DNA of 64,000 bases. Origin: Paramacrobiotus metropolitanus (lineage: Eukaryota > Tardigrada > Eutardigrada > Parachela > Macrobiotidae). Below, piece after piece: positions 1 to 64,000 of this stretch. How positions within the stretch are numbered: position 1 is the first letter of the stretch; each line of letters opens with the position of its first letter. The stretch is from contig NW_026570237.1 in the NCBI RefSeq assembly GCF_019649055.1, positions 1,584,766 through 1,648,765 on the forward strand, read 5' to 3'. Both the position numbers and the translations under genes were made by a program. A model generated the notes under the pieces. That model did not search any database, was not told where the DNA came from, and was given only the letters and a program-made list of their open reading frames with translations.

Positions 1-711
1 GCGTCGGCCTCGATTGCTGTAACAAAGACTCCATTGAGTGCATTCACACCCTTTGTGTGATTAAAGCGTGCCGCTATTGCTGCGGCAGAAACGTGAATGC
101 ACTGGGCAGATATGGGCCATCATGTGGCCGTCGCTCTACCTGCCGTTGCACTTATTTCTAAAATTTAAACTGAACTTTCAACATACAGGTCTACAGCATA
201 AGCGTAATCTCATGCATGAGTAAGAATCTAGCTTAATCACTAGCCCTACTTTCACTGCCTTCGAAACGACATGCGTGGTTTGAAAAGGACTGCCCGTAAC
301 ACAAAACGGCCTTTCTCCTCAAGGTTGACCTGAATTCCTATGAAAATTAGTTCTCTATCTAACTCCGTTTATTTTCAAGAAAACTTCCAAGCTGAAAACT
401 GCAAACGAACGGTGATTCAAGGGCTTCCGGTGCTTCAAGCAATTGCAACCACCCAGTGCGGCAGCGTAATGAGCAGTGACGTTTCTATATTACCAGTTTC
501 AAAAATTTTTAATCCTTTTCCTTCTTGATGTTTTTACGAAAAGTCTTCTTTCGGTCTTTCTGTTGTTTTTCGGTTAAAAAAAATTAAGGATTCTGAACTG
601 AAAACGCGAAACCCGACTGGCGGAAAGCCAACCTTCATGCCACACAAAAATCTTAACGTAGATCGAATGTAGATACAACTGAACAGTGCATCGAGTGCAA
701 GCAAACCTTAC
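1..711. other. TAF1 intron or flank, no gene seen
   Basis: This stretch lies just downstream (minus strand) of the splice donor that ends TAF1 exon 3. No reading frame here matches the part of TAF1 expected next, so I read it as intron running off the window edge. A short inverted repeat (GTGCATTCAC near 39 and GTGAATGCAC near 93) is the only structure seen. Confidence 0.4.
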
Positions 712-1339
712 CAATGCTGCGCTGGTCCGTATCGCCACGGCGGAATGGCCTCCACCGTCAATCTCTTGGGTTTCTCCGACTCCACACTCTCCATCGACAC
801 ATCCGCCATACTCTCCACCACCACCGGAAGTTCTGGCACCACCTCAATCGGCACCACCTTCGGAACGGGCTTCGGCAGACTGATCGGCCAGAACTCGTTA
901 CACAGCCGCTCCAACCGGGCCGCATCGTCTTCCTCCGCCGTTTCCTCCTCGACCGGCACCCCAGGGCTCAACAGTTCGCCCTTGCGGCGATAACTGGTCC
1001 AGCGCTTGGGCAGACTGGAGGGCCGACCGGGGCCGAACAATCGAGAGAAGCGCAGCACCACGTCCGGCTGGAATTCGGGGAAGATGTCGTTGATTTTGAT
1101 GTTAGCCAGTTCCGGGGGGAGCACGGACGCTAACGGCGTGTTGAGGGAGGACTTGGACGCGGACTGCTCCAGAATAGACGCCACGGCGACGGCCGTGGGG
1201 TCGGAGGTGTCCGCGGTGGACGGGGAGATGGGAAGGGGTACGCCATGGGGATCGTTCTCACATACTTTGTCCACGAGAGCGTGCACGGTGGCGCTGATGG
1301 GCTCATCGAACGCAGCATAGATATCACTCTCCGGGGAAG
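712..1339 (-). CDS. TAF1: TAF1, TFIID subunit 1, coding exon 3
   Basis: TAF1 is the scaffold subunit of the nuclear TFIID complex, which positions RNA polymerase II at promoters. This exon carries the family's conserved block IFPEFQPDVVLRFSRLFGPG (vertebrate TAF1 has a very similar FPEF...VLRF.RLFGPGK segment), followed by a basic stretch and, at the end, WRYGPAQHW, which matches the conserved WRYGPA.LW of TAF1. On the minus strand a TTATTTAG acceptor precedes the exon and a GTAAGG donor follows it at 711-706. The single G left by exon 2 joins the CT that starts this exon and keeps the frame. The intron to exon 2 (1340-1837) is AT-rich and shows nothing else. The HAT and bromodomain parts of TAF1 are outside the window. 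Confidence 0.88.
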
Positions 1340-1837
1340 CTAAATAACGCACATTCGTTGAAACAGACAAAACAGTATAATTACAAACAAACTATCCAAG
1401 AGAAGTTAATCTGCTGTTCAAATTTATCAAATTTACCACTGCGCATTCATGCATTTACCATTTATCAATTATTACCATTTAATTATACATTTTTAATTTA
1501 TCACTGCTCATTCATTTCAAGAAAATTATAGGAACTTTCCGAAGAAATTTCCGACTAAATTTTTTTATTAACATTCTTAACTGGTTTTTTTTTATTTACT
1601 GGGCGAACGCCGAACAACAACACCAGACAAAACAGATATTGCAGCGCGTAAGGGAAGATCATTATCGCCGATTCTTTACACAAAAGTACACAAAAGATCA
1701 TTATCGCCATTCTTTACTTTGATTCGCGTCAATGCGTTATTATGCAGTCAAACAATGGCTTAAATACTGGAATTGTACACAGAATCCGGAAATCGCATTT
1801 TCATTACGAAACTTTTGTTTTGATAATTGTATTGTAC

Positions 1838-2008
1838 CTGTAGACGATGCTGACGACAGTGGTACGCCATTATCCGTCGAAAGTGATTTGGTTTGTTGGG
1901 GAGATCTCACAGTCGCGTCGCCAGATCGCTCTTCGACAGCCACGTCGTCCGTATCGTAATAATCGACTGCATTCGGGGACGCAGAAACCAGTCCTTCGTC
2001 GTCCACAT
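1838..2008 (-). CDS. TAF1: TAF1 coding exon 2
   Basis: This 171-bp exon encodes an acidic segment with NAVDYYDTDDVAVEE, which lines up with the AVDYSDINEVAEDE segment after the N-terminal TBP-binding region of animal TAF1. The acceptor reads TGTTTTAG and the donor CAG/GTACAA. Joining to exon 1 creates a GAT codon across the junction and leaves the frame open. Such acidic N-terminal TAF1 segments act near the TBP-contacting domain; this exon has no separate catalytic function. Confidence 0.8.
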
Positions 2009-2284
2009 CTAAAACATTTAAGAATGTAGCACAATTATCACGCGCACTGATGTTTAGATTCAATTGCTGGCGAAAAGCTTCCATTTTGATTTACTAATTA
2101 GTATTATTCATGCGTAAAATTTAAACTGACTATCCTGATTCCAGACTTTAAGGTTTATAGAAAACAGGAAATTACTGACACCAGGATCGTTAAACTGAGT
2201 AAACAAAGGATCACCAACCGCTCATGCCAGCTCATCGAACAGGTTTTCGAAGGAATGTTCGTGGCTGTGATACAGTGTACGCAC

Positions 2285-2507
2285 CAGCTGCACGATCCTC
2301 GCCAGTGTCGTCGCGAATATCGTTGGCCAAGGAGTTCAACGTCCGACTGGATCTGACGAGACTCCCCAGATGCTGCTTGGCATCCGCATCCAGATAATCC
2401 CCCTCCAACTGCCCATCTTCATCGATATTGCCAAAGAGAATGTTGGCCAAGGAGAAGGGCTTGATGCTGCCCTCGTACTCGTCACTGTGATCATCGTCGA
2501 ACGACAT
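2285..2507 (-). CDS. TAF1: TAF1 coding exon 1 (start codon and TBP-binding region)
   Basis: Translation begins at ATG 2507. The segment PFSLANILFGNIDEDGQLEG (residues about 18-37) matches the TAND-type N-terminus of TAF1, which binds the concave face of TBP and restrains it in TFIID. The downstream LDADAKQHL corresponds to the family's LDDECKKHL. The chosen donor is GCAGCTG/GTGCGT at 2285/2284, because joining there to exon 2 keeps the conserved order. The open frame itself runs on to 2232 but loses similarity after the donor. The start codon lies inside a local tandem duplication (2489-2714). Confidence 0.85.
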
Positions 2508-2714
2508 CCTGCACTCGAGGACCCAGACGTCGCCGAATCAACCAGATAACATCCTCCACCGTATTAAACAAATAAACCAGAAACAGCACAACATGTGATC
2601 ATCGTCGAACGATATCCTGCACTCGAGGACCGAGAAGGCGCAGAATCAACCAGATAACAATGATAACATCCCCCACCGTATGAAATAAATAAACCAGAAG
2701 TAGCACAACAACAT
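2489..2714. repeat. Tandem duplication over the TAF1 start codon
   Basis: About 107 bp at 2489-2595 recurs at 2597-2714 with few differences, including one 11-bp gain (ACAATGATAAC type) in the second copy. The first copy contains the TAF1 ATG and first codons. In the upstream copy the same position reads ATA, so it cannot start translation. Confidence 0.8.
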
Positions 2715-3631
2715 GAACCGTCGGTAGCCAACCAGTAGGAACTTCCTACTAGGAAGTCGGCAGTTTTTACCTGTAATCAAGAATGAACGTTGCAGGATGC
2801 TGGATGTTTACTAGTGGGATCGCGGAACACTCTAGCAGTCTAGCAGAGCATTTACACTGTTACATCGCAATTTTCGTTTACACAACTCAACACGCGCCAT
2901 ACGATCCTAACTTTCATGCTGTTCGTACTCGTACTCATGTTAATGGCACGTTTGATTAATTATATAAAGAAATCTATAAAAACATATGGAAGTCCGATGA
3001 AACTTTGCTAATTTAAATATCAACGCTGTCAAAAATTCGATTGGAGAATTTGGAGCGATCAGAAGTCTGATGAGAGCAGACATATTATAATATGTCTGCT
3101 CTCGTCTGATTTCGCTGTCACTCGACAGTCGAGCGATCAGGTGGCGAGACGAGCTATGTGCTTGCAAAATGCAGTCGGCAGTAGAAGTATTGAATTTACT
3201 TCATAAGCGGGAGTTTTTATTGAAATACGAGTAAAAATAAATGAAGTTAACACGAGTACAGTACTCGTACTTAAAATACGAGTAAAAATCGTTTTAACAA
3301 GGGAGCAAAATAGGTTGGGCGGAGAGTTTACCCAAAGCTTCTGATTACTACTAGTACTATTACTACTACGAATACTCTACTTACAGTACATAATAGTTCA
3401 CAGTTAAAATTTAAACACTAAATAAATACAGCCAAAATTCCTATTTAAACACTAAATAAATACAGCCAAAATTCCTATCCTTCCGCAGGCAAAAAATAAT
3501 ACCGTAAAAATTGCTTAAGAAAGGTTGTAAAAATACACTTGCTCACGGTTAGGATAGAGTGAAAACAGTCATTACAAAGATAGCGCAGGGGTGCACTGTG
3601 AACGGCACGAACCTGTTTCCCCATCTAAACT
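2715..3631. other. Intergenic spacer between TAF1 and the TAF1C-like gene
   Basis: AT-rich DNA without a convincing gene. It holds a perfect 32-bp palindrome (3072-3103), several TACTCGTAC/CGAGTAC motifs at 2920-3290, and a 33-bp unit repeated twice in tandem at 3411-3443 and 3445-3477. The TAF1 promoter should lie here, but I see no element I can name. Confidence 0.5.
3072..3103. repeat. Perfect 32-bp palindrome
   Basis: Sixteen consecutive base pairs with no spacer, centred between 3087 and 3088 at TTATAA. It sits in the spacer upstream of TAF1. Confidence 0.9.
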
Positions 3632-4132
3632 CTAGTCGTCCGCACCGTCGGATTGCTCGTCGCCCGTATCCATTAGCACAGGACCCGCCGGTGGTCGCGA
3701 ACTTAGATGGAGAAGTCCCCTTGATCGCGGCAGCATCCACGCGTCATCGCCGCCCGCACCACCAGCCACATCCGGTGCAGAAGGATAGCACCGGAGCAGC
3801 AGCTTGTCCTTCGCCGTTTTCCGTACAATGATATCTGGATTTTGCTGCCAGGAGTGAATTTTTCGGCGGGCCGCTGCACTCGGCTGGCGCTGCTCGGGCC
3901 ACGCCTTGGAGCCGTAAGTGACCGATGCATCGGCCACCGAATCGGCTTGCTTGTCCAGCGTCGAATTCCGGTACGACTGAACAAAGATATCACCCAATGC
4001 CGTCTGCATCACGACACTGAAACCGTCGCCATTGCCGTGCGGAATCCCGGTCATCCCGGTGAGCGGCCTCTTGAGACGCATGGCGGCCGCGGCAGTCTTG
4101 GCCTCATCGCATGCCGCACTAAGGAGCCCGAC
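3632..4132 (-). CDS. TAF1C: TAF1C-like, last exon
   Basis: This exon starts after a CTTGCAG acceptor and runs to a TAG at 3632. Its first part contains RPLTGMTGIPHGNGDGFSVV followed by MQTALGDIFVQ. This aligns in order and spacing with the TAF1C segment that ends LVLFQLSAAGDVFYQQL in vertebrates. TAF1C is a subunit of SL1/TIF-IB, the TBP complex that recruits RNA polymerase I to rDNA promoters in the nucleolus. The tail is low-complexity and shorter than the vertebrate C-terminus. The 63-bp intron to the previous exon is in phase 0 on both sides. The assignment rests on remembered family sequence, not a search. Confidence 0.55.
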   Translation of the reverse strand, partial: VGLLSAACDEAKTAAAAMRLKRPLTGMTGIPHGNGDGFSVVMQTALGDIFVQSYRNSTLDKQADSVADASVTYGSKAWPEQRQPSAAARRKIHSWQQNPDIIVRKTAKDKLLLRCYPSAPDVAGGAGGDDAWMLPRSRGLLHLSSRPPAGPVLMDTGDEQSDGADD

Positions 4133-4195
4133 CTGCAAGACAAACGACATCTGTGAACCACCTTCGGCGAACGGTGTAGCTAATCAAAGGCATAC

Positions 4196-4466
4196 CGCAT
4201 TGCGTGGCGGAGTAATGCAGAAGGGCAGTGATGCCAGTGCCAGTGGACCAGTAACTCGTTGAGACGGCGTCAGTTCGTAACCGGCACATGCCTGCCCCAT
4301 TTGCGAAGCGGTCAGGACGACGTCGCTGCTCGCGGTGGCCTGGACTATTAAATCCAGGAACAGGGTGTGGCTGGGTACCGGCGAGGGATGGCGCAGGACT
4401 GCGCGCTTCATGTGCCTCTGATCCACTATGCAGATTTCTCTTGTGGAAGCAATAAGGTGGTAGAAG
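4196..4466 (-). CDS. TAF1C: TAF1C-like exon
   Basis: The acceptor is CTCCCGCAG and the donor GCG/GTATGC. The exon encodes FYHLIASTREICIVDQRHMK and then a PSPVPSHTLFLDLI stretch. This matches the vertebrate TAF1C region with LHLV...LYLVDERLP and GLPSPLLLARLL, a beta-propeller-like blade. It is in phase with the final exon. It does not join in phase to the WD-like exon at 10272-9884, so at least one small exon between 4.5 and 9.9 kb is probably missing from this model. Confidence 0.55.
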
Positions 4467-4632
4467 CTGCGGGAGTCTATAATACATCATCTCGTACATC
4501 ATCTCGTACATACTAATGTCGTAATAAAATCAGACGAGCTGTATAAAACAGTCACAGCTATTCTAAAAAAGTAACAGTTTTGCAGTACTAGTTACACAAA
4601 AGCATTGAAATCATACTGAGTCACTGACTGTA

Positions 4633-5368
4633 ATAAGGGATTTGGCCCGGTACATAGCAGATAGCACTGAATTCATATACATTGACGGGAATATTCGCTT
4701 TCGCGCACTTCCAGACACCTTTTTGTGTTGCTTTCTGACATTGTGTAGCCGGTTGATTTGTATGTATAGGTAACCTATAGGCGTGAAATCCGTTTTCGCG
4801 CGCAACATCCGGTTGCGGAGTTATGAGGGTAACAAAATTCCAAAAAGTTTGAATGCATTCAGGTGTACCAAAAGTCTCGTTATGAACCGATCCCTTTCGA
4901 ATTTTGCACGTAAATCGGTAAATGCACGTAACCATGTAGATCAGATCGTTCTTACATGGATCCAGACTCCCACGATTTTTTTCAAATTTTAAAATGAATT
5001 TAAAAATTTTTGAAATTCATTTTAAAATTTGAAAAACATGCTAGAACAGTGGATCGGTGTAAGAACGATCTCAATGGTTATGTGCATTTACGTGCAAAAT
5101 TTGAAAGGGATCGGTCCATAACGAAACTTTTGGTACACCTGAATGCATTTAAACTTTTTGGAATTTTGTTACCCTCATAACTCCGCAACCGGATGTTGCG
5201 CGCGAAAACGGATTTCACACCTACGTATACAATTCTTTTGGCTACAAAGTACCATAAAGCAATGCAAAAAAGCGGTTGGGCGTTTGGGAGTGCGCGACAG
5301 CGAAAGTTCCCGTGGATGTACTGTACTCGAATTTGGTCCTATGTACCGGGCCAAATCTTTTAAGGGGA
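4633..5368. mobile_element. Foldback element with long inverted-repeat arms
   Basis: Two arms of about 230 bp (4775-5005 and 5006-5229) are inverted copies meeting at an AT-rich centre. Both carry the same landmarks in mirror order: a GTTACCCTCATAACTCCGCA motif, a TTTTGGTACACCT motif and a TGCACGTAA motif. Weaker outer homology continues to GGCCCGGTACATAG at 4644 and its complement at 5340. No protein is encoded. It lies in the presumed intron of the TAF1C-like gene. Confidence 0.75.
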
Positions 5369-5513
5369 TCACTAGCAGTAGAAAGCGGGTTCGGGAAAAC
5401 GGGAATGGTTCGAAAACGATGGCCAGGTATGTGTTTTTCCAGCTTTGACTGAACGCAGAGAGGATTTAGCTACACAACGCTGTGGCGCGATCCTCTCTGG
5501 CCTGTGTCTAGAC
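5361..5513 (+). repeat. Inverted duplicate of an R2-like fragment end (left arm)
   Basis: About 150 bp here is an inverted copy of 7073-7225. It includes the coding words for WRDPLWPVSR of the retrotransposon fragment, in opposite orientation to the main fragment. Confidence 0.8.
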
Positions 5514-5522
5514 CGAACTATT

Positions 5523-5852
5523 CATGCAACAAGAAAAAACTTTGAAACCGAAAGTTGAATGAGGAAGTTTCTTTGTTAATGATGTAATGTACACTGTTGT
5601 GTGTGTTTTCTTCTGGAAAGCTTATATACCGAAACATGTGAAAGAAATTTTCAAAATGTTTCAAATGAAACGCAAAAAAAACACTTTTCGAAAAGAGTTT
5701 TTTGGAGTGCTATCTGTTGTGCAACACTGGAGTTTCGGCATATAAGCTTTCTAGAAGAAAACACGCCCAACGATGTACTCGTATATTACTTCATAAACAA
5801 AGAAACTTTCTCATTCAACTTTGAGTTTCAAAGTTTTTTCTCTGTTTGATGA
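5523..5852. mobile_element. Small foldback element (MITE-like)
   Basis: Arms 5524-5636 and 5732-5851 are inverted copies, with mirror landmarks AAAAAACTTTGAAAC / GTTTCAAAGTTTTTT and CTTATATACCGAAAC / GTTTCGGCATATAAG. The roughly 95-bp centre is AT-rich. It is non-coding and lies between the 3' end of an R2-like fragment and its inverted arm. Confidence 0.75.
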
Positions 5853-5874
5853 ATAATAAAGCTCTTTATTAATA

Positions 5875-7109
5875 ATCAACGCACAAATCAGGTGGAAGAA
5901 AAATAAACACATTACATTATTCACAACAGCAAAACTTCGTTTAAACTATCCATTCCATCCATGGTGCCAAGGATAGATGCTGCATTTCCGCGCTGAATTT
6001 CCAGCGATAGCCGTTGACGCAGAAATTCGTGCGATCGACGCTCTCCCCGTCTCCCGTATGCTGCTGCAGTTTTTTGCCCCACTCTTTCACAATGGCGATA
6101 GCCGACGGGCCCCATGGACCCAACGTCTCAAAGGCGATCGGAGAAAAAATGTAGCGCCCTTGCAGATAGGCATACAGTCTGGACTTCTTTTCTTCTGCTT
6201 GTACAGCAGCAGCACCTGCCGTAACCGACGTAGACTGAAGATGGGAAAGGGCCATTGTGTCGACGCATGTCACATCCCAGGCCAGGCACATCCCTCTTTT
6301 CCAGGCAAACGTTGTACAACCGTCTGGGCGTTGATCTGTTGTGGAGGACGTGCCGCGTGGTTCAAGCTTAGCTTGAATGCCAGCTGAAACACAAGCCCGA
6401 CACACGATACTGTTTAAACCTCCGTGTCGCGCATGTCTACCAGCCGAATAGCTCACGACAGCCCGTGGTGCCCGAGCTTGTCAACCAGTTTGTGGCATTT
6501 GGTGCAGTTATGCAGCTCGCAGATATCCGCTCCAAGACGCAGGCCAATTGAGATTTTCATCGTATCGTCGTGGAGGAGGCTGCCGATGTGGGCTGAGCGA
6601 AGCGCATTTAGCCAGATGCCGGCTTTCGGTCTTGACTGTGCGAGTAGGCGGGCTGTGTTAATCCGATCATGGCGAAACAAGTCCATTAAGACCTGACACA
6701 TTACAGAGCGGCACATTACAGAAGTCCAAACTGACACATTACAGAGCGGCAAGAACCACGTTTTTTGCAGCTTCCGGAATGCAACTTCTGGCATTTCCGA
6801 TTGCCGAGCCCTAGTTTTCCACAGCTGTACTGCTTCTGAAGCGTCCACTGCCGGATGATGGGGAAGCATCGATGATAACAAATCAAATGCGGAGCGAATC
6901 GAAACCAAGAAGGCTGGGAGTGATAATTCTTCCGCACGACGTATGCCAATACCTCCTCGACTAGCCGGAAGGGTCGCTTGTCGCCAGCATGGGTAGTCGT
7001 CATGGTTCACTCGAACGTTACTTAGCTCTTGAAAACATGAACGTATAGACTCATTCTTTGATGAATAGCTCAGTCTAGACACAGGCCAGAGAGGATCGCG
7101 CCACACCAT
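5875..7109 (-). pseudogene. R2-like non-LTR retrotransposon, RT C-terminus plus endonuclease, degraded copy
   Basis: Three overlapping minus frames (7109-6453, 6456-5941, 6115-5921) together spell one protein with two frameshifts, near 6455 and 6080. The order is an RT thumb-like region, a zinc knuckle of the C-X2-C-X8-H-X4-C type (CTKC...HHGLS then C across the first frameshift), then RPDG and WDVTCVDT. These form a PD-(D/E)XK restriction-like endonuclease core as in R2/CRE-type elements. The C-terminus ends NEVLLL, close to NEILLL in the satellite copies. An internal repeat (TGTCTAGT-like CAGTTTG/ACATTACAGAGCGGCA near 6700-6750) adds a short duplication. The copy is 5'-truncated and clearly older than the satellite copies. 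Confidence 0.8.
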
Positions 7110-7225
7110 TGTGTAGCTAAATCCTCTCTGCGTTCAGTCAGAGTTGTGAAAACACATATCTGCCATCGTTTTCAGACCATTCCCGTTTTCCCAAACCCGC
7201 TTTATACTGCTAGTGATCCCCTTAA
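7073..7225 (-). repeat. Inverted duplicate of an R2-like fragment end (right arm)
   Basis: This is the right partner of 5361-5513. In this orientation it is continuous with the main R2-like fragment to its left. Confidence 0.8.
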
Positions 7226-8114
7226 CCGGTATACCACTGCCTATGGCGATGCACAATCATGCATTTAATCAGTGAGAGCTATTCCTGTACTTATTATTAG
7301 ACAGGTTAACTGTTCCCGCACTTATTACGTACTGAAGTGATTTACTGCGTGACTTTCTGTTTCACCAATGTATACTTATGTAAAGAACCGCTTAAATAAC
7401 CCAATTAAAGATACAGTACTTCAACGAAATGCATTGCTTCTCGCACATTACAAGAAAAGAGTGGCCGTAGTTTTCGAACAAAAGTTTCAATTTTCGCTTA
7501 GGAGGACTGGCTTGAAGGCAAAACGAACATACAGTATTTCCTGCTTCTAATAACTTGATTTGACTAAATGAAACGAAAGAGAAAATGCTATCCACCGAAG
7601 ATAACGTTTACTGTAAAATCTGCCCTTTACAGCAGCAAACAACTCCACTTCGATTTCTCTATTATTTTTTCCCTACTGCTGATCGTACGACTTGCTTGTG
7701 AGTTGTTTTTTTCGCTCCTCTGCATTATTTGTTGAAAACTAACATTTGTTGAACTATGTAGAATAAACTACGTAAAATGCGTGGAAGATCCGTTCTTTTC
7801 CACTGCACCCGGTCCACTTTGCTGTGTTGCTTTTGGGTTTTTAAGAATATTTATCGATGTTCAAGCTTCATAAATTGTGATACGGGTACACAAGAAAACG
7901 TGAACGTGGACTGCAAACGGTGGTATGACAGTGATATACAACCGCGCCCGAAAACGTGGGCAAGTTTTCAAAAAAATTTTCAAATCAAGACTCCAGAGCA
8001 CAAAGCAGTCATACTGCAACGCGGGCAGCTTAAGCAACTGTAAAACCAAAACTGCTGGAAGCTAAGCGAGTCGGTCGTTTCCCGGATAGTTGTGAAAGTC
8101 CTTTATGACCTAAG
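7226..8114. other. Non-coding, no feature recognised
   Basis: AT-rich DNA with only short open frames and no clear repeats. It is probably intron of the TAF1C-like gene. Confidence 0.4.
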
Positions 8115-8116
8115 TA

Positions 8117-9237
8117 CAGGGTGCACACGCCAAGTTGTCACCATCACTTAAATTCATTTTTAAAAATTAGAAAAAGTTCACTTACTCCAGTTGAATTGTT
8201 TGTTTCTAGTACAGAATTTAATTCTGCGTTCACTGAAATTATTAGCTGACCGCTGGCTCTGAAACTGGCGTCAGAAACAAGGACCGAAGTGAGATCCCTG
8301 GTGGCGCATTTCTGGTCATTATACTCACCTTATCCGAAAACCAGGAAAACACTTTCTACTCTCGAAAATAGTTTAAACAAGCTCAGAACACATTAGGTAA
8401 GCGCTGGAAAAGTGAGCCAACGCAGTGGAACCATTACTTCATTTATAAAAAATTTTTGTTGGAGATTGTCAGGCTTTTACAATGCTATACGGTACGAGCG
8501 GCGAAGATTTTTTTGTAAATACATGGAACCTTTAGGTGTTCGGATGATCGTTAAAAATTATGCGGAGGGGATCATTCTAAACGATTCTAAAGTAAACAAG
8601 GATATATATCGCATTCCTGGTTTACTGTTAACCACCAACGAGCAGAAGAAAAAATCAACAAAGCGTTCGCCATACAAATTTATGTGCCCAATGGGGATTC
8701 GCTGGAACGGAATGAGCCGCTTTTACCTGCTCGATAGCAAACATTAAACTGATGCCACATATGTCCCTAATCATATTATGTATGTCAAAGATGAGTAGGG
8801 ATGACATCTCTTTTGTGTGGGGATCGCTAGAAGGGTGTCCACCCCCATTTTGGCGGTGCTTATTTCCAAGTCGCAGCTGTGACCTCCCGAGGGTTCGGAG
8901 AGAATCGGGTGATATACGTCCCGAGACAGTATTGAATGCTAAAAGGTTTTGCCATGTTACCGTTACCGATTAGCTAACGGATGACCTCGTTTTTTAAACG
9001 AATTTTGGGCGCAAGGAAGGCGACCACGGTAGACGGGTCGGGAGGTACTGCGAAGCAGGTGGCGTTCGAGTTTTCTGGCGTAACTTGTCAAAAAACGCTT
9101 ACTTATTGGCATTCTTAGATTTTGATGATGCAGAAGAGAAATTGTGATTATGGTAAAATTAAATAAAAATTCTAGAGTGTGCCGGAAATTTTTAATAAAT
9201 CAGCAAAATTTTGGTGACACTTGGCGTGTGCACCCTG
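8117..9237. mobile_element. Tc1/mariner-like DNA transposon, defective
   Basis: Terminal inverted repeats read CAGGGTGCACACGCCAAGT at 8117 and the complement ACTTGGCGTGTGCACCCTG ending at 9237, each flanked by TA (8115-8116 and 9238-9239). A TA target duplication and CAGGGTG ends are usual for Tc1/mariner elements. A plus frame at 8412-8747 (111 aa) has a GIRWNGMSRFYLLDS stretch faintly like the catalytic region of mariner transposases, but it is too short and unclear to call functional. The element is 1,121 bp. Confidence 0.75.
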
Positions 9238-9239
9238 TA

Positions 9240-9883
9240 ACTATTTAACCAAAAGATGAGGGATGACAGGACAGTAAGGCAAGAAATTATGATACGTGAT
9301 GAAAAGCACAAATGTGACCAAAGAATTACAACTCACTGGGGGCGAACGCCCACTCACGCACCCCGATGTTAAGGGGCAGTTATCGGGGGTAAACAATTTT
9401 TCGGTATCACTAGCATAAGAACCAACACGTGCAAACATGCTATTTTTACGGCCGTTATTATGGCCTGTTTTTGTGGCCTGTTCAACCTGCTCTTACTTAC
9501 TTATTATTAATTAATTCTATATTTTCGGTAAAAAATCGCCACTGCTCGTTGTCGCGGCTACTTTGTACTTACAAGAACATTGAAAATTGTACAGCTACCT
9601 AATTTCGGAAAACTTTTTTTTCGGAAAAGCTTCGTTTAGTTACTTTAAAATAATGAGAACAGACAAGTCTGTTCTGCTTCTAGTCCGCTTCTATGAAGCG
9701 GAGCTCAAAGTTGTGCAGAATATTTTTCAAAATAACTCAGCAGGAATTAAGCAATAAGCACATGGTTTTTGAATTTTAAAATATCTATGACACAAGCGGT
9801 CAGCAACGATCTGCCCAACCAGGGCTTTCTTAAATCAGCCTTCCCGCATTCATCGAAATGCGCGCACCAGTGCTTTCGCTTAC
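9240..9883. other. Intron sequence, nothing recognised
   Basis: AT-rich, no gene. A short palindrome AACAGACAAGTCTGTT lies near 9658. Confidence 0.4.
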
Positions 9884-10272
9884 CAGGAAATGTCCGCCCG
9901 GCTACAATGTCGTTCTCCAGATGCGTAGCAGTCAGCGGATCCCCGTAGCAGTCACTTCGTGCAAGGACGCCGATCGAAGCATAACCGCGCGCCCTAATAT
10001 CCCACAACTGTACGCAGCGATGAGTTAGGACTACCGCTTGTCTGCCGCCGCTACCGAAGTAGCAACCATGCCAGCCGTGTCGCAGAGGGGATATCACAGC
10101 GGAGCCCGGCGTGGACCTGGTGATTTCGCAGATCGGAACATCAACAGGGCTGTTGACATTCCACAGGCACACGCTGCCGTCTTGCGCGCTCGTCAACACT
10201 TCGCCCCGTTGGTAAGGGCTCAGCCGCATATGAGAGAATACGCCACGGGCGCGCTTAATCCTTAGTTCTATC
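9884..10272 (-). CDS. TAF1C: TAF1C-like, WD-type exon
   Basis: The exon lies between a CTGCAG acceptor and a strong CTG/GTAAGC donor. It encodes HMRLSPYQRGEVLTSAQDGS followed by VCLWNV, then HRCVQLWDIR, two WD-like blades. Vertebrate TAF1C has the same order: [21 protein letters not shown], a tryptophan-containing linker, then a second blade. Here the linker HGWHGCYF sits at the same place. Other WD-repeat proteins could look similar; the surrounding exons on the same strand favour TAF1C. Confidence 0.5.
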
Positions 10273-10327
10273 CTGCAGATTTTCAATTATTGTAATACAA
10301 CTTTTCTGGTAAACTGCAATTTAATAA

Positions 10328-11235
10328 TGGTAGAGGTCAATTACATTTGGGTAACTGTTGCGCGTCGGGTAATGGAGAGACGCGTAAAAAATTAGCCATG
10401 ACTCAGCAGAAAAACAATTCGTGATTCTCGCCGAGAATGCAGACTGGCAGTGTGTCATTTTGACGTCACTAACATACAGGGATTTTACGGTGCGCCAACA
10501 GGAGAACTACGCATTCGCTCTGTTTCTGTTCGTGTGCTGTCATATGAGCGGTGGTGTGATACCGTGGTAATAGCACTGTCGCTTAATTTAAGAATATTGT
10601 AAATATTTTTATCACACGTTTTTTTCTCGTTTGAAGAGGATAGTTTTCTGTAAATTTTCATGTACCTGCCCAATTAACAAACATCATAGTTTGCGAAAGC
10701 GCGCTGTTTAAAAAGTGCCGGGATAAGCACTTGTTGTTATGGGCCTACGATGACTTCCCGGCGCGCCTTAGGCGCACGGCTCCCAACCGCCACAGGGCGC
10801 CATCCGGGCGAGAATCGTCAATCGTCCAATCGTGAGTCGAGTACGCTTCCGTGCGAAGAAAGAAATTGAACACCGAAGTGGAACTGAAAAACTCATTTTT
10901 AATGCTGTAATGTAGTAAATGTGGTATTACGTCAAAAAAGTTAATTATGAGTTTTGGATTATGACTCTCGGTCGTTGGATTTACTTTTGGTCCAAACACA
11001 CAAAAATTTTGTAGATCTGTGCAGGAGATTTACGAGTTACTCGTAGTTTGGGTAATGGTTGCGCTTCGACGTCGAAGCGCAACGCTTACGCGGACAAGTA
11101 AGCTGAAAACCCATCCCAGATTTTGTGACAGCGAATCAGAATGTTTGCTTGGTTACGCGCTGCTACGTCACATTTTTTACGCGTTTTCCCGTTACCCGAC
11201 GCGCAACGCTTACCCAAATGTAATTGACCTCCACC
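10328..11235. mobile_element. Non-autonomous DNA transposon with 62-bp terminal inverted repeats
   Basis: The ends GGTAGAGGTCAATTACATTT (left) and its near-complement AAATGTAATTGACCTCCACC (right) belong to inverted repeats of about 62 bp that also share GTTGCGCGTCGGGTAA. Possible 3-bp AAT duplications flank it. No transposase is present. A perfect 26-bp palindrome lies inside at 11058-11083. Confidence 0.75.
11058..11083. repeat. Perfect 26-bp palindrome inside the DNA transposon
   Basis: Thirteen base pairs with no spacer, built from GTTGCGCTTCGAC and its complement. The flanks GGGTAATG and GCTTACGC echo the terminal repeats of the host element. Confidence 0.9.
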
Positions 11236-11655
11236 AATAGTTACTTAATCCAGTTACACTTAACGCACGTCCTAAGATCACTTGATGACACTAACCAGTG
11301 CTAATGAGTGCCAATTACGTCGTGTTTTTCGCCCCGATCTGTACTTTGCAATTCGAAGGCGGTATTTTTTATTCCGTTTTTTATAATAAAAGTAATAACT
11401 ATTAAGTACTTACAAAAACTCCCTTGTATTTTATTTAAATTACCACCGAGATTGCTCCGCCAAAAAACTGAACGGTTTGCAAGTGGTTACAGCGATCCTT
11501 TTAAGTAGCTAAATCTGAGCAGCCTTATCGGACCTGTATACTGGCTAATGCCGAATAAATAAAATATTCAGCGAACTGTGAGTCAGTAGTCATAAAATCA
11601 GACTGCCATTTGACCACTGGCTATAAATACACAACAGATGGATACAACTTCGGCT
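11236..11655. other. Non-coding, no feature recognised
   Basis: AT-rich, no supported gene or repeat. Confidence 0.4.
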
Positions 11656-12292
11656 AAAGATAAGGGTGCGGCTATTCCCACCACCTCGCACCACCCTTGC
11701 ACACCTTTAGGCTATTTGCACTACCTTTAAAAAATGACTTCTAACACCACCTTTTGGCTGTTGCCGCCACCTTCGTACACTTCTTTTGGCTTTTCTCAGC
11801 TCTTAATTGCATTTTTCGAACAATAAAAAAACTTTGTTTACAAAGTATCACAGCATCGCCGTCAGTGGCGCTTTCCCTTTACGATTGGGTCCACCGCTGG
11901 CCAGAAGCGTGTTCAGCCGCATTTTCTCCGTGTTGCAGCTGTTCACCAAATGTTCTCGCATCTTCTTATTACTGAATTTTGCTTCCTTTGTATTCCGGTA
12001 CTTGATTACCCTACTTCGATCGCGAAAGTAGAGGCTAAGACGCCACGGTCGTAACCAATTTTTTTTGCTGTTGACCCTTCCATAAGGACCCAGTGATTTG
12101 CTGTCGCCAGAATATAAGGAGGTGGGAATAGACAAAAGGTGCCACTGGTGGTGTCACAAGGTGGTGACAATAGCTAACGGCGGTGTAAAAGTATTTTTAA
12201 AAAGGTGATGCGAATAGTCAAAACGTGGTGAAAGGGGGTGAGAATAGCCAAAGCAAGTGCCAGGGTAGTGGGAAGAGCCATTTCCTAAAGAT
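11656..12292. mobile_element. Inverted-repeat element with GGCTATTCCCACCACC motifs
   Basis: The first 130 bp contain several variants of GGCTATTCCCACCACC in one orientation. The last 175 bp contain the complementary variants (GGTGGGAATAG, GGTGACAATAG, GGGGTGAGAATAGCC). The degenerate motif thus forms multi-copy inverted ends around a unique 330-bp core. No coding capacity recognised. Confidence 0.55.
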
Positions 12293-12794
12293 AAACCGGT
12301 TTGTAGTGCATTGCCACCATGTCGCTTCGGAAGATGTGGGGTTTTGACCGTGGTTCTTTTCGGCAATCAACGGAAAAGCATTAGCGGCTACCTTAGCTTT
12401 ACATTGCAATTGTGCAATAATAGTATATATGTAAATCGGTCGCGCTTGTGTTTGAGGTAAGGAATAACATGAAAGAGATTACAAAAATTTGATAAACAGT
12501 CTGTACAGTGTACATTGTATTCACAGTAACAAAATAGATTTTAAAAATGTAATTTAAATGTAAAATTCCTAAAACAGCAGCCAACCAGCTAAAAAGACAT
12601 TAGAAAAATTTAAAACGAAAAAAATAAACAGCTCAAGGCTCAGAAAGCCTGATAAAAAATTTCAAATAATATAACTGTTTCTTCAAGAGTTTTCTGTCTT
12701 TTTAATCGATCTTTGTGACCTTTTAGCTATCTGGGTTTCTAATTTTTTAAATGTATTTAAATCTGGCACAGATCAACATAGGTTAGAAAGTTTC
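12293..12794. other. Non-coding, no feature recognised
   Basis: AT-rich, short frames only. Confidence 0.4.
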
Positions 12795-12797
12795 CAA

Positions 12798-13389
12798 CTG
12801 CCACTAGTAGCACAGAGTGACGTAGTTAACGTTAGTGAGTTTGGAAACTGCCACCAGTATCACACAGGGGCGTATTTTAGTGAATACCAAAGCTACCACC
12901 AGTATTACAGAGCCACGCAGGTAAGTGGATTTCCAAACTACCACCAGTATCACAGAGGAACGTAGGTTAGTGAATGCCCAAGCTGCCACCAGCAAACTAC
13001 TACGAGTGCTGTTTATGTGCAGCACAATGAGCACATCATCATTGCGCAATAAAATTTGTGAACCTGCAGATTCTATACGTAGCCTGGCTATGGCAGTACT
13101 TTAGCAGCATTGGTTTGCCTAATAGTATGTATTATTCTGTATTTTGCAAGCCTGTGTACAGAAATTTACTGCGAAAATTAACGAAGTTACAAATTTTTAA
13201 AGATCTGGAAGCCAGCCGCGTGCGGCATGGGCCACCGCACGCGTACGTTGCCGCTAAAGTACTGCCATAGCCAGGCTACGTATGTATAGAATCTGCAGGT
13301 TCACAAATTTTATTGCGCAATGATGATGTGGTGCACATAAAGTGCACTTCTACTACCAGTGTCACAGAGCCGCTACGTGGGGGAATACG
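12798..13389. repeat. 45-bp minisatellite, split by a foldback element
   Basis: Units starting CTGCCACCAGTATCACAGAG begin at 12798, 12848, 12893, 12938 and 12983; the step is 50 and then 45, 45, 45 bp. A further unit starts at 13349 on the other side of the 13010-13341 insertion. Confidence 0.8.
13010..13341. mobile_element. Foldback element inserted in the minisatellite
   Basis: Arms 13010-13102 and 13254-13341 are inverted copies sharing AACCTGCAGATTCTATAC and GTAGCCTGGCTATGGCAGTA with their complements. The central 150 bp also holds a small GC-rich hairpin near 13213-13250. Non-coding. Confidence 0.8.
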
Positions 13390-13789
13390 GTAACGGGCCG
13401 CGGGGCCGGCTTTTAGATATTTAAACATACAGACACTTTCGACAATAACATATTTAGGCATTCTAGATTCTAGATATTTTCAAAACCGAAAACTCTGGAG
13501 GCTAAAAAAATTAGAAGTAACGGGCCCGCGCAGCAGGGCCGAGTCGAAATATTTAGCATTAGAGTAAGGCTTACTTGCTCTCGGAATTCGTAAACGTTGT
13601 GTCCGGAATCAGAAAACACGAGTCCCCACAGCGTACACCAATAAGTGCGCCGGCGCCAGAATATTCCTAGGCGAGACAAAAATTCAAGCGCTTAATACAG
13701 TATATATGAGAATTGATAGATATGCCAATTGAAATTCAAACCAGCGTAGTCCTTTGCCGACTACTTTGCAATAAAATGTTCTGATGTAC

Positions 13790-14207
13790 CTGCGAAGTAA
13801 TCTGGTAGATCAGTGACCCTGGTGTGGTCTTCAGAGTTTGATCGGCTGTAGCAATGCGCAATTCAATCCGCTCCGACGTAATCTGGATAGGGATTCTTAC
13901 TGCGCGGCGGAAACCAACTGCTCCCACGATAATTCCGCTGTTGTCGGAGGTGGGTAGGTATGTCAGGGTTCCTCCAGAAAAGCACCAATTTACAGTGGAA
14001 TTAATCAAGCTGGCGGGCTTCACTATTCCACACCGTACCCTGGCGCGCTGACTGAGTTTATGTACATCCCCGATTCTTTTGCGTGGCACCAGAAAGTCCT
14101 TGTACGATGGCACGGACGGAAACAGGCCGACTTCAGCACATCCAATGTCAAAATTTTGGACGTCTTTCAGCTCCGTTCCAAAATTTTCGTGAGATCGACC
14201 CCTGCAT
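13790..14207 (-). CDS. TAF1C: TAF1C-like, upstream exon
   Basis: The acceptor is TTCCTTACAG and the donor CAG/GTACAT. The encoded WCFSGGTLTYLPTSDNSG followed 45-50 residues later by TPGSLIYQITSQ matches, in order, the vertebrate TAF1C segment CTGGALAWVPG ... GPVRQVVTC that precedes the WD blades. It ends in phase 0 and needs a phase-2 exon before it. The N-terminal half of the exon has no counterpart I recognise. Confidence 0.45.
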
Positions 14208-14372
14208 CTGTAAGGAAATTAATTTAACCATTACTGCATACTGTTGTTAAAGATACCATAACAAACTAGAAAAGTGCAAATATTTTCTAGTTGATTGCGC
14301 TCAGTTTCGCAGTTTTACATGTTCGGTTAAAAATAATAAGTTTACAAATGGATGTTACGTAGCATATATATG

Positions 14373-14661
14373 TTATGGATGGCTGTAACTAAAAAACCTC
14401 CGCTGCTCTAAACAACGACCATCGTAATTTTGTCCGGCCGAATTTTCTTGTACTTTTCGGTGCTTCCACAAGCGGAGGGTTTTGTCGATCTGTGATTCTG
14501 TCTTACCAAACACATCTTGTCGTAAACCCTGTAAAATGTTGCCCCCAAAAACGTTTCTACGCTCAGACAGTTTAAGTAGAGATTCTAATGATTTCGACCT
14601 CTTTTGACTGTTCTCGCTGGCGCAATGCGTGCGCTTGAGCTGCATCATACAGTGGACTTCA
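14373..14661 (-). CDS. Possible TAF1C-like exon (RRNVFGGNILQG)
   Basis: The minus frame contains RRNVFGGNILQGLRQDVFGK. This resembles the RRFSILGGPILG segment just upstream of the GGALAWVP block in vertebrate TAF1C. A GTAAGA donor is present after DVFG, but neither it nor the end of the frame joins in phase to the 14207 exon, so the boundaries are unresolved. The 5' edge is placed at a possible TGATGCAG acceptor. Confidence 0.35.
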
Positions 14662-14740
14662 TAAATGTGGTTACACACAGCCACCCGTATTCATAGCGCT
14701 ATCGGCTTTAAGTGCAACCACATTTATGAAGTCCATTGTA
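14647..14740. repeat. Hairpin with 22-bp arms
   Basis: GTGGACTTCATAAATGTGGTT near 14650 pairs with its near-complement ending near 14738, leaving a loop of about 45 nt. It overlaps the 5' edge of the possible exon and may be a small insertion. Confidence 0.7.
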
Positions 14741-16822
14741 ACTACACATCTGACCAAACACTATGATAATTATTTTCACTACATATATTTGAAGTATGAA
14801 CTCGGTTTGGTTATTTCAAAGTGTAAAAGTTATTGATCTAAGGTTGTTATTTTGCGGACGCAATAACAATTCAAGCAGATTTTTAAAATTTTTTATTCAA
14901 GAACAGCAATGTGTTCCGACACTATGACTAAAGTATTGTGGAGCGATTTTTCAAAAAAACCCACCCGCGGGCACCCGGTACTGAAACAAATAAACTATTT
15001 TACACCCAAAGTTACTTTATTTTATTTCCTAAAGTGTACATAAACATTTTCCACAAAAACGCTTCACAATTCTTTTTCAAAATTATTTTTCTGTAATCTG
15101 ATCAAATTTCAAAATTTTCTGAAATCGCTGCGAATTGTTATTGAGTTTAGAACTCATTTTTGCAAAATTGTTCACAACCTGGCGAAGAACCTTCTTTTGT
15201 TATGTGATATTACCGACTTTGCCTCTTTTGCGCCTGCAGTGCCACCACACCGGTTTTGACCACCGATCGGCGCTGTGCAGAAGCGCGCGCTCACTAAAAA
15301 GTGTGATTACTGATCGCGGCTTTTATTGCAGCAATTAGGCGCAGCCTAACATAACATCCCATTCAGACAATGAGCAAATACAAATACACGCATCTCAGGA
15401 TAAGCTATCATACGCCCCACTGTCATAAGCCTTATCCACTTTTGTCTTTTTTCGTTTGTATTGTATTGTGCAAACAACTACAGTAATTAGCAGCACACGA
15501 TCATAACGAGTGATCAGACCGCCAAGGTATCGAATGGCTTCTTGGACACCGGACACGATAGCTGTATGTATAGGTGGCACTCAGGTAGAAAGATCACCAG
15601 CCCGCCAAATCAATCCCGGGAGCCAACCAAAAAACTTGAATAACTTTTTTTGGTGCTAGCTTATGTTATCCAACTTTTGCCAAGTAATACATACGACCCT
15701 TCTTATTACAACTGCAGAATTTCGAAAATCTAATTTTCGATCTATTATCACAGTACAAATTCTCCTTAACGCCTCACCTGCATTTCGACAGCGTGTCTTT
15801 CACGCCAAAGCAGTTTTAAAGTAATCAGGGACCATAATCTCTTCCTTTACGCTTAATCAAGGACCTCCTTCTGCTTAATTTTCTAAATGTTTGAGTTTAA
15901 TTAAATAGTGTTAACGGCGGAAGCAGTATCAGAAAGGTCACACAATTTTCTTGTGGTAACCTTTTTCTATTGGGCATTCATCTGACGATCCCGGCCACCT
16001 TGGCGATCGTGTTAATAGACGTACACGGCAAAAATGACTGTTGGACATTTTTGCGGTTCACTTCCGCACTATAACCCGGAACGCATGATTGGACAACAGT
16101 TTCGAAGCGTCTCCATCATAGAATGTTCAATGGGTACTGGGTATAAGCTATAAGCAGTAGCCCTGAGTCCTGACTGAGCCTTTCCTAATTTTCGCACCAT
16201 CGTACTCAGTATTGGCTTTGCCGACAAACTTGTAAAATTTTTGAAACATTCGGCACCGGTGACAAAAAATATGCCCCTGAAAGCAAACTTGCATGTTAGA
16301 TTATTCAGACGCGTTTTTAGCAATGCGTTAATGCGCGTCCATGTAACAACACGAATTTGACAGAAAAATAACTGATTGGGTAGCAGTAACGTGCTGAAAG
16401 TACACCATGATAATCGTAAAGGGCATGGGTAGTAACGGCCACGGTGCCCTCTCCACATTTTCCATCGGATAGCTGTGACCGACGCTGATCCGACGTACGG
16501 AGTCAAAGAACACCGCATTTTAAACACAGGCTGAAGATGAGGCGCGACCGCGGACCGACGGCCTAATTTTACTTGTTTACGGGCTAATTTTACTTTTTTT
16601 TTTGTTATGCACGGTAGATCTTCGAATTCGCTACGCATCGGTCAATAATCACAAATACTGAAATCAGCTTTGTGCTTTAACAATAAAGTTGGCTTAATTA
16701 CTTTTAGCAGCTCAACTTGACGATATGTTATTGAATACAAAACAAGTCTAAAAAAAAAACGACGCGGTGTTTACATTCAGATATAAAGTACAGCGGAAAC
16801 AAAAGGTTGGATCAAAGAACAT
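14741..16822. other. Non-coding, no supported gene
   Basis: Mostly AT-rich. A minus open frame at 16638-16069 (189 codons) has no recognisable domain and no splice or codon evidence, so I leave it uncalled. Confidence 0.4.
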
Positions 16823-17230
16823 TTAAAGCTGATTTAATCGCATCGGGTGCTGTTCCGAAGATGGATGTGTTTCCACGTTGAATTTCTTTGTTAATCGTTC
16901 GAGGAATTTTTGCTCATATTTCGCCTGTATCTCCTGGCCCCACACTATTTTCTTCCCCAATTTACCGATCAGCCAGGAGGCTTCCGGTCCGAATAGTCTC
17001 GCAGTCTCGAACACAAGCGGACCGATGCATCAATGCGGGATGTCCTGCGCACTGTTACTTACTGCATTTTGCATTTTCATTCCGTTCGGTCTGCGCAGCT
17101 GCCACTCCAGGTTGCGTGCGCGGGTGTACGATTTATGATAGGCCATCGTACTGATTCGTACACACGGGTGCCACATCCCGTATTCCCGTGTAAAGTCACT
17201 GTAAACGTTTTGCCTGTTCTCTAGGGTAAT
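16823..17230 (-). pseudogene. Distant R2-like retrotransposon C-terminal remnant
   Basis: The minus frame at 17014-16823 reads FETARLFGPEASWLIGKLGK. This matches the conserved FETLGPWGPSA....G.KL segment near the C-terminus of the R2-like endonuclease fragments elsewhere in this window. An in-frame stop lies just upstream, near 17030. The more upstream part is only weakly similar. It is much more diverged than the other copies. Confidence 0.5.
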
Positions 17231-18149
17231 CTATCAGGGCGTTTGCCGTAGGCCGCCGTTAGGCGCGATATCCCTGATGGTTCGAGTTTGGTTTCTATGG
17301 CGACGGAAGGGAAGCCGCGTTCGAAGAAGCCGTTCAAACGTCTATGCCTGGACTTCCGGCCCGGACTTATATCTCACAGCTCAGACGATGGTACGATCGC
17401 CTGATGGTATTGGTGTGAGCAATAATTTACTGCTAGTAAACGCGTTTTCTCATGGAGAAATTGTGTTGTACATTTCCTTTTGTATTTTGTAACTGAACTT
17501 TTACAAAGCAAGCTCTGACTATAAAATTTCTTGTTTGCGCTTCATAGTAGGGAAATACGTTGCCGTCCTAAACTTGACCAGGATGTTTCGTAACTTTATG
17601 AAGTACTGGCCGCAACAAATGAAATAATGATTAATGCTTGGCAAGCATTGCTTGCAGAAAAACAAGGGAGTGTTATGATTCTGGACACCGATCGTAACAT
17701 CGCATACAGGCAGCCGGTACGACTGTACGAGTAAAAAGTATTAATTTTTAAAAACATCTTTAGCTCGTACACTACGACGTACAGTACAAAACATATGCAC
17801 GTGTAGTATACGATAAAAGCACATGCGCAATGAGGGTTCATCTTGAGGCTACCCCGGCCTAAGCTGCTAGAAAAGACCGGGGACGAAGTTCGGATATGGT
17901 AATTTTAAGTTAAAACTATCATCCAAACCTTAAGGCTTAAACTAGCCTTCGCCTCAGCTATCATTGATTGAGACTAAACTCGAGCCTTCGAAATATGCAA
18001 ACTGATGTCAAATACTCTGACAGAGTCACTTGACAGTTGATACCATGGGATAAAGTCGGGATGCTGACAGGGGATTTCACACGTATGTGCTTATAATCAT
18101 AGGCGAATTTCGCTTGAGGAGAGGCCGAGAGGGCACTGAGAAACCAAGA
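17231..18149. other. Non-coding, nothing recognised
   Basis: Short frames only, no repeats recognised. Confidence 0.4.
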
Positions 18150-18640
18150 ACCCCAGAGATAGCAAAATAACTTACTGCAAAACTCATAAAAAATTTTATA
18201 TAAAATATGAACTGAATCAAAATTGTTGTTACAGCAAGGTGTCAAGTCAAAAATTACGTACGTGATAAATGGGCATTTTTGCGCGAACCAGGTGAACGTG
18301 TTCACTGCAGAAATGGCTAGATATTCTACAAAAAATAACAGAAATAACTGAAATTTTTCTACAGCGGAAGTCAAAAGACAAAAACAAAGCATTATTTCAT
18401 GCACAGAGTTCAGAAAACCAGTGAATTTTTGCGCGAAGCCGGCGCACATTTTCACTGCAGAAATTTCTGGAAATTGTACAAAACGTAGCAAAAGTAAAAT
18501 ACATTATGCAGTTGAAATTTTTCTACAGCGGAAGGTTTTCTAAACGGCAAAACAATAAATGCGATAGAATTCAGAAAAGAAAATTGAGCGCAAAGCCGAC
18601 GCACATTTTTACCACTGGAATTGCTAGAAATTCAATAAAA
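18150..18640. repeat. Tandem repeat of about 150-160 bp, three diverged units
   Basis: The landmark TTCACTGCAGAAAT occurs at 18301 and 18451, and a decayed form (ACCACTGGAATT) at 18611. In each unit it is preceded by GCGCGAA..GGCGCACATTTT and followed by TTTTTCTACAGCGGAAG. Confidence 0.7.
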
Positions 18641-18855
18641 AGTAGTAAATTATTAATACGAGTTTCTGATAAAACTCCTTTTGGAACACGGTTTATCAAT
18701 AAAAGATTGAGATGCATTCCAGGATAAATGTGGCGCTTCATGGACAACAGTTGAATATTGACGCTAAGCTACGCTAATATCCGTTTTTGATTTGTTACTT
18801 TCTGTTGGTAAACGCTATGAACGTTATATTGTAAAAGAAGTGCGCAAAGACTTAC

Positions 18856-19211
18856 ACTGGAAGTTGGCTGATGTCCAGCAATGACTTGGACGGCCGGTGT
18901 TTGTCCTCCGTCCACAAGCGTTCGTGAAGAACGAACGGGACAACATCCACACAGGAGTCGCAAAACTGCTTTGCAGGTTCCGGCGGCTTCAACGGGATGG
19001 GAACGGCTGACTGCGGTAGCAGGCAACTCGCTCGCAGCGGAAACTGCTGCACCCACCCATAGCTTTCGCTAGACTCCGGGTCAGCTAGAGCGTTAAGATA
19101 AGAGCTGCCAGGCGCCGCAGGCAAGATTTCAGAATCCGTATGCGGACCAATGCCACGAGAGCTCTCCACCGGCGCGCCAGAGTAAAAACGGGGAACGATA
19201 GGTTTCGCCAT
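18856..19211 (-). CDS. Possible first exon, unrecognised protein (perhaps TAF1C-like N-terminus)
   Basis: An ATG at 19211 opens a 118-codon frame that ends at a consensus donor CAGT/GTAAGT (18856/18855), a good first-exon signature. The protein is Pro/Ser-rich, with CDSCVDVVPFVLHERLW near its end, and I recognise no domain. It lies upstream of the TAF1C-like exons on the same strand and ends in phase 2, the phase that the 14207 exon needs, so it could be that gene's first exon. It could equally belong to a separate gene. Confidence 0.4.
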
Positions 19212-19442
19212 TACACCTGACCGGTAGGCAAAGGAGTATATAGAATCTAACTCCTGAAAACTCCAATCAGCAAAACCTAGAACGATTCAAAAAAACAGAA
19301 GAAATGATCTTTAAATTTTTTTTTGGAAACTACGGTATAGGATAGTTGGTACTACTGGTAAGGAGGGGGGAGCGCACTGGGCAACCCCTCAGCGTGCGGC
19401 ACTTTTAGCACGTAAAACTTTTGAGCCATCAGTGGGAACCAA

Positions 19443-20230
19443 TAGTGAGCTAAAAAAATTAGTCATGAAGTTTTAGTTGACTAAAATTTTTAACCGTGTC
19501 AATTTTAGCTACCAAAACTTGAAGGTTAACCGGGGTTAACCAATTTTATTTATTGGTTTTTTTTCCCAATGAAACTACAGTATGGCAAAATTACCGTATA
19601 TCGCTCAAGTACGGAACTGTATATAATTTCAACCCGGGCGTAGGGGTCTTTCGCAGCTGCAGAGTGCACGGAGCAGCAAGCGGCTGTATGCGTATGCGGG
19701 CGGTTGACAGTGTGACTTTATGCCTAACCGGCCCCATTACCAGCTACGAGTACAATCAACCACCGTCGTTACGGCCTGTTTTTTATTTTACTGTCGCAAT
19801 TTATTACCATAACATTAACGGGTAATTTAAATTTTAACGGGTTAAATGTTGCGAAAATTGTAATTGTGACTTTATTGACTTGACTTCAGACTTTAGCTCT
19901 AGCTTGTGTTTTACGGATGGTTCATAAATGCCGATACAGTACTAGAGTAGGCAACATTAGTATCGTGATCTGGGTACTTACATAAAACCGTATGAAAATA
20001 AAATCATATGGAAACAAAAACTTTTAATTATAAGAATTATAATTATTAGTTTCCGTTAACTTTGGTTAACCGACTAAAAATTTTAACCAAACTACTTTTA
20101 GTCACTAAAAGTTTTAGCCAAGAAAATTTAGTTGACTAAAAGTTTTAACCAAGCCGATTTAGGCGGCTAACTCTTTTAACCAAGTTTTTAGTTTAACCGA
20201 ATTTAGTTTAGCTTAGTTTTTCCATCACTA
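19443..20230. mobile_element. hAT-like non-autonomous element with 8-bp target duplication
   Basis: GGAACCAA at 19435-19442 is repeated exactly at 20231-20238. Between them the ends are TAGTGAGCTAAAAA and, inverted, TAGTGATGGAAAAA. Multiple TTTTAGTTGACTAAAA / GGTTAACC motifs fill both subterminal regions. An 8-bp duplication with TAG-type ends is typical of hAT elements. The 90-codon plus frame inside (19553-19825) shows no transposase similarity. Confidence 0.75.
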
Positions 20231-20447
20231 GGAACCAACACTGTACCACCGTACTTCTTAATAACTTAGTAACTGGTTTATTGTCCTTTGCTACGAAGCG
20301 TCGCCTCCTTTTAAGCTAAGGCAGGGGATCGCGAAGGGAAAAAAGCATGATAAAGAAAGAAAACAAGGCATACAAGTGGAGTAGAGCTGTGCACATCAGC
20401 AGCTGAGGTTTACACAGTAATGTGCCAGTTAAACAAAAACAACTTAA

Positions 20448-20681
20448 TTAACTTTTGTGGACAAAGAAGGGATAATCCTTAATCCATGCAAGGTTGATCC
20501 AGTCCACAGATTCCATTGCACTCTGGAAAGTGCTTATAGATTGATAGGCTTCCACGGAGAGGGATTCCACAATGCAGTCAGCCGCTCGAGGTGCGTTCCA
20601 TGGACGGCAGTCACCGTTGTACCGCACACTAAAGTTGGAGCCGGTGCTATCGGGTATGGATGTTGATGAAGTCGGGCGCAC
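20448..20681 (-). CDS. Possible terminal exon, unrecognised
   Basis: A minus open frame ends at a TAA and contains YNGDCRPWNAPRAADCIVES and then a Trp-rich tail (DWINLAWIKDYPFF). Base composition is more GC-rich and codon-like than its surroundings. No domain recognised and no certain acceptor chosen. It may be chance. Confidence 0.2.
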   Translation of the reverse strand: MRPTSSTSIPDSTGSNFSVRYNGDCRPWNAPRAADCIVESLSVEAYQSISTFQSAMESVDWINLAWIKDYPFFVHKS

Positions 20682-20744
20682 TGCCGAGTATTTCCTGAAC
20701 AGATTGAAGCGCAGCAGCCGAACTAGGCAAAGTAATTATGCATA

Positions 20745-21615
20745 AGTCACCGAAGGGCACTTTGCCGAACTCGCGTCCGAACACTTCGGCCGCGTTACAT
20801 TTCGGCCGCACAGGTTCACTTCGGCCCGGGCCAGCGTTCATTTCCGCCGTGACTCATTTTGGCCAGCGCTCATTTCGGCCAGCGCTCAATTCGGCAACTG
20901 GACATTTCGGCCATCTTAGGTTTCTTAGGTTTTCTTAGGTTTTTTTAAAGTTTTTTTATGGTTTTTAATCTCTCATAGGTTTCTTAGATTTCTTTGATTT
21001 CTTTGATTTCTTAGATTTTCTTAGGTTTTCTTAGGTTTTTTATGTTTTCTTATGGTTTTTAATCTCTCTTAGGTTTCTTAGATTTCTTAGGTTTCTTATG
21101 TATCTTATGTCTTCTTAGGTTTTTTTAGGTTTTCTTATGGTTTCTTAGTCTTCTTTTTGCTTTCTTTGCTTATTCTTATGTTATTATTAGATGTTTTTCG
21201 CTTTCTTAGGTTTATTCTGGTCTAGCTTTTTTCAAAATTCCTTGATTTGTTAGCTCTCTAGCTTTTCTTCGGGTTTCTTAGGTGTCTTATGGTCGTGTTT
21301 TGAAGTTTTTATCACTTGCCGGTGACGGTAGACCTCTATTGATCAACCCTGTAGCGGTTGGCACTAGCTGTTCATTGGTAGAAAATGAAATGCGTTAGGT
21401 AGACATGGTGATGAGAGGAAGTTGAGGAACCCGTCAAATATTCCTCTTCCTCACAAAATATTGCGGGCAAAATGAAATTAATATAAAAAAAACATGTACA
21501 ACGAGAACTCCCACGCTACAGAATGAATGTTTAATGTAAGCCGTATTTCAGTCGAAATGTACGTGGCCGAAGTGAATGGAAGCCGAAGTGAATGACGGCC
21601 GAAGTGAATGGCAGC
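20745..21615. repeat. Repeat block: inverted CATTTCGGCC motifs around TTCTTAGGTTT simple sequence
   Basis: The left edge (20760-20920) holds eight or so variants of CACTTCGGCC / CATTTCGGCC. The right edge (21555-21612) holds the complement GGCCGAAGTGAATG three times. Between them, 20898-21310 is degenerate simple sequence built from TTCTTAGGTTT units. The mirror-image edges suggest one inserted element with motif-rich ends. Confidence 0.6.
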
Positions 21616-22679
21616 CTGCAGAGGTGTGCAGAACGTCAGTCAGCAAATGAACATCAGAGCTTTCTTTATGCGACACAATTTCAAAGTGTCCCATTTCAAT
21701 TCTTTCAAACGTTTTTCATAGTCGGACAGGGCGTTGCCGAGGCGCAGACTTTTCAGAAAACGTTCTTGGCACTTTTTAAGATTTCTTGAAAATCTCTTTC
21801 TGAAATTCTTTCTGAATTAGTTTTTGGAATTTTACTTGGCCGCTTTTACAAAATCAATATTAGAATTTTTTCTGTAATTAGACTTTTTTCTGTACTTCGC
21901 ACAGAAAACTTTTTATTCGTGCTTTTCTCGTTACTTAATTTTTACAGTGGTAACTGGTAACTTTTATTAGCCATATGATGATACGAGTATTTTGCTCTGA
22001 AATAAAATTTAACGATTCTGCGGGGCAGCGGAAGAGCGACAAGCACAAATTAGCAGTGAACACCTAAGTTCTGTTAATCAACATATCCGATTCCGCTCCC
22101 GGTCCACAGGCGAATTTAACTCGCTTGGGCGGAAGGGGCGCTAACAACTCGAGAACCCTAAAGACGGTGAACAATCTGCTGTCGAAATTGCTTTGAAATT
22201 TTTCTAATTTAATGACCCCAGGACTTCCCGGTACGCGATCCCATTCGATTCTAACCGTGAAAACTAGAAATTGTCGATCAAATAATTCAGTTAAGAAACT
22301 AAATTTTCTTCAGAATTTTGGTCAGTTACAGTAGCATGGTATCAATCTTACCCAACGGGTTGACCGAACTCATGGCAAAATTGCATTTTATTTTACTACA
22401 ATTATATAAAAATTCTTTTCAAACTAAAATACATTGAAGCAGCAGACAGTTTGAAAGGGCTATCTGCCAGCACATTCGTTATGGGCGTCAAATTGACCAC
22501 CATGACGAACTGACCACCACTGAATTTTTTGTCGTGTTCGTCAAACTGACGACCACTGAATATCACAAAAAACACAAAGATAGGCTTATTTTACCGCGAA
22601 AAGCTCGCTAACTGCCGTATCTGTAAAAAAATACTCAGGAAATTACTAGACACTGCAAAGTTAACACAGATTTTTCAAG
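21616..22679. other. Non-coding, minor repeats
   Basis: No gene recognised. A short direct repeat GACGAACTGACCACCACTGAAT / CAAACTGACGACCACTGAAT lies at 22500-22560. Confidence 0.4.
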
Positions 22680-23945
22680 AATCTATTTCCCCGCATTCTT
22701 TCACATCGGAAAACTTTTTTGCGTATTTTTGGAAATTCAGCTTCATAAAGGTAAAATTGGCGGGTTTGGTAAAATTTTTTTAATTGTCAGCGAGCCAGAC
22801 ACCGTGCAGATGGCGTTTTTTCTATCTGATTTTTGCGGAATCCAATTTTTCGCATTCTCTTACACAGGAAAACGGTTTTTGATTAATTTTGGAATTGGGG
22901 CTTCAAAATTGTCAATTTTGGATAATATTATTACTGGTCAGCGAGCCAAAAACCGTGCAGATGGCGTTTTTCTCTGTCTGATTTTTACGGAATCCAGTTT
23001 CCTCCACCTCTTTCTCATGAGAAAACGTTTTCCGCTTAGTTTTGGAATTGGTGTTTCATAAAGATAAAATTGCCGGTTTGGTTAAATTTTTTTACTTGTC
23101 AGCAAGCCAAAAACCGTGCAGATGTCGTTTTTTCTGTCTGCTTTTTGCGGGATCCGATTTCCTGCATTCTTTTACAGAGGAAATCGTTTTTTGCTTAATT
23201 TTGAATTTGGTGCTTCATAAAAGTGAAATTGGCCGGTTTGGTGAAACTTTTTTACCCGTCAGCGCGCCAAAAAGCGTTCAGATGTCGTTTTTCCTGCTTA
23301 AGTCTTGCGGAATCCGATTCCCCGAGCTTTTTTACATAGGAAAACGTTTTTTGTTCAATTTTAGAATTGGTGCTTCATAAAGATAAAAATGGCGGGTTTC
23401 GTGAAATTTTTTTAAACGTCAGTGCGCCAAAAAGCCTTCAGATTGCGTTTTTTCTGCCTGATTTTTGCGGATTCCGATTTGCCGCATTCTTTTGCATAGG
23501 AAAACGTTTTTTGTTCAATTTTAGAATTGGTGCTTCATAAAGATAAAATTGGCGGGTTTGGTAAAAAATTTTTTTATTTGTCAGCGCGCCAAAAAGCGTT
23601 TAGATGGCGTTTTTCTCTGTCTGATTTTTACGGAATCTAGTTTCTCCCACCTCTTTTACATGAGAAAACGTTTTCGCTTAGTTTTAGAATTGGTGTTTCA
23701 TAAAGATAAAATTGGCCGGTTTGGTTAAATTTTTTTACTTGTCAGCAAGCCAAAGACCGTGCAGATGTCGTTTTTTCTGTCTGCTTTTTGCGGGATCCGA
23801 TTTCCTGCATTCTTCTACATAGGAAATCGTTTTTTGCTTAATTTTGAATTTGGTGCTTCATAAAAGTAAAATTGGCCGGTCTGGTGAAACTTTTTTACCC
23901 GTCAGCGCGCCAAAACGCCTTCAGATGGCGTTTTTTTCTGCCTCA
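22680..23945 (+). repeat. Satellite array, left segment (about 160-bp monomers)
   Basis: About eight diverged monomers. Each has CCAAAAAGC..TCAGATG.CG, GCGGAATCCGATT, GGAAAACGTTTTTTG, GAATTGGTGCTTCATAAAG and ATTGGCGGGTTT in that order. The array is cut at 23945 by the LTR element and resumes at 44552. Open frames across monomers are by-products of the repeat, not genes. Confidence 0.9.
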
Positions 23946-24368
23946 TGTGACAGCTGGCGAACAAAGGCTCACGATAGTGAGAAGGCTTTATTGTGAATAG
24001 CAATAAAGTACAGAAAACCCAAACACAAAAAATCGATGTGAGCTGTAACATGTAAATCACCGAATGTCAGCTAGTGAATGAAAATGAACGGCACATCGAG
24101 CCGAAAGCATGGGAAAAGCCTGTGCGGCATACTGGGCAGATCCAACACGAGCGAACGAACGCTGATAGGCCGAGATGTGAAAGTGGGGCGTGGCTCCGTC
24201 TACATCGAGGCCGGTGATTGGCCGAGACGTAAGGCTGGGCGGAAAGCTGCCTGAGTCGAGGCCGATCTAGCGCTCGACAGCGAGTGCGACTCGGTGTGAG
24301 TCAGCACACCGGAAGCGGGACTGTCGCTGGCTGCCTGCTCGTAGGCTGCCATAGCGACTGGCCCAACA
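23946..24368 (-). repeat. LTR, left copy (3' LTR in the sense of the genes)
   Basis: 423 bp. It contains a 24-nt segment after its TGTGA end (about 23951-23974) that the other LTR lacks. On the minus strand it has AATAAA at 23992-23987, a possible polyadenylation signal near its 3' end. Confidence 0.92.
23987..23992 (-). promoter_or_regulatory. AATAAA polyadenylation signal in the 3' LTR
   Basis: The hexamer is seen on the gene strand near the 3' end of the LTR. The same hexamer occurs in the other LTR at 44175-44170. AATAAA also occurs on the plus strand nearby, so function is an inference. Confidence 0.4.
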
Positions 24369-27300
24369 TGCCTCTGGGCGGGAGTCCGAGCCCCTGCGAA
24401 GGACCGGCCTCATACCGCTCCAGTGCCCGCTCCGCACACGACCCTATTGGGGTCGGTGGCTGCGCCTCGGTGGTGTCCGATGACGAAGGTGTCTCGGTGC
24501 CGCGTTCTCCTCCGGACCCGTGGTGGCGATACAACTCACGGCCGAAATCCGAAGGTCGGTCGGTTGTGTTGTTGGACCGGTGTAGGCATCTGTTGGTCGT
24601 GTCCGTAACGGCGAAAAAAGTAAAAAAAATAGTGTTATTCCATCTATCTCTCTCTCTCTAGTAAAAATAACATCACAATTCCTGGTGAGCAGGTTAATGA
24701 AAAAGATCAATAAAATTGAGAACATCATTTCGAGATTAGAAAAAGTAAACTCAATGTCTTTGGTCCGGGGCTTTGGGCCGGGTGCTTATTCCGACTAGAG
24801 CTCGTCCGCTCACGGGGGCTCCAGTCCACTAGAAGTCCGGTCATCTAGGTCCGAGGCATCGGTTCTCGGGATACCCAATGGTACCGGTTAATTCACCGAG
24901 GGTCGGAGGTTCGACCCTCGAGGGTCAGAGGTTCGACCCTATTGACTTCGGGTAAAGGGTATGGATCTCCATTGTCGGGTGTGAAACGGGCGTGAAACAC
25001 ACTGTTCGACTGGGATCCTCCGGTAAAAGGTCGATTGGAACCTTCTCAGCCGGGTAAGACAGGTCGTACTCACGTCCAGCCGGGGTTCATAGGGTAAAGC
25101 TAATGGTGAGGCACTGTCGCAATCGCGAATACCGTAAGGTACCCTCTCTAGGTGCGGAATAAGACCTATTGGGTCTATTGATCGGTGGATCCTCCGGGGA
25201 AGTCCGGTGATCCGAGGTTTGACGCGGGCAAAAACCGTTATGTTATGTCCTGTCGCCTATTGGGCAACAAGGACCGGTTAATGCCTGGTTTCCATAAGGT
25301 TGAATGGTCAATGGTATAGTCGCTGTGCGGGAGTCCGACCCTGTGTCCGGTTGGCTTCAAGGTTTTTGAAGTCCGATAGTAGCCTCGGTGACCGAAGGTC
25401 AGCTCCGGTTGTAAAATCAGAGTCGAAGCTCAGCCTCGGTTGCTGAGTCTAAGTCCGTTGGCAGCCTCGGTACTCGAGTTAGAGTCCGGGTTGTACCCTC
25501 GGCTGCTCTGGCAAATGGGTATAATGATGTTCCGCTCGGCTGAAAATCTTAAGTTCGTCTCCCGTCACCTATTGGGTAACTCGGAGGAGATGATTGCCGG
25601 GAAAAGGGTTCGAGGGTCCGAGCCCGAGGGTCGGAGGTTCAACCCTCGAGGGTCGTTGATTCCAAGCCTCGGCTGTGCTGATAAGTGCTGATAAGTCACA
25701 GTTCCGCGATATGCTGGGTGTTCCGTCCGATTGAAATCCCAAGTCCATCCGTGGTTATCTATTGGATAACTAGGAAAGGGTGGATTGCGGACTTGAAGGT
25801 TGAGATCCGAGGGTCGGAGGTTCGAGCCTCGAGGGTCAGAGGTTCCGAGCCTCGGTATCCGAAGGTCTGATGGTCGTTCCATCTCGGCAAAAACCCTTGT
25901 TAACGGTGTAGGTCGCCTATTGGGCAACTCTACCGAGGGTCTCGCCGGTAAGGTAAAGTTGCTGCCCGAGGCAGCCTCCGTGTCCGGGGTAGCCTCGGTG
26001 GTGAGGTAGTCAGCATTCGCTAAGGCTGGTCCGAAGGCATTCTGCCCGGGCAAAAACCCTTTTTAACGTCTCCCGTCACCTATTGGGTAACATGGAGAGG
26101 GTGAATGCCTCTGGACAAGGTCCGAACAAGTATCCGAGGGTCAATTAGCCTCGGTGTCCGGGGGTCCGAGCCTCGGTAACGAGACTGGCCCAACATGCTC
26201 TGTTGGGAGTCCGCTTGATGCTGGAGATGTCCACCGGGTGACTAGCAAAAATCATGCAGGAGAGGCTCCTCGGCGGCTACATAAGACCTAATTGGGTCTA
26301 AGCCAAGAGGTAGACACTCTAAGTTTTAAAGACGGAATCCATGCTGGTCCGTTCCTCGGCGGATCCCGTGCCTCCACTTAGGCGGAAACACCCGGGATGC
26401 CGGAATGATGTGGGACTAAAGGCCTATTGGGCCTGTTGGCGTAGTTATGGGCGTCCGTAGCCTCCGTTGGGGGTTCAGTCATGTCGGACGCGAAGGAATG
26501 CACGGTATATCCTTCCGGTGACCACGGTCCGATTCGCGGTAAAATGGTCATGCCGGTCACTCATACCATTACTCCAACACAGCTTCGTGAGTAGGGGTAA
26601 GGGCATGAGTGTGCCCTAATGTCCCACATCTTCCGTTCCGTTCCGGGGTGGAAGGGAGGCCTATTGGGCCTCGATGGGCATCCACGGTAAGGTAGAGATC
26701 GTGGTTATACGCGATCTGAGGAGGCTTGCATCCTCCGAGGGTCCTTCTGCCGGAGTGACAGGCCGGTGGAGCGAAGCGGGTCGCGCCGCGCAGCACCGTC
26801 CCGTCGCTTTTCGTACGACGGATTCCGCCGGAGTTATGCTGCCGAGGCTTATTGGGCTCTCGTGCTGACTTCAAATAAAGGTCAGTCAGCCAGCTATTAC
26901 TCCGATTCCCGGGGTATCCATGGGTCTGTTGGCAAACATGGTGCTGAAGACGGCAGTTGCTTCTTCGGCAACATGTTAGCGGAATCCTCTTGGGTTGAGT
27001 TCCGGAAATAGGTTGGTCGTGCGGGTCGAGTGGTCAGGAGATATCGCTTCCCGGTCCAAACGGTCCGCATTCGGTTAGGGGTTAAGAGCCTATTGGGCTC
27101 CTAGGGTCAGAATTATGGAACTGTATGTCCACCGGGTCCTTCTGCCGGCTGGGTACGAGCAGGAGTACCCGGCAGATCATGCTGGGGACTTCTGTCCGAC
27201 CTCCTTACGTGCGAAGGGTCCGATACCGAGGCTGTCACCAGGGCCTTGCTGATATAGGACGTTTTCGCTGCCTATATCCACGAGGTCCCGGCTGGTAGGG

Positions 27301-28879
27301 TTCGGGGGTAAGAGCCTATTGGGCTCTACGGTCCAAGTTACGGAACTAATCAGCCGGGAGTCCTCTGTCGGAGGGACCTGAACAGGGACAACTGTGTTTC
27401 GCGCAGTTGTGCTTGTCCAGTCGCTATTCGTACGATTCGTCCCGATGTGACGTTCCATGGTTCACGTTTTCTTCCAGGGTTAGCCTCCAGGATCCTTCTG
27501 CCGGAGAGGCTGACGAGAGATGAACTGTATAGTCACAGTTCACCGCTAGCCAACCACTATTCGTGCGAGTTATCCCAGTGAACTATGGTTTCCTTCAGGT
27601 TCGACCCTTCTAGACCGAGGGTCGGAGGGTTGGACATCGGGGTATCCCTATTGGGGTCTACTCCCTAAGTCAATGGTGGGTCGGGATTCTACCACGCCCT
27701 ATGATGTTCCCTTCTAGCTCCGGGGATAGCAGGTCGGCGGAGTCGCTGATCCAGCTGGAGCCAGCTAAGCGTCGGGGGTCGGCTAACCCTTTAGTTCGGT
27801 TGCATCCCCTCGCTGCTTGGCTCGGTTCGCCTCCTGACATTGTCACCGGAGACCGGAACATTCCGTTTGGTTCATCCAGGGGAAGCCTGGGGAGACGTCC
27901 GGTACGATTCAGGCTGAACTCGTACTTATCGGGTCTATCCGAGGGATCCATCCAAGTTCGGTTCCAGAGTCTTCTGCCGGAGTGGATTATCCGTGCAGAA
28001 CAGCAGATCATGCTGATCTGCGCGGAGAAACCGCCTTTCGTGCGAAGGTCCGGACTAGCGTGGTTTAGGGGGCTTCTCTTCCAGAACTACGGTAGTCCGA
28101 GGGTTGCCGGTTTGGTTCTCCGCTACTGACGACGAGGTCTGAGTCTCTGCCTTGGTCGTCCGCAGGGGATCAGGCTCCGCTAACTTCTGACGGCCTATTG
28201 GGCTCCTTCCCTGGAACCTATTGGGTTCGCGGGAAAGTTATCGAGGGTTCATGTGCCATGTCCGACTTCGCTTCAAACCGTCCATTTCCGGAGGGTAAGG
28301 TGAGATCCATATTTTGGTGGTCCTGGCCAGAGCGGTCAGGTTCCTAGTCGGCCAAATCTGCTCTGGCCAGGGCCTAAAGGTTCATCAGGCCTAGCTGGGC
28401 ACTTGCCTCGGAACCTATTGGGTTCACAAGGTAGTTGTTGAGCCTTTCATGAGGTGAAGTCCGGTCAGTTCCACTTCTTTGGACTCTGTCTTTCGATCCG
28501 AGGTATTTCCGTTCGCGCGATGTAGGTAATATCGCTTCCCACGTCGGAGGGACGGAACTTAGAATTTTCATCCGCAGGTAGAGGCCTATTGGGCCTCAAA
28601 CCCCGGAGCCTTTAGGGTCCGGTGAGGTATCGAGCAATCTGCTCGGATCGAAAGACAGGTTGGTCAGTCGTGGTTAGGTGCGGTCTGCAGGTTGCCTTCC
28701 TCGCTGAGATCACCACGGACAGCCGCACTTGTGGCTGACTCTGTAATTTTTTAATGGTAGCAGAACGTGGTTAACACTGCGATTCCGGGCCGTTTGGGCG
28801 TAGTACAGGGTCAAGTCCACCGCCGTGTCCCTTATTGAGGGTCCGGGTTCGGTAGCTGACTACGGTTGATACGATTTGG
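24369..28879. other. Non-coding 3' region of the LTR element, rich in short hairpins
   Basis: About 4.5 kb between the last open frame and the LTR, with no supported gene. It is GC-rich and built from recurring short words (GAGGGTC, CCTCGG, TTCGA). It holds at least 15 of the TATTG-loop hairpins and several GAGGTTCGA(G/C)CCTC hairpins (24905-24926, 25632-25654, 25814-25836). A copy of the LTR/internal junction sits at 26183-26213. Confidence 0.7.
25162..28597 (-). repeat. Dispersed TATTG-loop hairpins with co-varying stems
   Basis: A recurring motif NNNCC-TATTG-GGNNN in which the outer bases always pair but differ between copies. Examples: AGACC/GGTCT at 25162, GTTATC/GATAAC at 25754, AGGCC/GGCCT at 26420, GAGGCC/GGCCTC at 26656 and 28581, AGAGCC/GGCTCT at 27311, GAACC/GGTTC at 28214 and 28411. 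Further copies lie in the coding half: GGCCCC/GGGGCC at 38548, GGACC/GGTCC at 40493, GCACC/GGTGC at 42520, TGACC/GGTCA at 42568. All have the same orientation; the gene-strand loop reads CAATA. Confidence 0.85.
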
Positions 28880-29250
28880 TTAGGTAGCAGATGTGGAGCT
28901 GACCCACGTCCGTTCATTCCTCGGGTTCTCCAGGCCTTCGACTCGCATCTGGTCTCGCATTTGTTCCACCAGAGCTTCGGTGTGTCCGAGCAGTGCGTGC
29001 ACTTCGGTTATCGAAGGGTTGGGAGGAGGGTTGGTCGATGCAGCCAAAGCCCCCGTAGTTGCGGTTGCTAAGGCTGGCCCTCTTTCCGAGGCTGGAGTCT
29101 CGGAGGTTGACTTCCGGGCTTTGAGTATGGCCCGGGTGTCCTGGATATACTGTTCCAGCTCCTTCATCTCCGAGTTCAATCGGGTCAATTCCTGCGCAAA
29201 GTTAGGATCGCTCAACTTGAGAGCTTCGATCTTGCGCTGGACGAGGCTTC
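28880..29250 (-). CDS. LTR element, small coiled-coil frame, unrecognised
   Basis: This frame overlaps the end of the 348-codon frame by about 38 bp in another register and has no ATG, so it may be reached by a frame change. The first third (LTRLNSEMKELEQYIQDTRA) has heptad spacing typical of a coiled coil. An Ala/Thr/Pro-rich linker and a second helix-like stretch follow. No known domain. It is the last coding frame before the 3' region. Confidence 0.45.
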
Positions 29251-30258
29251 ATTCGCTTTCAGCTTCCATAAGACCCAGTGTGAGTTCTTCCGAGGGTCGA
29301 ATTTGCCTTCGCGATCCGGCTGAAGATGCAACCGAAGTCGGTTCAACCGTAGTTGCGGTTGCCGAAGGTCTGGCTGTGGAAGGTCCGGGTGTCGAGGGTT
29401 CAACCGTGGTTCAACCGTCGAGGGTCCGACCGTCGAGGGTCCGACCATTGGTTGTGCCGGAACTACCTCCGCCGATGATGTCGGAGGCTTCGGTCGTTTC
29501 AGAAGATGAACCGAAAAGGCTTTCGTTCCGTCCTCGTAATATCGAGTGAACGGAGATGGCGTCCGTTGACGTTCCGGTCGAGCCGTCGCTGATACCACCG
29601 GAGGCATATTTGTGCCGTCCTGACGTGGCGCCGCCGGTAAAGTCGGCTGCTGCGAGGCTCCAATTGGTCCAGTGACCATGGGGTATCCCATCAGAGGGTT
29701 GACCGCGCCGCCTTGTGGCTGGTTCATACCCGTCTGGTTGCACCATTGGGTGAACATGGCGAACATTTGGTTCGGCATGGGATTCATCCCGGCTTGAGTC
29801 ATCAGCGGCTCCATTGGGGCCGGCTGGATGCTCGTTACCGTAATCGGGATATATGGTAGCGTCGGTGGCATGACTGGTCCGGGGATGAATGGCCCCGGTA
29901 GAAGTGGCGGGCGGATCTGACCTATTGGGTCGATCGGTACTGCCGGTACGTTCTGACCGGTGGCCGCGCTCACATTCACCAAAAGTCCGGTTTCGTCGAG
30001 CATAGTGCCCGGTGGCAAGGTCTGGAGGGGGATCGTCCGGGGTTGAGTGACCATCCGTGACCCGACCGTTAAACCTGCCAAAGAATCTGCCGCTATGTTC
30101 GCATGCGGATTTGTTACCTGTGGAATAAAGGTTTGGGTGGCCGAACGCGTTTCAGCTCGGGAACCCGATCGGTCGTGCGGGTACGGCTGAGATCGTCGGG
30201 TATCGCGTCGGCTGCTGTTCGATCCGCTCGATGGAGGGTCTCGTCGTCGGTCAGACAT
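29212..30258 (-). CDS. LTR element, extra 348-codon frame after integrase, unrecognised
   Basis: The frame starts at ATG 30258 and lies in the position where some retroelements carry an env or other accessory gene. The N-terminus is Arg/Ser-rich. The middle is Pro/Met/Gln-rich (MPNQMFAMFTQWCNQTG, GPFIPGPVMPP) without membrane segments or signal peptide, so it does not look like an envelope protein. DPIG occurs once, encoded by one of the TATTG hairpins. The C-terminal third has tandem PSTV and LRQPQLR-like repeats made of the element's short words. Function unknown. Confidence 0.5.
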   Translation of the reverse strand: MSDRRRDPPSSGSNSSRRDTRRSQPYPHDRSGSRAETRSATQTFIPQVTNPHANIAADSLAGLTVGSRMVTQPRTIPLQTLPPGTMLDETGLLVNVSAATGQNVPAVPIDPIGQIRPPLLPGPFIPGPVMPPTLPYIPITVTSIQPAPMEPLMTQAGMNPMPNQMFAMFTQWCNQTGMNQPQGGAVNPLMGYPMVTGPIGASQQPTLPAAPRQDGTNMPPVVSATARPERQRTPSPFTRYYEDGTKAFSVHLLKRPKPPTSSAEVVPAQPMVGPSTVGPSTVEPRLNPRHPDLPQPDLRQPQLRLNRLRLHLQPDREGKFDPRKNSHWVLWKLKANEASSSARSKLSS

Positions 30259-30432
30259 CGTTATGAGAGGCTATTGAGATAAAGGAGAAACGGCTCGTTA
30301 GCATTCTGATAAGGCCAAATAAGTTCAACTGAAGATTCCATGCACAACTGAAGAGGTTCCATTCCGACACCAAAGGTCCATTCTTAACTATGTCCTAGCT
30401 AAGCCCTAACTTATTCTAGGTTAACTATGGCC

Positions 30433-31050
30433 CTATGTTTTTGGTGTGGTGGGTTTTGTTGTTTTGGGCTTTTTTGTGGGTTTGGTCGATTTGACCGGTT
30501 CTGCCCGTCCTTCAGCGATCCTATCAAGGATGTCCTTATGTGCTTCATCTTCGGCCACTTGAGCTTCTTCAAGTACCTCCTGAGCCGTTAACTTAGGCTT
30601 CTTGACCGTCCCGTACTTCCGCTTTGGAGCCGGGGGTTCAACCGCCTTATCGGTTGAAACTGCCGGGACCGGTGTGTCAAGTCGCTTCTTCACCGGTTTC
30701 TTTGCTTTTACCGGCTTCTCCTTCGGTGCCTTAGGCTCCTTAGGCTTGGTTGAGGTAGCCTCGGGTTTTGCGGCTAAGTCCACCGACTTCTCCGAGGTAG
30801 CCTCGGATAATCCGGCTAAGTCCTTGGGCTTCTCCGGGACAACCTTGGGTTCATCCTCTATCACAGCCTGCTTCTGCAATTCCTGCAGGGCTGGTGTCTC
30901 GAAGTCCGACGGAGGCTTCTTCCTCGGTCGGCCGCGTTTTCCTTTTGGTTTGGGAGGTTCCTCCGGACTTAGTTTGTCGGACGGACCCTTATTGGGGTCC
31001 AGAACTGACGTTAAGTCCGGTTTCTGAGGCTCTTTTGCCGGTTCCTTCGG
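30433..31050 (-). CDS. LTR element, Lys/Pro-rich AT-hook tail after integrase
   Basis: This open frame overlaps the last 60 bp of the integrase frame, shifted by one base, and has no ATG of its own at the start. It begins with acidic/Pro-rich residues, then has KRGRPRKKPP, a classic AT-hook core (RGRP) that binds the minor groove of AT-rich DNA. About 150 residues of Lys/Pro/Glu repeats (KPKEPKAPKEKPVKAKKPVK) follow. I infer that it is the integrase C-terminal tail separated by a frameshift, possibly helping target AT-rich DNA such as the satellite; the targeting role is speculation. Confidence 0.6.
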   Translation of the reverse strand, partial: PKEPAKEPQKPDLTSVLDPNKGPSDKLSPEEPPKPKGKRGRPRKKPPSDFETPALQELQKQAVIEDEPKVVPEKPKDLAGLSEATSEKSVDLAAKPEATSTKPKEPKAPKEKPVKAKKPVKKRLDTPVPAVSTDKAVEPPAPKRKYGTVKKPKLTAQEVLEEAQVAEDEAHKDILDRIAEGRAEPVKSTKPTKKPKTTKPTTPKT

Positions 31051-32434
31051 CTAAGTTTGCCTTTCGGGCCCGGGTATTGCGAGCGGGCTGACCCTCATGG
31101 GGGTACGGCACCGTTGCAAGGCTGTTACCCGGGGTTACCTCGGCTTTCTTTTGGCCATAAGATCGGGTTATCCGCCGGCGCTTGTTGCTCGGATGATGCT
31201 TACATCTATCCACGGCGACGACGTCCTCCTTTCCGGTTTCGACGTTGCGGAGCCAAAGGTTGTTGGGTCCTTTATAGTTGAGTACCGTCCATATTCCATC
31301 GTACCGTTCCTTCCTGGTAGGGTCCTTATTGGGATACTCTACCAGGACGAGGTCTCTCTTCTGGAAGTCCGGTACCGATTTCTTCTTGTTGTAAAGTTCG
31401 GCGGTTTTCTCGAAGGCTTCGTCGATGTTTGTCTTCGCGATGTCGTGAGCCCTCTGAAGCCGTTCCTTCATCCTTCTGATGTATTGTTCCTTGTCGGTGT
31501 ATTGTTCCGGTGCGTTGGTTCCGGTGATGACGTCCTGGGGTATGGTCATCTCACGTCCGTACAGCATGTAGTAGGGTGAGAACCCGGTGGTCGCATGTTT
31601 CGCTCGGTTGATTCCGCATACTACGTACTGTAGGTTCCGGTGCCATCGGTGATCATCCTTGGCGTCGCATTCCTTCCGAATTCCATCCCATATCGTCTGC
31701 ATGGAACGTTCGACTTGGCCTTGACCCTCTGGGTGGTAGGCTGTTCCGAAGGTATGCTTGATCCCGAAGATCCTAGCCACTTTGGCAAAGGTCATAGCCG
31801 TAAAGTGGGATCCTTGGTCGGTATGAAGGTGGGTCGGCATGCCGTACTTTAGGACAACATCCTCCACAAAGAATTTTTCAAACTCCTTTGCCGAGTTAAT
31901 CTTGGTCGCTCGGGCGATGGTGAACTTGGTGAACTGGTCGGTGACGACCGCGATGTATTGGTATCCTTTCGACTCAGTCCGAGGTAAGGGTCCTTTAAAG
32001 TCCGCGTAGATTCGGAACCATGGTTCACCAACCTCCATCTTCTGGAGTTTACCGGGTGGTTTGGTCCGAGGGTTGTTCACCAAGGTACACCGGGGGCAGT
32101 TATCCACGTAGTCGTGAATGTCGGATAGCATCCGGTCCCAGTAGTACCGAAGCTTCGCTGCCTCCAATGTCTTCACGCGGCCGAAGTGATTGCCGGTTTT
32201 TCCGTCGTGAAGTGCTCGGATGATGCCTTTCCGCATAAAGAGCGGGACCACGAACCGTCGTTCCAACTTGGTGTTGTGGGTGGTCAGCCGGTACAGTAGG
32301 CCTCCGCTTATCTGGTAATGTTCCAACAATGGGGATTTATGGTCCAGCTGGTCCTGGTTTTCCAGCTCATCGATCTTCTTCCGGAGGTGAGGGTCCCGGA
32401 GTTGCAGTCTGCGTAACTCCTTGTTGGACTCCAT
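30989..32434 (-). CDS. pol: LTR element integrase
   Basis: This is the integrase that joins retrotransposon cDNA to the chromosome. The zinc-binding HHCC module is H76-X6-H83-X29-C113-X2-C116, and the catalytic triad is D145 (YADFKG), D206 (HTDQGSHF) and E242 (GQGQVERSMQ), a DD35E arrangement. A chromodomain is not evident. ATG 32434 is the first Met, but the frame stays open upstream to the palindrome at 32598 through a Glu/Pro-rich linker, as expected if it was once part of a longer Pol. It is followed by the AT-hook frame in another register. It diverges head-to-head from the RT block. Confidence 0.9.
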   Translation of the reverse strand: MESNKELRRLQLRDPHLRKKIDELENQDQLDHKSPLLEHYQISGGLLYRLTTHNTKLERRFVVPLFMRKGIIRALHDGKTGNHFGRVKTLEAAKLRYYWDRMLSDIHDYVDNCPRCTLVNNPRTKPPGKLQKMEVGEPWFRIYADFKGPLPRTESKGYQYIAVVTDQFTKFTIARATKINSAKEFEKFFVEDVVLKYGMPTHLHTDQGSHFTAMTFAKVARIFGIKHTFGTAYHPEGQGQVERSMQTIWDGIRKECDAKDDHRWHRNLQYVVCGINRAKHATTGFSPYYMLYGREMTIPQDVITGTNAPEQYTDKEQYIRRMKERLQRAHDIAKTNIDEAFEKTAELYNKKKSVPDFQKRDLVLVEYPNKDPTRKERYDGIWTVLNYKGPNNLWLRNVETGKEDVVAVDRCKHHPSNKRRRITRSYGQKKAEVTPGNSLATVPYPHEGQPARNTRARKANLAEGTGKRASETGLNVSSGPQ

Positions 32435-32597
32435 CGGCTTTTCTTCTTCTTCATCCTCGGGTTCGCCTTGTGAACCCGGAGCTTCCGGTCCGTTAACCTC
32501 GGTAGTCCGTACCTTTGCGGTTCCGACCCTCGACTCGCCTTGTGAGCCCGGATCGTCCGGTACGACTACGTTAATTACCCGTACGTATGGGGTAGAC

Positions 32598-32650
32598 GAA
32601 ACCGTAATTGCGGTTAACTCAGCGGCTGAGTTAACCGCAATTACGGTTTC
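32598..32650. repeat. Perfect 26-bp inverted repeat at the Pol orientation switch
   Basis: Arms 32598-32623 and 32625-32650 are exact complements separated by one G. To the left all genes read minus (integrase); to the right RT reads plus. On each side the arm is in frame with its neighbour, reading AELTAITVS, followed by STPY on the integrase side and HPAD on the RT side. Confidence 0.95.
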
Positions 32651-32969
32651 TCACCCGGCTGACAGCCCAGTAACCTCGGCTACGTCCAGGGATACGGGCC
32701 TGGAACAGGACCCTAACACCTCCGAAGCTGAATCCTCGGAAGGTAGCCCCACGTACGACGTCCGTGCGGCGGGACAACAGGTATCTCAGACCGACGACGA
32801 ACAGATTGCCCAACAGGCGACACTCGTCGGAGGTAACCCGGTTGAACCCGACAAAAATACAGTCCAGACGGAGCCTCGGTTAAACCGAAGGCAGCCTCGG
32901 TTCGACAGACTAAGTCCGAGAAGACCGTCTATAACCCATGGAAACGGGTACGGAGGCCGAAGCCAATAG
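32625..32969 (+). CDS. LTR element, linker upstream of RT (inverted block)
   Basis: From the palindrome the plus frame reads a Ser/Thr/Glu-rich disordered linker ending in a stop at 32969. The RT frame, two bases offset, is open from about 32844, so a frame change in the 125-bp overlap would connect them. The open frame runs left through the palindrome to 32421, but that part is antisense to the integrase linker and probably not coding. Confidence 0.45.
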   Translation, partial: AELTAITVSHPADSPVTSATSRDTGLEQDPNTSEAESSEGSPTYDVRAAGQQVSQTDDEQIAQQATLVGGNPVEPDKNTVQTEPRLNRRQPRFDRLSPRRPSITHGNGYGGRSQ

Positions 32970-33034
32970 CTACAGGCCAAACCGTCAACCGTCTTCAGCT
33001 CCATACCGAGGATAAGGACGAAGACCGACAGCCC

Positions 33035-35209
33035 GTGTTTGTTGAGAACAAGTGTACTCTACCACCCTTCTCAACCTGTGCCTTACTGGTGCGAACCCTA
33101 AAGAGCATGGCCCCTCACCGGTATATCCATTTCGAATCTTTCCGGCGGAAGCACTCCGGAGTTCGGCCGATCGAGGACACGATCGAGATCCGACCAACGT
33201 GCGATACGGCATGGATCAAGGTCCAGAACGCGACTGAGTACAACCAGGTACTCCGAAGGGGTGCGAAGATCGGATACATGCACTACAGCGACACTTACGG
33301 GTTCGAACCTGACAATGAAGGGATCGAATGGGAAATCCCGATGGGAGTAGGTCGAGTCTCACAGCACGGAGACCGACCTTACAGCTTACCGAGGGCGACA
33401 CAATATGACGCCACTACGGGGCGGACCCAACAGAAGGTCCAGCTACTACCCGGAGCCATCGTCGAAGTTACGGTAACCCTTGACATAGAAGTTGACCCCG
33501 CTAAGAACAAGTACCTAATGCACCTCGGCTCGGAGGAAGCCCTAGCGGAAGGCATCGAGATGAAGGATGGCCCGACCCCACATGACGGGAAGAAATTTAC
33601 CATCCTCGTGGCGAACCATACCAACAAGGACATAACCATCCGGAAAGGAACCCCAATGGGTCGAGTCGAGCCGTACGAACATATGACGGACGACCAAAAG
33701 GCCCGGGTCAGACTTACCCAAGAAGGTGACGAAGACCCGGCAACCGTTGAAGAACAAAAGAAAGCCATCAACTCCATGAACCTCGGTGAGAACTTAACTG
33801 ATGAGCAGCGACAAGTTCTACGGGACATCGCATGGGAGTATCGGCTTGTCTTTCCAACCTTAAAACGACCCTACGGTGACGTCAAGGGAGTCACCCACGT
33901 CATCGACGTCCAAGGTGCAAAGCCTATTAAGATGAACCCAACTAGAACCAGTTGGAAGGGTCGCGAGTTCATCTCTAAGCATGTCCAAGAGATGCTGGAC
34001 CAAGGAGTGATTGAACCTTCCGACGCAGCATGGAGCTTCCCCGTGGTCTTGGCAGCCAAGAAGAACCCGGACGGCTCGGTCGGAACCAGGTTCTGCATCA
34101 ACTACATCAAGTTGAACGCAGTAACCAAGAAGAACAATTACCCCCCGAACCCGGACGAGCTACTGGACAAGTGCGCCGGGATGGAATATTACGGCAAAAT
34201 AGATTGCCAATCCGGTTTTTGGCAGATCCCAATGGACGAAGCCTCGAAGGACATGACAACCTTCGTTACGCCAGAGGGCATGTACAGGTTTAACCGGATG
34301 CCGTTCGGAGTCTGTAACGGACCCGCAACCTTCCAGATGCATGTCGATAAGATAACCGCAAAAGCCCGCAAGAAAGGTGTTTTTGCGTACATCGATGACA
34401 TCATCTTCTTCGGCCGGACCTTCGAAGAATTCAAGGAAGCCTTCCGGGCTACCCTGGACTGCCTACTGGAGGCCGGGTTCACCATTAAACCCTCGAAGTG
34501 CGAGGTTGGAACGGACAAGTTACCCTTCCTCGGACACGTCCTCAGCAAAGCCGGAGTCCAGACCGACGACGAAAAGGTAGCGGCTATTGCGCAACACCAA
34601 CCCCCGCGAACAGAACGCCAATTGCGGTCGTTCCTCGGGTTGGCCAACTACTACCGGAAATTCATCCGCAATTATGCCCAACGGTCATCGAAGATGTATG
34701 AACTCCTTCGGAAGACTAATTCCATCCGGACAGACTGGACGGACGACCATACAGCGGAGTTCAGCGGCATTAAAAAGGCTCTAACTACAGCCCCGGTACT
34801 CGCAAAGTTCGACCCGACCAAGAAGACGGTAATCGAATGCGATGCCAGTGGAGCCGGACTTGGCGCGGTGCTGTCGCAAGAAGGACACCCCGTAGCATTT
34901 GCCAGCCGAGTTCTCCACGGAGCCGAAAAGAACTACGGAGTCACCGAATGGGAATGCCTAGACGTAGTTTGGGCCGTCCAGTAGTTCAAACACTTCATTG
35001 ACCACGGACCCTTCACCGTCAGAACGGATCATCGAGCCTTGCAAAACCTGATGCGCTGTGAGTCCAGTAGACCCGGCATCAACCCCCGGCTAACTCGGTG
35101 GGCTTTGGCTCTGCAAGGCAAGGACATCACCATCGAGTACAAACCTGGAGTTTTCTGCGACAACGCGGATGCTCTGTCTCGGTGGCCCCTTGACCAAACT
35201 TTGTACTAA
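33035..35209 (+). CDS. pol: LTR element reverse transcriptase / RNase H, with internal TAG, opposite strand
   Basis: RT copies element RNA into DNA and RNase H removes the RNA. The RT palm shows KIDCQSGF (catalytic D390), the FNRMPFGVCNGPATFQ block and YIDD (D454, D455), all standard for Ty3/gypsy RT. RNase H begins with ECDASGAGLGAVL (D603) and TEWE. A TAG at 34982-34984 then breaks the frame; the same frame continues through RTDHRAL and DNADALSR to a TAA at 35207. A linker of about 250 residues precedes the RT domain. Unlike all other element genes it reads on the plus strand. The stop would remove half of RNase H unless read through. Confidence 0.9.
34982..34984 (+). other. In-frame TAG inside RNase H
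   Basis: The codon follows DVVWAVQ. The reading frame and RNase H similarity continue directly after it for another 74 codons. Confidence 0.9.
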
Positions 35210-35775
35210 CACAAAAATCAGTAAGTGTAATTGGATGTTCAGAGACAATCACTTATATCTCCATACTGGTAGTCCGTTTTCATTACAGTTTCATTTTTTC
35301 GCTAATACCTTTCTCTAATTTTCAACTGGATGTAGCTTTCTTAATTTTGTCTGAAATAAATACAAATAATAGAATGCTCGAAAATTAAAATGCACCTTAG
35401 CATTCAACTGATTTAAACGCGTCAAATAATGTTTTTGTTGGCTACAGAATAGCAAAACTTAGTACCGAATCCCAACCGGTGTAAGAAAAAGTAAGTAAAT
35501 CACTTCGCGCGAAGCGCGAAGGTGACGGTGGTTTAAGACCGTTTTCAGGTCGGTCAATGTAGTTTTGTAGTAGAAACTTTTCCAGTTCGCACATTGTCAG
35601 CCTGTAGGCTCGCGATCGCTCGCACCCGACCATACCGCTCGCTCGGCTCGCTCGCAATTTTTTTCTGTTGCTCAGCTCGTTCGCAAATTTGCAAAACGAC
35701 GCCTGCTCGCTCGAAGTGCTCGCGAGCGCCGAGCGCTCGTGAGCCGAGCCGAGCGGCTCGGCTCGTGCAGGGCTC
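35210..35775. other. AT-rich foreign block with a GC-rich end, between RNase H and the linker
   Basis: The block is unlike the rest of the element: about 420 bp of AT-rich sequence with AATAAA, then 150 bp of GAGC/GCTC-rich sequence ending GAGCGGCTCGGCTCGTGCAGGG. That end resembles termini of some hAT elements, but no matching opposite end is visible. TAACTCAGC directly right of the block (35776-35784) equals 32615-32623 on the other side of the inverted RT segment. Confidence 0.5.
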
Positions 35776-36243
35776 TAACTCAGCCCGTCGTTGGTTCGAG
35801 CCTCCATTCTGGGGTTGTTGGGCTTCTTGCGAAGGTTCGTTGCCGGACGATCCACCTTTTGGGGGTTCGTCCGGGGATGTATCGATTCCTACCTATAGAA
35901 CCGAAGGGTCGAAGCCGATATCATTATCGTCGTCGTCATCGGAAGTATCCGATGAGTTGTTATCTGATTGGTCGGATGGCTCATTATCGGAGTCAGTGTC
36001 CGGTGAGTCACTTGTGCTCTGTACATCCGAGACTTCCGAGTCCCAATCTCCGAATTCGTCGGCTTCGCCTTCCTCCGCTGTTCCGGCGGATGGTCCAAGT
36101 AGACCGTCAGTAACCCTAATTGGGGTCTGCTGAGTCGGTCCTTCCCACCTTCCCGGTTCGGGAGGTCCAAAGGATGGTGGCCTACCATGCTCCCAGACTT
36201 CTTCGTTCCTAGTTCTGAGGGCTTGGACGATCGCTCCGTTGTT
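35776..36243 (-). CDS. LTR element, acidic Asp/Ser linker downstream of an in-frame TAA
   Basis: After the TAA at 36246-36244 the same minus frame stays open for about 115 codons. It becomes strongly acidic (SDNNSSDTSDDDDDND) before a TAG near 35896, and then is open again to the junction at 35780, where it reads QRRAEL. That last AEL is also how the inverted RT linker begins (AELTAITVS), so this frame and the RT linker were probably contiguous before rearrangement. Confidence 0.5.
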
Positions 36244-36765
36244 TTAATGGCAGATCGGGCATTCTAAAGCCATGTACTGTTGGTTTGGGGCTTGTGCCCG
36301 TGTATTAGCCAGGCGGCCACCGTTTTGCGGGTGCACGGCCTCGGCTAGCCTTACTTTTTTGGCCTGGTGCCAATTACAAGGCTCGATCGGAGGTTCAGTG
36401 TCCGGCACGACCCTAGTTATGCGGGTGTCTTCGCCGTATCGACTCCAAAAGGAGGCAGTATCCAGGGTACCGAAGTGGTAAGGGTCCCGGAAGTGCCACA
36501 TAAGGCGTCGGCCCAGTTCGTGGGACTTTATCTCCAGTAACGCCGGTATGGGGAGCTGATGTTCCACAAATTGTGCGTGGAGTACAATCCGCTCTTCTTC
36601 CCACTCGATGATTTCCTCTTCTAAGGCTTCAGTCAGGTTGATTACCTCTTGGCATTCCTCCCTTGCGGCTCGGATCTGATCATCCGTCCTTGCGCCGACT
36701 CGATCGAGTGCGAGTCTTATACCACCGTCCGGGTTTCGAGGAGGTGTCGAATGCCGGAAAACCAC
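36244..36765 (-). CDS. LTR element, helical linker after protease, unrecognised
   Basis: The frame overlaps the protease frame by about 50 bp in another register. The central part (NLTEALEEEIIEWEEERIVL) is predicted helical and acidic. It later has Trp- and His-containing stretches (LMWHFRDPYHFGTLDTASFW) and ends CPICH. It has no clear homology and probably belongs to Pol between protease and RT. It starts without ATG if the overlap is a frame change. Confidence 0.5.
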   Translation of the reverse strand: MVFRHSTPPRNPDGGIRLALDRVGARTDDQIRAAREECQEVINLTEALEEEIIEWEEERIVLHAQFVEHQLPIPALLEIKSHELGRRLMWHFRDPYHFGTLDTASFWSRYGEDTRITRVVPDTEPPIEPCNWHQAKKVRLAEAVHPQNGGRLANTRAQAPNQQYMALECPICH

Positions 36766-38480
36766 GTTCGGTACCTTTGGTTAAGTATACCAGAGGCCGA
36801 TGCCTCTGGTATCGGGATAGACTTTAGTATCCCTCGGACTGGTTCCAATCGGGTCGTCCGTACTTTCGCCAAGTATTGTTCGATGGCATTATGGATTTGC
36901 AGCTCCGTTACGAGGCTTCGTTCGGTGTCCGAGCATTGCGGGCAGATCGGGGGTCCGGGGTTCATCGGGTGATCAAGCCGATTTATCCGAGCCTCATTCG
37001 CTGCCGTGCCCGATGCCTCTGGTATCGGGATAGGCTGCACTACACCCGAAGATGGGTTCCGCCGACCCTCGTTGGGGGTCGTTGGCGCCCGGGTGAAGAC
37101 AAACTTGGAATGCAGGTAGTCGCATCCAAGAAGTACAGGAACGTCCGAGTTATTGGGTTGGACGTGGAAGGTATGGGGGCTGGTGAATCCTTGCAAGGTT
37201 ACCGGTACGGTACAGCAATGGGTTACCATAAAGGCGACTTGTCCGCCAACACCGAGTATCTTGGTGAAGTACCCCAGGGATTCAAGTTTAAGATTGTTGG
37301 TCCGACAGAAACGCTCCTCTATTAGGGATGTTTCGGCTCCGGTGTCCAACATGGCCGTGGTTGTAACCGGTCCAATTTGAACTTCATGTGTCCATGCCCG
37401 GACCACCTTCGGTCGTTCGGTGGACTGTAACGGTTGGATCGTTACTTCTCGGATGGTCACTTCGACCGGAATTAGGGTTGTCGTTGATCCGCCGGGGACG
37501 CTATTGGTGTCTACACGCGGCGGTAATAAGATTCTGTCCAGCCTCGGTAGGTCTACTCCGTCTTGTGGGTTGACCTCCGAGGGTCGGTATGGACTTAGTC
37601 GTTCTGCCGGGGCTGGTAAGCCTGGTAGCCCGGATGGAACTTCCTTAACCGAGTGACTCGCCTCCGGACGGTTAGCTACTCCGTCCATTAACGATTCGGC
37701 GGTTTCCACCGGGTATGTCCGGCTTGCTATCCGTTCTTCCATGGATGGTTGCCCCTCTCGTAAAGTTGAGAGGCTATATTGCATGTTGAAGAACGTACGC
37801 GATCCGGTTACAGTTCGTGCCGGTTGTCGCTGGAAGAGGTCCGCTTCCTGCTGCAGACAGTAGGCGGGTACCTGTTCCTCCAAAGGTACTGCTTCCCAGT
37901 CTTCGAAGTACTCCGTTACTTCGTCGGTCGGAGCCTCCGGCCGTCTACCTGGTCGGCCTACCAAGGACGGTTCAGGCGTCATTCTGGCGTCCTGTGAGGT
38001 TGCGGGTCGGCGTCTCGAATCTCCACTTAGCCCGCGGCTCGTAATGCCTAATTGGGCACTGAGCCGTCCGGGCAGCCTGGTGACGTTTCTCGTCCCGGCT
38101 AGTCGGGTCCGGTTTCTCCGGCCGACATCCCCGGCTTCACCTTCTGGGCCTGGGGGTCCGGGCACGTTCTGTGTCCCGGCTGCCGTTCGGATCCAAGTTC
38201 CTTGGCCGATCCTCCCAGGTACCTGTTCTGGTCCGGGAGCCGCATTATCGGCGTGGCGAGGTTCGGGTCGATTCTCCGAGTATCCGAACCGGGGATGTTC
38301 GGCGCCGAGTTGGGCTGCCGTCCCCGCCGCTAAAATCCTAGCGGACTCGCTGACCGTTGCGGAGGCTAAATCCTCGTTGAGGTTCCGAGTTGTATCCAAA
38401 GGGTTAATCCGGTTAGTAATGTTATCCTTATTCGGTGGTTCTGTTGGATGGCAGAGGTCGAATGAGTCACCGGAGCTCAT
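36717..38480 (-). CDS. pol: LTR element aspartic protease frame
   Basis: This is a retropepsin that would cleave Gag-Pol. The active-site motif is MLDTGAETSLI with D379, followed by the flap-like ILGVGGQV and by VLLGCDYL, which matches the usual hydrophobic-G motif near the retropepsin C-terminus. About 370 residues of Pro/Arg-rich disordered sequence precede the domain. IPIPEAS occurs twice in the C-terminal tail, reflecting a 21-bp direct repeat (36798 and 37012), and a perfect 11-bp hairpin lies at 36787-36812. ATG 38480 is near the end of the preceding Gag frame, in a different register. Confidence 0.85.
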   Translation of the reverse strand: MSSGDSFDLCHPTEPPNKDNITNRINPLDTTRNLNEDLASATVSESARILAAGTAAQLGAEHPRFGYSENRPEPRHADNAAPGPEQVPGRIGQGTWIRTAAGTQNVPGPPGPEGEAGDVGRRNRTRLAGTRNVTRLPGRLSAQLGITSRGLSGDSRRRPATSQDARMTPEPSLVGRPGRRPEAPTDEVTEYFEDWEAVPLEEQVPAYCLQQEADLFQRQPARTVTGSRTFFNMQYSLSTLREGQPSMEERIASRTYPVETAESLMDGVANRPEASHSVKEVPSGLPGLPAPAERLSPYRPSEVNPQDGVDLPRLDRILLPPRVDTNSVPGGSTTTLIPVEVTIREVTIQPLQSTERPKVVRAWTHEVQIGPVTTTAMLDTGAETSLIEERFCRTNNLKLESLGYFTKILGVGGQVAFMVTHCCTVPVTLQGFTSPHTFHVQPNNSDVPVLLGCDYLHSKFVFTRAPTTPNEGRRNPSSGVVQPIPIPEASGTAANEARINRLDHPMNPGPPICPQCSDTERSLVTELQIHNAIEQYLAKVRTTRLEPVRGILKSIPIPEASASGILNQRYRTWFSGIRHLLETRTVV

Positions 38481-38485
38481 CGACC

Positions 38486-38911
38486 TTAGGCGTTTCCCTG
38501 GGATGTACCCGGGACAGGCCCGCCAACTGCCGGTTGGTATCCGCCCGGGCCCCTATTGGGGGCCGGGGACGGCGGCAGTTGCGGCCGTTGGGCTGGTGGC
38601 GGGGTTGCCAATGGGGGTCGACCACCATTCTGGGGGTTCTCTCCATTTCCCTGGCCAGGCTGCCGGTTAGGGCTGCCTTGGCCGCCGAATTCGCCGGCAT
38701 TCTGCTGACGGGGGCGCGGGGGTGGTACGATGTTCGGGTAGTTCTGATTCGCCGAGCCTAACGGCCATCCATTATCGTACCGGTACCTCCAGTCCAGGTA
38801 CCATCTCCGGTTTGGGTTGTCTTCCAGCCGGAGGTTGGCATAGCCACAACTCGCTTGGTTGTGGTGCCCCATAGGCAGTGACCACAGGAAAATATTCCGT
38901 CCTGGGTCCAC
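38486..38911 (-). CDS. LTR element, Gag C-terminal frame carrying half of the zinc knuckle
   Basis: This frame overlaps the end of the main Gag frame, shifted by one base. It carries GHHNQASC, the His and last Cys of a retroviral zinc knuckle whose first two Cys (CGHC) are in the main frame. A Pro/Gln/Asn-rich tail with NRGPGGYQ follows, ending just before the protease frame. Function with Gag is inferred. Confidence 0.6.
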   Translation of the reverse strand: MDPGRNIFLWSLPMGHHNQASCGYANLRLEDNPNRRWYLDWRYRYDNGWPLGSANQNYPNIVPPPRPRQQNAGEFGGQGSPNRQPGQGNGENPQNGGRPPLATPPPAQRPQLPPSPAPNRGPGGYQPAVGGPVPGTSQGNA

Positions 38912-40800
38912 TGGAAGAACTTGGCTTCCATCCGATCGACGTAGGTTGCCTGCTGGCGAGCCTCCTGCTGTGGTGTCCGAGGCTGCCGTTGCACATTCTG
39001 GGGCTGGCCGCCTTCACCCGCGCGGTTGCCGAAGTTTCCGCGGCCGCGATTCCCGCCGCCACGTCTTCCGCCGGAGCCACCATATTGTGAGGCTCCACCG
39101 CGTCCATATCCGCCTCCGAAGCCATACCCCTGGTTCTGAGGTTGGCCGTAGCCGGAGTTCTGGCCGTAGCCCTGTTGGGGCTGGCCATAGCCGGGGCTCC
39201 GAGGCTTGCTGTAGCCCTGTTGGGGCTGGATGTAGCCGGAGTAACCCTTGCTCTGTGGTTGGCCGTAGCCGGGGCTCCGAGGCTGACTCGGTTGGCCGCT
39301 ATTTTCATAGGCTGGCGGCGTGACCGTGGTCCCTGTTGGGGCTCCATTCAGGTTCATCGCCGCCGTTGCCGCCCAAGTCTGTTCGATCTGACCACGGGCC
39401 TGAGGGGGTGGTGTCGCCGGAGGGCTCTGTCGGTGAAGCCCGGGTTGCACGTTCTGGTAACCTGGCGAGTTGGGTTGGATATATCCGGGAGCCGGTTGAG
39501 TCACAGGAACAGGAGTCGCCGTCCTGACAGTGATGTAGTTGGTGGAGTTGCCACTTTTAACTACCTGGTACATTGGCTTTCCCCGGGTGAAGTCCCGTAC
39601 GTAATCTCGGAGCTCACGTGTCGTCTTCGGCATTCGGACGTCCAGCGCTGCCCGAAGGATTGGCTCCGTGACGTTCGTCCGCAGGTAGAAGACCGCCAAT
39701 TCGTCAGTGAGGTTGCCTCGTTGTTTGAGATTTGTGATGGCGTCATAGTACTGCTCGGGGGTTTCCTGCCCCAGCATGTACTTTCTGGTGGCAATGTCCG
39801 CGACTGCCGTGACCTGTTTGTCAGGGTCCATGAACCGGGCCGCAAATTGCTGCAGCCAGTAGTCGACGGTCCATCCGTTTTCTTCGGGTTCCAGGGTTGA
39901 CTGGTTCTGATACGATTCTAGGGCTTGTCCAGTTAGGGCGCCCTCCAGCTCTGTCATAAAGGCGACGTCCGTTATTGCGACGTCGTCAGCCTCCGAGCGA
40001 TAGATTCGCCGGATCTTTGTGATCCAGCCTTCCACCTTGGCCCCGTCGCCGTTGAACTTCGGCAACTCTGCCCGATTCTTCCGAGCCAAGATCCGGTTGT
40101 TCCGCTCTTCGTATCGGCGCCGGCCTTCTTCATAGCCTTCTTGTCGGGCTTGAGCAATGTCTTGCTCATCGGGTGGTGGGGTCTGACGGGGTTGGACCAC
40201 CGGCATTGCCTGTTGGGCTACCGGGGGATTCCAAGCCACTGGGTAGGCCGCTTGCTGGTTCTGCGCAGCCGGGGCGGGTTGAGGTGGGTAGGGCTGTGGT
40301 TGAGGTTGAGGGTATGGGTTACCAGGGGGTGCCGGTTCGGGCTGTCCAGGTCCGGGCGGAGGATTCTGCGCTCCATACCCCTGGTTCGGCGGTTGGTTCG
40401 GTGCCACATACCCAGGCATCCTCTGAAGGACTCTGTTGTGGTCAAGCCACATCCCTGGTGGTATAACCACGTATTGGTCAGCCTGGGGCACCGGACCTAT
40501 TGGGTCCATATTGCCTTGCCGAGGCTGGTAGGGTCCACTGCCAACAGCGCCGGGGCCAACCAGACCTATTGGGTCACGGTTGTCTGGCCGAGGTTGCTGT
40601 GGTGCGTTATCCGGATATCCGGGGCGTACCGGGTCAGCCCAATTGCGCTGCCCTGCCGATACGGGTTGCACTTCGATCCGCGGCGGGTACGTGTTCTGGG
40701 AGCCTGAACGTTGTCGGTCTCGGTTGGAATTCCCCGAATTAGGTTGTGAGCCTCCCGCCGAAGCGTTCGTCGGCGGTCGGAAGTCCCATGCCAGGTCCAT
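38758..40800 (-). CDS. gag: LTR element Gag, Ty3/gypsy type with Gly/Tyr-rich tail
   Basis: Gag forms the particle that packages element RNA. Residues about 240-400 match the retrotransposon Gag domain: ELPKFNGDGAKVEGWITKIR, a WLQQFAARFMD stretch and the ETPEQYYDAITNLKQRG core. The first 240 residues are Pro/Asn/Gln-rich. Residues about 480-600 are repeats of SPGYGQPQ / GYGQ followed by RGG-type sequence (GGRRGGGNRGRGNFGNRAGE), resembling phase-separating RNA-binding tails. Near residue 639 CGHC begins a zinc knuckle that the frame then loses. It starts at ATG 40800, overlapping the coiled-coil frame. DPIG occurs twice, each encoded by a TATTG hairpin. Confidence 0.85.
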   Translation of the reverse strand: MDLAWDFRPPTNASAGGSQPNSGNSNRDRQRSGSQNTYPPRIEVQPVSAGQRNWADPVRPGYPDNAPQQPRPDNRDPIGLVGPGAVGSGPYQPRQGNMDPIGPVPQADQYVVIPPGMWLDHNRVLQRMPGYVAPNQPPNQGYGAQNPPPGPGQPEPAPPGNPYPQPQPQPYPPQPAPAAQNQQAAYPVAWNPPVAQQAMPVVQPRQTPPPDEQDIAQARQEGYEEGRRRYEERNNRILARKNRAELPKFNGDGAKVEGWITKIRRIYRSEADDVAITDVAFMTELEGALTGQALESYQNQSTLEPEENGWTVDYWLQQFAARFMDPDKQVTAVADIATRKYMLGQETPEQYYDAITNLKQRGNLTDELAVFYLRTNVTEPILRAALDVRMPKTTRELRDYVRDFTRGKPMYQVVKSGNSTNYITVRTATPVPVTQPAPGYIQPNSPGYQNVQPGLHRQSPPATPPPQARGQIEQTWAATAAMNLNGAPTGTTVTPPAYENSGQPSQPRSPGYGQPQSKGYSGYIQPQQGYSKPRSPGYGQPQQGYGQNSGYGQPQNQGYGFGGGYGRGGASQYGGSGGRRGGGNRGRGNFGNRAGEGGQPQNVQRQPRTPQQEARQQATYVDRMEAKFFQWTQDGIFSCGHCLWGTTTKRVVAMPTSGWKTTQTGDGTWTGGTGTIMDGR

Positions 40801-42070
40801 TTACCGGGGCTCGGAGGTTCGAGCCTCGGGGCTGGTCTTGTCCGGTTGAAATTGATGCTACGGGCCTAGTTCCGGTTGAGAACATTGTTGTTGTAGATGT
40901 TCCTCCGTAGGCCGTAGTCGTTGTGGTAGTTGACTGGGTCGGTGCATTCGGGGTAGCCGTCGAAGTGTTTCGTTCCGGCTCCGGGGCTGTCGGTACCAAC
41001 GGCGGCCTCGGTATAGGTCCAACCGAAGGTTCATTCCGAAGCATTCCGACCTGGTAGATTTGACTTTCGAGAGCCCCCGTTTGACCTGTTGGGTTCAGCA
41101 GGGGGTTGTCTCGACGCAGGTAGTCGTCAATCTGCTGACATTTGTCCTGCTCTTGGGTGGTCCGGTAGGACGGGGGTGGCTCGGTCATGGAATCCTCGAG
41201 GTAAGTCTTTTCCTCCTTCAGGCACGCGACCTCGATGCCCAGGTCCTCTCGTTCCTGGACCAGCTGATTGTACTTGTCGCACAGGCCGGTGTACTTGTTA
41301 GTTACATCCGTGCTGAAGTCGTAGAGTTCCTGTTGGTACTTTAAGAGGCGGTCCTGGTCTATCTGCAGTTGGGTCTTCTCGGACTCTAGCCGTGTAATCC
41401 GGGCTCGTTGGGCCTCAATGACCGCGAGGTTCTCGATGCGGGCCTGTTCGAACCGGGCTGTCTCGTTCTGGAGATGGGTGGTGAGGGCGAGGATCTGCTG
41501 GCCAAGTTGGGCCTGGCATAGCCGAAGGTCTACGGCTATACCCTCCGGGTCATTCTGGTTCTCCCGGAGGTTCGCGTAGGCCGTCCGGAGGAAGTCGAGT
41601 TCCGAATTTAGCTCGCCAATCTCCCCCTCCAGGCCGATGATGCCTTGTTTAAGGTGATGGTTCACCTCGCGGTACTCATCCACCCGGTCAAACATCTTAT
41701 GGAGTTCCGCCGAGCCAGCCTCGGAGTAGCCGAGGGCCTGTAACCGCTGCTCCAAGTCTTCGCGCAGGGTGGCCACTTCGGCCCGAGACTGCTCCAGCAT
41801 GTCCTGGAGTCTAGTAACCTCGGCTTGTTCATGACGGCAGGGCTCCTCAGTTACTTGCAAATGGGCCTCTAACCGTTCGATCTCCTGGGTTAGGTCATCA
41901 ATGACGGTGTTCGCGCGTTCAAGTTCGTCCGTGAGCCTTTTGCGCTCCTGTTTATGCGAAGTCACCGTTTGGGACAAGACATTCTCCGTCGATTCGACGA
42001 TGTTTTGTCCGGCCACGAGCTGGTTTTGCAGCTCGTATAGGTGTCCGAGGTTCGAGCCTCGGTGTTCGAG
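40739..42070 (-). CDS. LTR element, long coiled-coil frame upstream of Gag
   Basis: The open frame runs from a TAG near 42073 to 40739 without an early ATG (first possible start GTG at 42016). Residues 15-290 are almost unbroken heptad sequence (RLTDELERANTVIDDLTQEI, LREDLEQRLQAL, RITRLESEKTQLQIDQDRLL), predicting a long parallel coiled coil. A Thr/Pro-rich tail follows. It overlaps Gag by about 60 bp in another register, so it could be the N-terminal part of a frame-changed Gag. Such a coil is not a normal part of Ty3/gypsy Gag, and I do not recognise the protein. Confidence 0.6.
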   Translation of the reverse strand, partial: LEHRGSNLGHLYELQNQLVAGQNIVESTENVLSQTVTSHKQERKRLTDELERANTVIDDLTQEIERLEAHLQVTEEPCRHEQAEVTRLQDMLEQSRAEVATLREDLEQRLQALGYSEAGSAELHKMFDRVDEYREVNHHLKQGIIGLEGEIGELNSELDFLRTAYANLRENQNDPEGIAVDLRLCQAQLGQQILALTTHLQNETARFEQARIENLAVIEAQRARITRLESEKTQLQIDQDRLLKYQQELYDFSTDVTNKYTGLCDKYNQLVQEREDLGIEVACLKEEKTYLEDSMTEPPPSYRTTQEQDKCQQIDDYLRRDNPLLNPTGQTGALESQIYQVGMLRNEPSVGPIPRPPLVPTAPEPERNTSTATPNAPTQSTTTTTTAYGGTSTTTMFSTGTRPVASISTGQDQPRGSNLRAPVNGPGMGLPTADERFGGRLTT

Positions 42071-42089
42071 GTTCTAGCCGACTGCATTC

Positions 42090-42640
42090 TTACCGTTGAT
42101 GATTTGGATGTGCCCGAGGTCGGCTTCGATGAGTTCGAAGTCCGAGTTGAGTCCCGGTAAGGGTCCTCGGGTCCGGTGTGGTCGCCTTCGGAGTCCCCGA
42201 GGGTCGCTTCGGGTCCGGCGATGTCGATTTCCGGCTGTTGTCCGAAGATTTTAGGTTGTTGCCAGTTGGTTTGGGGCTTTGAGCCAGGGTCAGTGGGGAC
42301 TTAGTCGGTGAACCCGAATTGTGGGTCACCCCCCGGGTCAGTGATACCGTACCCTTCATTTGGTTTGGGCTCATCTGGCCTTGCCTCGGTTTCAGTCTAG
42401 CCGTGCTGCCCTGTTGGGGCTGTACAGGGTCACCCATGTCTGGTGATACCTCGGAGCTACTTAGCGCCGGGCTCGAGGCTCCGTGGTCCGGGGTGATGGC
42501 CGGAAAGAAGACTGGCGAGGCACCTATTGGGTGCACAAGTCCAGCCGCAGGCTCGGAGTTCGCAGTTTGACCTATTGGGTCATGCAGAACCTCCGGCTCA
42601 GCCTGTGGTAGCTCGAGGAACGTCCGGTCGTGTGTGCGTC
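42090..42640 (-). CDS. LTR element, Ser/Pro/Lys-rich frame, unrecognised
   Basis: An open frame without ATG, low-complexity (SPDPKRPSGTPKATTPDPRT). It contains HDPIG and HPIG, both encoded by TATTG hairpins (42568 and 42520). It overlaps the 42572-42886 frame in another register and probably continues it after a frame change near 42640. Confidence 0.4.
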
Positions 42641-42886
42641 CTCGAAGCTATCCTCCGGCGATTGGTTGAAGTCGTTCGCCAGGATCCGCGCATCTCGCTT
42701 CTCCTTGGCCGATTTAGTCGACTGATTGGATTTGTTGGATTTGCCGGACTTACTCGATCGGTTGGAGTCCGACGAGTGAGGCTCGTTACCCGGGCCAGCA
42801 TGACGGAAGGTGTACCCGCCTGCGTTATCCCGTCGGGCGTAGCCTTGGTCGAACTTCCGTTCGTATGGGTTATTTCGACCGGGCAT
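42572..42886 (-). CDS. LTR element, first ATG frame after the 5' LTR, unrecognised
   Basis: This is the first ATG-initiated frame after the right LTR on the gene strand, 104 codons. It is Arg/Asn-rich at the start and then Ser/Lys-rich (SSKSGKSNKSNQSTKSAKEK). No domain. It may be the N-terminus of a longer Gag precursor broken by a frame change. Confidence 0.45.
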   Translation of the reverse strand: MPGRNNPYERKFDQGYARRDNAGGYTFRHAGPGNEPHSSDSNRSSKSGKSNKSNQSTKSAKEKRDARILANDFNQSPEDSFEDAHTTGRSSSYHRLSRRFCMTQ

Positions 42887-44152
42887 CTTCGGTGGTGACT
42901 CTATTGGAGCCTTGAAGTAGCCTCCGGGTTGTCCCTTCGGCCAAAAAGAATCAGACTATCCCTATTGGGGACTTGTCCGAAGCTGATGAGGCTTTTTGCC
43001 TGTTGAAGGTTCGAGGGCCCGGTGGGGGGGCTAAGGTCCGGTGGGGGGCTGAGAGGTCCGGTGGGGTAAGGGGTGTTGATGTGGGTGTGCTTGTACTACT
43101 TGCAACTCAGTACTGTTGTCAATACGGGGTACAGCTTACGTACGTCCAATACTACAGCACTGACCGCTATGACGTCACACTCCGCTAAGTGGTCTTGCAG
43201 ATTACTGCCTACGTCACGATTCTGTGCGCCGCGTGCAAAATTCCAAAAAACAGTGACTCACTACGGACTTATAACATAGGGAATCTCCCCGTTATCCTGA
43301 TTGGTCAGATTTTAATATGGTAAATCGGCCGTCGTGACGTCACAATTAATTTTTAATTTGAATTAATTATTTTTGCCGTGGGCAAATCGGCGAAAATTCC
43401 GGAAAAATTATGAAAAATTATTTTTCACCGACCAAAAATTAATTTAGCCGGGGGAAATTAACTCCCGTAATTTTTCGTAAATTTAGAAAGGTTGTTAACC
43501 GAGGCTCAGAGGGTCTACACCGAGGCTCGAGGGTCCGACCTAGTAAGGCTGGCTACACCCTATTTCCACCCAAAAAGATGTTTTTAAGGCCCGTTTATCC
43601 GGGTAAAAATAAGTTTTAGCCGGCCAAAACTACTTTTGGTCCGGTAAAAATGAAAGTTGCCCGGCTATATCGGGTCTTTAGAGGCTCTACGAGGCTTACC
43701 GAGGGTCAGTCGACCCTATTTACCGGGTAAATCCGCGTGAGTCCGCTTAATGATCCGGTGAATCCCGCGCTGGTAAAGTTGCGGGTGCCACTTAAGGCAA
43801 AGGCGACCCCGATTGATGAGGTTGGGAGGGTCCGCGAGGGTCCGCTGGGTCCGTGCCGTCCGTTCCGTCCGGGGATCCGCGGTAACCGCTAATCAACCCG
43901 GGCAAAGTCCGTCCGAGGGTTGTCTCCGCGAGGAACGTTCCGTCCACGCGCAAGAAGAGGGTCTGCTGAGGCTTTCTGCCCGCAAGAGAGAGAAAAGAGA
44001 CCAGACCGTTCTGGCTGGCGGCGATCAGATGGGGATGGGAACCGTTGGTTCTCCCCTGTCTTCACGTCGGCCGTTTACGGAGATAGGTCTACAGTACTCT
44101 ACACCGTGGTCTCAAAGGGTCCGTTGAAGGAAAACTCAACGATATGCTATCA
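42887..44152. other. LTR element 5' leader, non-coding
   Basis: It lies between the right LTR and the first ATG frame. It contains a G-rich block with three GGTCCGGTGGGG units (43017-43074, plus strand) and an AT-rich stretch (about 43290-43460) unlike the rest of the element. No primer-binding site beginning TGG was found next to the LTR. Confidence 0.6.
43017..43074 (+). repeat. G-rich triple repeat, possible G-quadruplex
   Basis: Runs of 7, 6, 4 and 4 G are separated by 12, 14 and 3 nt on the plus strand (C-rich on the gene strand). They arise from three tandem GGTCCGGTGGGG-type units. Confidence 0.55.
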
Positions 44153-44551
44153 TGTGATAGTGAGAAGGCTTTATTGTGAATAGCAATAAAGTACAGAAAA
44201 CCCAAACACAAAAAATCGATGTGAGCTGTAACATGTAAATCACCGAATGTCAGCTAGTGAATGAAAATGAACGGCACATCGAGCCGAAAGCATGGGAAAA
44301 GCCTGTGCGGCATACTGGGCAGATCCAACACGAGCGAACGAACGCTGATAGGCCGAGATGTGAAAGTGGGGCGTGGCTCCGCCTACATCGAGGCCGGTGA
44401 TTGGCCGAGACGCAAGGCTGGGCGGAAAGCTGCCTGAGTCGAGGCCGATCTAGCGCTCGACAGCGAGTGCGACTCGGTGTGAGTCAGCACACCGGAAGCG
44501 GGACTGTCGCTGGCTGCCTGCTCGTAGGCTGCCATAGCGACTGGCACAACA
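44153..44551 (-). repeat. LTR, right copy (5' LTR in the sense of the genes)
   Basis: 399 bp, identical to the left LTR except for three substitutions and the missing 24-nt segment. On the gene strand it begins TGTTGTGCC and ends ATCACA. It must hold the element promoter, but no TATA box is obvious. Confidence 0.92.
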
Positions 44552-47500
44552 CTCATTATTGCGGGGTCCGATTTCCCGAGTTCCTTTACATTGGGAAACG
44601 TTTTTTGTTCAGTTTTTGAATTGGTGCTTCATAAAGATAAAATTGGCGGGTTGCGTGAAATTTTTTTACCCGTCAGCGCGACAAAAACCCTTCAGATGGC
44701 GTTTTTCCTGCCTGATTTTTGCGGATTCCGATTTGCCGCATTCTTTTGCATAGGAAAACGTTTTTTTTTCAATTTTAGAATTGGTGCTTCATAAACATAA
44801 AATTGGCGGGTTTCGTGAAATTTTTTCAATTGTCAGCGCGTTAATAAGCGCTTAAATGTCGTTTTCTTTTGCCTAAATCTTGCGGAATCCAATTCCCCTA
44901 ACTCTGTTTTATAGGAAAACGTTTGTTGTTCAATTTTAGAATTGGTGCTTCATAAAGAGAAAAATGGCGGTTTTCGTGAAATTTTGTTAAATGTCAGCGC
45001 GCCAAAAAGCCTTCAGATGGCGTTTTTTCTGCCTGATTTTTGCGGATTCCGATTTGCCGCATTCTTTTGCATAGGAAAACGTTTTTTGTTCAATTTTAGA
45101 ATTGGTACTTCATAAAGATAAAATTGGCGGGTTTGGTAAAAAATTTTTTTATTTGTCAGCGCGCCAAAAAGCGTTTAGATGTCGTTTTTCCTGCCTAAAT
45201 CTTGCGGAATCCGTATCCCTGAGCCCTTCTACATAGGAAAACGTTTTTTGTTCAATTTTAGAATTGTTGCTTCATAAACATAAAATTGGCGGGTTTCGTG
45301 AAATTTTTTTAATTGTCAGCGCGTTAAAAGCGCTTAAATGTCGTTTTTTCTGCCTAAATCTTGCGGAATACAATTACCCTAACTCTTTTTTATAGGAAAA
45401 CGTTTTTTGTTCAGTTTTGGAATTGGTGCTTCATAAAGATAAAAATGGCGGGTTTCGTGAAATTTTTTTAAAAGTCAGCGCGCCAAAAGCCTTCAGATGG
45501 CGTTTTTTCAGCCTGATTTTGGCGGATTCCGATTTGCCGCATTCTTTTGCATAGGAAAACGTTTTTTGTTCAATTTTAGAATTGGTGCTTCATAAACATA
45601 AAATTGGCGGGTTTCGTGAAATTCTTTTAATTGTCAGCGCGTTAAAAAGCGCTTAATTGTCGTTTTTTCTGCCTAAATCTTGCGGAATCCAATTCCCCTA
45701 ACTCTTTTTTATAGGAAAACGTTTTTTGTTCAGTTTTGGAATTGGTGCTTCATAAAGATAATCATAAAGATAAAAATGGCGGGTTTCGTGAAATTTTTTT
45801 AAAAGTCAGCGCGCCAAAAAGCCTTCAGATGGCGTTTTTTCAGCCTGATTTTGGCGGATTCCGATTTGCCGCATTCTTTTGCATAAGAAAACGTTTTTTG
45901 TTCAATTTTAGAATTGGTGCTTCATAAAGATAAAATTGGCGGGTTTGGTAAAAAATTTTTTTATTTGTCAGCGCGCCAAGAAGCGTTTAGATGTCGTTTT
46001 TCCTGCCTAAATCTTGCGGAATCCGTATCCCCGAGCTCTTTTACATAGGAAAACGTTTTTTGTTCAATTTTAGATTCGGTGCTTTATAAAGATAAAATTG
46101 GCGGGTTTCGTGAAATTTTTTTAGATGTCAGCGCGCCAAAAAGCCTTCAGATGGCGTTTCTTCAGCCTGATTTTGGCGGATTCCGATTTGCCGCATTCTT
46201 TTGCATAGGAAAACGTTTTTTGTTCAATTTTAGAATTGGTGCTTCATAAAGATCAAAATGGCGGGTTTCGTGAAATTTTTGTAGATGTCAGCGCGCCAAA
46301 AAGCCTTCAGATGGCGTTTTTTCAGCCTAAATCTTGCGGAATACAATCACCCTAACTCTTTTTTATAGGAAAACGTTTTTTGCTCAGTTTTGGAATTGGT
46401 GCTTCATAAAGTTAAAAATGGCGCGTTTCGTGAAATTTTTTTAAAAGTCAGCGCGCCAAAAAGCCTTCAGATGGCGTTTTTTCAGCCTGATTTTGGCGGA
46501 TTCCGATTTGCCGCATTCTTTTGCATAGGAAAACGTTTTTTGTTCAATTTTAGAATTGGTGCTTCATAAACATAAAATTGGCGGGTTTCGTGAAATTCTT
46601 TTAATTGTCAGCGCGTTAAAAAGCGCTTAAATGTCGTTTTTTCTGCCTAAATCTTGCGGAATACAATTACCCTAACTCTTTTTTATAGGAAAACGTTTTT
46701 TGTTCAGTTTTGGAATTGGTGCTTCATAAAGATAAAAATGGCGGGTTTCGTGAAATTTTTTTAAAAGTCAGCGCGCCAAAAAGCCTTCAGATGGCGTTTT
46801 TTCAGCCTGATTTTGGCGGATTCCGATTTGCCGCATTCTTTTGCATAGGAAAACGTTTTTTGTTCAATTTTAGAATTGGTGCTTCATAAAGATAAAATTG
46901 GCGGGTTTGGTAAAAAATTTTTTTATTTGTCAGCGCGCCAAGAAGCGTTTAGATGTCGTTTTTCCTGCCTAAATCTTGCGGAATCCGTATTCCCGAGCTC
47001 TTTTACATAGGAAAACGTTTTTTGTTCAATTTTAGATTCGGTGCTTTATAAAGATAAAATTGGCGGGTTTCGTGAAATTTTTTTAGATGTCAGCGCGCCA
47101 AAAAGCCTTCAGATGGCGTTTTTTCAGCCTGATTTTGGCGGATTCCGATTTGCCGCATTCTTTTGCATAGGAAAACGTTTTTTGTTCAATTTTAGAATTG
47201 GTGCTTCATAAAGATAAAAATGGCGCGTTTCGTGAAATTCTTTTAATTGTCAGCGCGTTAAAAAGCGCTTAATTGTCGTTTTTTCTGCCTAAATCTTGCG
47301 GAATCCAATTCCCCTAACTCTTTTTTATAGGAAAACGTTTTTTGTTCAGTTTTGGAATTGGTGCTTCATAAAGATAAAAATGGCGGGTTTCGTGAAATTT
47401 TTGTAGATGTCAGCGCGCCAAAAAGCCTTCAGATGGCGTTTTTTCAGCCTAAATCTTGCGGAATACAATCACCCTAACTCTTTTTTATAGGAAAACGTTT

Positions 47501-50500
47501 TTTGTTCAGTTTTGGAATTGGTGCTTCATAAAGATAAAAATGGCGGGTTTCGTGAAATTTTTTAAAAGTCAGCGCGCCAAAAGCCTTCAGATGGCGTTTT
47601 TCAGCCTGATTTTGGCGGATTCCGATTTGCCGCATTCTTTGCATAGGAAAACGTTTTTGTTCAATTTTAGAATTGGTGCTTCATAAACATAAAATTGGCG
47701 GGTTTCGTGAAATTTTTTAATTGTCAGCGCGTTAAAAAGCGCTTAAATGTCGTTTTTCTGCCTGAATCTTGCGGAATACAATTACCCTAACTCTTTTGCA
47801 TAGGAAAACGTTTTTTGTTCAGTTTGGAATTGGTGCTTCATAAAGATAAAATGGCGGGTTTCGTGAAATTTTTTAAAAGTCAGCGCGCCAAAAAGCCTTC
47901 AGATGGCGTTTTTTCAGCCTGATTTTGGCGGATTCCGATTTGCCGCATTCTTTTGCATAGGAAAACGTTTTTGTTCAATTTTAGAATTGGTGCTTCATAA
48001 AGATAAAATTGGCGGGTTTCGTGAAATTTTTTAATTGTCAGCGCGTTAAAAGCGCTTAATTGTCGTTTTACTGCCTAAATCTTGCGGAATCCAATTCCCA
48101 ACTCTTTTGCATAGGAAAACGTTTTTTGTTCAGTTTTGGAATTGGTGCTTCATAAAGATAATCATAAAGATAAAAATTGGCGGGTTTCGTGAAATTTTTT
48201 GAAAGTCAGCGCGCCAAAAGCCTTCAGATGGCGTTTTTTCAGCCTGATTTTGGCGGATTCCGATTGCCGCATATTCTTTGCATAAGAAAACGTTTTTGTT
48301 CAATTTTAGAATTGGTGCTTCATAAAGATAAAATTGGCGGGTTTGGTAAAAAATTTTTTATTTGTCAGCGCGCCAAGAAGCGTTTAGGTGTCGTTTTTCC
48401 TGCCTAAATCTTGCGGAATCCGTATCCCCGAGCTCTTTTACATAGGAAAACGTTTTTGTTCAATTTTAGATTCGGTGCTTTATAAAGATAAAATTGGCGG
48501 GTTTCGTGAAATTTTTTTAGATGTCAGCGCGCCAAAAAGCCTTCAGATGGCGTTTCTTCAGCCTGATTTTGGCGGATTCCGATTTGCCGCATTCTTTTGC
48601 ATAGGAAAACGTTTTTTGTTCAATTTTAGAATTGGTGCTTCATAAAGATAAAAATGGCGCGTTTCGTGAAATTTTTGTAAATGTCAGCGCGCCAAAAAGC
48701 CTTCAGATGGCGTTTTTTCAGCCTAAATCTTGCGGAATACAATCACCCTAACTCTTTTTTATAGGAAAACGTTTTTTGTTCAGTTTTGGAATTGGTGCTT
48801 CATAAAGATAAAAATGGCGGGTTTCGTGAAATTTTTTTAAAAGTCAGCGCGCCAAAAAGCCTTCAGATGGCGTTTTTTCAGCCTGATTTTGGCGGATTCC
48901 GATTTGCCGCATTCTTTTGCATAGGAAAACGTTTTTTGTTCAATTTTAGAATTGGTGCTTCATAAACATAAAATTGGCGGGTTTCGTGAAATTCTTTTAA
49001 TTGTCAGCGCGTTAAAAAGCGCTTAATTGTCGTTTTTTCTGCCTAAATCTTGCGGAATCGAATTCCCCTAACTCTTTTTTATAGGAAAACGTTTTTTGTT
49101 CAGTTTTGGAATTGGTGCTTCATAAAGATAATCATAAAGATAAAAATGGCGGGTTTCGTGAAATTTTTTTAAAAGTCAGCGCGCCAAAAAGCCTTCAGAT
49201 GGCGTTTTTTCAGCCTGATTTTGGCGGATTCCGATTTGCCGCATTCTTTTGCATAGGAAAACGTTTTTTGTTCAATTTTAGAATTGGTGCTTCATAAACA
49301 TAAAATTGGCGGGTTTCGTGAAATTCTTTTAATTGTCAGCGCGTTAAAAAGCGCTTAAATGTCGTTTTTTCTGCCTGAATCTTGCGGAATACAATTACCC
49401 TAACTCTTTTTTATAGGAAAACGTTTTTTGTTCAGTTTTGGAATTGGTGCTTCATAAAGATAAAAATGGCGGGTTTCGTGAAATTTTTTTAAAAGTCAGC
49501 GCGCCAAAAAGCCTTCAGATGGCGTTTTTTCAGCCTGATTTTGGCGGATTCCGATTTGCCGCATTCTTTTGCATAGGAAAACGTTTTTTGTTCAATTTTA
49601 GAATTGGTGCTTCATAAACATAAAATTGGCGGGTTTCGTGAAATTCTTTTAATTGTCAGCGCGTTAAAAAGCGCTTAATTGTCGTTTTTACTGCCTAAAT
49701 CTTGCGGAATCCAATTCCCCTAACTCTTTTTTATAGGAAAACGTTTTTTGTTCAGTTTTGGAATTGGTGCTTCATAAAGATAATCATAAAGATAAAAATG
49801 GCGGGTTTCGTGAAATTTTTTTGAAAGTCAGCGCGCCAAAAAGCCTTCAGATGGCGTTTTTTCAGCCTGATTTTGGCGGATTCCGATTTGCCGCATTCTT
49901 TTGCATAAGAAAACGTTTTTTGTTCAATTTTAGAATTGGTGCTTCATAAAGATAAAATTGGCGGGTTTGGTAAAAAATTTTTTTATTTGTCAGCGCGCCA
50001 AGAAGCGTTTAGATGTCGTTTTTCCTGCCTAAATCTTGCGGAATCCGTATCCCCGAGCTCTTTTACATAGGAAAACGTTTTTTGTTCAATTATAGATTCG
50101 GTGCTTTATAAAGATAAAATTGGCGGGTTTCGTGAAATTTTTTTAGATGTCAGCGCGCCAAAAAGCCTTCAGATGGCGTTTCTTCAGCCTGATTTTGGCG
50201 GATTCCGATTTGCCGCATTCTTTTGCATAGGAAAACGTTTTTTGTTCAATTTTAGAATTGGTGCTTCATAAAGATCAAAATGGCGGGTTTCGTGAAATTT
50301 TTGTAGATGTCAGCGCGCCAAAAAGCCTTCAGATGGCGTTTTTCCTGCCTGATTTTTGCGGGTTCCGATTTGCCGCATTCTTTTGATAGGAAAACGTTTT
50401 TTGTTCAATTTTAGAATTGGTGCTTCATAAAGATAAAATTGGCGGGTTTGGTAAAAATTTTTTTATTTGTCAGCGCGCCAAGAAGCGTTTAGATGTCGTT

Positions 50501-53500
50501 TTTCCTGCCTAAATCTTGCGGAATCCGTATCCCCGAGCTCTTTTACATAGGAAAACGTTTTTTGTTCAATTTTAGATTCGGTGCTTTATAAAGATAAAAT
50601 TTGCGGGTTTCGTGAAATTTTTTTAGATGTCAGCGCGCCAAAAAGCCTTCAGATGGCGTTTCTTCAGCCTGATTTTGTGATTTGCCGCATTCTTTTGCAT
50701 AGGAAAACGTTTTTTGTTCAATTTTAGAATTGGTGCTTCATAAAGATAAAAATGGCGCGTTTCGTGAAATTTTTGTAAATGTCAGCGCGCCAAAAAGCCT
50801 TCAGATGGCGTTTTTTCAGCCTGATTTTGGTGGATTCCGATTTGCCGCATTCTTTTGCATAGGAAAACGTTTTTTGTTCAATTTTAGAATTGGTGCTTCA
50901 TAAACATAAAATTGGCGGGTTTCGTGAAATTCTTTTAATTGTCAGCGCGTTAAAAAGCGCTTAATTGTCGTTTTTTCTGCCTAAATCTCGCGGAATCCAA
51001 TTCCCCTAACTCTTTTTTATAGGAAAACGTTTTTTGTTCAGTTTTGGAATTGGTGCTTCATAAAGATAATCATAAAGATAAAAATGGCGGGTTTCGTGAA
51101 ATTTTTTTAAAAGTCAGCGCGCCAAAAAGCCTTCAGATGGCGTTTTTTCAGCCTGATTTTGGCGGATTCCGATTTGCCGCATTCTTTTGCATAGGAAAAC
51201 GTTTTTTGTTCAATTTTAGAATTGGTGCTTCATAAACATAAAATTGGCGGGTTTCGTGAAATTCTTTTAATTGTCAGCGCGTTAAAAGCGCTTAATTGTC
51301 GTTTTTCTGCCTAATCTCGCGGAATCAATTCCCTAACTCTTTTATAGGAAAACGTTTTTGTTCAGTTTTGGAATTGGTGCTTCATAAAGATAATCATAAA
51401 GATAAAAATGGCGGGTTTCGTGAAATTTTTTTAAAGTCAGCGCGCCAAAAAGCCTTCAGATGGCGTTTTTCAGCCTGATTTTGGCGGATTCCGATTTGCC
51501 GCATTCTTTTGCATAGGAAAACGTTTTTGTTCAATTTTAGAATTGGTGCTTCATAAACATAAAATTGGCGGGTTTCGTGAAATTCTTTTTAATTGTCAGC
51601 GCGTTAAAAGCGCTTAATTGTCGTTTTTCTGCCTAAATCTCGCGGAATCCAATTCCCCTAACTCTTTTTTATAGGAAAACGTTTTTTGTTCAGTTTTGGA
51701 ATTGGTGCTTCATAAAGATAATCATAAAGATAAAAATGGCGGGTTTCGTGAAATTTTTTTAAAAGTCAGCGCGCCAAAAAGCCTTCAGATGGCGTTTTTT
51801 CAGCCTGATTTTGGTGGATTCCGATTTGCCGCATTCTTTTGCATAAGAAAACGTTTTTTGTTCAATTATAGAATTGGTGCTTTATATAGATAAAATTGGC
51901 GGGTTTCGTGAAATTTTTTTAGATGTCAGTGCGCCAAAAAGCCTTCAGATGGCGTTTTTTCAGCCTGATTTTGGCGGATTCCGATTTGCCGCATTCTTTT
52001 GCATAGGAAAACGTTTTTTGTTCAATTTTAGAATTGGTGCTTCATAAAGATCAAAATGGCGGGTTTCGTGAAATTTTTGTAGATGTCAGCGCGCCAAAAA
52101 GCCTTCAGATGGCGTTTTTCCTGCCTGATTTTTGCGGGTTCCGATTTGCCGCATTCTTTTGATAGGAAAACGTTCTTTGTTCAATTTTAGAATTGGTGCT
52201 TCATAAAAATAAAATTGGCGGGTTTGGGAAAAAATTTTTTTTATTTGTCAGCGCGCCAAAACGCGTTTAGATGTCGTTTTTCCTGCCTAAATCTTGCGGA
52301 ATTTGTATCCCCGAGCTCTTTTACATAGGAAAACGTTTTTTGTTCAATTTTAGAATTGTTGCTTCATAAACATAAAATTGGCGGGTTTCGTGAAATTTTT
52401 TTAGTTGTCAGCGCGCCAAAAAGCCTTCAGATGGCGTTTTTTCTGCCTGATTTTGGTGGATTCCGATTTGCCGCATTCTTTTGCATAGGAAAACGTTTTT
52501 TGTTCAATTTTAGAATTGGTGCTTCATAAACATAAAATTGGCGGGTTTCGTGAAATTCTTTTAATTGTCAGCGCGTTAAAAAGCGCTTAATTGTCGTTTT
52601 TTCTGCCTAAATCTCGCGGAATCCAATTCCCCTAACTCTTTTTTATAGGAAAACGTTTTTTGTTCAGTTTTGGAATTGGTGCTTCATAAAAATAATCATA
52701 AAGATAAAAATGGCGGGTTTCGTGAAATTTTTTTAAAAGTCAGCGCGCCAAAAAGCCTTCAGATGGCGTTTTTTCAGCCTGATTTTGGCGGATTCCGATT
52801 TGCCGCATTCTTTTGCATAGGAAAACGTTTTTTGTTCAATTTTAGAATTGGTGCTTCATAAACATAAAATTGGCGGGTTTCGTGAAATTCTTTTAATTGT
52901 CAGCGCGTTAAAAAGCGCTTAATTGTCGTTTTTCCTGCCTAAATCTCGCGGAATCCAATTTCCCTAACTCTTTTTTATAGGAAAACGTTTTTTGTTCAGT
53001 TTTGGAATTGGTGCTTCATAAAGATAATCATAAAGATAAAAATGGCGGGTTTCGTGAAATTTTTTTAAAAGTCAGCGCGCCAAAAAGCCTTCAGATGGCG
53101 TTTTTTCAGCCTGATTTTGGTGGATTCCGATTTGCCGCATTCTTTTGCATAAGAAAACGTTTTTTGTTCAATTATAGAATTGGTGCTTTATATAGATAAA
53201 ATTGGCGGGTTTCGTGAAATTTTTTTAGATGTCAGTGCGCCAAAAAGCCTTCAGATGGCGTTTTTTCAGCCTGATTTTGGCGGATTCCGATTTGCCGCAT
53301 TCTTTTGCATAGGAAAACGTTTTTTGTTCAATTTTAGAATTGGTGCTTCATAAAGATCAAAATGGCGGGTTTCGTGAAATTTTTGTAGATGTCAGCGCGC
53401 CAAAAAGCCTTCAGATGGCGTTTTTCCTGCCTGATTTTTGCGGGTTCCGATTTGCCGCATTCTTTTGATAGGAAAACGTTCTTTGTTCAATTTTAGAATT

Positions 53501-53872
53501 GGTGCTTCATAAAAATAAAATTGGCGGGTTTGGTAAAAAATTTTTTTTTTGTCAGCGCGCCAAAACGCGTTTAGATGTCGTTTTTCCTGCCTAAATCTTG
53601 CGGAATTTGTATCCCCGAGCTCTTTTACATAGGAAAACGTTTTTTGTTCAATTTTCGAATTGTTGCTTCATAAACATAAAATTGGCGGGTTTCGTGAAAT
53701 TTTTTTAGTTGTCAGCGCGCCAAAAAGCCTTCAGATGGCGTTTTTTCTGCCTGATTTTTGCGGATTCCGATTCCCCGCATTCTTTTGCATAGGGAAACGT
53801 TTTTTGTTCAATTTTAGAATTGGTGCATCATAATGATAAAATTGGCGGGTTTGGTAAAAAATTTTTTTAGTT
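44552..53872 (+). repeat. Satellite array, main segment (about 57 monomers)
   Basis: About 160-163-bp monomers fall into at least three types that alternate. Type A has GCCTTCAGATGGCG and GATTTTGGCGGATTCCGATT. Type B has GCGCTTAATTGTCG, CAATTCCCCTAACTC and often an extra 12-bp ATAATCATAAAG. Type C has CAAGAAGCGTTTAGATGTCG and GTATCCCCGAGCTC. A-B dimers recur about every 326-332 bp and larger blocks every 652 bp, a higher-order repeat. No genes; the repeated 63-codon plus frames are by-products. Confidence 0.92.
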
Positions 53873-54606
53873 CTTTTTTATTTCACAAAATGCGGTAACA
53901 TCACAGTTTCAAAACAGCAAATCAAAGTAACAAAATTTCATTTAACGCTGCCGCTCCTTCCATCGTCCCGAGGACGGAAGCAGCGTTGCCTCGCTGAATT
54001 TCCAGCGACAGACGTTGGCGGAGATACTCATGGGAGCGAGGATCTCCCGTATGTTGTCGAAGTCGTTTGCCGATTTCTTTCACCAAACGACAAGCTGATT
54101 TTCCCCATGGTCCAAGAGTTTCAAAGGCCAGCGGTGCGAAAATGTATCTGCCCAGCAGGTACAAATACAAACCTGCTTTTTCTATCCTCCGCCTGTGCGG
54201 CGGCGGATCCCGCGGTAACTGACGTTGATTTCCGATGAGATGCAGCGACGGTATCCATGCAGGTCACGTCCCAAGCCAAACACATACCGCGTTGCCACGC
54301 AAACGTGGTGCACCCGTCCGGTCGGCGATCTGACGTATGGGATGTCCCTCGCGGCTCCAGTTTTGCGGGAATGCCGGCTGATACTAACGATCTGCACAAA
54401 ATACTGTTCAGGCCGCCGTGGCGTGGGTGTCTTCCAGCTGAGAATGCACAGGATAACCCGTGATGGCCATACACATCAACTGGCTTGTGGCACTTAGAAC
54501 AAGAATGTGCTTCACAGATATTTACCCCCAGTCTCAGGCCGACTGATATCTTCACGGTGTCATCGTCCAAGAGGTTTCCGATGTGTGCCGTCCAAGAGGT
54601 TTCCGA
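53873..54606 (-). pseudogene. 5'-truncated R2-like retrotransposon fragment, satellite copy 1
   Basis: A 734-bp insert flanked by TTTTTTAGTT on both sides (53863-53872 and 54607-54616). It encodes the C-terminal zinc knuckle and PD-(D/E)XK endonuclease of an R2-like non-LTR element on the minus strand, ending NEILLL. One extra T near 54180 shifts the frame after AEDRK. The 3' end has an A-rich tail (AAATAAAAAAG). A local duplication of GTCCAAGAGGTTTCCGAT marks the truncated 5' end. Confidence 0.88.
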
Positions 54607-55102
54607 TTTTTTAGTTGTCAGCGCGCCAAAAAGCATTCAGATGGCGTTTTTCCTGCCTAAATCTTGCGAAAATCAATTCCCCGCATTCTTTTGCATAGGA
54701 AAACGTTTTTTGTTCAATTTTAGAATTGGTGCATCATAATGATAAAATTGGCGGGTTTGGTAAAAAATTTTTTTATTTGTCAGCGCGCCAAAAAGCCTTC
54801 AGATGGCGATTTTTCTGGCTGATTTTTGCGGATTCCGATTCCCCGCATTTTTATGCATAGGAAAACGTCTTTTGTTCAATTTTAGAATTGGTGCATCATA
54901 AAGATAAAATTGGCGGGTTTGGTAAAAAATTATTTTATTTTTCAGCGCGCCAAAAAGCCTTCAGATGGCGTTTTTTCTGCCTGATTTTTGCGGATTCCGA
55001 TTCCCCGCATTCTTTTGCATAGGGAAACGTTTTTTGTTCAATTTTAGAATTGGTGCATCATAATGATAAAATTGGCGGGTTTGGTAAAAAATTTTTTTAG
55101 TT
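54607..55102 (+). repeat. Satellite segment between R2-like copies 1 and 2 (about 3 monomers)
   Basis: Monomers of the GATTCCGATTCCCCGCATT type. Together with a fragment copy this makes a 1,230-bp unit repeated once. Confidence 0.9.
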
Positions 55103-55835
55103 CTTTTTTATTTCACAAAATGCGGTAACATCACAGTTTCAAAACAGCAAATCAAAGTAACAAAATTTCATTTAACGCTGCCGCTCCTTCCATCGTCCCG
55201 AGGACGGAAGCAGCGTTGCCTCGCTGAATTTCCAGCGACAGACGTTGGCGGAGATACTCATGGGAGCGAGGATCTCCCGTATGTTGTCGAAGTCGTTTGC
55301 CGATTTCTTTCACCAAACGACAAGCTGATTTTCCCCATGGTCCAAGAGTTTCAAAGGCCAGCGGTGCGAAAATGTATCTGCCCAGCAGGTACAAATACAA
55401 ACCCGCTTTTCTATCCTCCGCCTGTGCGGCGGCGGATCCCGCGGTAACTGACGTTGATTTCCGATGAGATGCAGCGACGGTATCCATGCAGGTCACGTCC
55501 CAAGCCAAACACATACCGCGTTGCCACGCAAACGTGGTGCACCCGTCCGGTCGGCGATCTGACGTATGGGATGTCCCTCGCGGCTCCAGTTTTGCGGGAA
55601 TGCCGGCTGATACTAACGATCTGCACAAAATACTGTTCAGGCCGCCGTGGCGTGGGTGTCTTCCAGCTGAGAATGCACAGGATAACCCGTGATGGCCATA
55701 CACATCAACTGGCTTGTGGCACTTAGAACAAGAATGTGCTTCACAGATATTTACCCCCAGTCTCAGGCCGACTGATATCTTCACGGTGTCATCGTCCAAG
55801 AGGTTTCCGATGTGTGCCGTCCAAGAGGTTTCCGA
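55103..55835 (-). pseudogene. 5'-truncated R2-like fragment, satellite copy 2, endonuclease frame intact
   Basis: It has the same junctions and target duplication (55093-55102 and 55836-55845) as copy 1. The minus frame 55799-55152 is open for 215 codons: zinc knuckle C24-X2-C27-X8-H36-X4-C41, then P84-D85 and D101 in WDVTCMDT, the restriction-like endonuclease core used by R2-type elements to nick target DNA. The RT domain is absent, so it cannot move by itself. The intact frame reflects a recent copy, not evidence of expression. Confidence 0.88.
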
Positions 55836-58800
55836 TTTTTTAGTTGTCAGCGCGCCAAAAAGCCTTCAGATTGCGTTTTTCCTGCCTAAATCTTGCGGAA
55901 ATCAATTCCCCGAATTCTTCTGCATAGGAAAACGTTTTTTGTTCAATTTTAGAATTGGTGCGTCATAAAGATAAAATTGGCGGGTTTGGTAAAAAATTTT
56001 TTTATTTGTCAGCGCGCCAAAAAGCCTTCAGATGGCGATTTTTCTGCCTGATTTTTGCGGATTCCGATTCCCCGCATTCTTTTGCAAAGGAAAACGTTTT
56101 TTGTTCAATTTTAGAATGGGTGCATCATGAAGATAAAACTGGCGGGTTTGGTAAAAAATTTTTTTATTTGTCAGCGCGCCAAAAAGCCTTCAGATGGCGA
56201 TTTTTCTGTGTGATTTTTGCGGATTCCGATTCCCCGCATTCTTTTGCATAGGAAAACGTTTTTTGTTCAATTTTAGAATTGGTGCATCATACAGATAAAA
56301 ATGGCGGGTTTGGTAAAAAATTTTTTTATTTGTCAGCGCGCCAAAAAGCCTTCAGATGGCGTTTTTTCTGCCTGATTTTTGCAGATTCCGATTCCCCGCA
56401 TTCTTTTGCATAGGGAAACGTTTTTTGTTCAATTTTAGAATTGGTGCATCATAAAGATAAAATTGGCGGGTTTCGTGAAATTTTTTTACCCGTCAGCGCG
56501 CCAAAATGCCTTCAGATGGCGTTTTTTCTGGCTGAGTTTTGCGGATTCCGATTCCCCGCATTCTTTTGCATAGGAAAAGGTTTTTTGTTCAATTTTAGAA
56601 TTGGTGCATCATAATGATAAAATTGGCGGGTTTGGTAAAAAATTTTTTTATTTGTCAGCGCGCCAAAAAGCCTTCAGATGGCGTTTTTTCTGCCTGATTT
56701 CTGCGGATTCCGATTCCCCGCATTCTTTTGCATAGGAAAAGGTTTTTTGTTCAATTTTAGAATTGGTGCATCATAATGATAAAATTTGCGGGTTTGGTAA
56801 AAAATTTTTGTATTTGTCAGCGCGCAAAAAAGCCTTCAGATGGCAATTTTTCTGGCTGATTTTTGCGGATTCCGATTCCCCGCATTTTTATGCATGGGAA
56901 AACGTTTTTTGTTCAATTTTAGAATTGGTGCGTCATAAAGATAAAATTGGCGGGTTTGGTAAAAAATTTTTTTATTTGTCAGCGCGCCAAAAAGCCTTCA
57001 GATGGCGATTTTTCTGCCTGATTTTTGCGGATTCCGATTCCCCGCATTCTTCTGCATAGGAAAAGGTTTTTTGTTCAATTTTAGAATTGGTGTTTCATAA
57101 AGATAAAAATGGCGCGTTTCGTGAAATTTTTGTAAATGTCAGCGCGCCAAAAAGCCTTCAGATGGCGTTTTTTCAGCCTAAATCTTGCGGAATACAATCA
57201 CCCTAACTCTTTTTTATAGGAAAACGTTTTTTGTTCAGTTTTGGAATTGGTGCTTCATAAAGATAAAAATGGCGGGTTTCGTGAAATTTTTTTAAAAGTC
57301 AGCGCGCCAAAAAGCCTTCAGATGGCGTTTTTTCAGCCTGATTTTGGCGGATTCCGATTTGCCGCATTCTTTTGCATAGGAAAACGTTTTTTGTTCAATT
57401 TTAGAATTGGTGCTTCATAAACATAAAATTGGCGGGTTTCGTGAAATTCTTTTAATTGTCAGCGCGTTAAAAGCGCTTAATTGTCGTTTTTCTGCCTAAA
57501 TCTTGCGGAATCGAATTCCCTAACTCTTTTTATAGGAAAACGTTTTTGTTCAGTTTTGGAATTGGTGCTTCATAAAGATAATCATAAAGATAAAAATGGC
57601 GGGTTTCGTGAAATTTTTTAAAAGTCAGCGCGCCAAAAAGCCTTCAGATGGCGTTTTTTCAGCCTGATTTTGGCGGATTCCGATTTGCCGCATTCTTTTG
57701 CATAGGAAAACGTTTTTTGTTCAATTTTAGAATTGGTGCTTCATAAACATAAAATTGGCGGGTTTCGTGAAATTCTTTTAATTGTCAGCGCGTTAAAAAG
57801 CGCTTAAATGTCGTTTTTTCTGCCTGAATCTTGCGGAATACAATTACCCTAACTCTTTTTTATAGGAAAACGTTTTTTGTTCAGTTTTGGAATTGGTGCT
57901 TCATAAAGATAAAAATGGCGGGTTTCGTGAAATTTTTTAAAGTCAGCGCGCCAAAAAGCCTTCAGATGGCGTTTTTTCAGCCTGATTTTGGCGGATTCCG
58001 ATTTGCCGCATTCTTTTGCATAGGAAAACGTTTTTTGTTCAATTTTAGAATTGGTGCTTCATAAACATAAAATTGGCGGGTTTCGTGAAATTCTTTTAAT
58101 TGTCAGCGCGTTAAAAAGCGCTTAATTGTCGTTTTTACTGCCTAAATCTTGCGGAATCCAATTCCCTAACTCTTTTATAGGAAAACGTTTTTTGTTCAGT
58201 TTTGGAATTGGTGCTTCATAAAGATAATCATAAAGATAAAATGGCGGGTTTCGTGAAATTTTTTGAAAGTCAGCGCGCCAAAAAGCCTTCAGATGGCGTT
58301 TTTTCAGCCTGATTTTGGCGGATTCCGATTTGCCGCATTCTTTTGCATAAGAAAACGTTTTTTGTTCAATTTTAGAATTGGTGCTTCATAAAGATAAAAT
58401 TGGCGGGTTTGGTAAAAAATTTTTTTATTTGTCAGCGCGCCAAGAAGCGTTTAGATGTCGTTTTTCCTGCCTAAATCTTGCGGAATCCGTATCCCCGAGC
58501 TCTTTTACATAGGAAAACGTTTTTTGTTCAATTATAGATTCGGTGCTTTATAAAGATAAAATTGGCGGGTTTCGTGAAATTTTTTTAGATGTCAGCGCGC
58601 CAAAAAGCCTTCAGATGGCGTTTCTTCAGCCTGATTTTGGCGGATTCCGATTTGCCGCATTCTTTTGCATAGGAAAACGTTTTTTGTTCAATTTTAGAAT
58701 TGGTGCTTCATAAAGATCAAAATGGCGGGTTTCGTGAAATTTTTGTAGATGTCAGCGCGCCAAAAAGCCTTCAGATGGCGTTTTTCCTGCCTGATTTTTG

Positions 58801-61800
58801 CGGGTTCCGATTTGCCGCATTCTTTTGATAGGAAAACGTTTTTTGTTCAATTTTAGAATTGGTGCTTCATAAAGATAAAATTGGCGGGTTTGGTAAAAAA
58901 TTTTTTTATTTGTCAGCGCGCCAAGAAGCGTTTAGATGTCGTTTTTCCTGCCTAAATCTTGCGGAATCCGTATCCCCGAGCTCTTTTACATAGGAAAACG
59001 TTTTTTGTTCAATTTTAGATTCGGTGCTTTATAAAGATAAAATTTGCGGGTTTCGTGAAATTTTTTTAGATGTCAGCGCGCCAAAAAGCCTTCAGATGGC
59101 GTTTCTTCAGCCTGATTTTGGCGGATTCCGATTTGCCGCATTCTTTTGCATAGGAAAACGTTTTTTGTTCAATTTTAGAATTGGTGCTTCATAAAGATAA
59201 AAATGGCGCGTTTCGTGAAATTTTTGTAAATGTCAGCGCGCCAAAAAGCCTTCAGATGGCGTTTTTTCAGCCTGATTTTGGTGGATTCCGATTTGCCGCA
59301 TTCTTTTGCATAGGAAAACGTTTTTTGTTCAATTTTAGAATTGGTGCTTCATAAACATAAAATTGGCGGGTTTCGTGAAATTCTTTTAATTGTCAGCGCG
59401 TTAAAAAGCGCTTAATTGTCGTTTTTTCTGCCTAAATCTCGCGGAATCCAATTCCCCTAACTCTTTTTTATAGGAAAACGTTTTTTGTTCAGTTTTGGAA
59501 TTGGTGCTTCATAAAGATAATCATAAAGATAAAAATGGCGGGTTTCGTGAAATTTTTTTAAAAGTCAGCGCGCCAAAAAGCCTTCAGATGGCGTTTTTTC
59601 AGCCTGATTTTGGCGGATTCCGATTTGCCGCATTCTTTTGCATAGGAAAACGTTTTTTGTTCAATTTTAGAATTGGTGCTTCATAAACATAAAATTGGCG
59701 GGTTTCGTGAAATTCTTTTAATTGTCAGCGCGTTAAAAAGCGCTTAATTGTCGTTTTTTCTGCCTAAATCTCGCGGAATCCAATTCCCCTAACTCTTTTT
59801 TATAGGAAAACGTTTTTTGTTCAGTTTTGGAATTGGTGCTTCATAAAGATAATCATAAAGATAAAAATGGCGGGTTTCGTGAAATTTTTTTAAAAGTCAG
59901 CGCGCCAAAAAGCCTTCAGATGGCGTTTTTTCAGCCTGATTTTGGTGGATTCCGATTTGCCGCATTCTTTTGCATAAGAAAACGTTTTTGTTCAATTATA
60001 GAATTGGTGCTTTATATAGATAAAATTGGCGGGTTTCGTGAAATTTTTTAGATGTCAGTGCGCCAAAAAAGCCTTCAGATGGCGTTTTTCAGCCTGATTT
60101 TGGCGGATTCCGATTGCCGCATTCTTTGCATAGGAAAACGTTTTTGTTCAATTTTAGAATTGGTGCTTCATAAAGATCAAAATGGCGGGTTTCGTGAAAT
60201 TTTTGTAGATGTCAGCGCCAAAAAAGCCTTCAGATGGCGTTTTTTCCTGCCTGATTTTTGCGGGTTCCGATTTGCCGCATTCTTTTGATAGGAAAACGTT
60301 CTTTGTTCAATTTTAGAATTGGTGCTTCATAAAAATAAAATTGGCGGGTTTGGGAAAAATTTTTTATTTGTCAGCGCGCCAAAACGCGTTTAGATGTCGT
60401 TTTTCCTGCCTAAATCTTGCGGAATTTGTATCCCCGAGCTCTTTTACATAGGAAAACGTTTTTGTTCAATTTTAGAATTGTTGCTTCCATAAACATAAAA
60501 TTGGCGGGTTTCGTGAAATTTTTTAGTTGTCAGCGCGCCAAAAGCCTTCAGATGGCGTTTTTCTGCCTGATTTTGGTGGATTCCGATTTGCCGCATTCTT
60601 TTGCATAGGAAAACGTTTTTTGTTCAATTTTAGAATTGGTGCTTCATAAACATAAAATTGGCGGGTTTCGTGAAATTCTTTTAATTGTCAGCGCGTTAAA
60701 AGCGCTTAATTGTCGTTTTTCTGCCTAAATCTCGCGGAATCCAATTCCCTAACTCTTTTATAGGAAAACGTTTTTGTTCAGTTTTGGAATTGGTGCTTCA
60801 TAAAGATAATCATAAAGATAAAAATGGCGGGTTTCGTGAAATTTTTTAAAAGTCAGCGCGCCAAAAAAGCCTTCAGATGGCGTTTTTCAGCCTGATTTTG
60901 GCGGATTCCGATTTGCCGCATTCTTTTGCATAGGAAAACGTTTTTTGTTCAATTTTAGAATTGGTGCTTCATAAACATAAAATTGGCGGGTTTCGTGAAA
61001 TTCTTTTAATTGTCAGCGCGTTAAAAGCGCTTAATTGTCGTTTTTCTGCCTAAATCTCGCGGAATCCAATTTCCTAACTCTTTTTTATAGGAAAACGTTT
61101 TTGTTCAGTTTTGGAATTGGTGCTTCATAAAGATAATCATAAAGATAAAAATGGCGGGTTTCGTGAAATTTTTTTAAAGTCAGCGCCAAAAAGCCTTCAG
61201 ATGGCGTTTTTTCAGCCTGATTTTGGTGGATTCCGATTTGCCGCATTCTTTTGCATAAGAAAACGTTTTTTGTTCAATTATAGAATTGGTGCTCATATAG
61301 ATAAAATTGGCGGGTTTCGTGAAATTTTTTTAGATGTCAGTGCGCCAAAAGCCTTCAGATGGCGTTTTTCAGCCTGATTTGGCGGATTCCGATTTGCCGC
61401 ATTCTTTTTGCATAGGAAAACGTTTTTTTGTTCAATTTTAGAATTGGTGCTTCATAAAGATCAAATGGCGGGTTTCGTGAAATTTTTGTAGATGTCAGCG
61501 CGCCAAAAAGCCTTCAGATGGCGTTTTTCCTGCCTGATTTTTGCGGGTTCCGATTTGCCGCATTCTTTTGATAGGAAAACGTTCTTTGTTCAATTTTAGA
61601 ATTGGTGCTTCATAAAAATAAAATTGGCGGGTTTGGTAAAAAATTTTTTTTTTGTCAGCGCGCCAAAACGCGTTTAGATGTCGTTTTTCCTGCCTAAATC
61701 TTGCGGAATTTGTATCCCCGAGCTCTTTTATAGGAAAACGTTTTTGTTCAATTTTCGAATTGGTGCTTTATAAAGATAAAATTGGCGGGTTTCGTGAAAT

Positions 61801-63404
61801 TTTTTTACTTGTCAGCGCGCCAAAAAGCCTTCAGATGGCGTTTTTTCTGCCTGATTTTTGCGGATTCCGATTCCCCGCATTCTTTTGCATAGGAAAACGT
61901 TTTTGTTCAATTTTAGAATTGTTGCTTCATAAACATAAAATTGGCGGGTTTCGTGAAATTTTTTTTAGTTGTCAGCGCGCCAAAAGCCTTCAGATGGCGT
62001 TTTTCTGCCTGATTTTGGTGGATTCCGATTTGCCGCATTCTTTTGCATAGGAAAACGTTTTTTGTTCAATTTTAGAATTGGTGCTTCATAAACATAAAAT
62101 TGGCGGGTTTCGTGAAATTCTTTTAATTGTCAGCGCGTTAAAAGCGCTTAATTGTCGTTTTTTCTGCCTAAATCTCGCGGAATCAATTCCCCTAACTCTT
62201 TTTTTATAGGAAAACGTTTTTGTTCAGTTTTGAATTGGTGCTTCATAAGATAATCATAAAGATAAAATGGCGGGTTTCGTGAAATTTTTTTAAAGTCAGC
62301 GCGCCAAAAGCCTTCAGATGGCGTTTTTTTCAGCCTGATTTTGGCGGATTCGATTTGCCGCATTCTTTTGCATAGGAAAACGTTTTTGTTCAATTTTAGA
62401 ATTGGTGCTTCATAAACATAAAATTGGCGGGTTTCGTGAAATTCTTTTAATTGTCAGCGCGTTAAAAAGCGCTTAATTGTCGTTTTCCTGTCTAAATCTC
62501 GCGGAATCCAATTTCCTAACTCTTTTTTATAGGAAAACGTTTTTTGTTCAGTTTTGAATTGGTGCTTCATAAAGAATCATAAAGATAAAAATGGCGGGTT
62601 TCGTGAAATTTTTTAAAAGTCAGCGCATAAAAGCCTTCAGATGGCGTTTTTCAGCCTGATTTTGGTGGATTCCGATTTGCCGCATTCTTTTGCATAGGAA
62701 AACGTTTTTTGTTCAATTTAAATTGGGTGCTTCATAAAGATAAAATTGGCGGGTTTCGTGAAATTTTTTTAGTGTCAGTGCTAAAAAAAGCCTTCAGATG
62801 GCGTTTTTTCAGCCTGATTTTGGCGGATTCCGATTTGCCGCATTCTTTTGCATAGGAAAACGTTTTTTGTTCAATTTTAGAATTGGTGCTTCATAAAGAT
62901 CAAAATGGCGGGTTTCGTGAAATTTTTTTGTAGATGTCAGCGCCAAAAGCCTTCAGATGGCGTTTTTCCTGCCTGATTTTTGCGGGTTCCGATTTGCCGC
63001 ATTCTTTTGCATAGGAAAACGTTTTTTGTTCAATTTTAGAATTGGTGCTTCATAAAAATAAAATTGGCGGGTTTGGTAAAATTTTTTTTTGTCAGCGCGC
63101 CAAAAGCCTTTAGATGTCGTTTTTCCTGCCTAAATCTTGCGAATTTGTATCCCCGAGCTCTTTTACATAGGAAAACGTTTTTTGTTCAATTTTCGAATTG
63201 TTGCTTCATAAACATAAAATTGGCGGGTTTCGTGAAATTTTTTAGTTGTCAGCGCGCCAAAAGCCTTCAGATGGCGTTTTTTCTGCCTGATTTTGCGGAT
63301 TCCGATTCCCGCATTCTTTTGCATAGGGAAACGTTTTGTTCAATTTTAGAATTGGTGCATCATAATGATAAAAATTGGCGGGTTTGGTAAAAAATTTTTT
63401 AGTT
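55836..63404 (+). repeat. Satellite array, right segment (about 47 monomers)
   Basis: It starts with GATTCCCCGCATT-type monomers. From about 57,090 it repeats the monomer order of 48,630-53,870, offset by about 8.45 kb, with a few dimers gained or lost, ending in another R2-like fragment. Several stretches have every T-run shortened by one base. Confidence 0.9.
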
Positions 63405-64000
63405 CTTTTTTATTTCACAAAATGCGGTAACATCACAGTTTCAAAACAGCAAATCAAAGTAACAAAATTTCATTTAACGCTGCTGCGCTCCTTCCATCGT
63501 CGAGGACGGAAGCAGCGTGCCTCGCTGAATTTCCAGCGACAGACGTTGGCGGAGATACTCATGGGAGCGAGGATCTCCCGTATGTTGTCGAAGTCGTTTG
63601 CCGATTTCTTTCACCAAACGACAAGCTGATTTTCCCATGGTCCAAGAGTTTCAAAAGGCCAGCGGTGCGAAAATGTATCTGCCCAGCAGGTAAATACAAA
63701 CCCTTTCTATCCTCCGCCTGTGCGGCGGCGGATCCCGCGGTAACTGACGTTGATTTCCGATGAGATGCAGCGACGGTATCCATGCAGGTCACGTCCCAAG
63801 CCAAACACATACCGCGTTGCCACGCAAACGTGGTGCACCCGTCCGGTCGGCGATCTGACGTATGGGATGTCCCTCGCGGCTCCAGTTTTGCGGGAATGCC
63901 GGCTGATACTAACGATCTGCACAAAATACTGTTCAGGCCGCCGTGGCGTGGGTGTCTTCCAGCTGAGAATGCACAGGATAACCCGTGATGGCCATACATC
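63405..64000 (-). pseudogene. R2-like fragment, satellite copy 3 (runs off the window)
   Basis: Same left junction (TTTTTTAGTT at 63395-63404) as copies 1 and 2. It has several single-base gains and losses (near 63484, 63500, 63692-63706) that break the frame into pieces. The zinc knuckle side continues past the window end. Confidence 0.85.

Follow-up and report, generated by a model that had tools for sequence, protein, structure and literature searches.

Packaging signals dispersed along the genomes of RNA viruses are, in our view, hard to recognise, as their motifs are short and degenerate. In published accounts, the RNA of STNV is described as holding about 30 stem-loops that present AXXA in loops of 4-6 nt (PMC3593212) and the pregenomic RNA of hepatitis B virus as carrying RGAG loops (PMC7612645), and dispersed packaging signals have been put forward as a general model for ssRNA viruses (PMC6281560). 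For retroelements, one account (PMC8396678) places the retroviral Psi near the 5' end, reports that Ty1 Gag prefers Psi-containing RNA in competition tests, and calls the choice of its own RNA by a retrotransposon Gag, with reference to Ty1, poorly understood. Searches of open-access papers brought up no hairpin system comparable to that described below. Here we analyse a 64,000-nucleotide stretch (the window) from the genome of the tardigrade Paramacrobiotus metropolitanus, in which a large LTR element carries many short hairpins with a near-constant loop, together with relatives of this element, grouped as lineages A (that of the window copy) to F, from the same genome.

Results

Structure of the window element

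The element spans 23972-44551, with its genes chiefly on the minus strand, and is inserted in a ~160-bp satellite array between copies of a 4-bp target duplication, CTCA (23968-23971 and 44552-44555). Its 3' LTR (23972-24368, minus strand) and 5' LTR (44155-44551, minus strand) are 99% identical, with 4 differences in 397 positions. Predicted domains place it as a Ty3/gypsy-like retrotransposon: an aspartic protease ORF (36717-38480, minus strand; Pfam PF13975), an integrase ORF (P0002, 30989-32434, minus strand; PF00665, PF17921) and an RT/RNase H ORF (33035-34984; PF00078, PF17919), the last of which lies on the plus strand, opposite to the rest of this copy, through a local inversion. The ORF at 38758-40800 (P0060, minus strand) is without Pfam match; it is called a probable Gag because it precedes the protease, has an RGG-rich tail and is related to a sister protein that bears a zinc knuckle. 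An RGG tract and a single CCHC knuckle are present in a sister Gag (piece L040). The zinc-knuckle region of gag is split across two frames in the window copy, so that a reading of the window Gag as lacking a knuckle proved wrong; CCHC was not seen in the F piece L039, which covers the protease region and is uninformative on the F nucleocapsid. The sequence of a coiled-coil-like ORF (P0003, 40739-42016, minus strand; every Pfam match under cut-off) forms a fusion with the N-part of the Gag ORF in P0062 and P0063, both of them annotated relatives.

Open frames that contain the integrase reach 1982 aa in other A copies (C58). An integrase search gave 55 matches; for those not labelled P. metropolitanus, identity did not exceed 39% in any aligned stretch and was 31-32% across most of the query. 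Long accessory ORFs follow the integrase in A, B, D and E pieces, and gave no Pfam match over cut-off; that of the window (P0001, 29212-30258, minus strand) resembles in part the start of an ORF in piece L032 (8162-9004). A simple hydropathy scan of 12 such ORFs, with 0 to 7 cysteines each, predicted no membrane helix, and so gave no sign of an env-like membrane protein among these 12.

Hairpins with a fixed loop

The original prediction, of at least 22 hairpins with the loop TATTG (CAATA on the gene strand), is borne out by the 8-mer CCTATTGG, which occurs 22 times in the window, in every case (22/22) on the plus strand and within the element, compared with 1.3 on average and never more than 5 in 100 dinucleotide shuffles, a kind of control that the prediction had itself proposed. 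Most of these sites are stem-paired as it had claimed, but two (27647 and 28194) have just 3 consecutive pairs. Requiring at least 4 Watson-Crick pairs, and accepting U.G wobble on the gene strand as a pair, we list 31 sites between 24439 and 42972, all with the loop on the minus strand and with four loop variants pooled: 23 TATTG, 4 TAATTG, 1 TTATTG and 3 TGTTG, for which 50-bp local shuffles gave means of 0.125, 0.03, 0.02 and 0.165, respectively. A fifth loop tried, TTTTG, gave 0 such sites in the element.

The CAATA hairpins begin ~70 bp from the 3' LTR at 24439-24455 (6 bp), and continue at 25162-25176 (5 bp), 25250-25270 (8 bp, 2 G.U), 25564-25580 (6 bp, 1 G.U), 25754-25770 (6 bp, with both sides of the inner pair changed, TC/GA), 25912-25928 (6 bp, 1 G.U), 26074-26092 (7 bp, 2 G.U), 26420-26434 (5 bp), 26656-26672 (6 bp), 27083-27103 (8 bp, 1 G.U), 27311-27327 (6 bp), 28214-28228 and 28411-28425 (5 bp each), 28581-28597 (6 bp), 28829-28841 (4 bp, with a different closing pair) and, within the accessory ORF, 29919-29931 (4 bp). 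Further upstream on the gene strand they recur at 38548-38564 (6 bp), in gag at 40492-40508 (6 bp, 1 G.U) and 40563-40575 (4 bp), upstream of the coiled-coil ORF at 42520-42534 and 42568-42582 (5 bp each), and at 42897-42911 and 42958-42972 (5 bp, 1 G.U each). Six-nucleotide CAATTA loops (plus strand TAATTG) stand at 26284-26299 (5 bp), 36112-36127 (5 bp, 1 G.U) and, in the protease ORF, 38043-38060 (6 bp, 1 G.U), with a doubtful fourth member at 32600-32615 (5 bp) in a ~25-bp inverted repeat at the inversion junction; a CAATAA loop (plus strand TTATTG) lies at the end of the integrase ORF (30982-31001, 7 bp). The variant CAACA (plus strand TGTTG) is found in gag at 39168-39182 and 39213-39227 (5 bp each) and at 42408-42420 (4 bp). 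All the special cases that had been singled out (25754, 26284, 30983, 36116 and 38047) are thus present, and the proposed range, 25162-42974, fits the sites in the element save for the first, at 24439-24455, which falls outside it, as do the borders of the element.

Hairpin density is highest in the element's 3' part, although sites run over the whole element: CAATA hairpins with stems of at least 4 bp number 11 in 23971-29212 against 0.02 in 100 shuffles, and 7 against 0.04 in the remainder. Amongst 56 hairpins of the element with a 5-nt loop and a stem perfectly paired over 5 bp or more, 14 have the loop TATTG, and the next loops reach 2. No TATTG site outside the element in the window has more than 3 pairs, as predicted, nor does CAATA read on the plus strand of the window ever exceed 3. 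The single orientation claimed for the family holds strictly for TATTG only, since the opposite strand of the element carries 0 TATTG but 1 TAATTG and 2 TGTTG sites. At five TATTG sites an internal plus-strand mismatch (4 C.A, 1 A.C) corresponds to a U.G wobble on the gene strand. The shuffle controls rule out a chance origin of the family. A known RNA family was likewise rejected: Rfam gave 5 matches with E of at most 0.5 across 23000-45500, all below the gathering score; four fell on the palindrome of the inversion, near 32600.

Covariation, conservation and folding

For covariation, sites were picked by loop alone, and Watson-Crick counts per pair were compared with column shuffles. In lineage A, pairs 3, 4 and 5 were Watson-Crick in 32, 25 and 25 of 45 loop-chosen sites, exceeding every shuffle (means 12.6, 11.3 and 12.6; maxima 24, 21 and 22), and each was made up of three or four pair types; at 20 flank CAATA sites no pair rose above the column-shuffle maximum. 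All column shuffles were also exceeded by pairs 2-4 in B (L029), by pairs 2, 4 and 5 in D, and by pairs 2-4 in E for 46 sites with a C-G closing pair. Neither C nor L033 had any such pair, nor did E once the full set of 257 YAMC sites was used.

Related A copies were traced by flank sequence, with chance hairpins bearing other loops as control. Across 16 clusters of family hairpins (218 rows) divergence was 7.8% in the flank, 2.2% in the stem and 2.1% in the loop, as against 5.9%, 7.1% and 8.1%, respectively, in 24 control clusters (316 rows); flanks of A copies are thus ~3.5 times more diverged than loop and stem, a difference that the chance hairpins do not show. At the level of the single orthologous A site, two-sided changes were not commoner than in controls (6/1090 vs 11/1580 cells). 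D-type copies were without indel in 12 of 13 comparisons, diverging by 3.1% in stem, 3.3% in loop and 5.8% in flank; between C and D, 3 target sites fared worse than controls in the stem (16.7% vs 6.6%).

Local folding of the sense RNA gave a mean stem probability of 0.96 (54 sites), whereas a set of 101 other perfect hairpins averaged 0.60 (p 7.5e-10). The value for antisense RNA was 0.80, a difference that base composition may explain in part; target stems are GC-richer than controls in the A window, B, C and D. For C alone the folding excess was not significant (p 0.25). An excess of sense G.U over A.C is significant in A only (41 vs 10) and absent in B to E, and 32 of these 41 cases are a single mismatch repeated over copies, hence not independent.

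Sister lineages in the same genome

Loops differ by lineage, and all are on the gene strand only: CAAUA in A, ACANA in B, C and D, and a looser YAMC in E, the latter two motifs having been derived from the very pieces that gave their first counts. Across 19 A pieces CCTATTGG outnumbers its complement by 299 to 0, and family hairpins in sister pieces are oriented 14:0, 11:0, 9:0, 13:0, 17:0 and 11:0, plus 5:0 and 5:0. CAATA hairpins number 18 in the A piece L019 (0.03 in shuffles), and own-loop hairpins 12 and 8 in B, 9 in C, 13 in D, and 17 and 10 in E (shuffle means 0.01 to 0.66). These patterns were repeated in L033, L034, L035 and L036, pieces obtained once the patterns had been read, although all are relatives of the first; L035 and L036, considered as a new lineage, turned out to be D-like, with 84-93% identity to L030 or L031 in the long aligned stretches, and hence only repeat D.

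For C, D and E, individual loops gave p values of only 1e-4 to 1e-7 in a scan that tried thousands of loops; the top loop of E there was TGAACCG (3/3), not YAMC, and YAMC hairpins exceed shuffles in the A piece L019 also (6 vs 0.62, maximum 3). B has a second repeated loop, CTCAG, with a nearly constant stem and situated in short repeats. Lineage F, a more distant co-resident relative with an integrase about 50% identical, was expected to carry a fixed loop of its own; this failed, as no such hairpins were found in the 10 kb read (two pieces of 6 and 4 kb). The hairpin evidence is strongest in A and B, and weaker in C, D and E.

Discussion

Selection in lineage A for a hairpin whose loop is fixed and whose stem is free yet paired is strongly supported by the combination of covariation across sites, conservation in copies, strand specificity and folding in context. 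The original prediction had allowed for either RNA or cruciform DNA as the object of selection; strict orientation argues against the cruciform and for a single strand, most simply the sense RNA. We propose that the hairpins may serve as a recognition element, dispersed and repeated along the sense RNA of giant Ty3/gypsy-like retrotransposons that form a clade. Each would be a short stem of free sequence, provided that it pairs, displaying a loop constant within the lineage. The loop would be read by an RNA-binding protein encoded by the element, most likely Gag through its RGG/zinc-knuckle region, and many such contacts along the RNA could pick out the element's own long RNA, condense it and package it, and at the same time disfavour that of sister lineages in the same cell.

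Recognition of dispersed sense-RNA sites by an element protein, for packaging of its own RNA, is in our judgement an evenly balanced proposition; binding of the loops by Gag and a packaging role, which the original prediction had put forward as an inference, gain weight from the different loops of co-resident sisters, of which that prediction had no knowledge, and from the RGG tract and CCHC knuckle of the sister Gag. A loop kept within lineages and differing between them fits best a sense RNA read by an element-encoded protein, since a host reader common to all elements would not be expected to produce lineage-specific loops. The absence of hairpins from the F pieces indicates that packaging in the wider group need not use them. 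The broader suggestion of a distributed RNA identity code, in which one lineage-specific loop, displayed on many hairpins per RNA, and a co-evolving Gag would let several families that share a germ line package only their own RNA, is more tentative and falls somewhat short of an even prospect; if it is true, loop switching (CAAUA, ACANA, YAMC) would mark lineage splits.

The same RNA hairpins might instead be read by an accessory protein from the ORFs after integrase, or by a host protein, for export, stability, translation control or RNP-granule formation and not encapsidation. This we consider unlikely, albeit with appreciable weight: long accessory ORFs are present in A, B, D and E pieces, those scanned having no predicted membrane helix, 0 to 7 cysteines and no Pfam match over cut-off; the F pieces were read without hairpins; and sites are densest in the 3' part. 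Sites nevertheless occur also in gag, in the protease ORF and upstream of gag, and a purely host reader leaves the different loops of co-resident lineages unexplained. The 3' bias also speaks against the packaging reading, given that in retroviruses the packaging signals are found close to the 5' end. Were the sites to act as DNA, either as cruciforms or as hairpins of single-stranded cDNA that are bound while the element is reverse-transcribed or integrated, the palindromes could pair on either strand, plus-strand single-stranded cDNA would also carry the sense loop, and the lack of a general sense G.U preference would be accommodated; strict loop orientation is, however, unneeded for double-stranded DNA, folding is better for the sense than the antisense RNA (in part maybe through base composition), and we regard this reading as improbable.

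Comparably little probability attaches to the family being mainly a by-product of repeat growth, by tandem duplication or template switching, with palindromes matched by gene conversion or hairpin-templated repair. Duplication has left its traces: 11 of 298 site pairs exceed the 99% limit of flank similarity where about 3 are expected, 14 of 25 window sites belong to at least one such pair, the sites at 25261, 25921 and 26084 are mutually similar, and the 3' region of B is made of short repeats. At a 99.9% limit, though, just 4 pairs involving 5 of 25 sites are left, and hairpin repair would be expected to keep a palindrome, but neither a fixed loop with a varying stem nor loops on one strand; as the whole cause duplication is rejected, although it explains part. 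That a repeated peptide accounts for the repeated DNA has a next to negligible probability. The prediction that hairpins in genes encode DPIG or similar is correct for all three TATTG hairpins in window ORFs (29919-29931, 40492-40508 and 40563-40575), but variant-loop hairpins there encode QPQQGY (twice) or SAQLGI, and one crosses the integrase stop codon. Moreover, of the 23 TATTG sites in all, 20 are not within any of the window ORFs examined, which refutes coding constraint as a full explanation, and no peptide requires the outer stem to pair.

With regard to known systems, the element resembles Ty3/gypsy retrotransposons in its LTRs, 4-bp target duplication and protease, RT/RNase H and integrase domains, and differs in its very large size, in several accessory ORFs after integrase and in lineage-specific hairpins. 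As with Psi of retroviruses and Ty1, recognition of RNA structure by Gag would be the expected step; the hairpins here are, however, spread over the whole RNA and densest near its 3' end, and do not form a compact 5' packaging region. The hairpins also resemble the dispersed packaging signals of STNV, MS2 and HBV, in which many stem-loops across the genome share a short loop motif and stem sequence is of minor importance. Stem-loops are likewise dispersed here (31 sites over 24439-42972), a common loop on a free but paired stem is seen in A and less clearly in C and E, and the motif is kept in A copies and D-type copies, with the loop differing between lineages. Unlike those viral signals, the hairpins are carried by an LTR retrotransposon of ~20-30 kb, the A loop is nearly invariant where the viral motifs are degenerate, and different loops are borne by sister elements that share a host. 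The hairpins resemble a repeated identity tag, probably read by the element's own coat protein. The A motif is visible by eye and covaries, and at least three loop types occur together in this genome with a co-resident relative that showed no hairpins in the pieces read, such that the ideas of dispersed packaging signals and self/non-self sorting become directly testable with short RNAs and recombinant Gag.

Hairpins with a Fixed Loop in the Element

The Ty3/gypsy-like LTR retrotransposon at 23972-44551 is bounded by a 4-bp duplication (CTCA), has LTRs (23972-24368 and 44155-44551) with 4 differences in 397 positions, and is inserted in a ~160-bp satellite. Arrays of this satellite flank it on both sides, at 22600-23970 and 44552-64000 (array seen as far as 48000), and many short hairpins occur in the right flank up to 64000. 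The minus strand carries protease, integrase (whose top protein match, at 94% identity, is annotated in P. metropolitanus) and an ORF (38758..40800) without a Pfam match that is taken as the probable Gag. The RT/RNase H segment (32421-36133) lies on the plus strand, opposite to gag, protease and integrase, and one of its junctions, near 32600-32650, consists of a ~25-bp inverted repeat, indicating a local inversion in this copy. Over 24001-44000 the gene strand has A > T outside the inverted segment, and C > G over most of the element. Four other copies (C22, C73 and two on C68) of the element, which belongs to lineage A, contain about 10.4-10.6 kb between two sequences that are some 110 bp apart in the window, near 28784-28894. 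A piece of one of these four copies (L032) covers most of this stretch of about 10.5 kb and contains several long accessory ORFs, none with a Pfam family above cut-off; the window copy has therefore probably suffered a deletion here. The elements are giant.

At least 22 hairpin sites had been noted at the outset, and the core CCTATTGG was indeed found 22 times, 22/22 on the plus strand and within the element, against 1.3 expected. TATTG is the loop of 14 of the 56 hairpins with 5-nt loops and stems of at least 5 bp, and its gene-strand form CAATA tops the ranking in each half of the element when all loops of 3-9 nt are tested with stems of at least 4 bp (12/28 occurrences, p 2e-19, in one half; 6/17, p 1e-9, in the other). 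With wobble permitted, the gene strand contains 23 CAATA sites plus 8 with close variant loops, compared with 0 and 3 on the opposite strand.

Stem Covariation and Conservation

The original prediction also held that stems change in pairs around the fixed loop. This was tested on every distinct CAATA site in the element, irrespective of its stem (n = 45), with shuffled partners as the null, and was borne out: Watson-Crick pairing at pairs 3, 4 and 5 occurs in 32, 25 and 25 of the sites, vs 12.6, 11.3 and 12.6 on shuffling, with three or four pair types at each position. C-G predominates at pairs 1 and 2, and pairing is absent at pair 7. Across four A copies (89 distinct sites) the corresponding figures are 60, 53 and 49 vs 25.5, 21.1 and 24.6, and for the 20 CAATA sites in the window flank no pair exceeded the shuffle maximum. 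Several A copies (L016 9658, L023 9984, L027 5513) have an AT-rich stretch in which the TATTG loop sits on a stem of 8 bp with the core ACTTAA/TTAAGT, which shows how little the stem sequence is constrained.

Sites were traced by flanking sequence into 19 other A pieces, and counting was limited to the 40 hairpin clusters, out of 162, that had 6 or more ungapped rows. In the 16 TATTG-type clusters (218 ungapped rows after 28 gapped ones were left out; TGTTG predominates in one cluster and TTTTG in another), positions differ from the majority base at rates of 7.8% (flank), 2.2% (stem) and 2.1% (loop), compared with 5.9%, 7.1% and 8.1%, respectively, in 24 control clusters of other, equally perfect hairpins (316 rows, 37 gapped rows left out). 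Unpaired cells make up 5.1% of the TATTG set vs 15.3% of controls; two clusters supply 34 of the 56 in the TATTG set, the mismatch being a sense U.G wobble in most rows (14/18 and 13/17). Changes on both sides of the stem inside one A site are no commoner than in controls (6/1090 vs 11/1580 cells) because stems hardly change there, and the evidence for covariation therefore rests on comparing different sites.

Loops in Sister Lineages

Related elements in the same genome show 63-96% integrase identity with at least 90 matches (89 of 1517 candidates scored), and a further group, F, about 50%. In 10-kb pieces following the integrase the enriched loops vary with lineage. Lineage B (L029) favours CACAGAA (8/12, p 9e-15) and CACATAA (3/3); C and D (L030, L031) favour members of the pattern ACANA (p 1e-3 to 1e-7); and E (L028) favours the YAMC-type loops CAAC, TACC and CACC (p ~2e-5), its top rank being taken by a different loop, TGAACCG (3/3). 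As thousands of loops were tried, C, D and E rest on pooled patterns rather than single loops. ACANA and YAMC were chosen after inspection of L028-L031; the later pieces L033, L034, L035 and L036 repeat them, though all are relatives of the first. Hairpins with the lineage's own loop and stems of at least 4 bp number 11, 7 and 18 in A, 12 and 8 in B, 9 in C, 13 in D, and 17 and 10 in E, against dinucleotide-shuffle means of 0.01 to 0.66. Few hairpins carry the loop of another lineage: the highest such count is 6, for YAMC in an A piece, L019 (shuffle mean 0.62, maximum 3). Two F pieces (6 and 4 kb) gave no enriched loop (best p 4e-5, 2/3 occurrences). The B 3' region also carries another loop, CTCAG, on a CGAC/GTCG stem that hardly varies, in short repeats adjoining CACAGAA (4 sites at L029 6779-7171, 10 at L033 2204-4052, none in L030 or L031).

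Pairing exceeded every shuffle at pairs 2 to 4 in L029 (18 sites), pairs 2, 4 and 5 in L031 (81 sites), and pairs 2 to 4 in L028 (46 sites closed by C-G). In L033 (B, 16 sites with little stem variation), in L030 (80 sites) and across all 257 YAMC sites of E, every pair stayed at or below the shuffle maximum. Orthologous B hairpins (9 sites) diverge by 2.8% in stem, 4.8% in loop and 15.2% in flank (controls 8.4%, 11.8%, 18.0%), and those of E (10 sites) by 6.2%, 10.0% and 11.4% (controls 11.0%, 16.2%, 10.2%). For D-type copies (13 comparisons, one with an indel, some sites entering several pairs) the values are 3.1%, 3.3% and 5.8% (controls 9.7%, 7.3%, 11.3%); for C-D (3 sites) 16.7%, 0% and 9.2% (controls 6.6%, 4.7%, 11.8%); and for B-C (4 sites, one with an indel) 12.5%, 19.0% and 31.1% (controls 10.3%, 18.6%, 17.4%). 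Single between-lineage examples of two-sided change are A-T to G-C at L029 4526 vs L030, with the loop passing from CACATAA to TACACAA, and T-A to C-G at L030 1683 vs L031. Since 9 of 11 CAAC or TACC hairpins of E (stem of at least 4 bp) lie inside plus-strand ORFs, the signal is not restricted to non-coding RNA.

Carrier and Reader of the Hairpins

The single orientation noticed originally is strict in A, where the 8-mer outnumbers its complement by 299 to 0, and in sister lineages the family hairpins occupy the gene strand only (six plus two pieces). A site recognised in double-stranded DNA would not need one orientation, which counts toward a single strand. Within local sense RNA (~155 nt) family hairpins fold with a mean probability of 0.96 (54 sites, stems 5-6 bp), vs 0.60 for 101 other hairpins of equal stem length and 0.80 for the same 54 sites in antisense, although the target stems of the A window, B, C and D have a somewhat higher GC content than controls, and C taken alone shows no significant folding difference from controls. 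The G.U test points to sense RNA in A only. Fixed orientation, folding in context and this G.U result together make sense RNA the likeliest carrier; plus-strand cDNA is a possible alternative.

Because the loop is conserved within a lineage and different between lineages of one host, it would probably be read by a protein that the element itself encodes. On sequence grounds the strongest candidate is Gag. The probable Gag ORF of the window ends in an RGG-rich tail, and in a sister-lineage Gag piece (L040) an RGG tract precedes a single CCHC knuckle; in the window copy the zinc-knuckle region (38758-38900) is divided between two reading frames. Alternatively, the reader may be the product of an accessory ORF after the integrase. 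With Gag as reader, many loop contacts along the RNA could bring about its selection and condensation, as multiple loop contacts are described to do in STNV, MS2 and HBV (PMC3593212, PMC6281560, PMC7612645).

Searches of open-access papers listed no retrotransposon with dispersed fixed-loop hairpins, which is not proof of absence, and no paper on Paramacrobiotus and retrotransposons. By analogy, the hairpin family would work like dispersed packaging signals, of which class it is a putative member.
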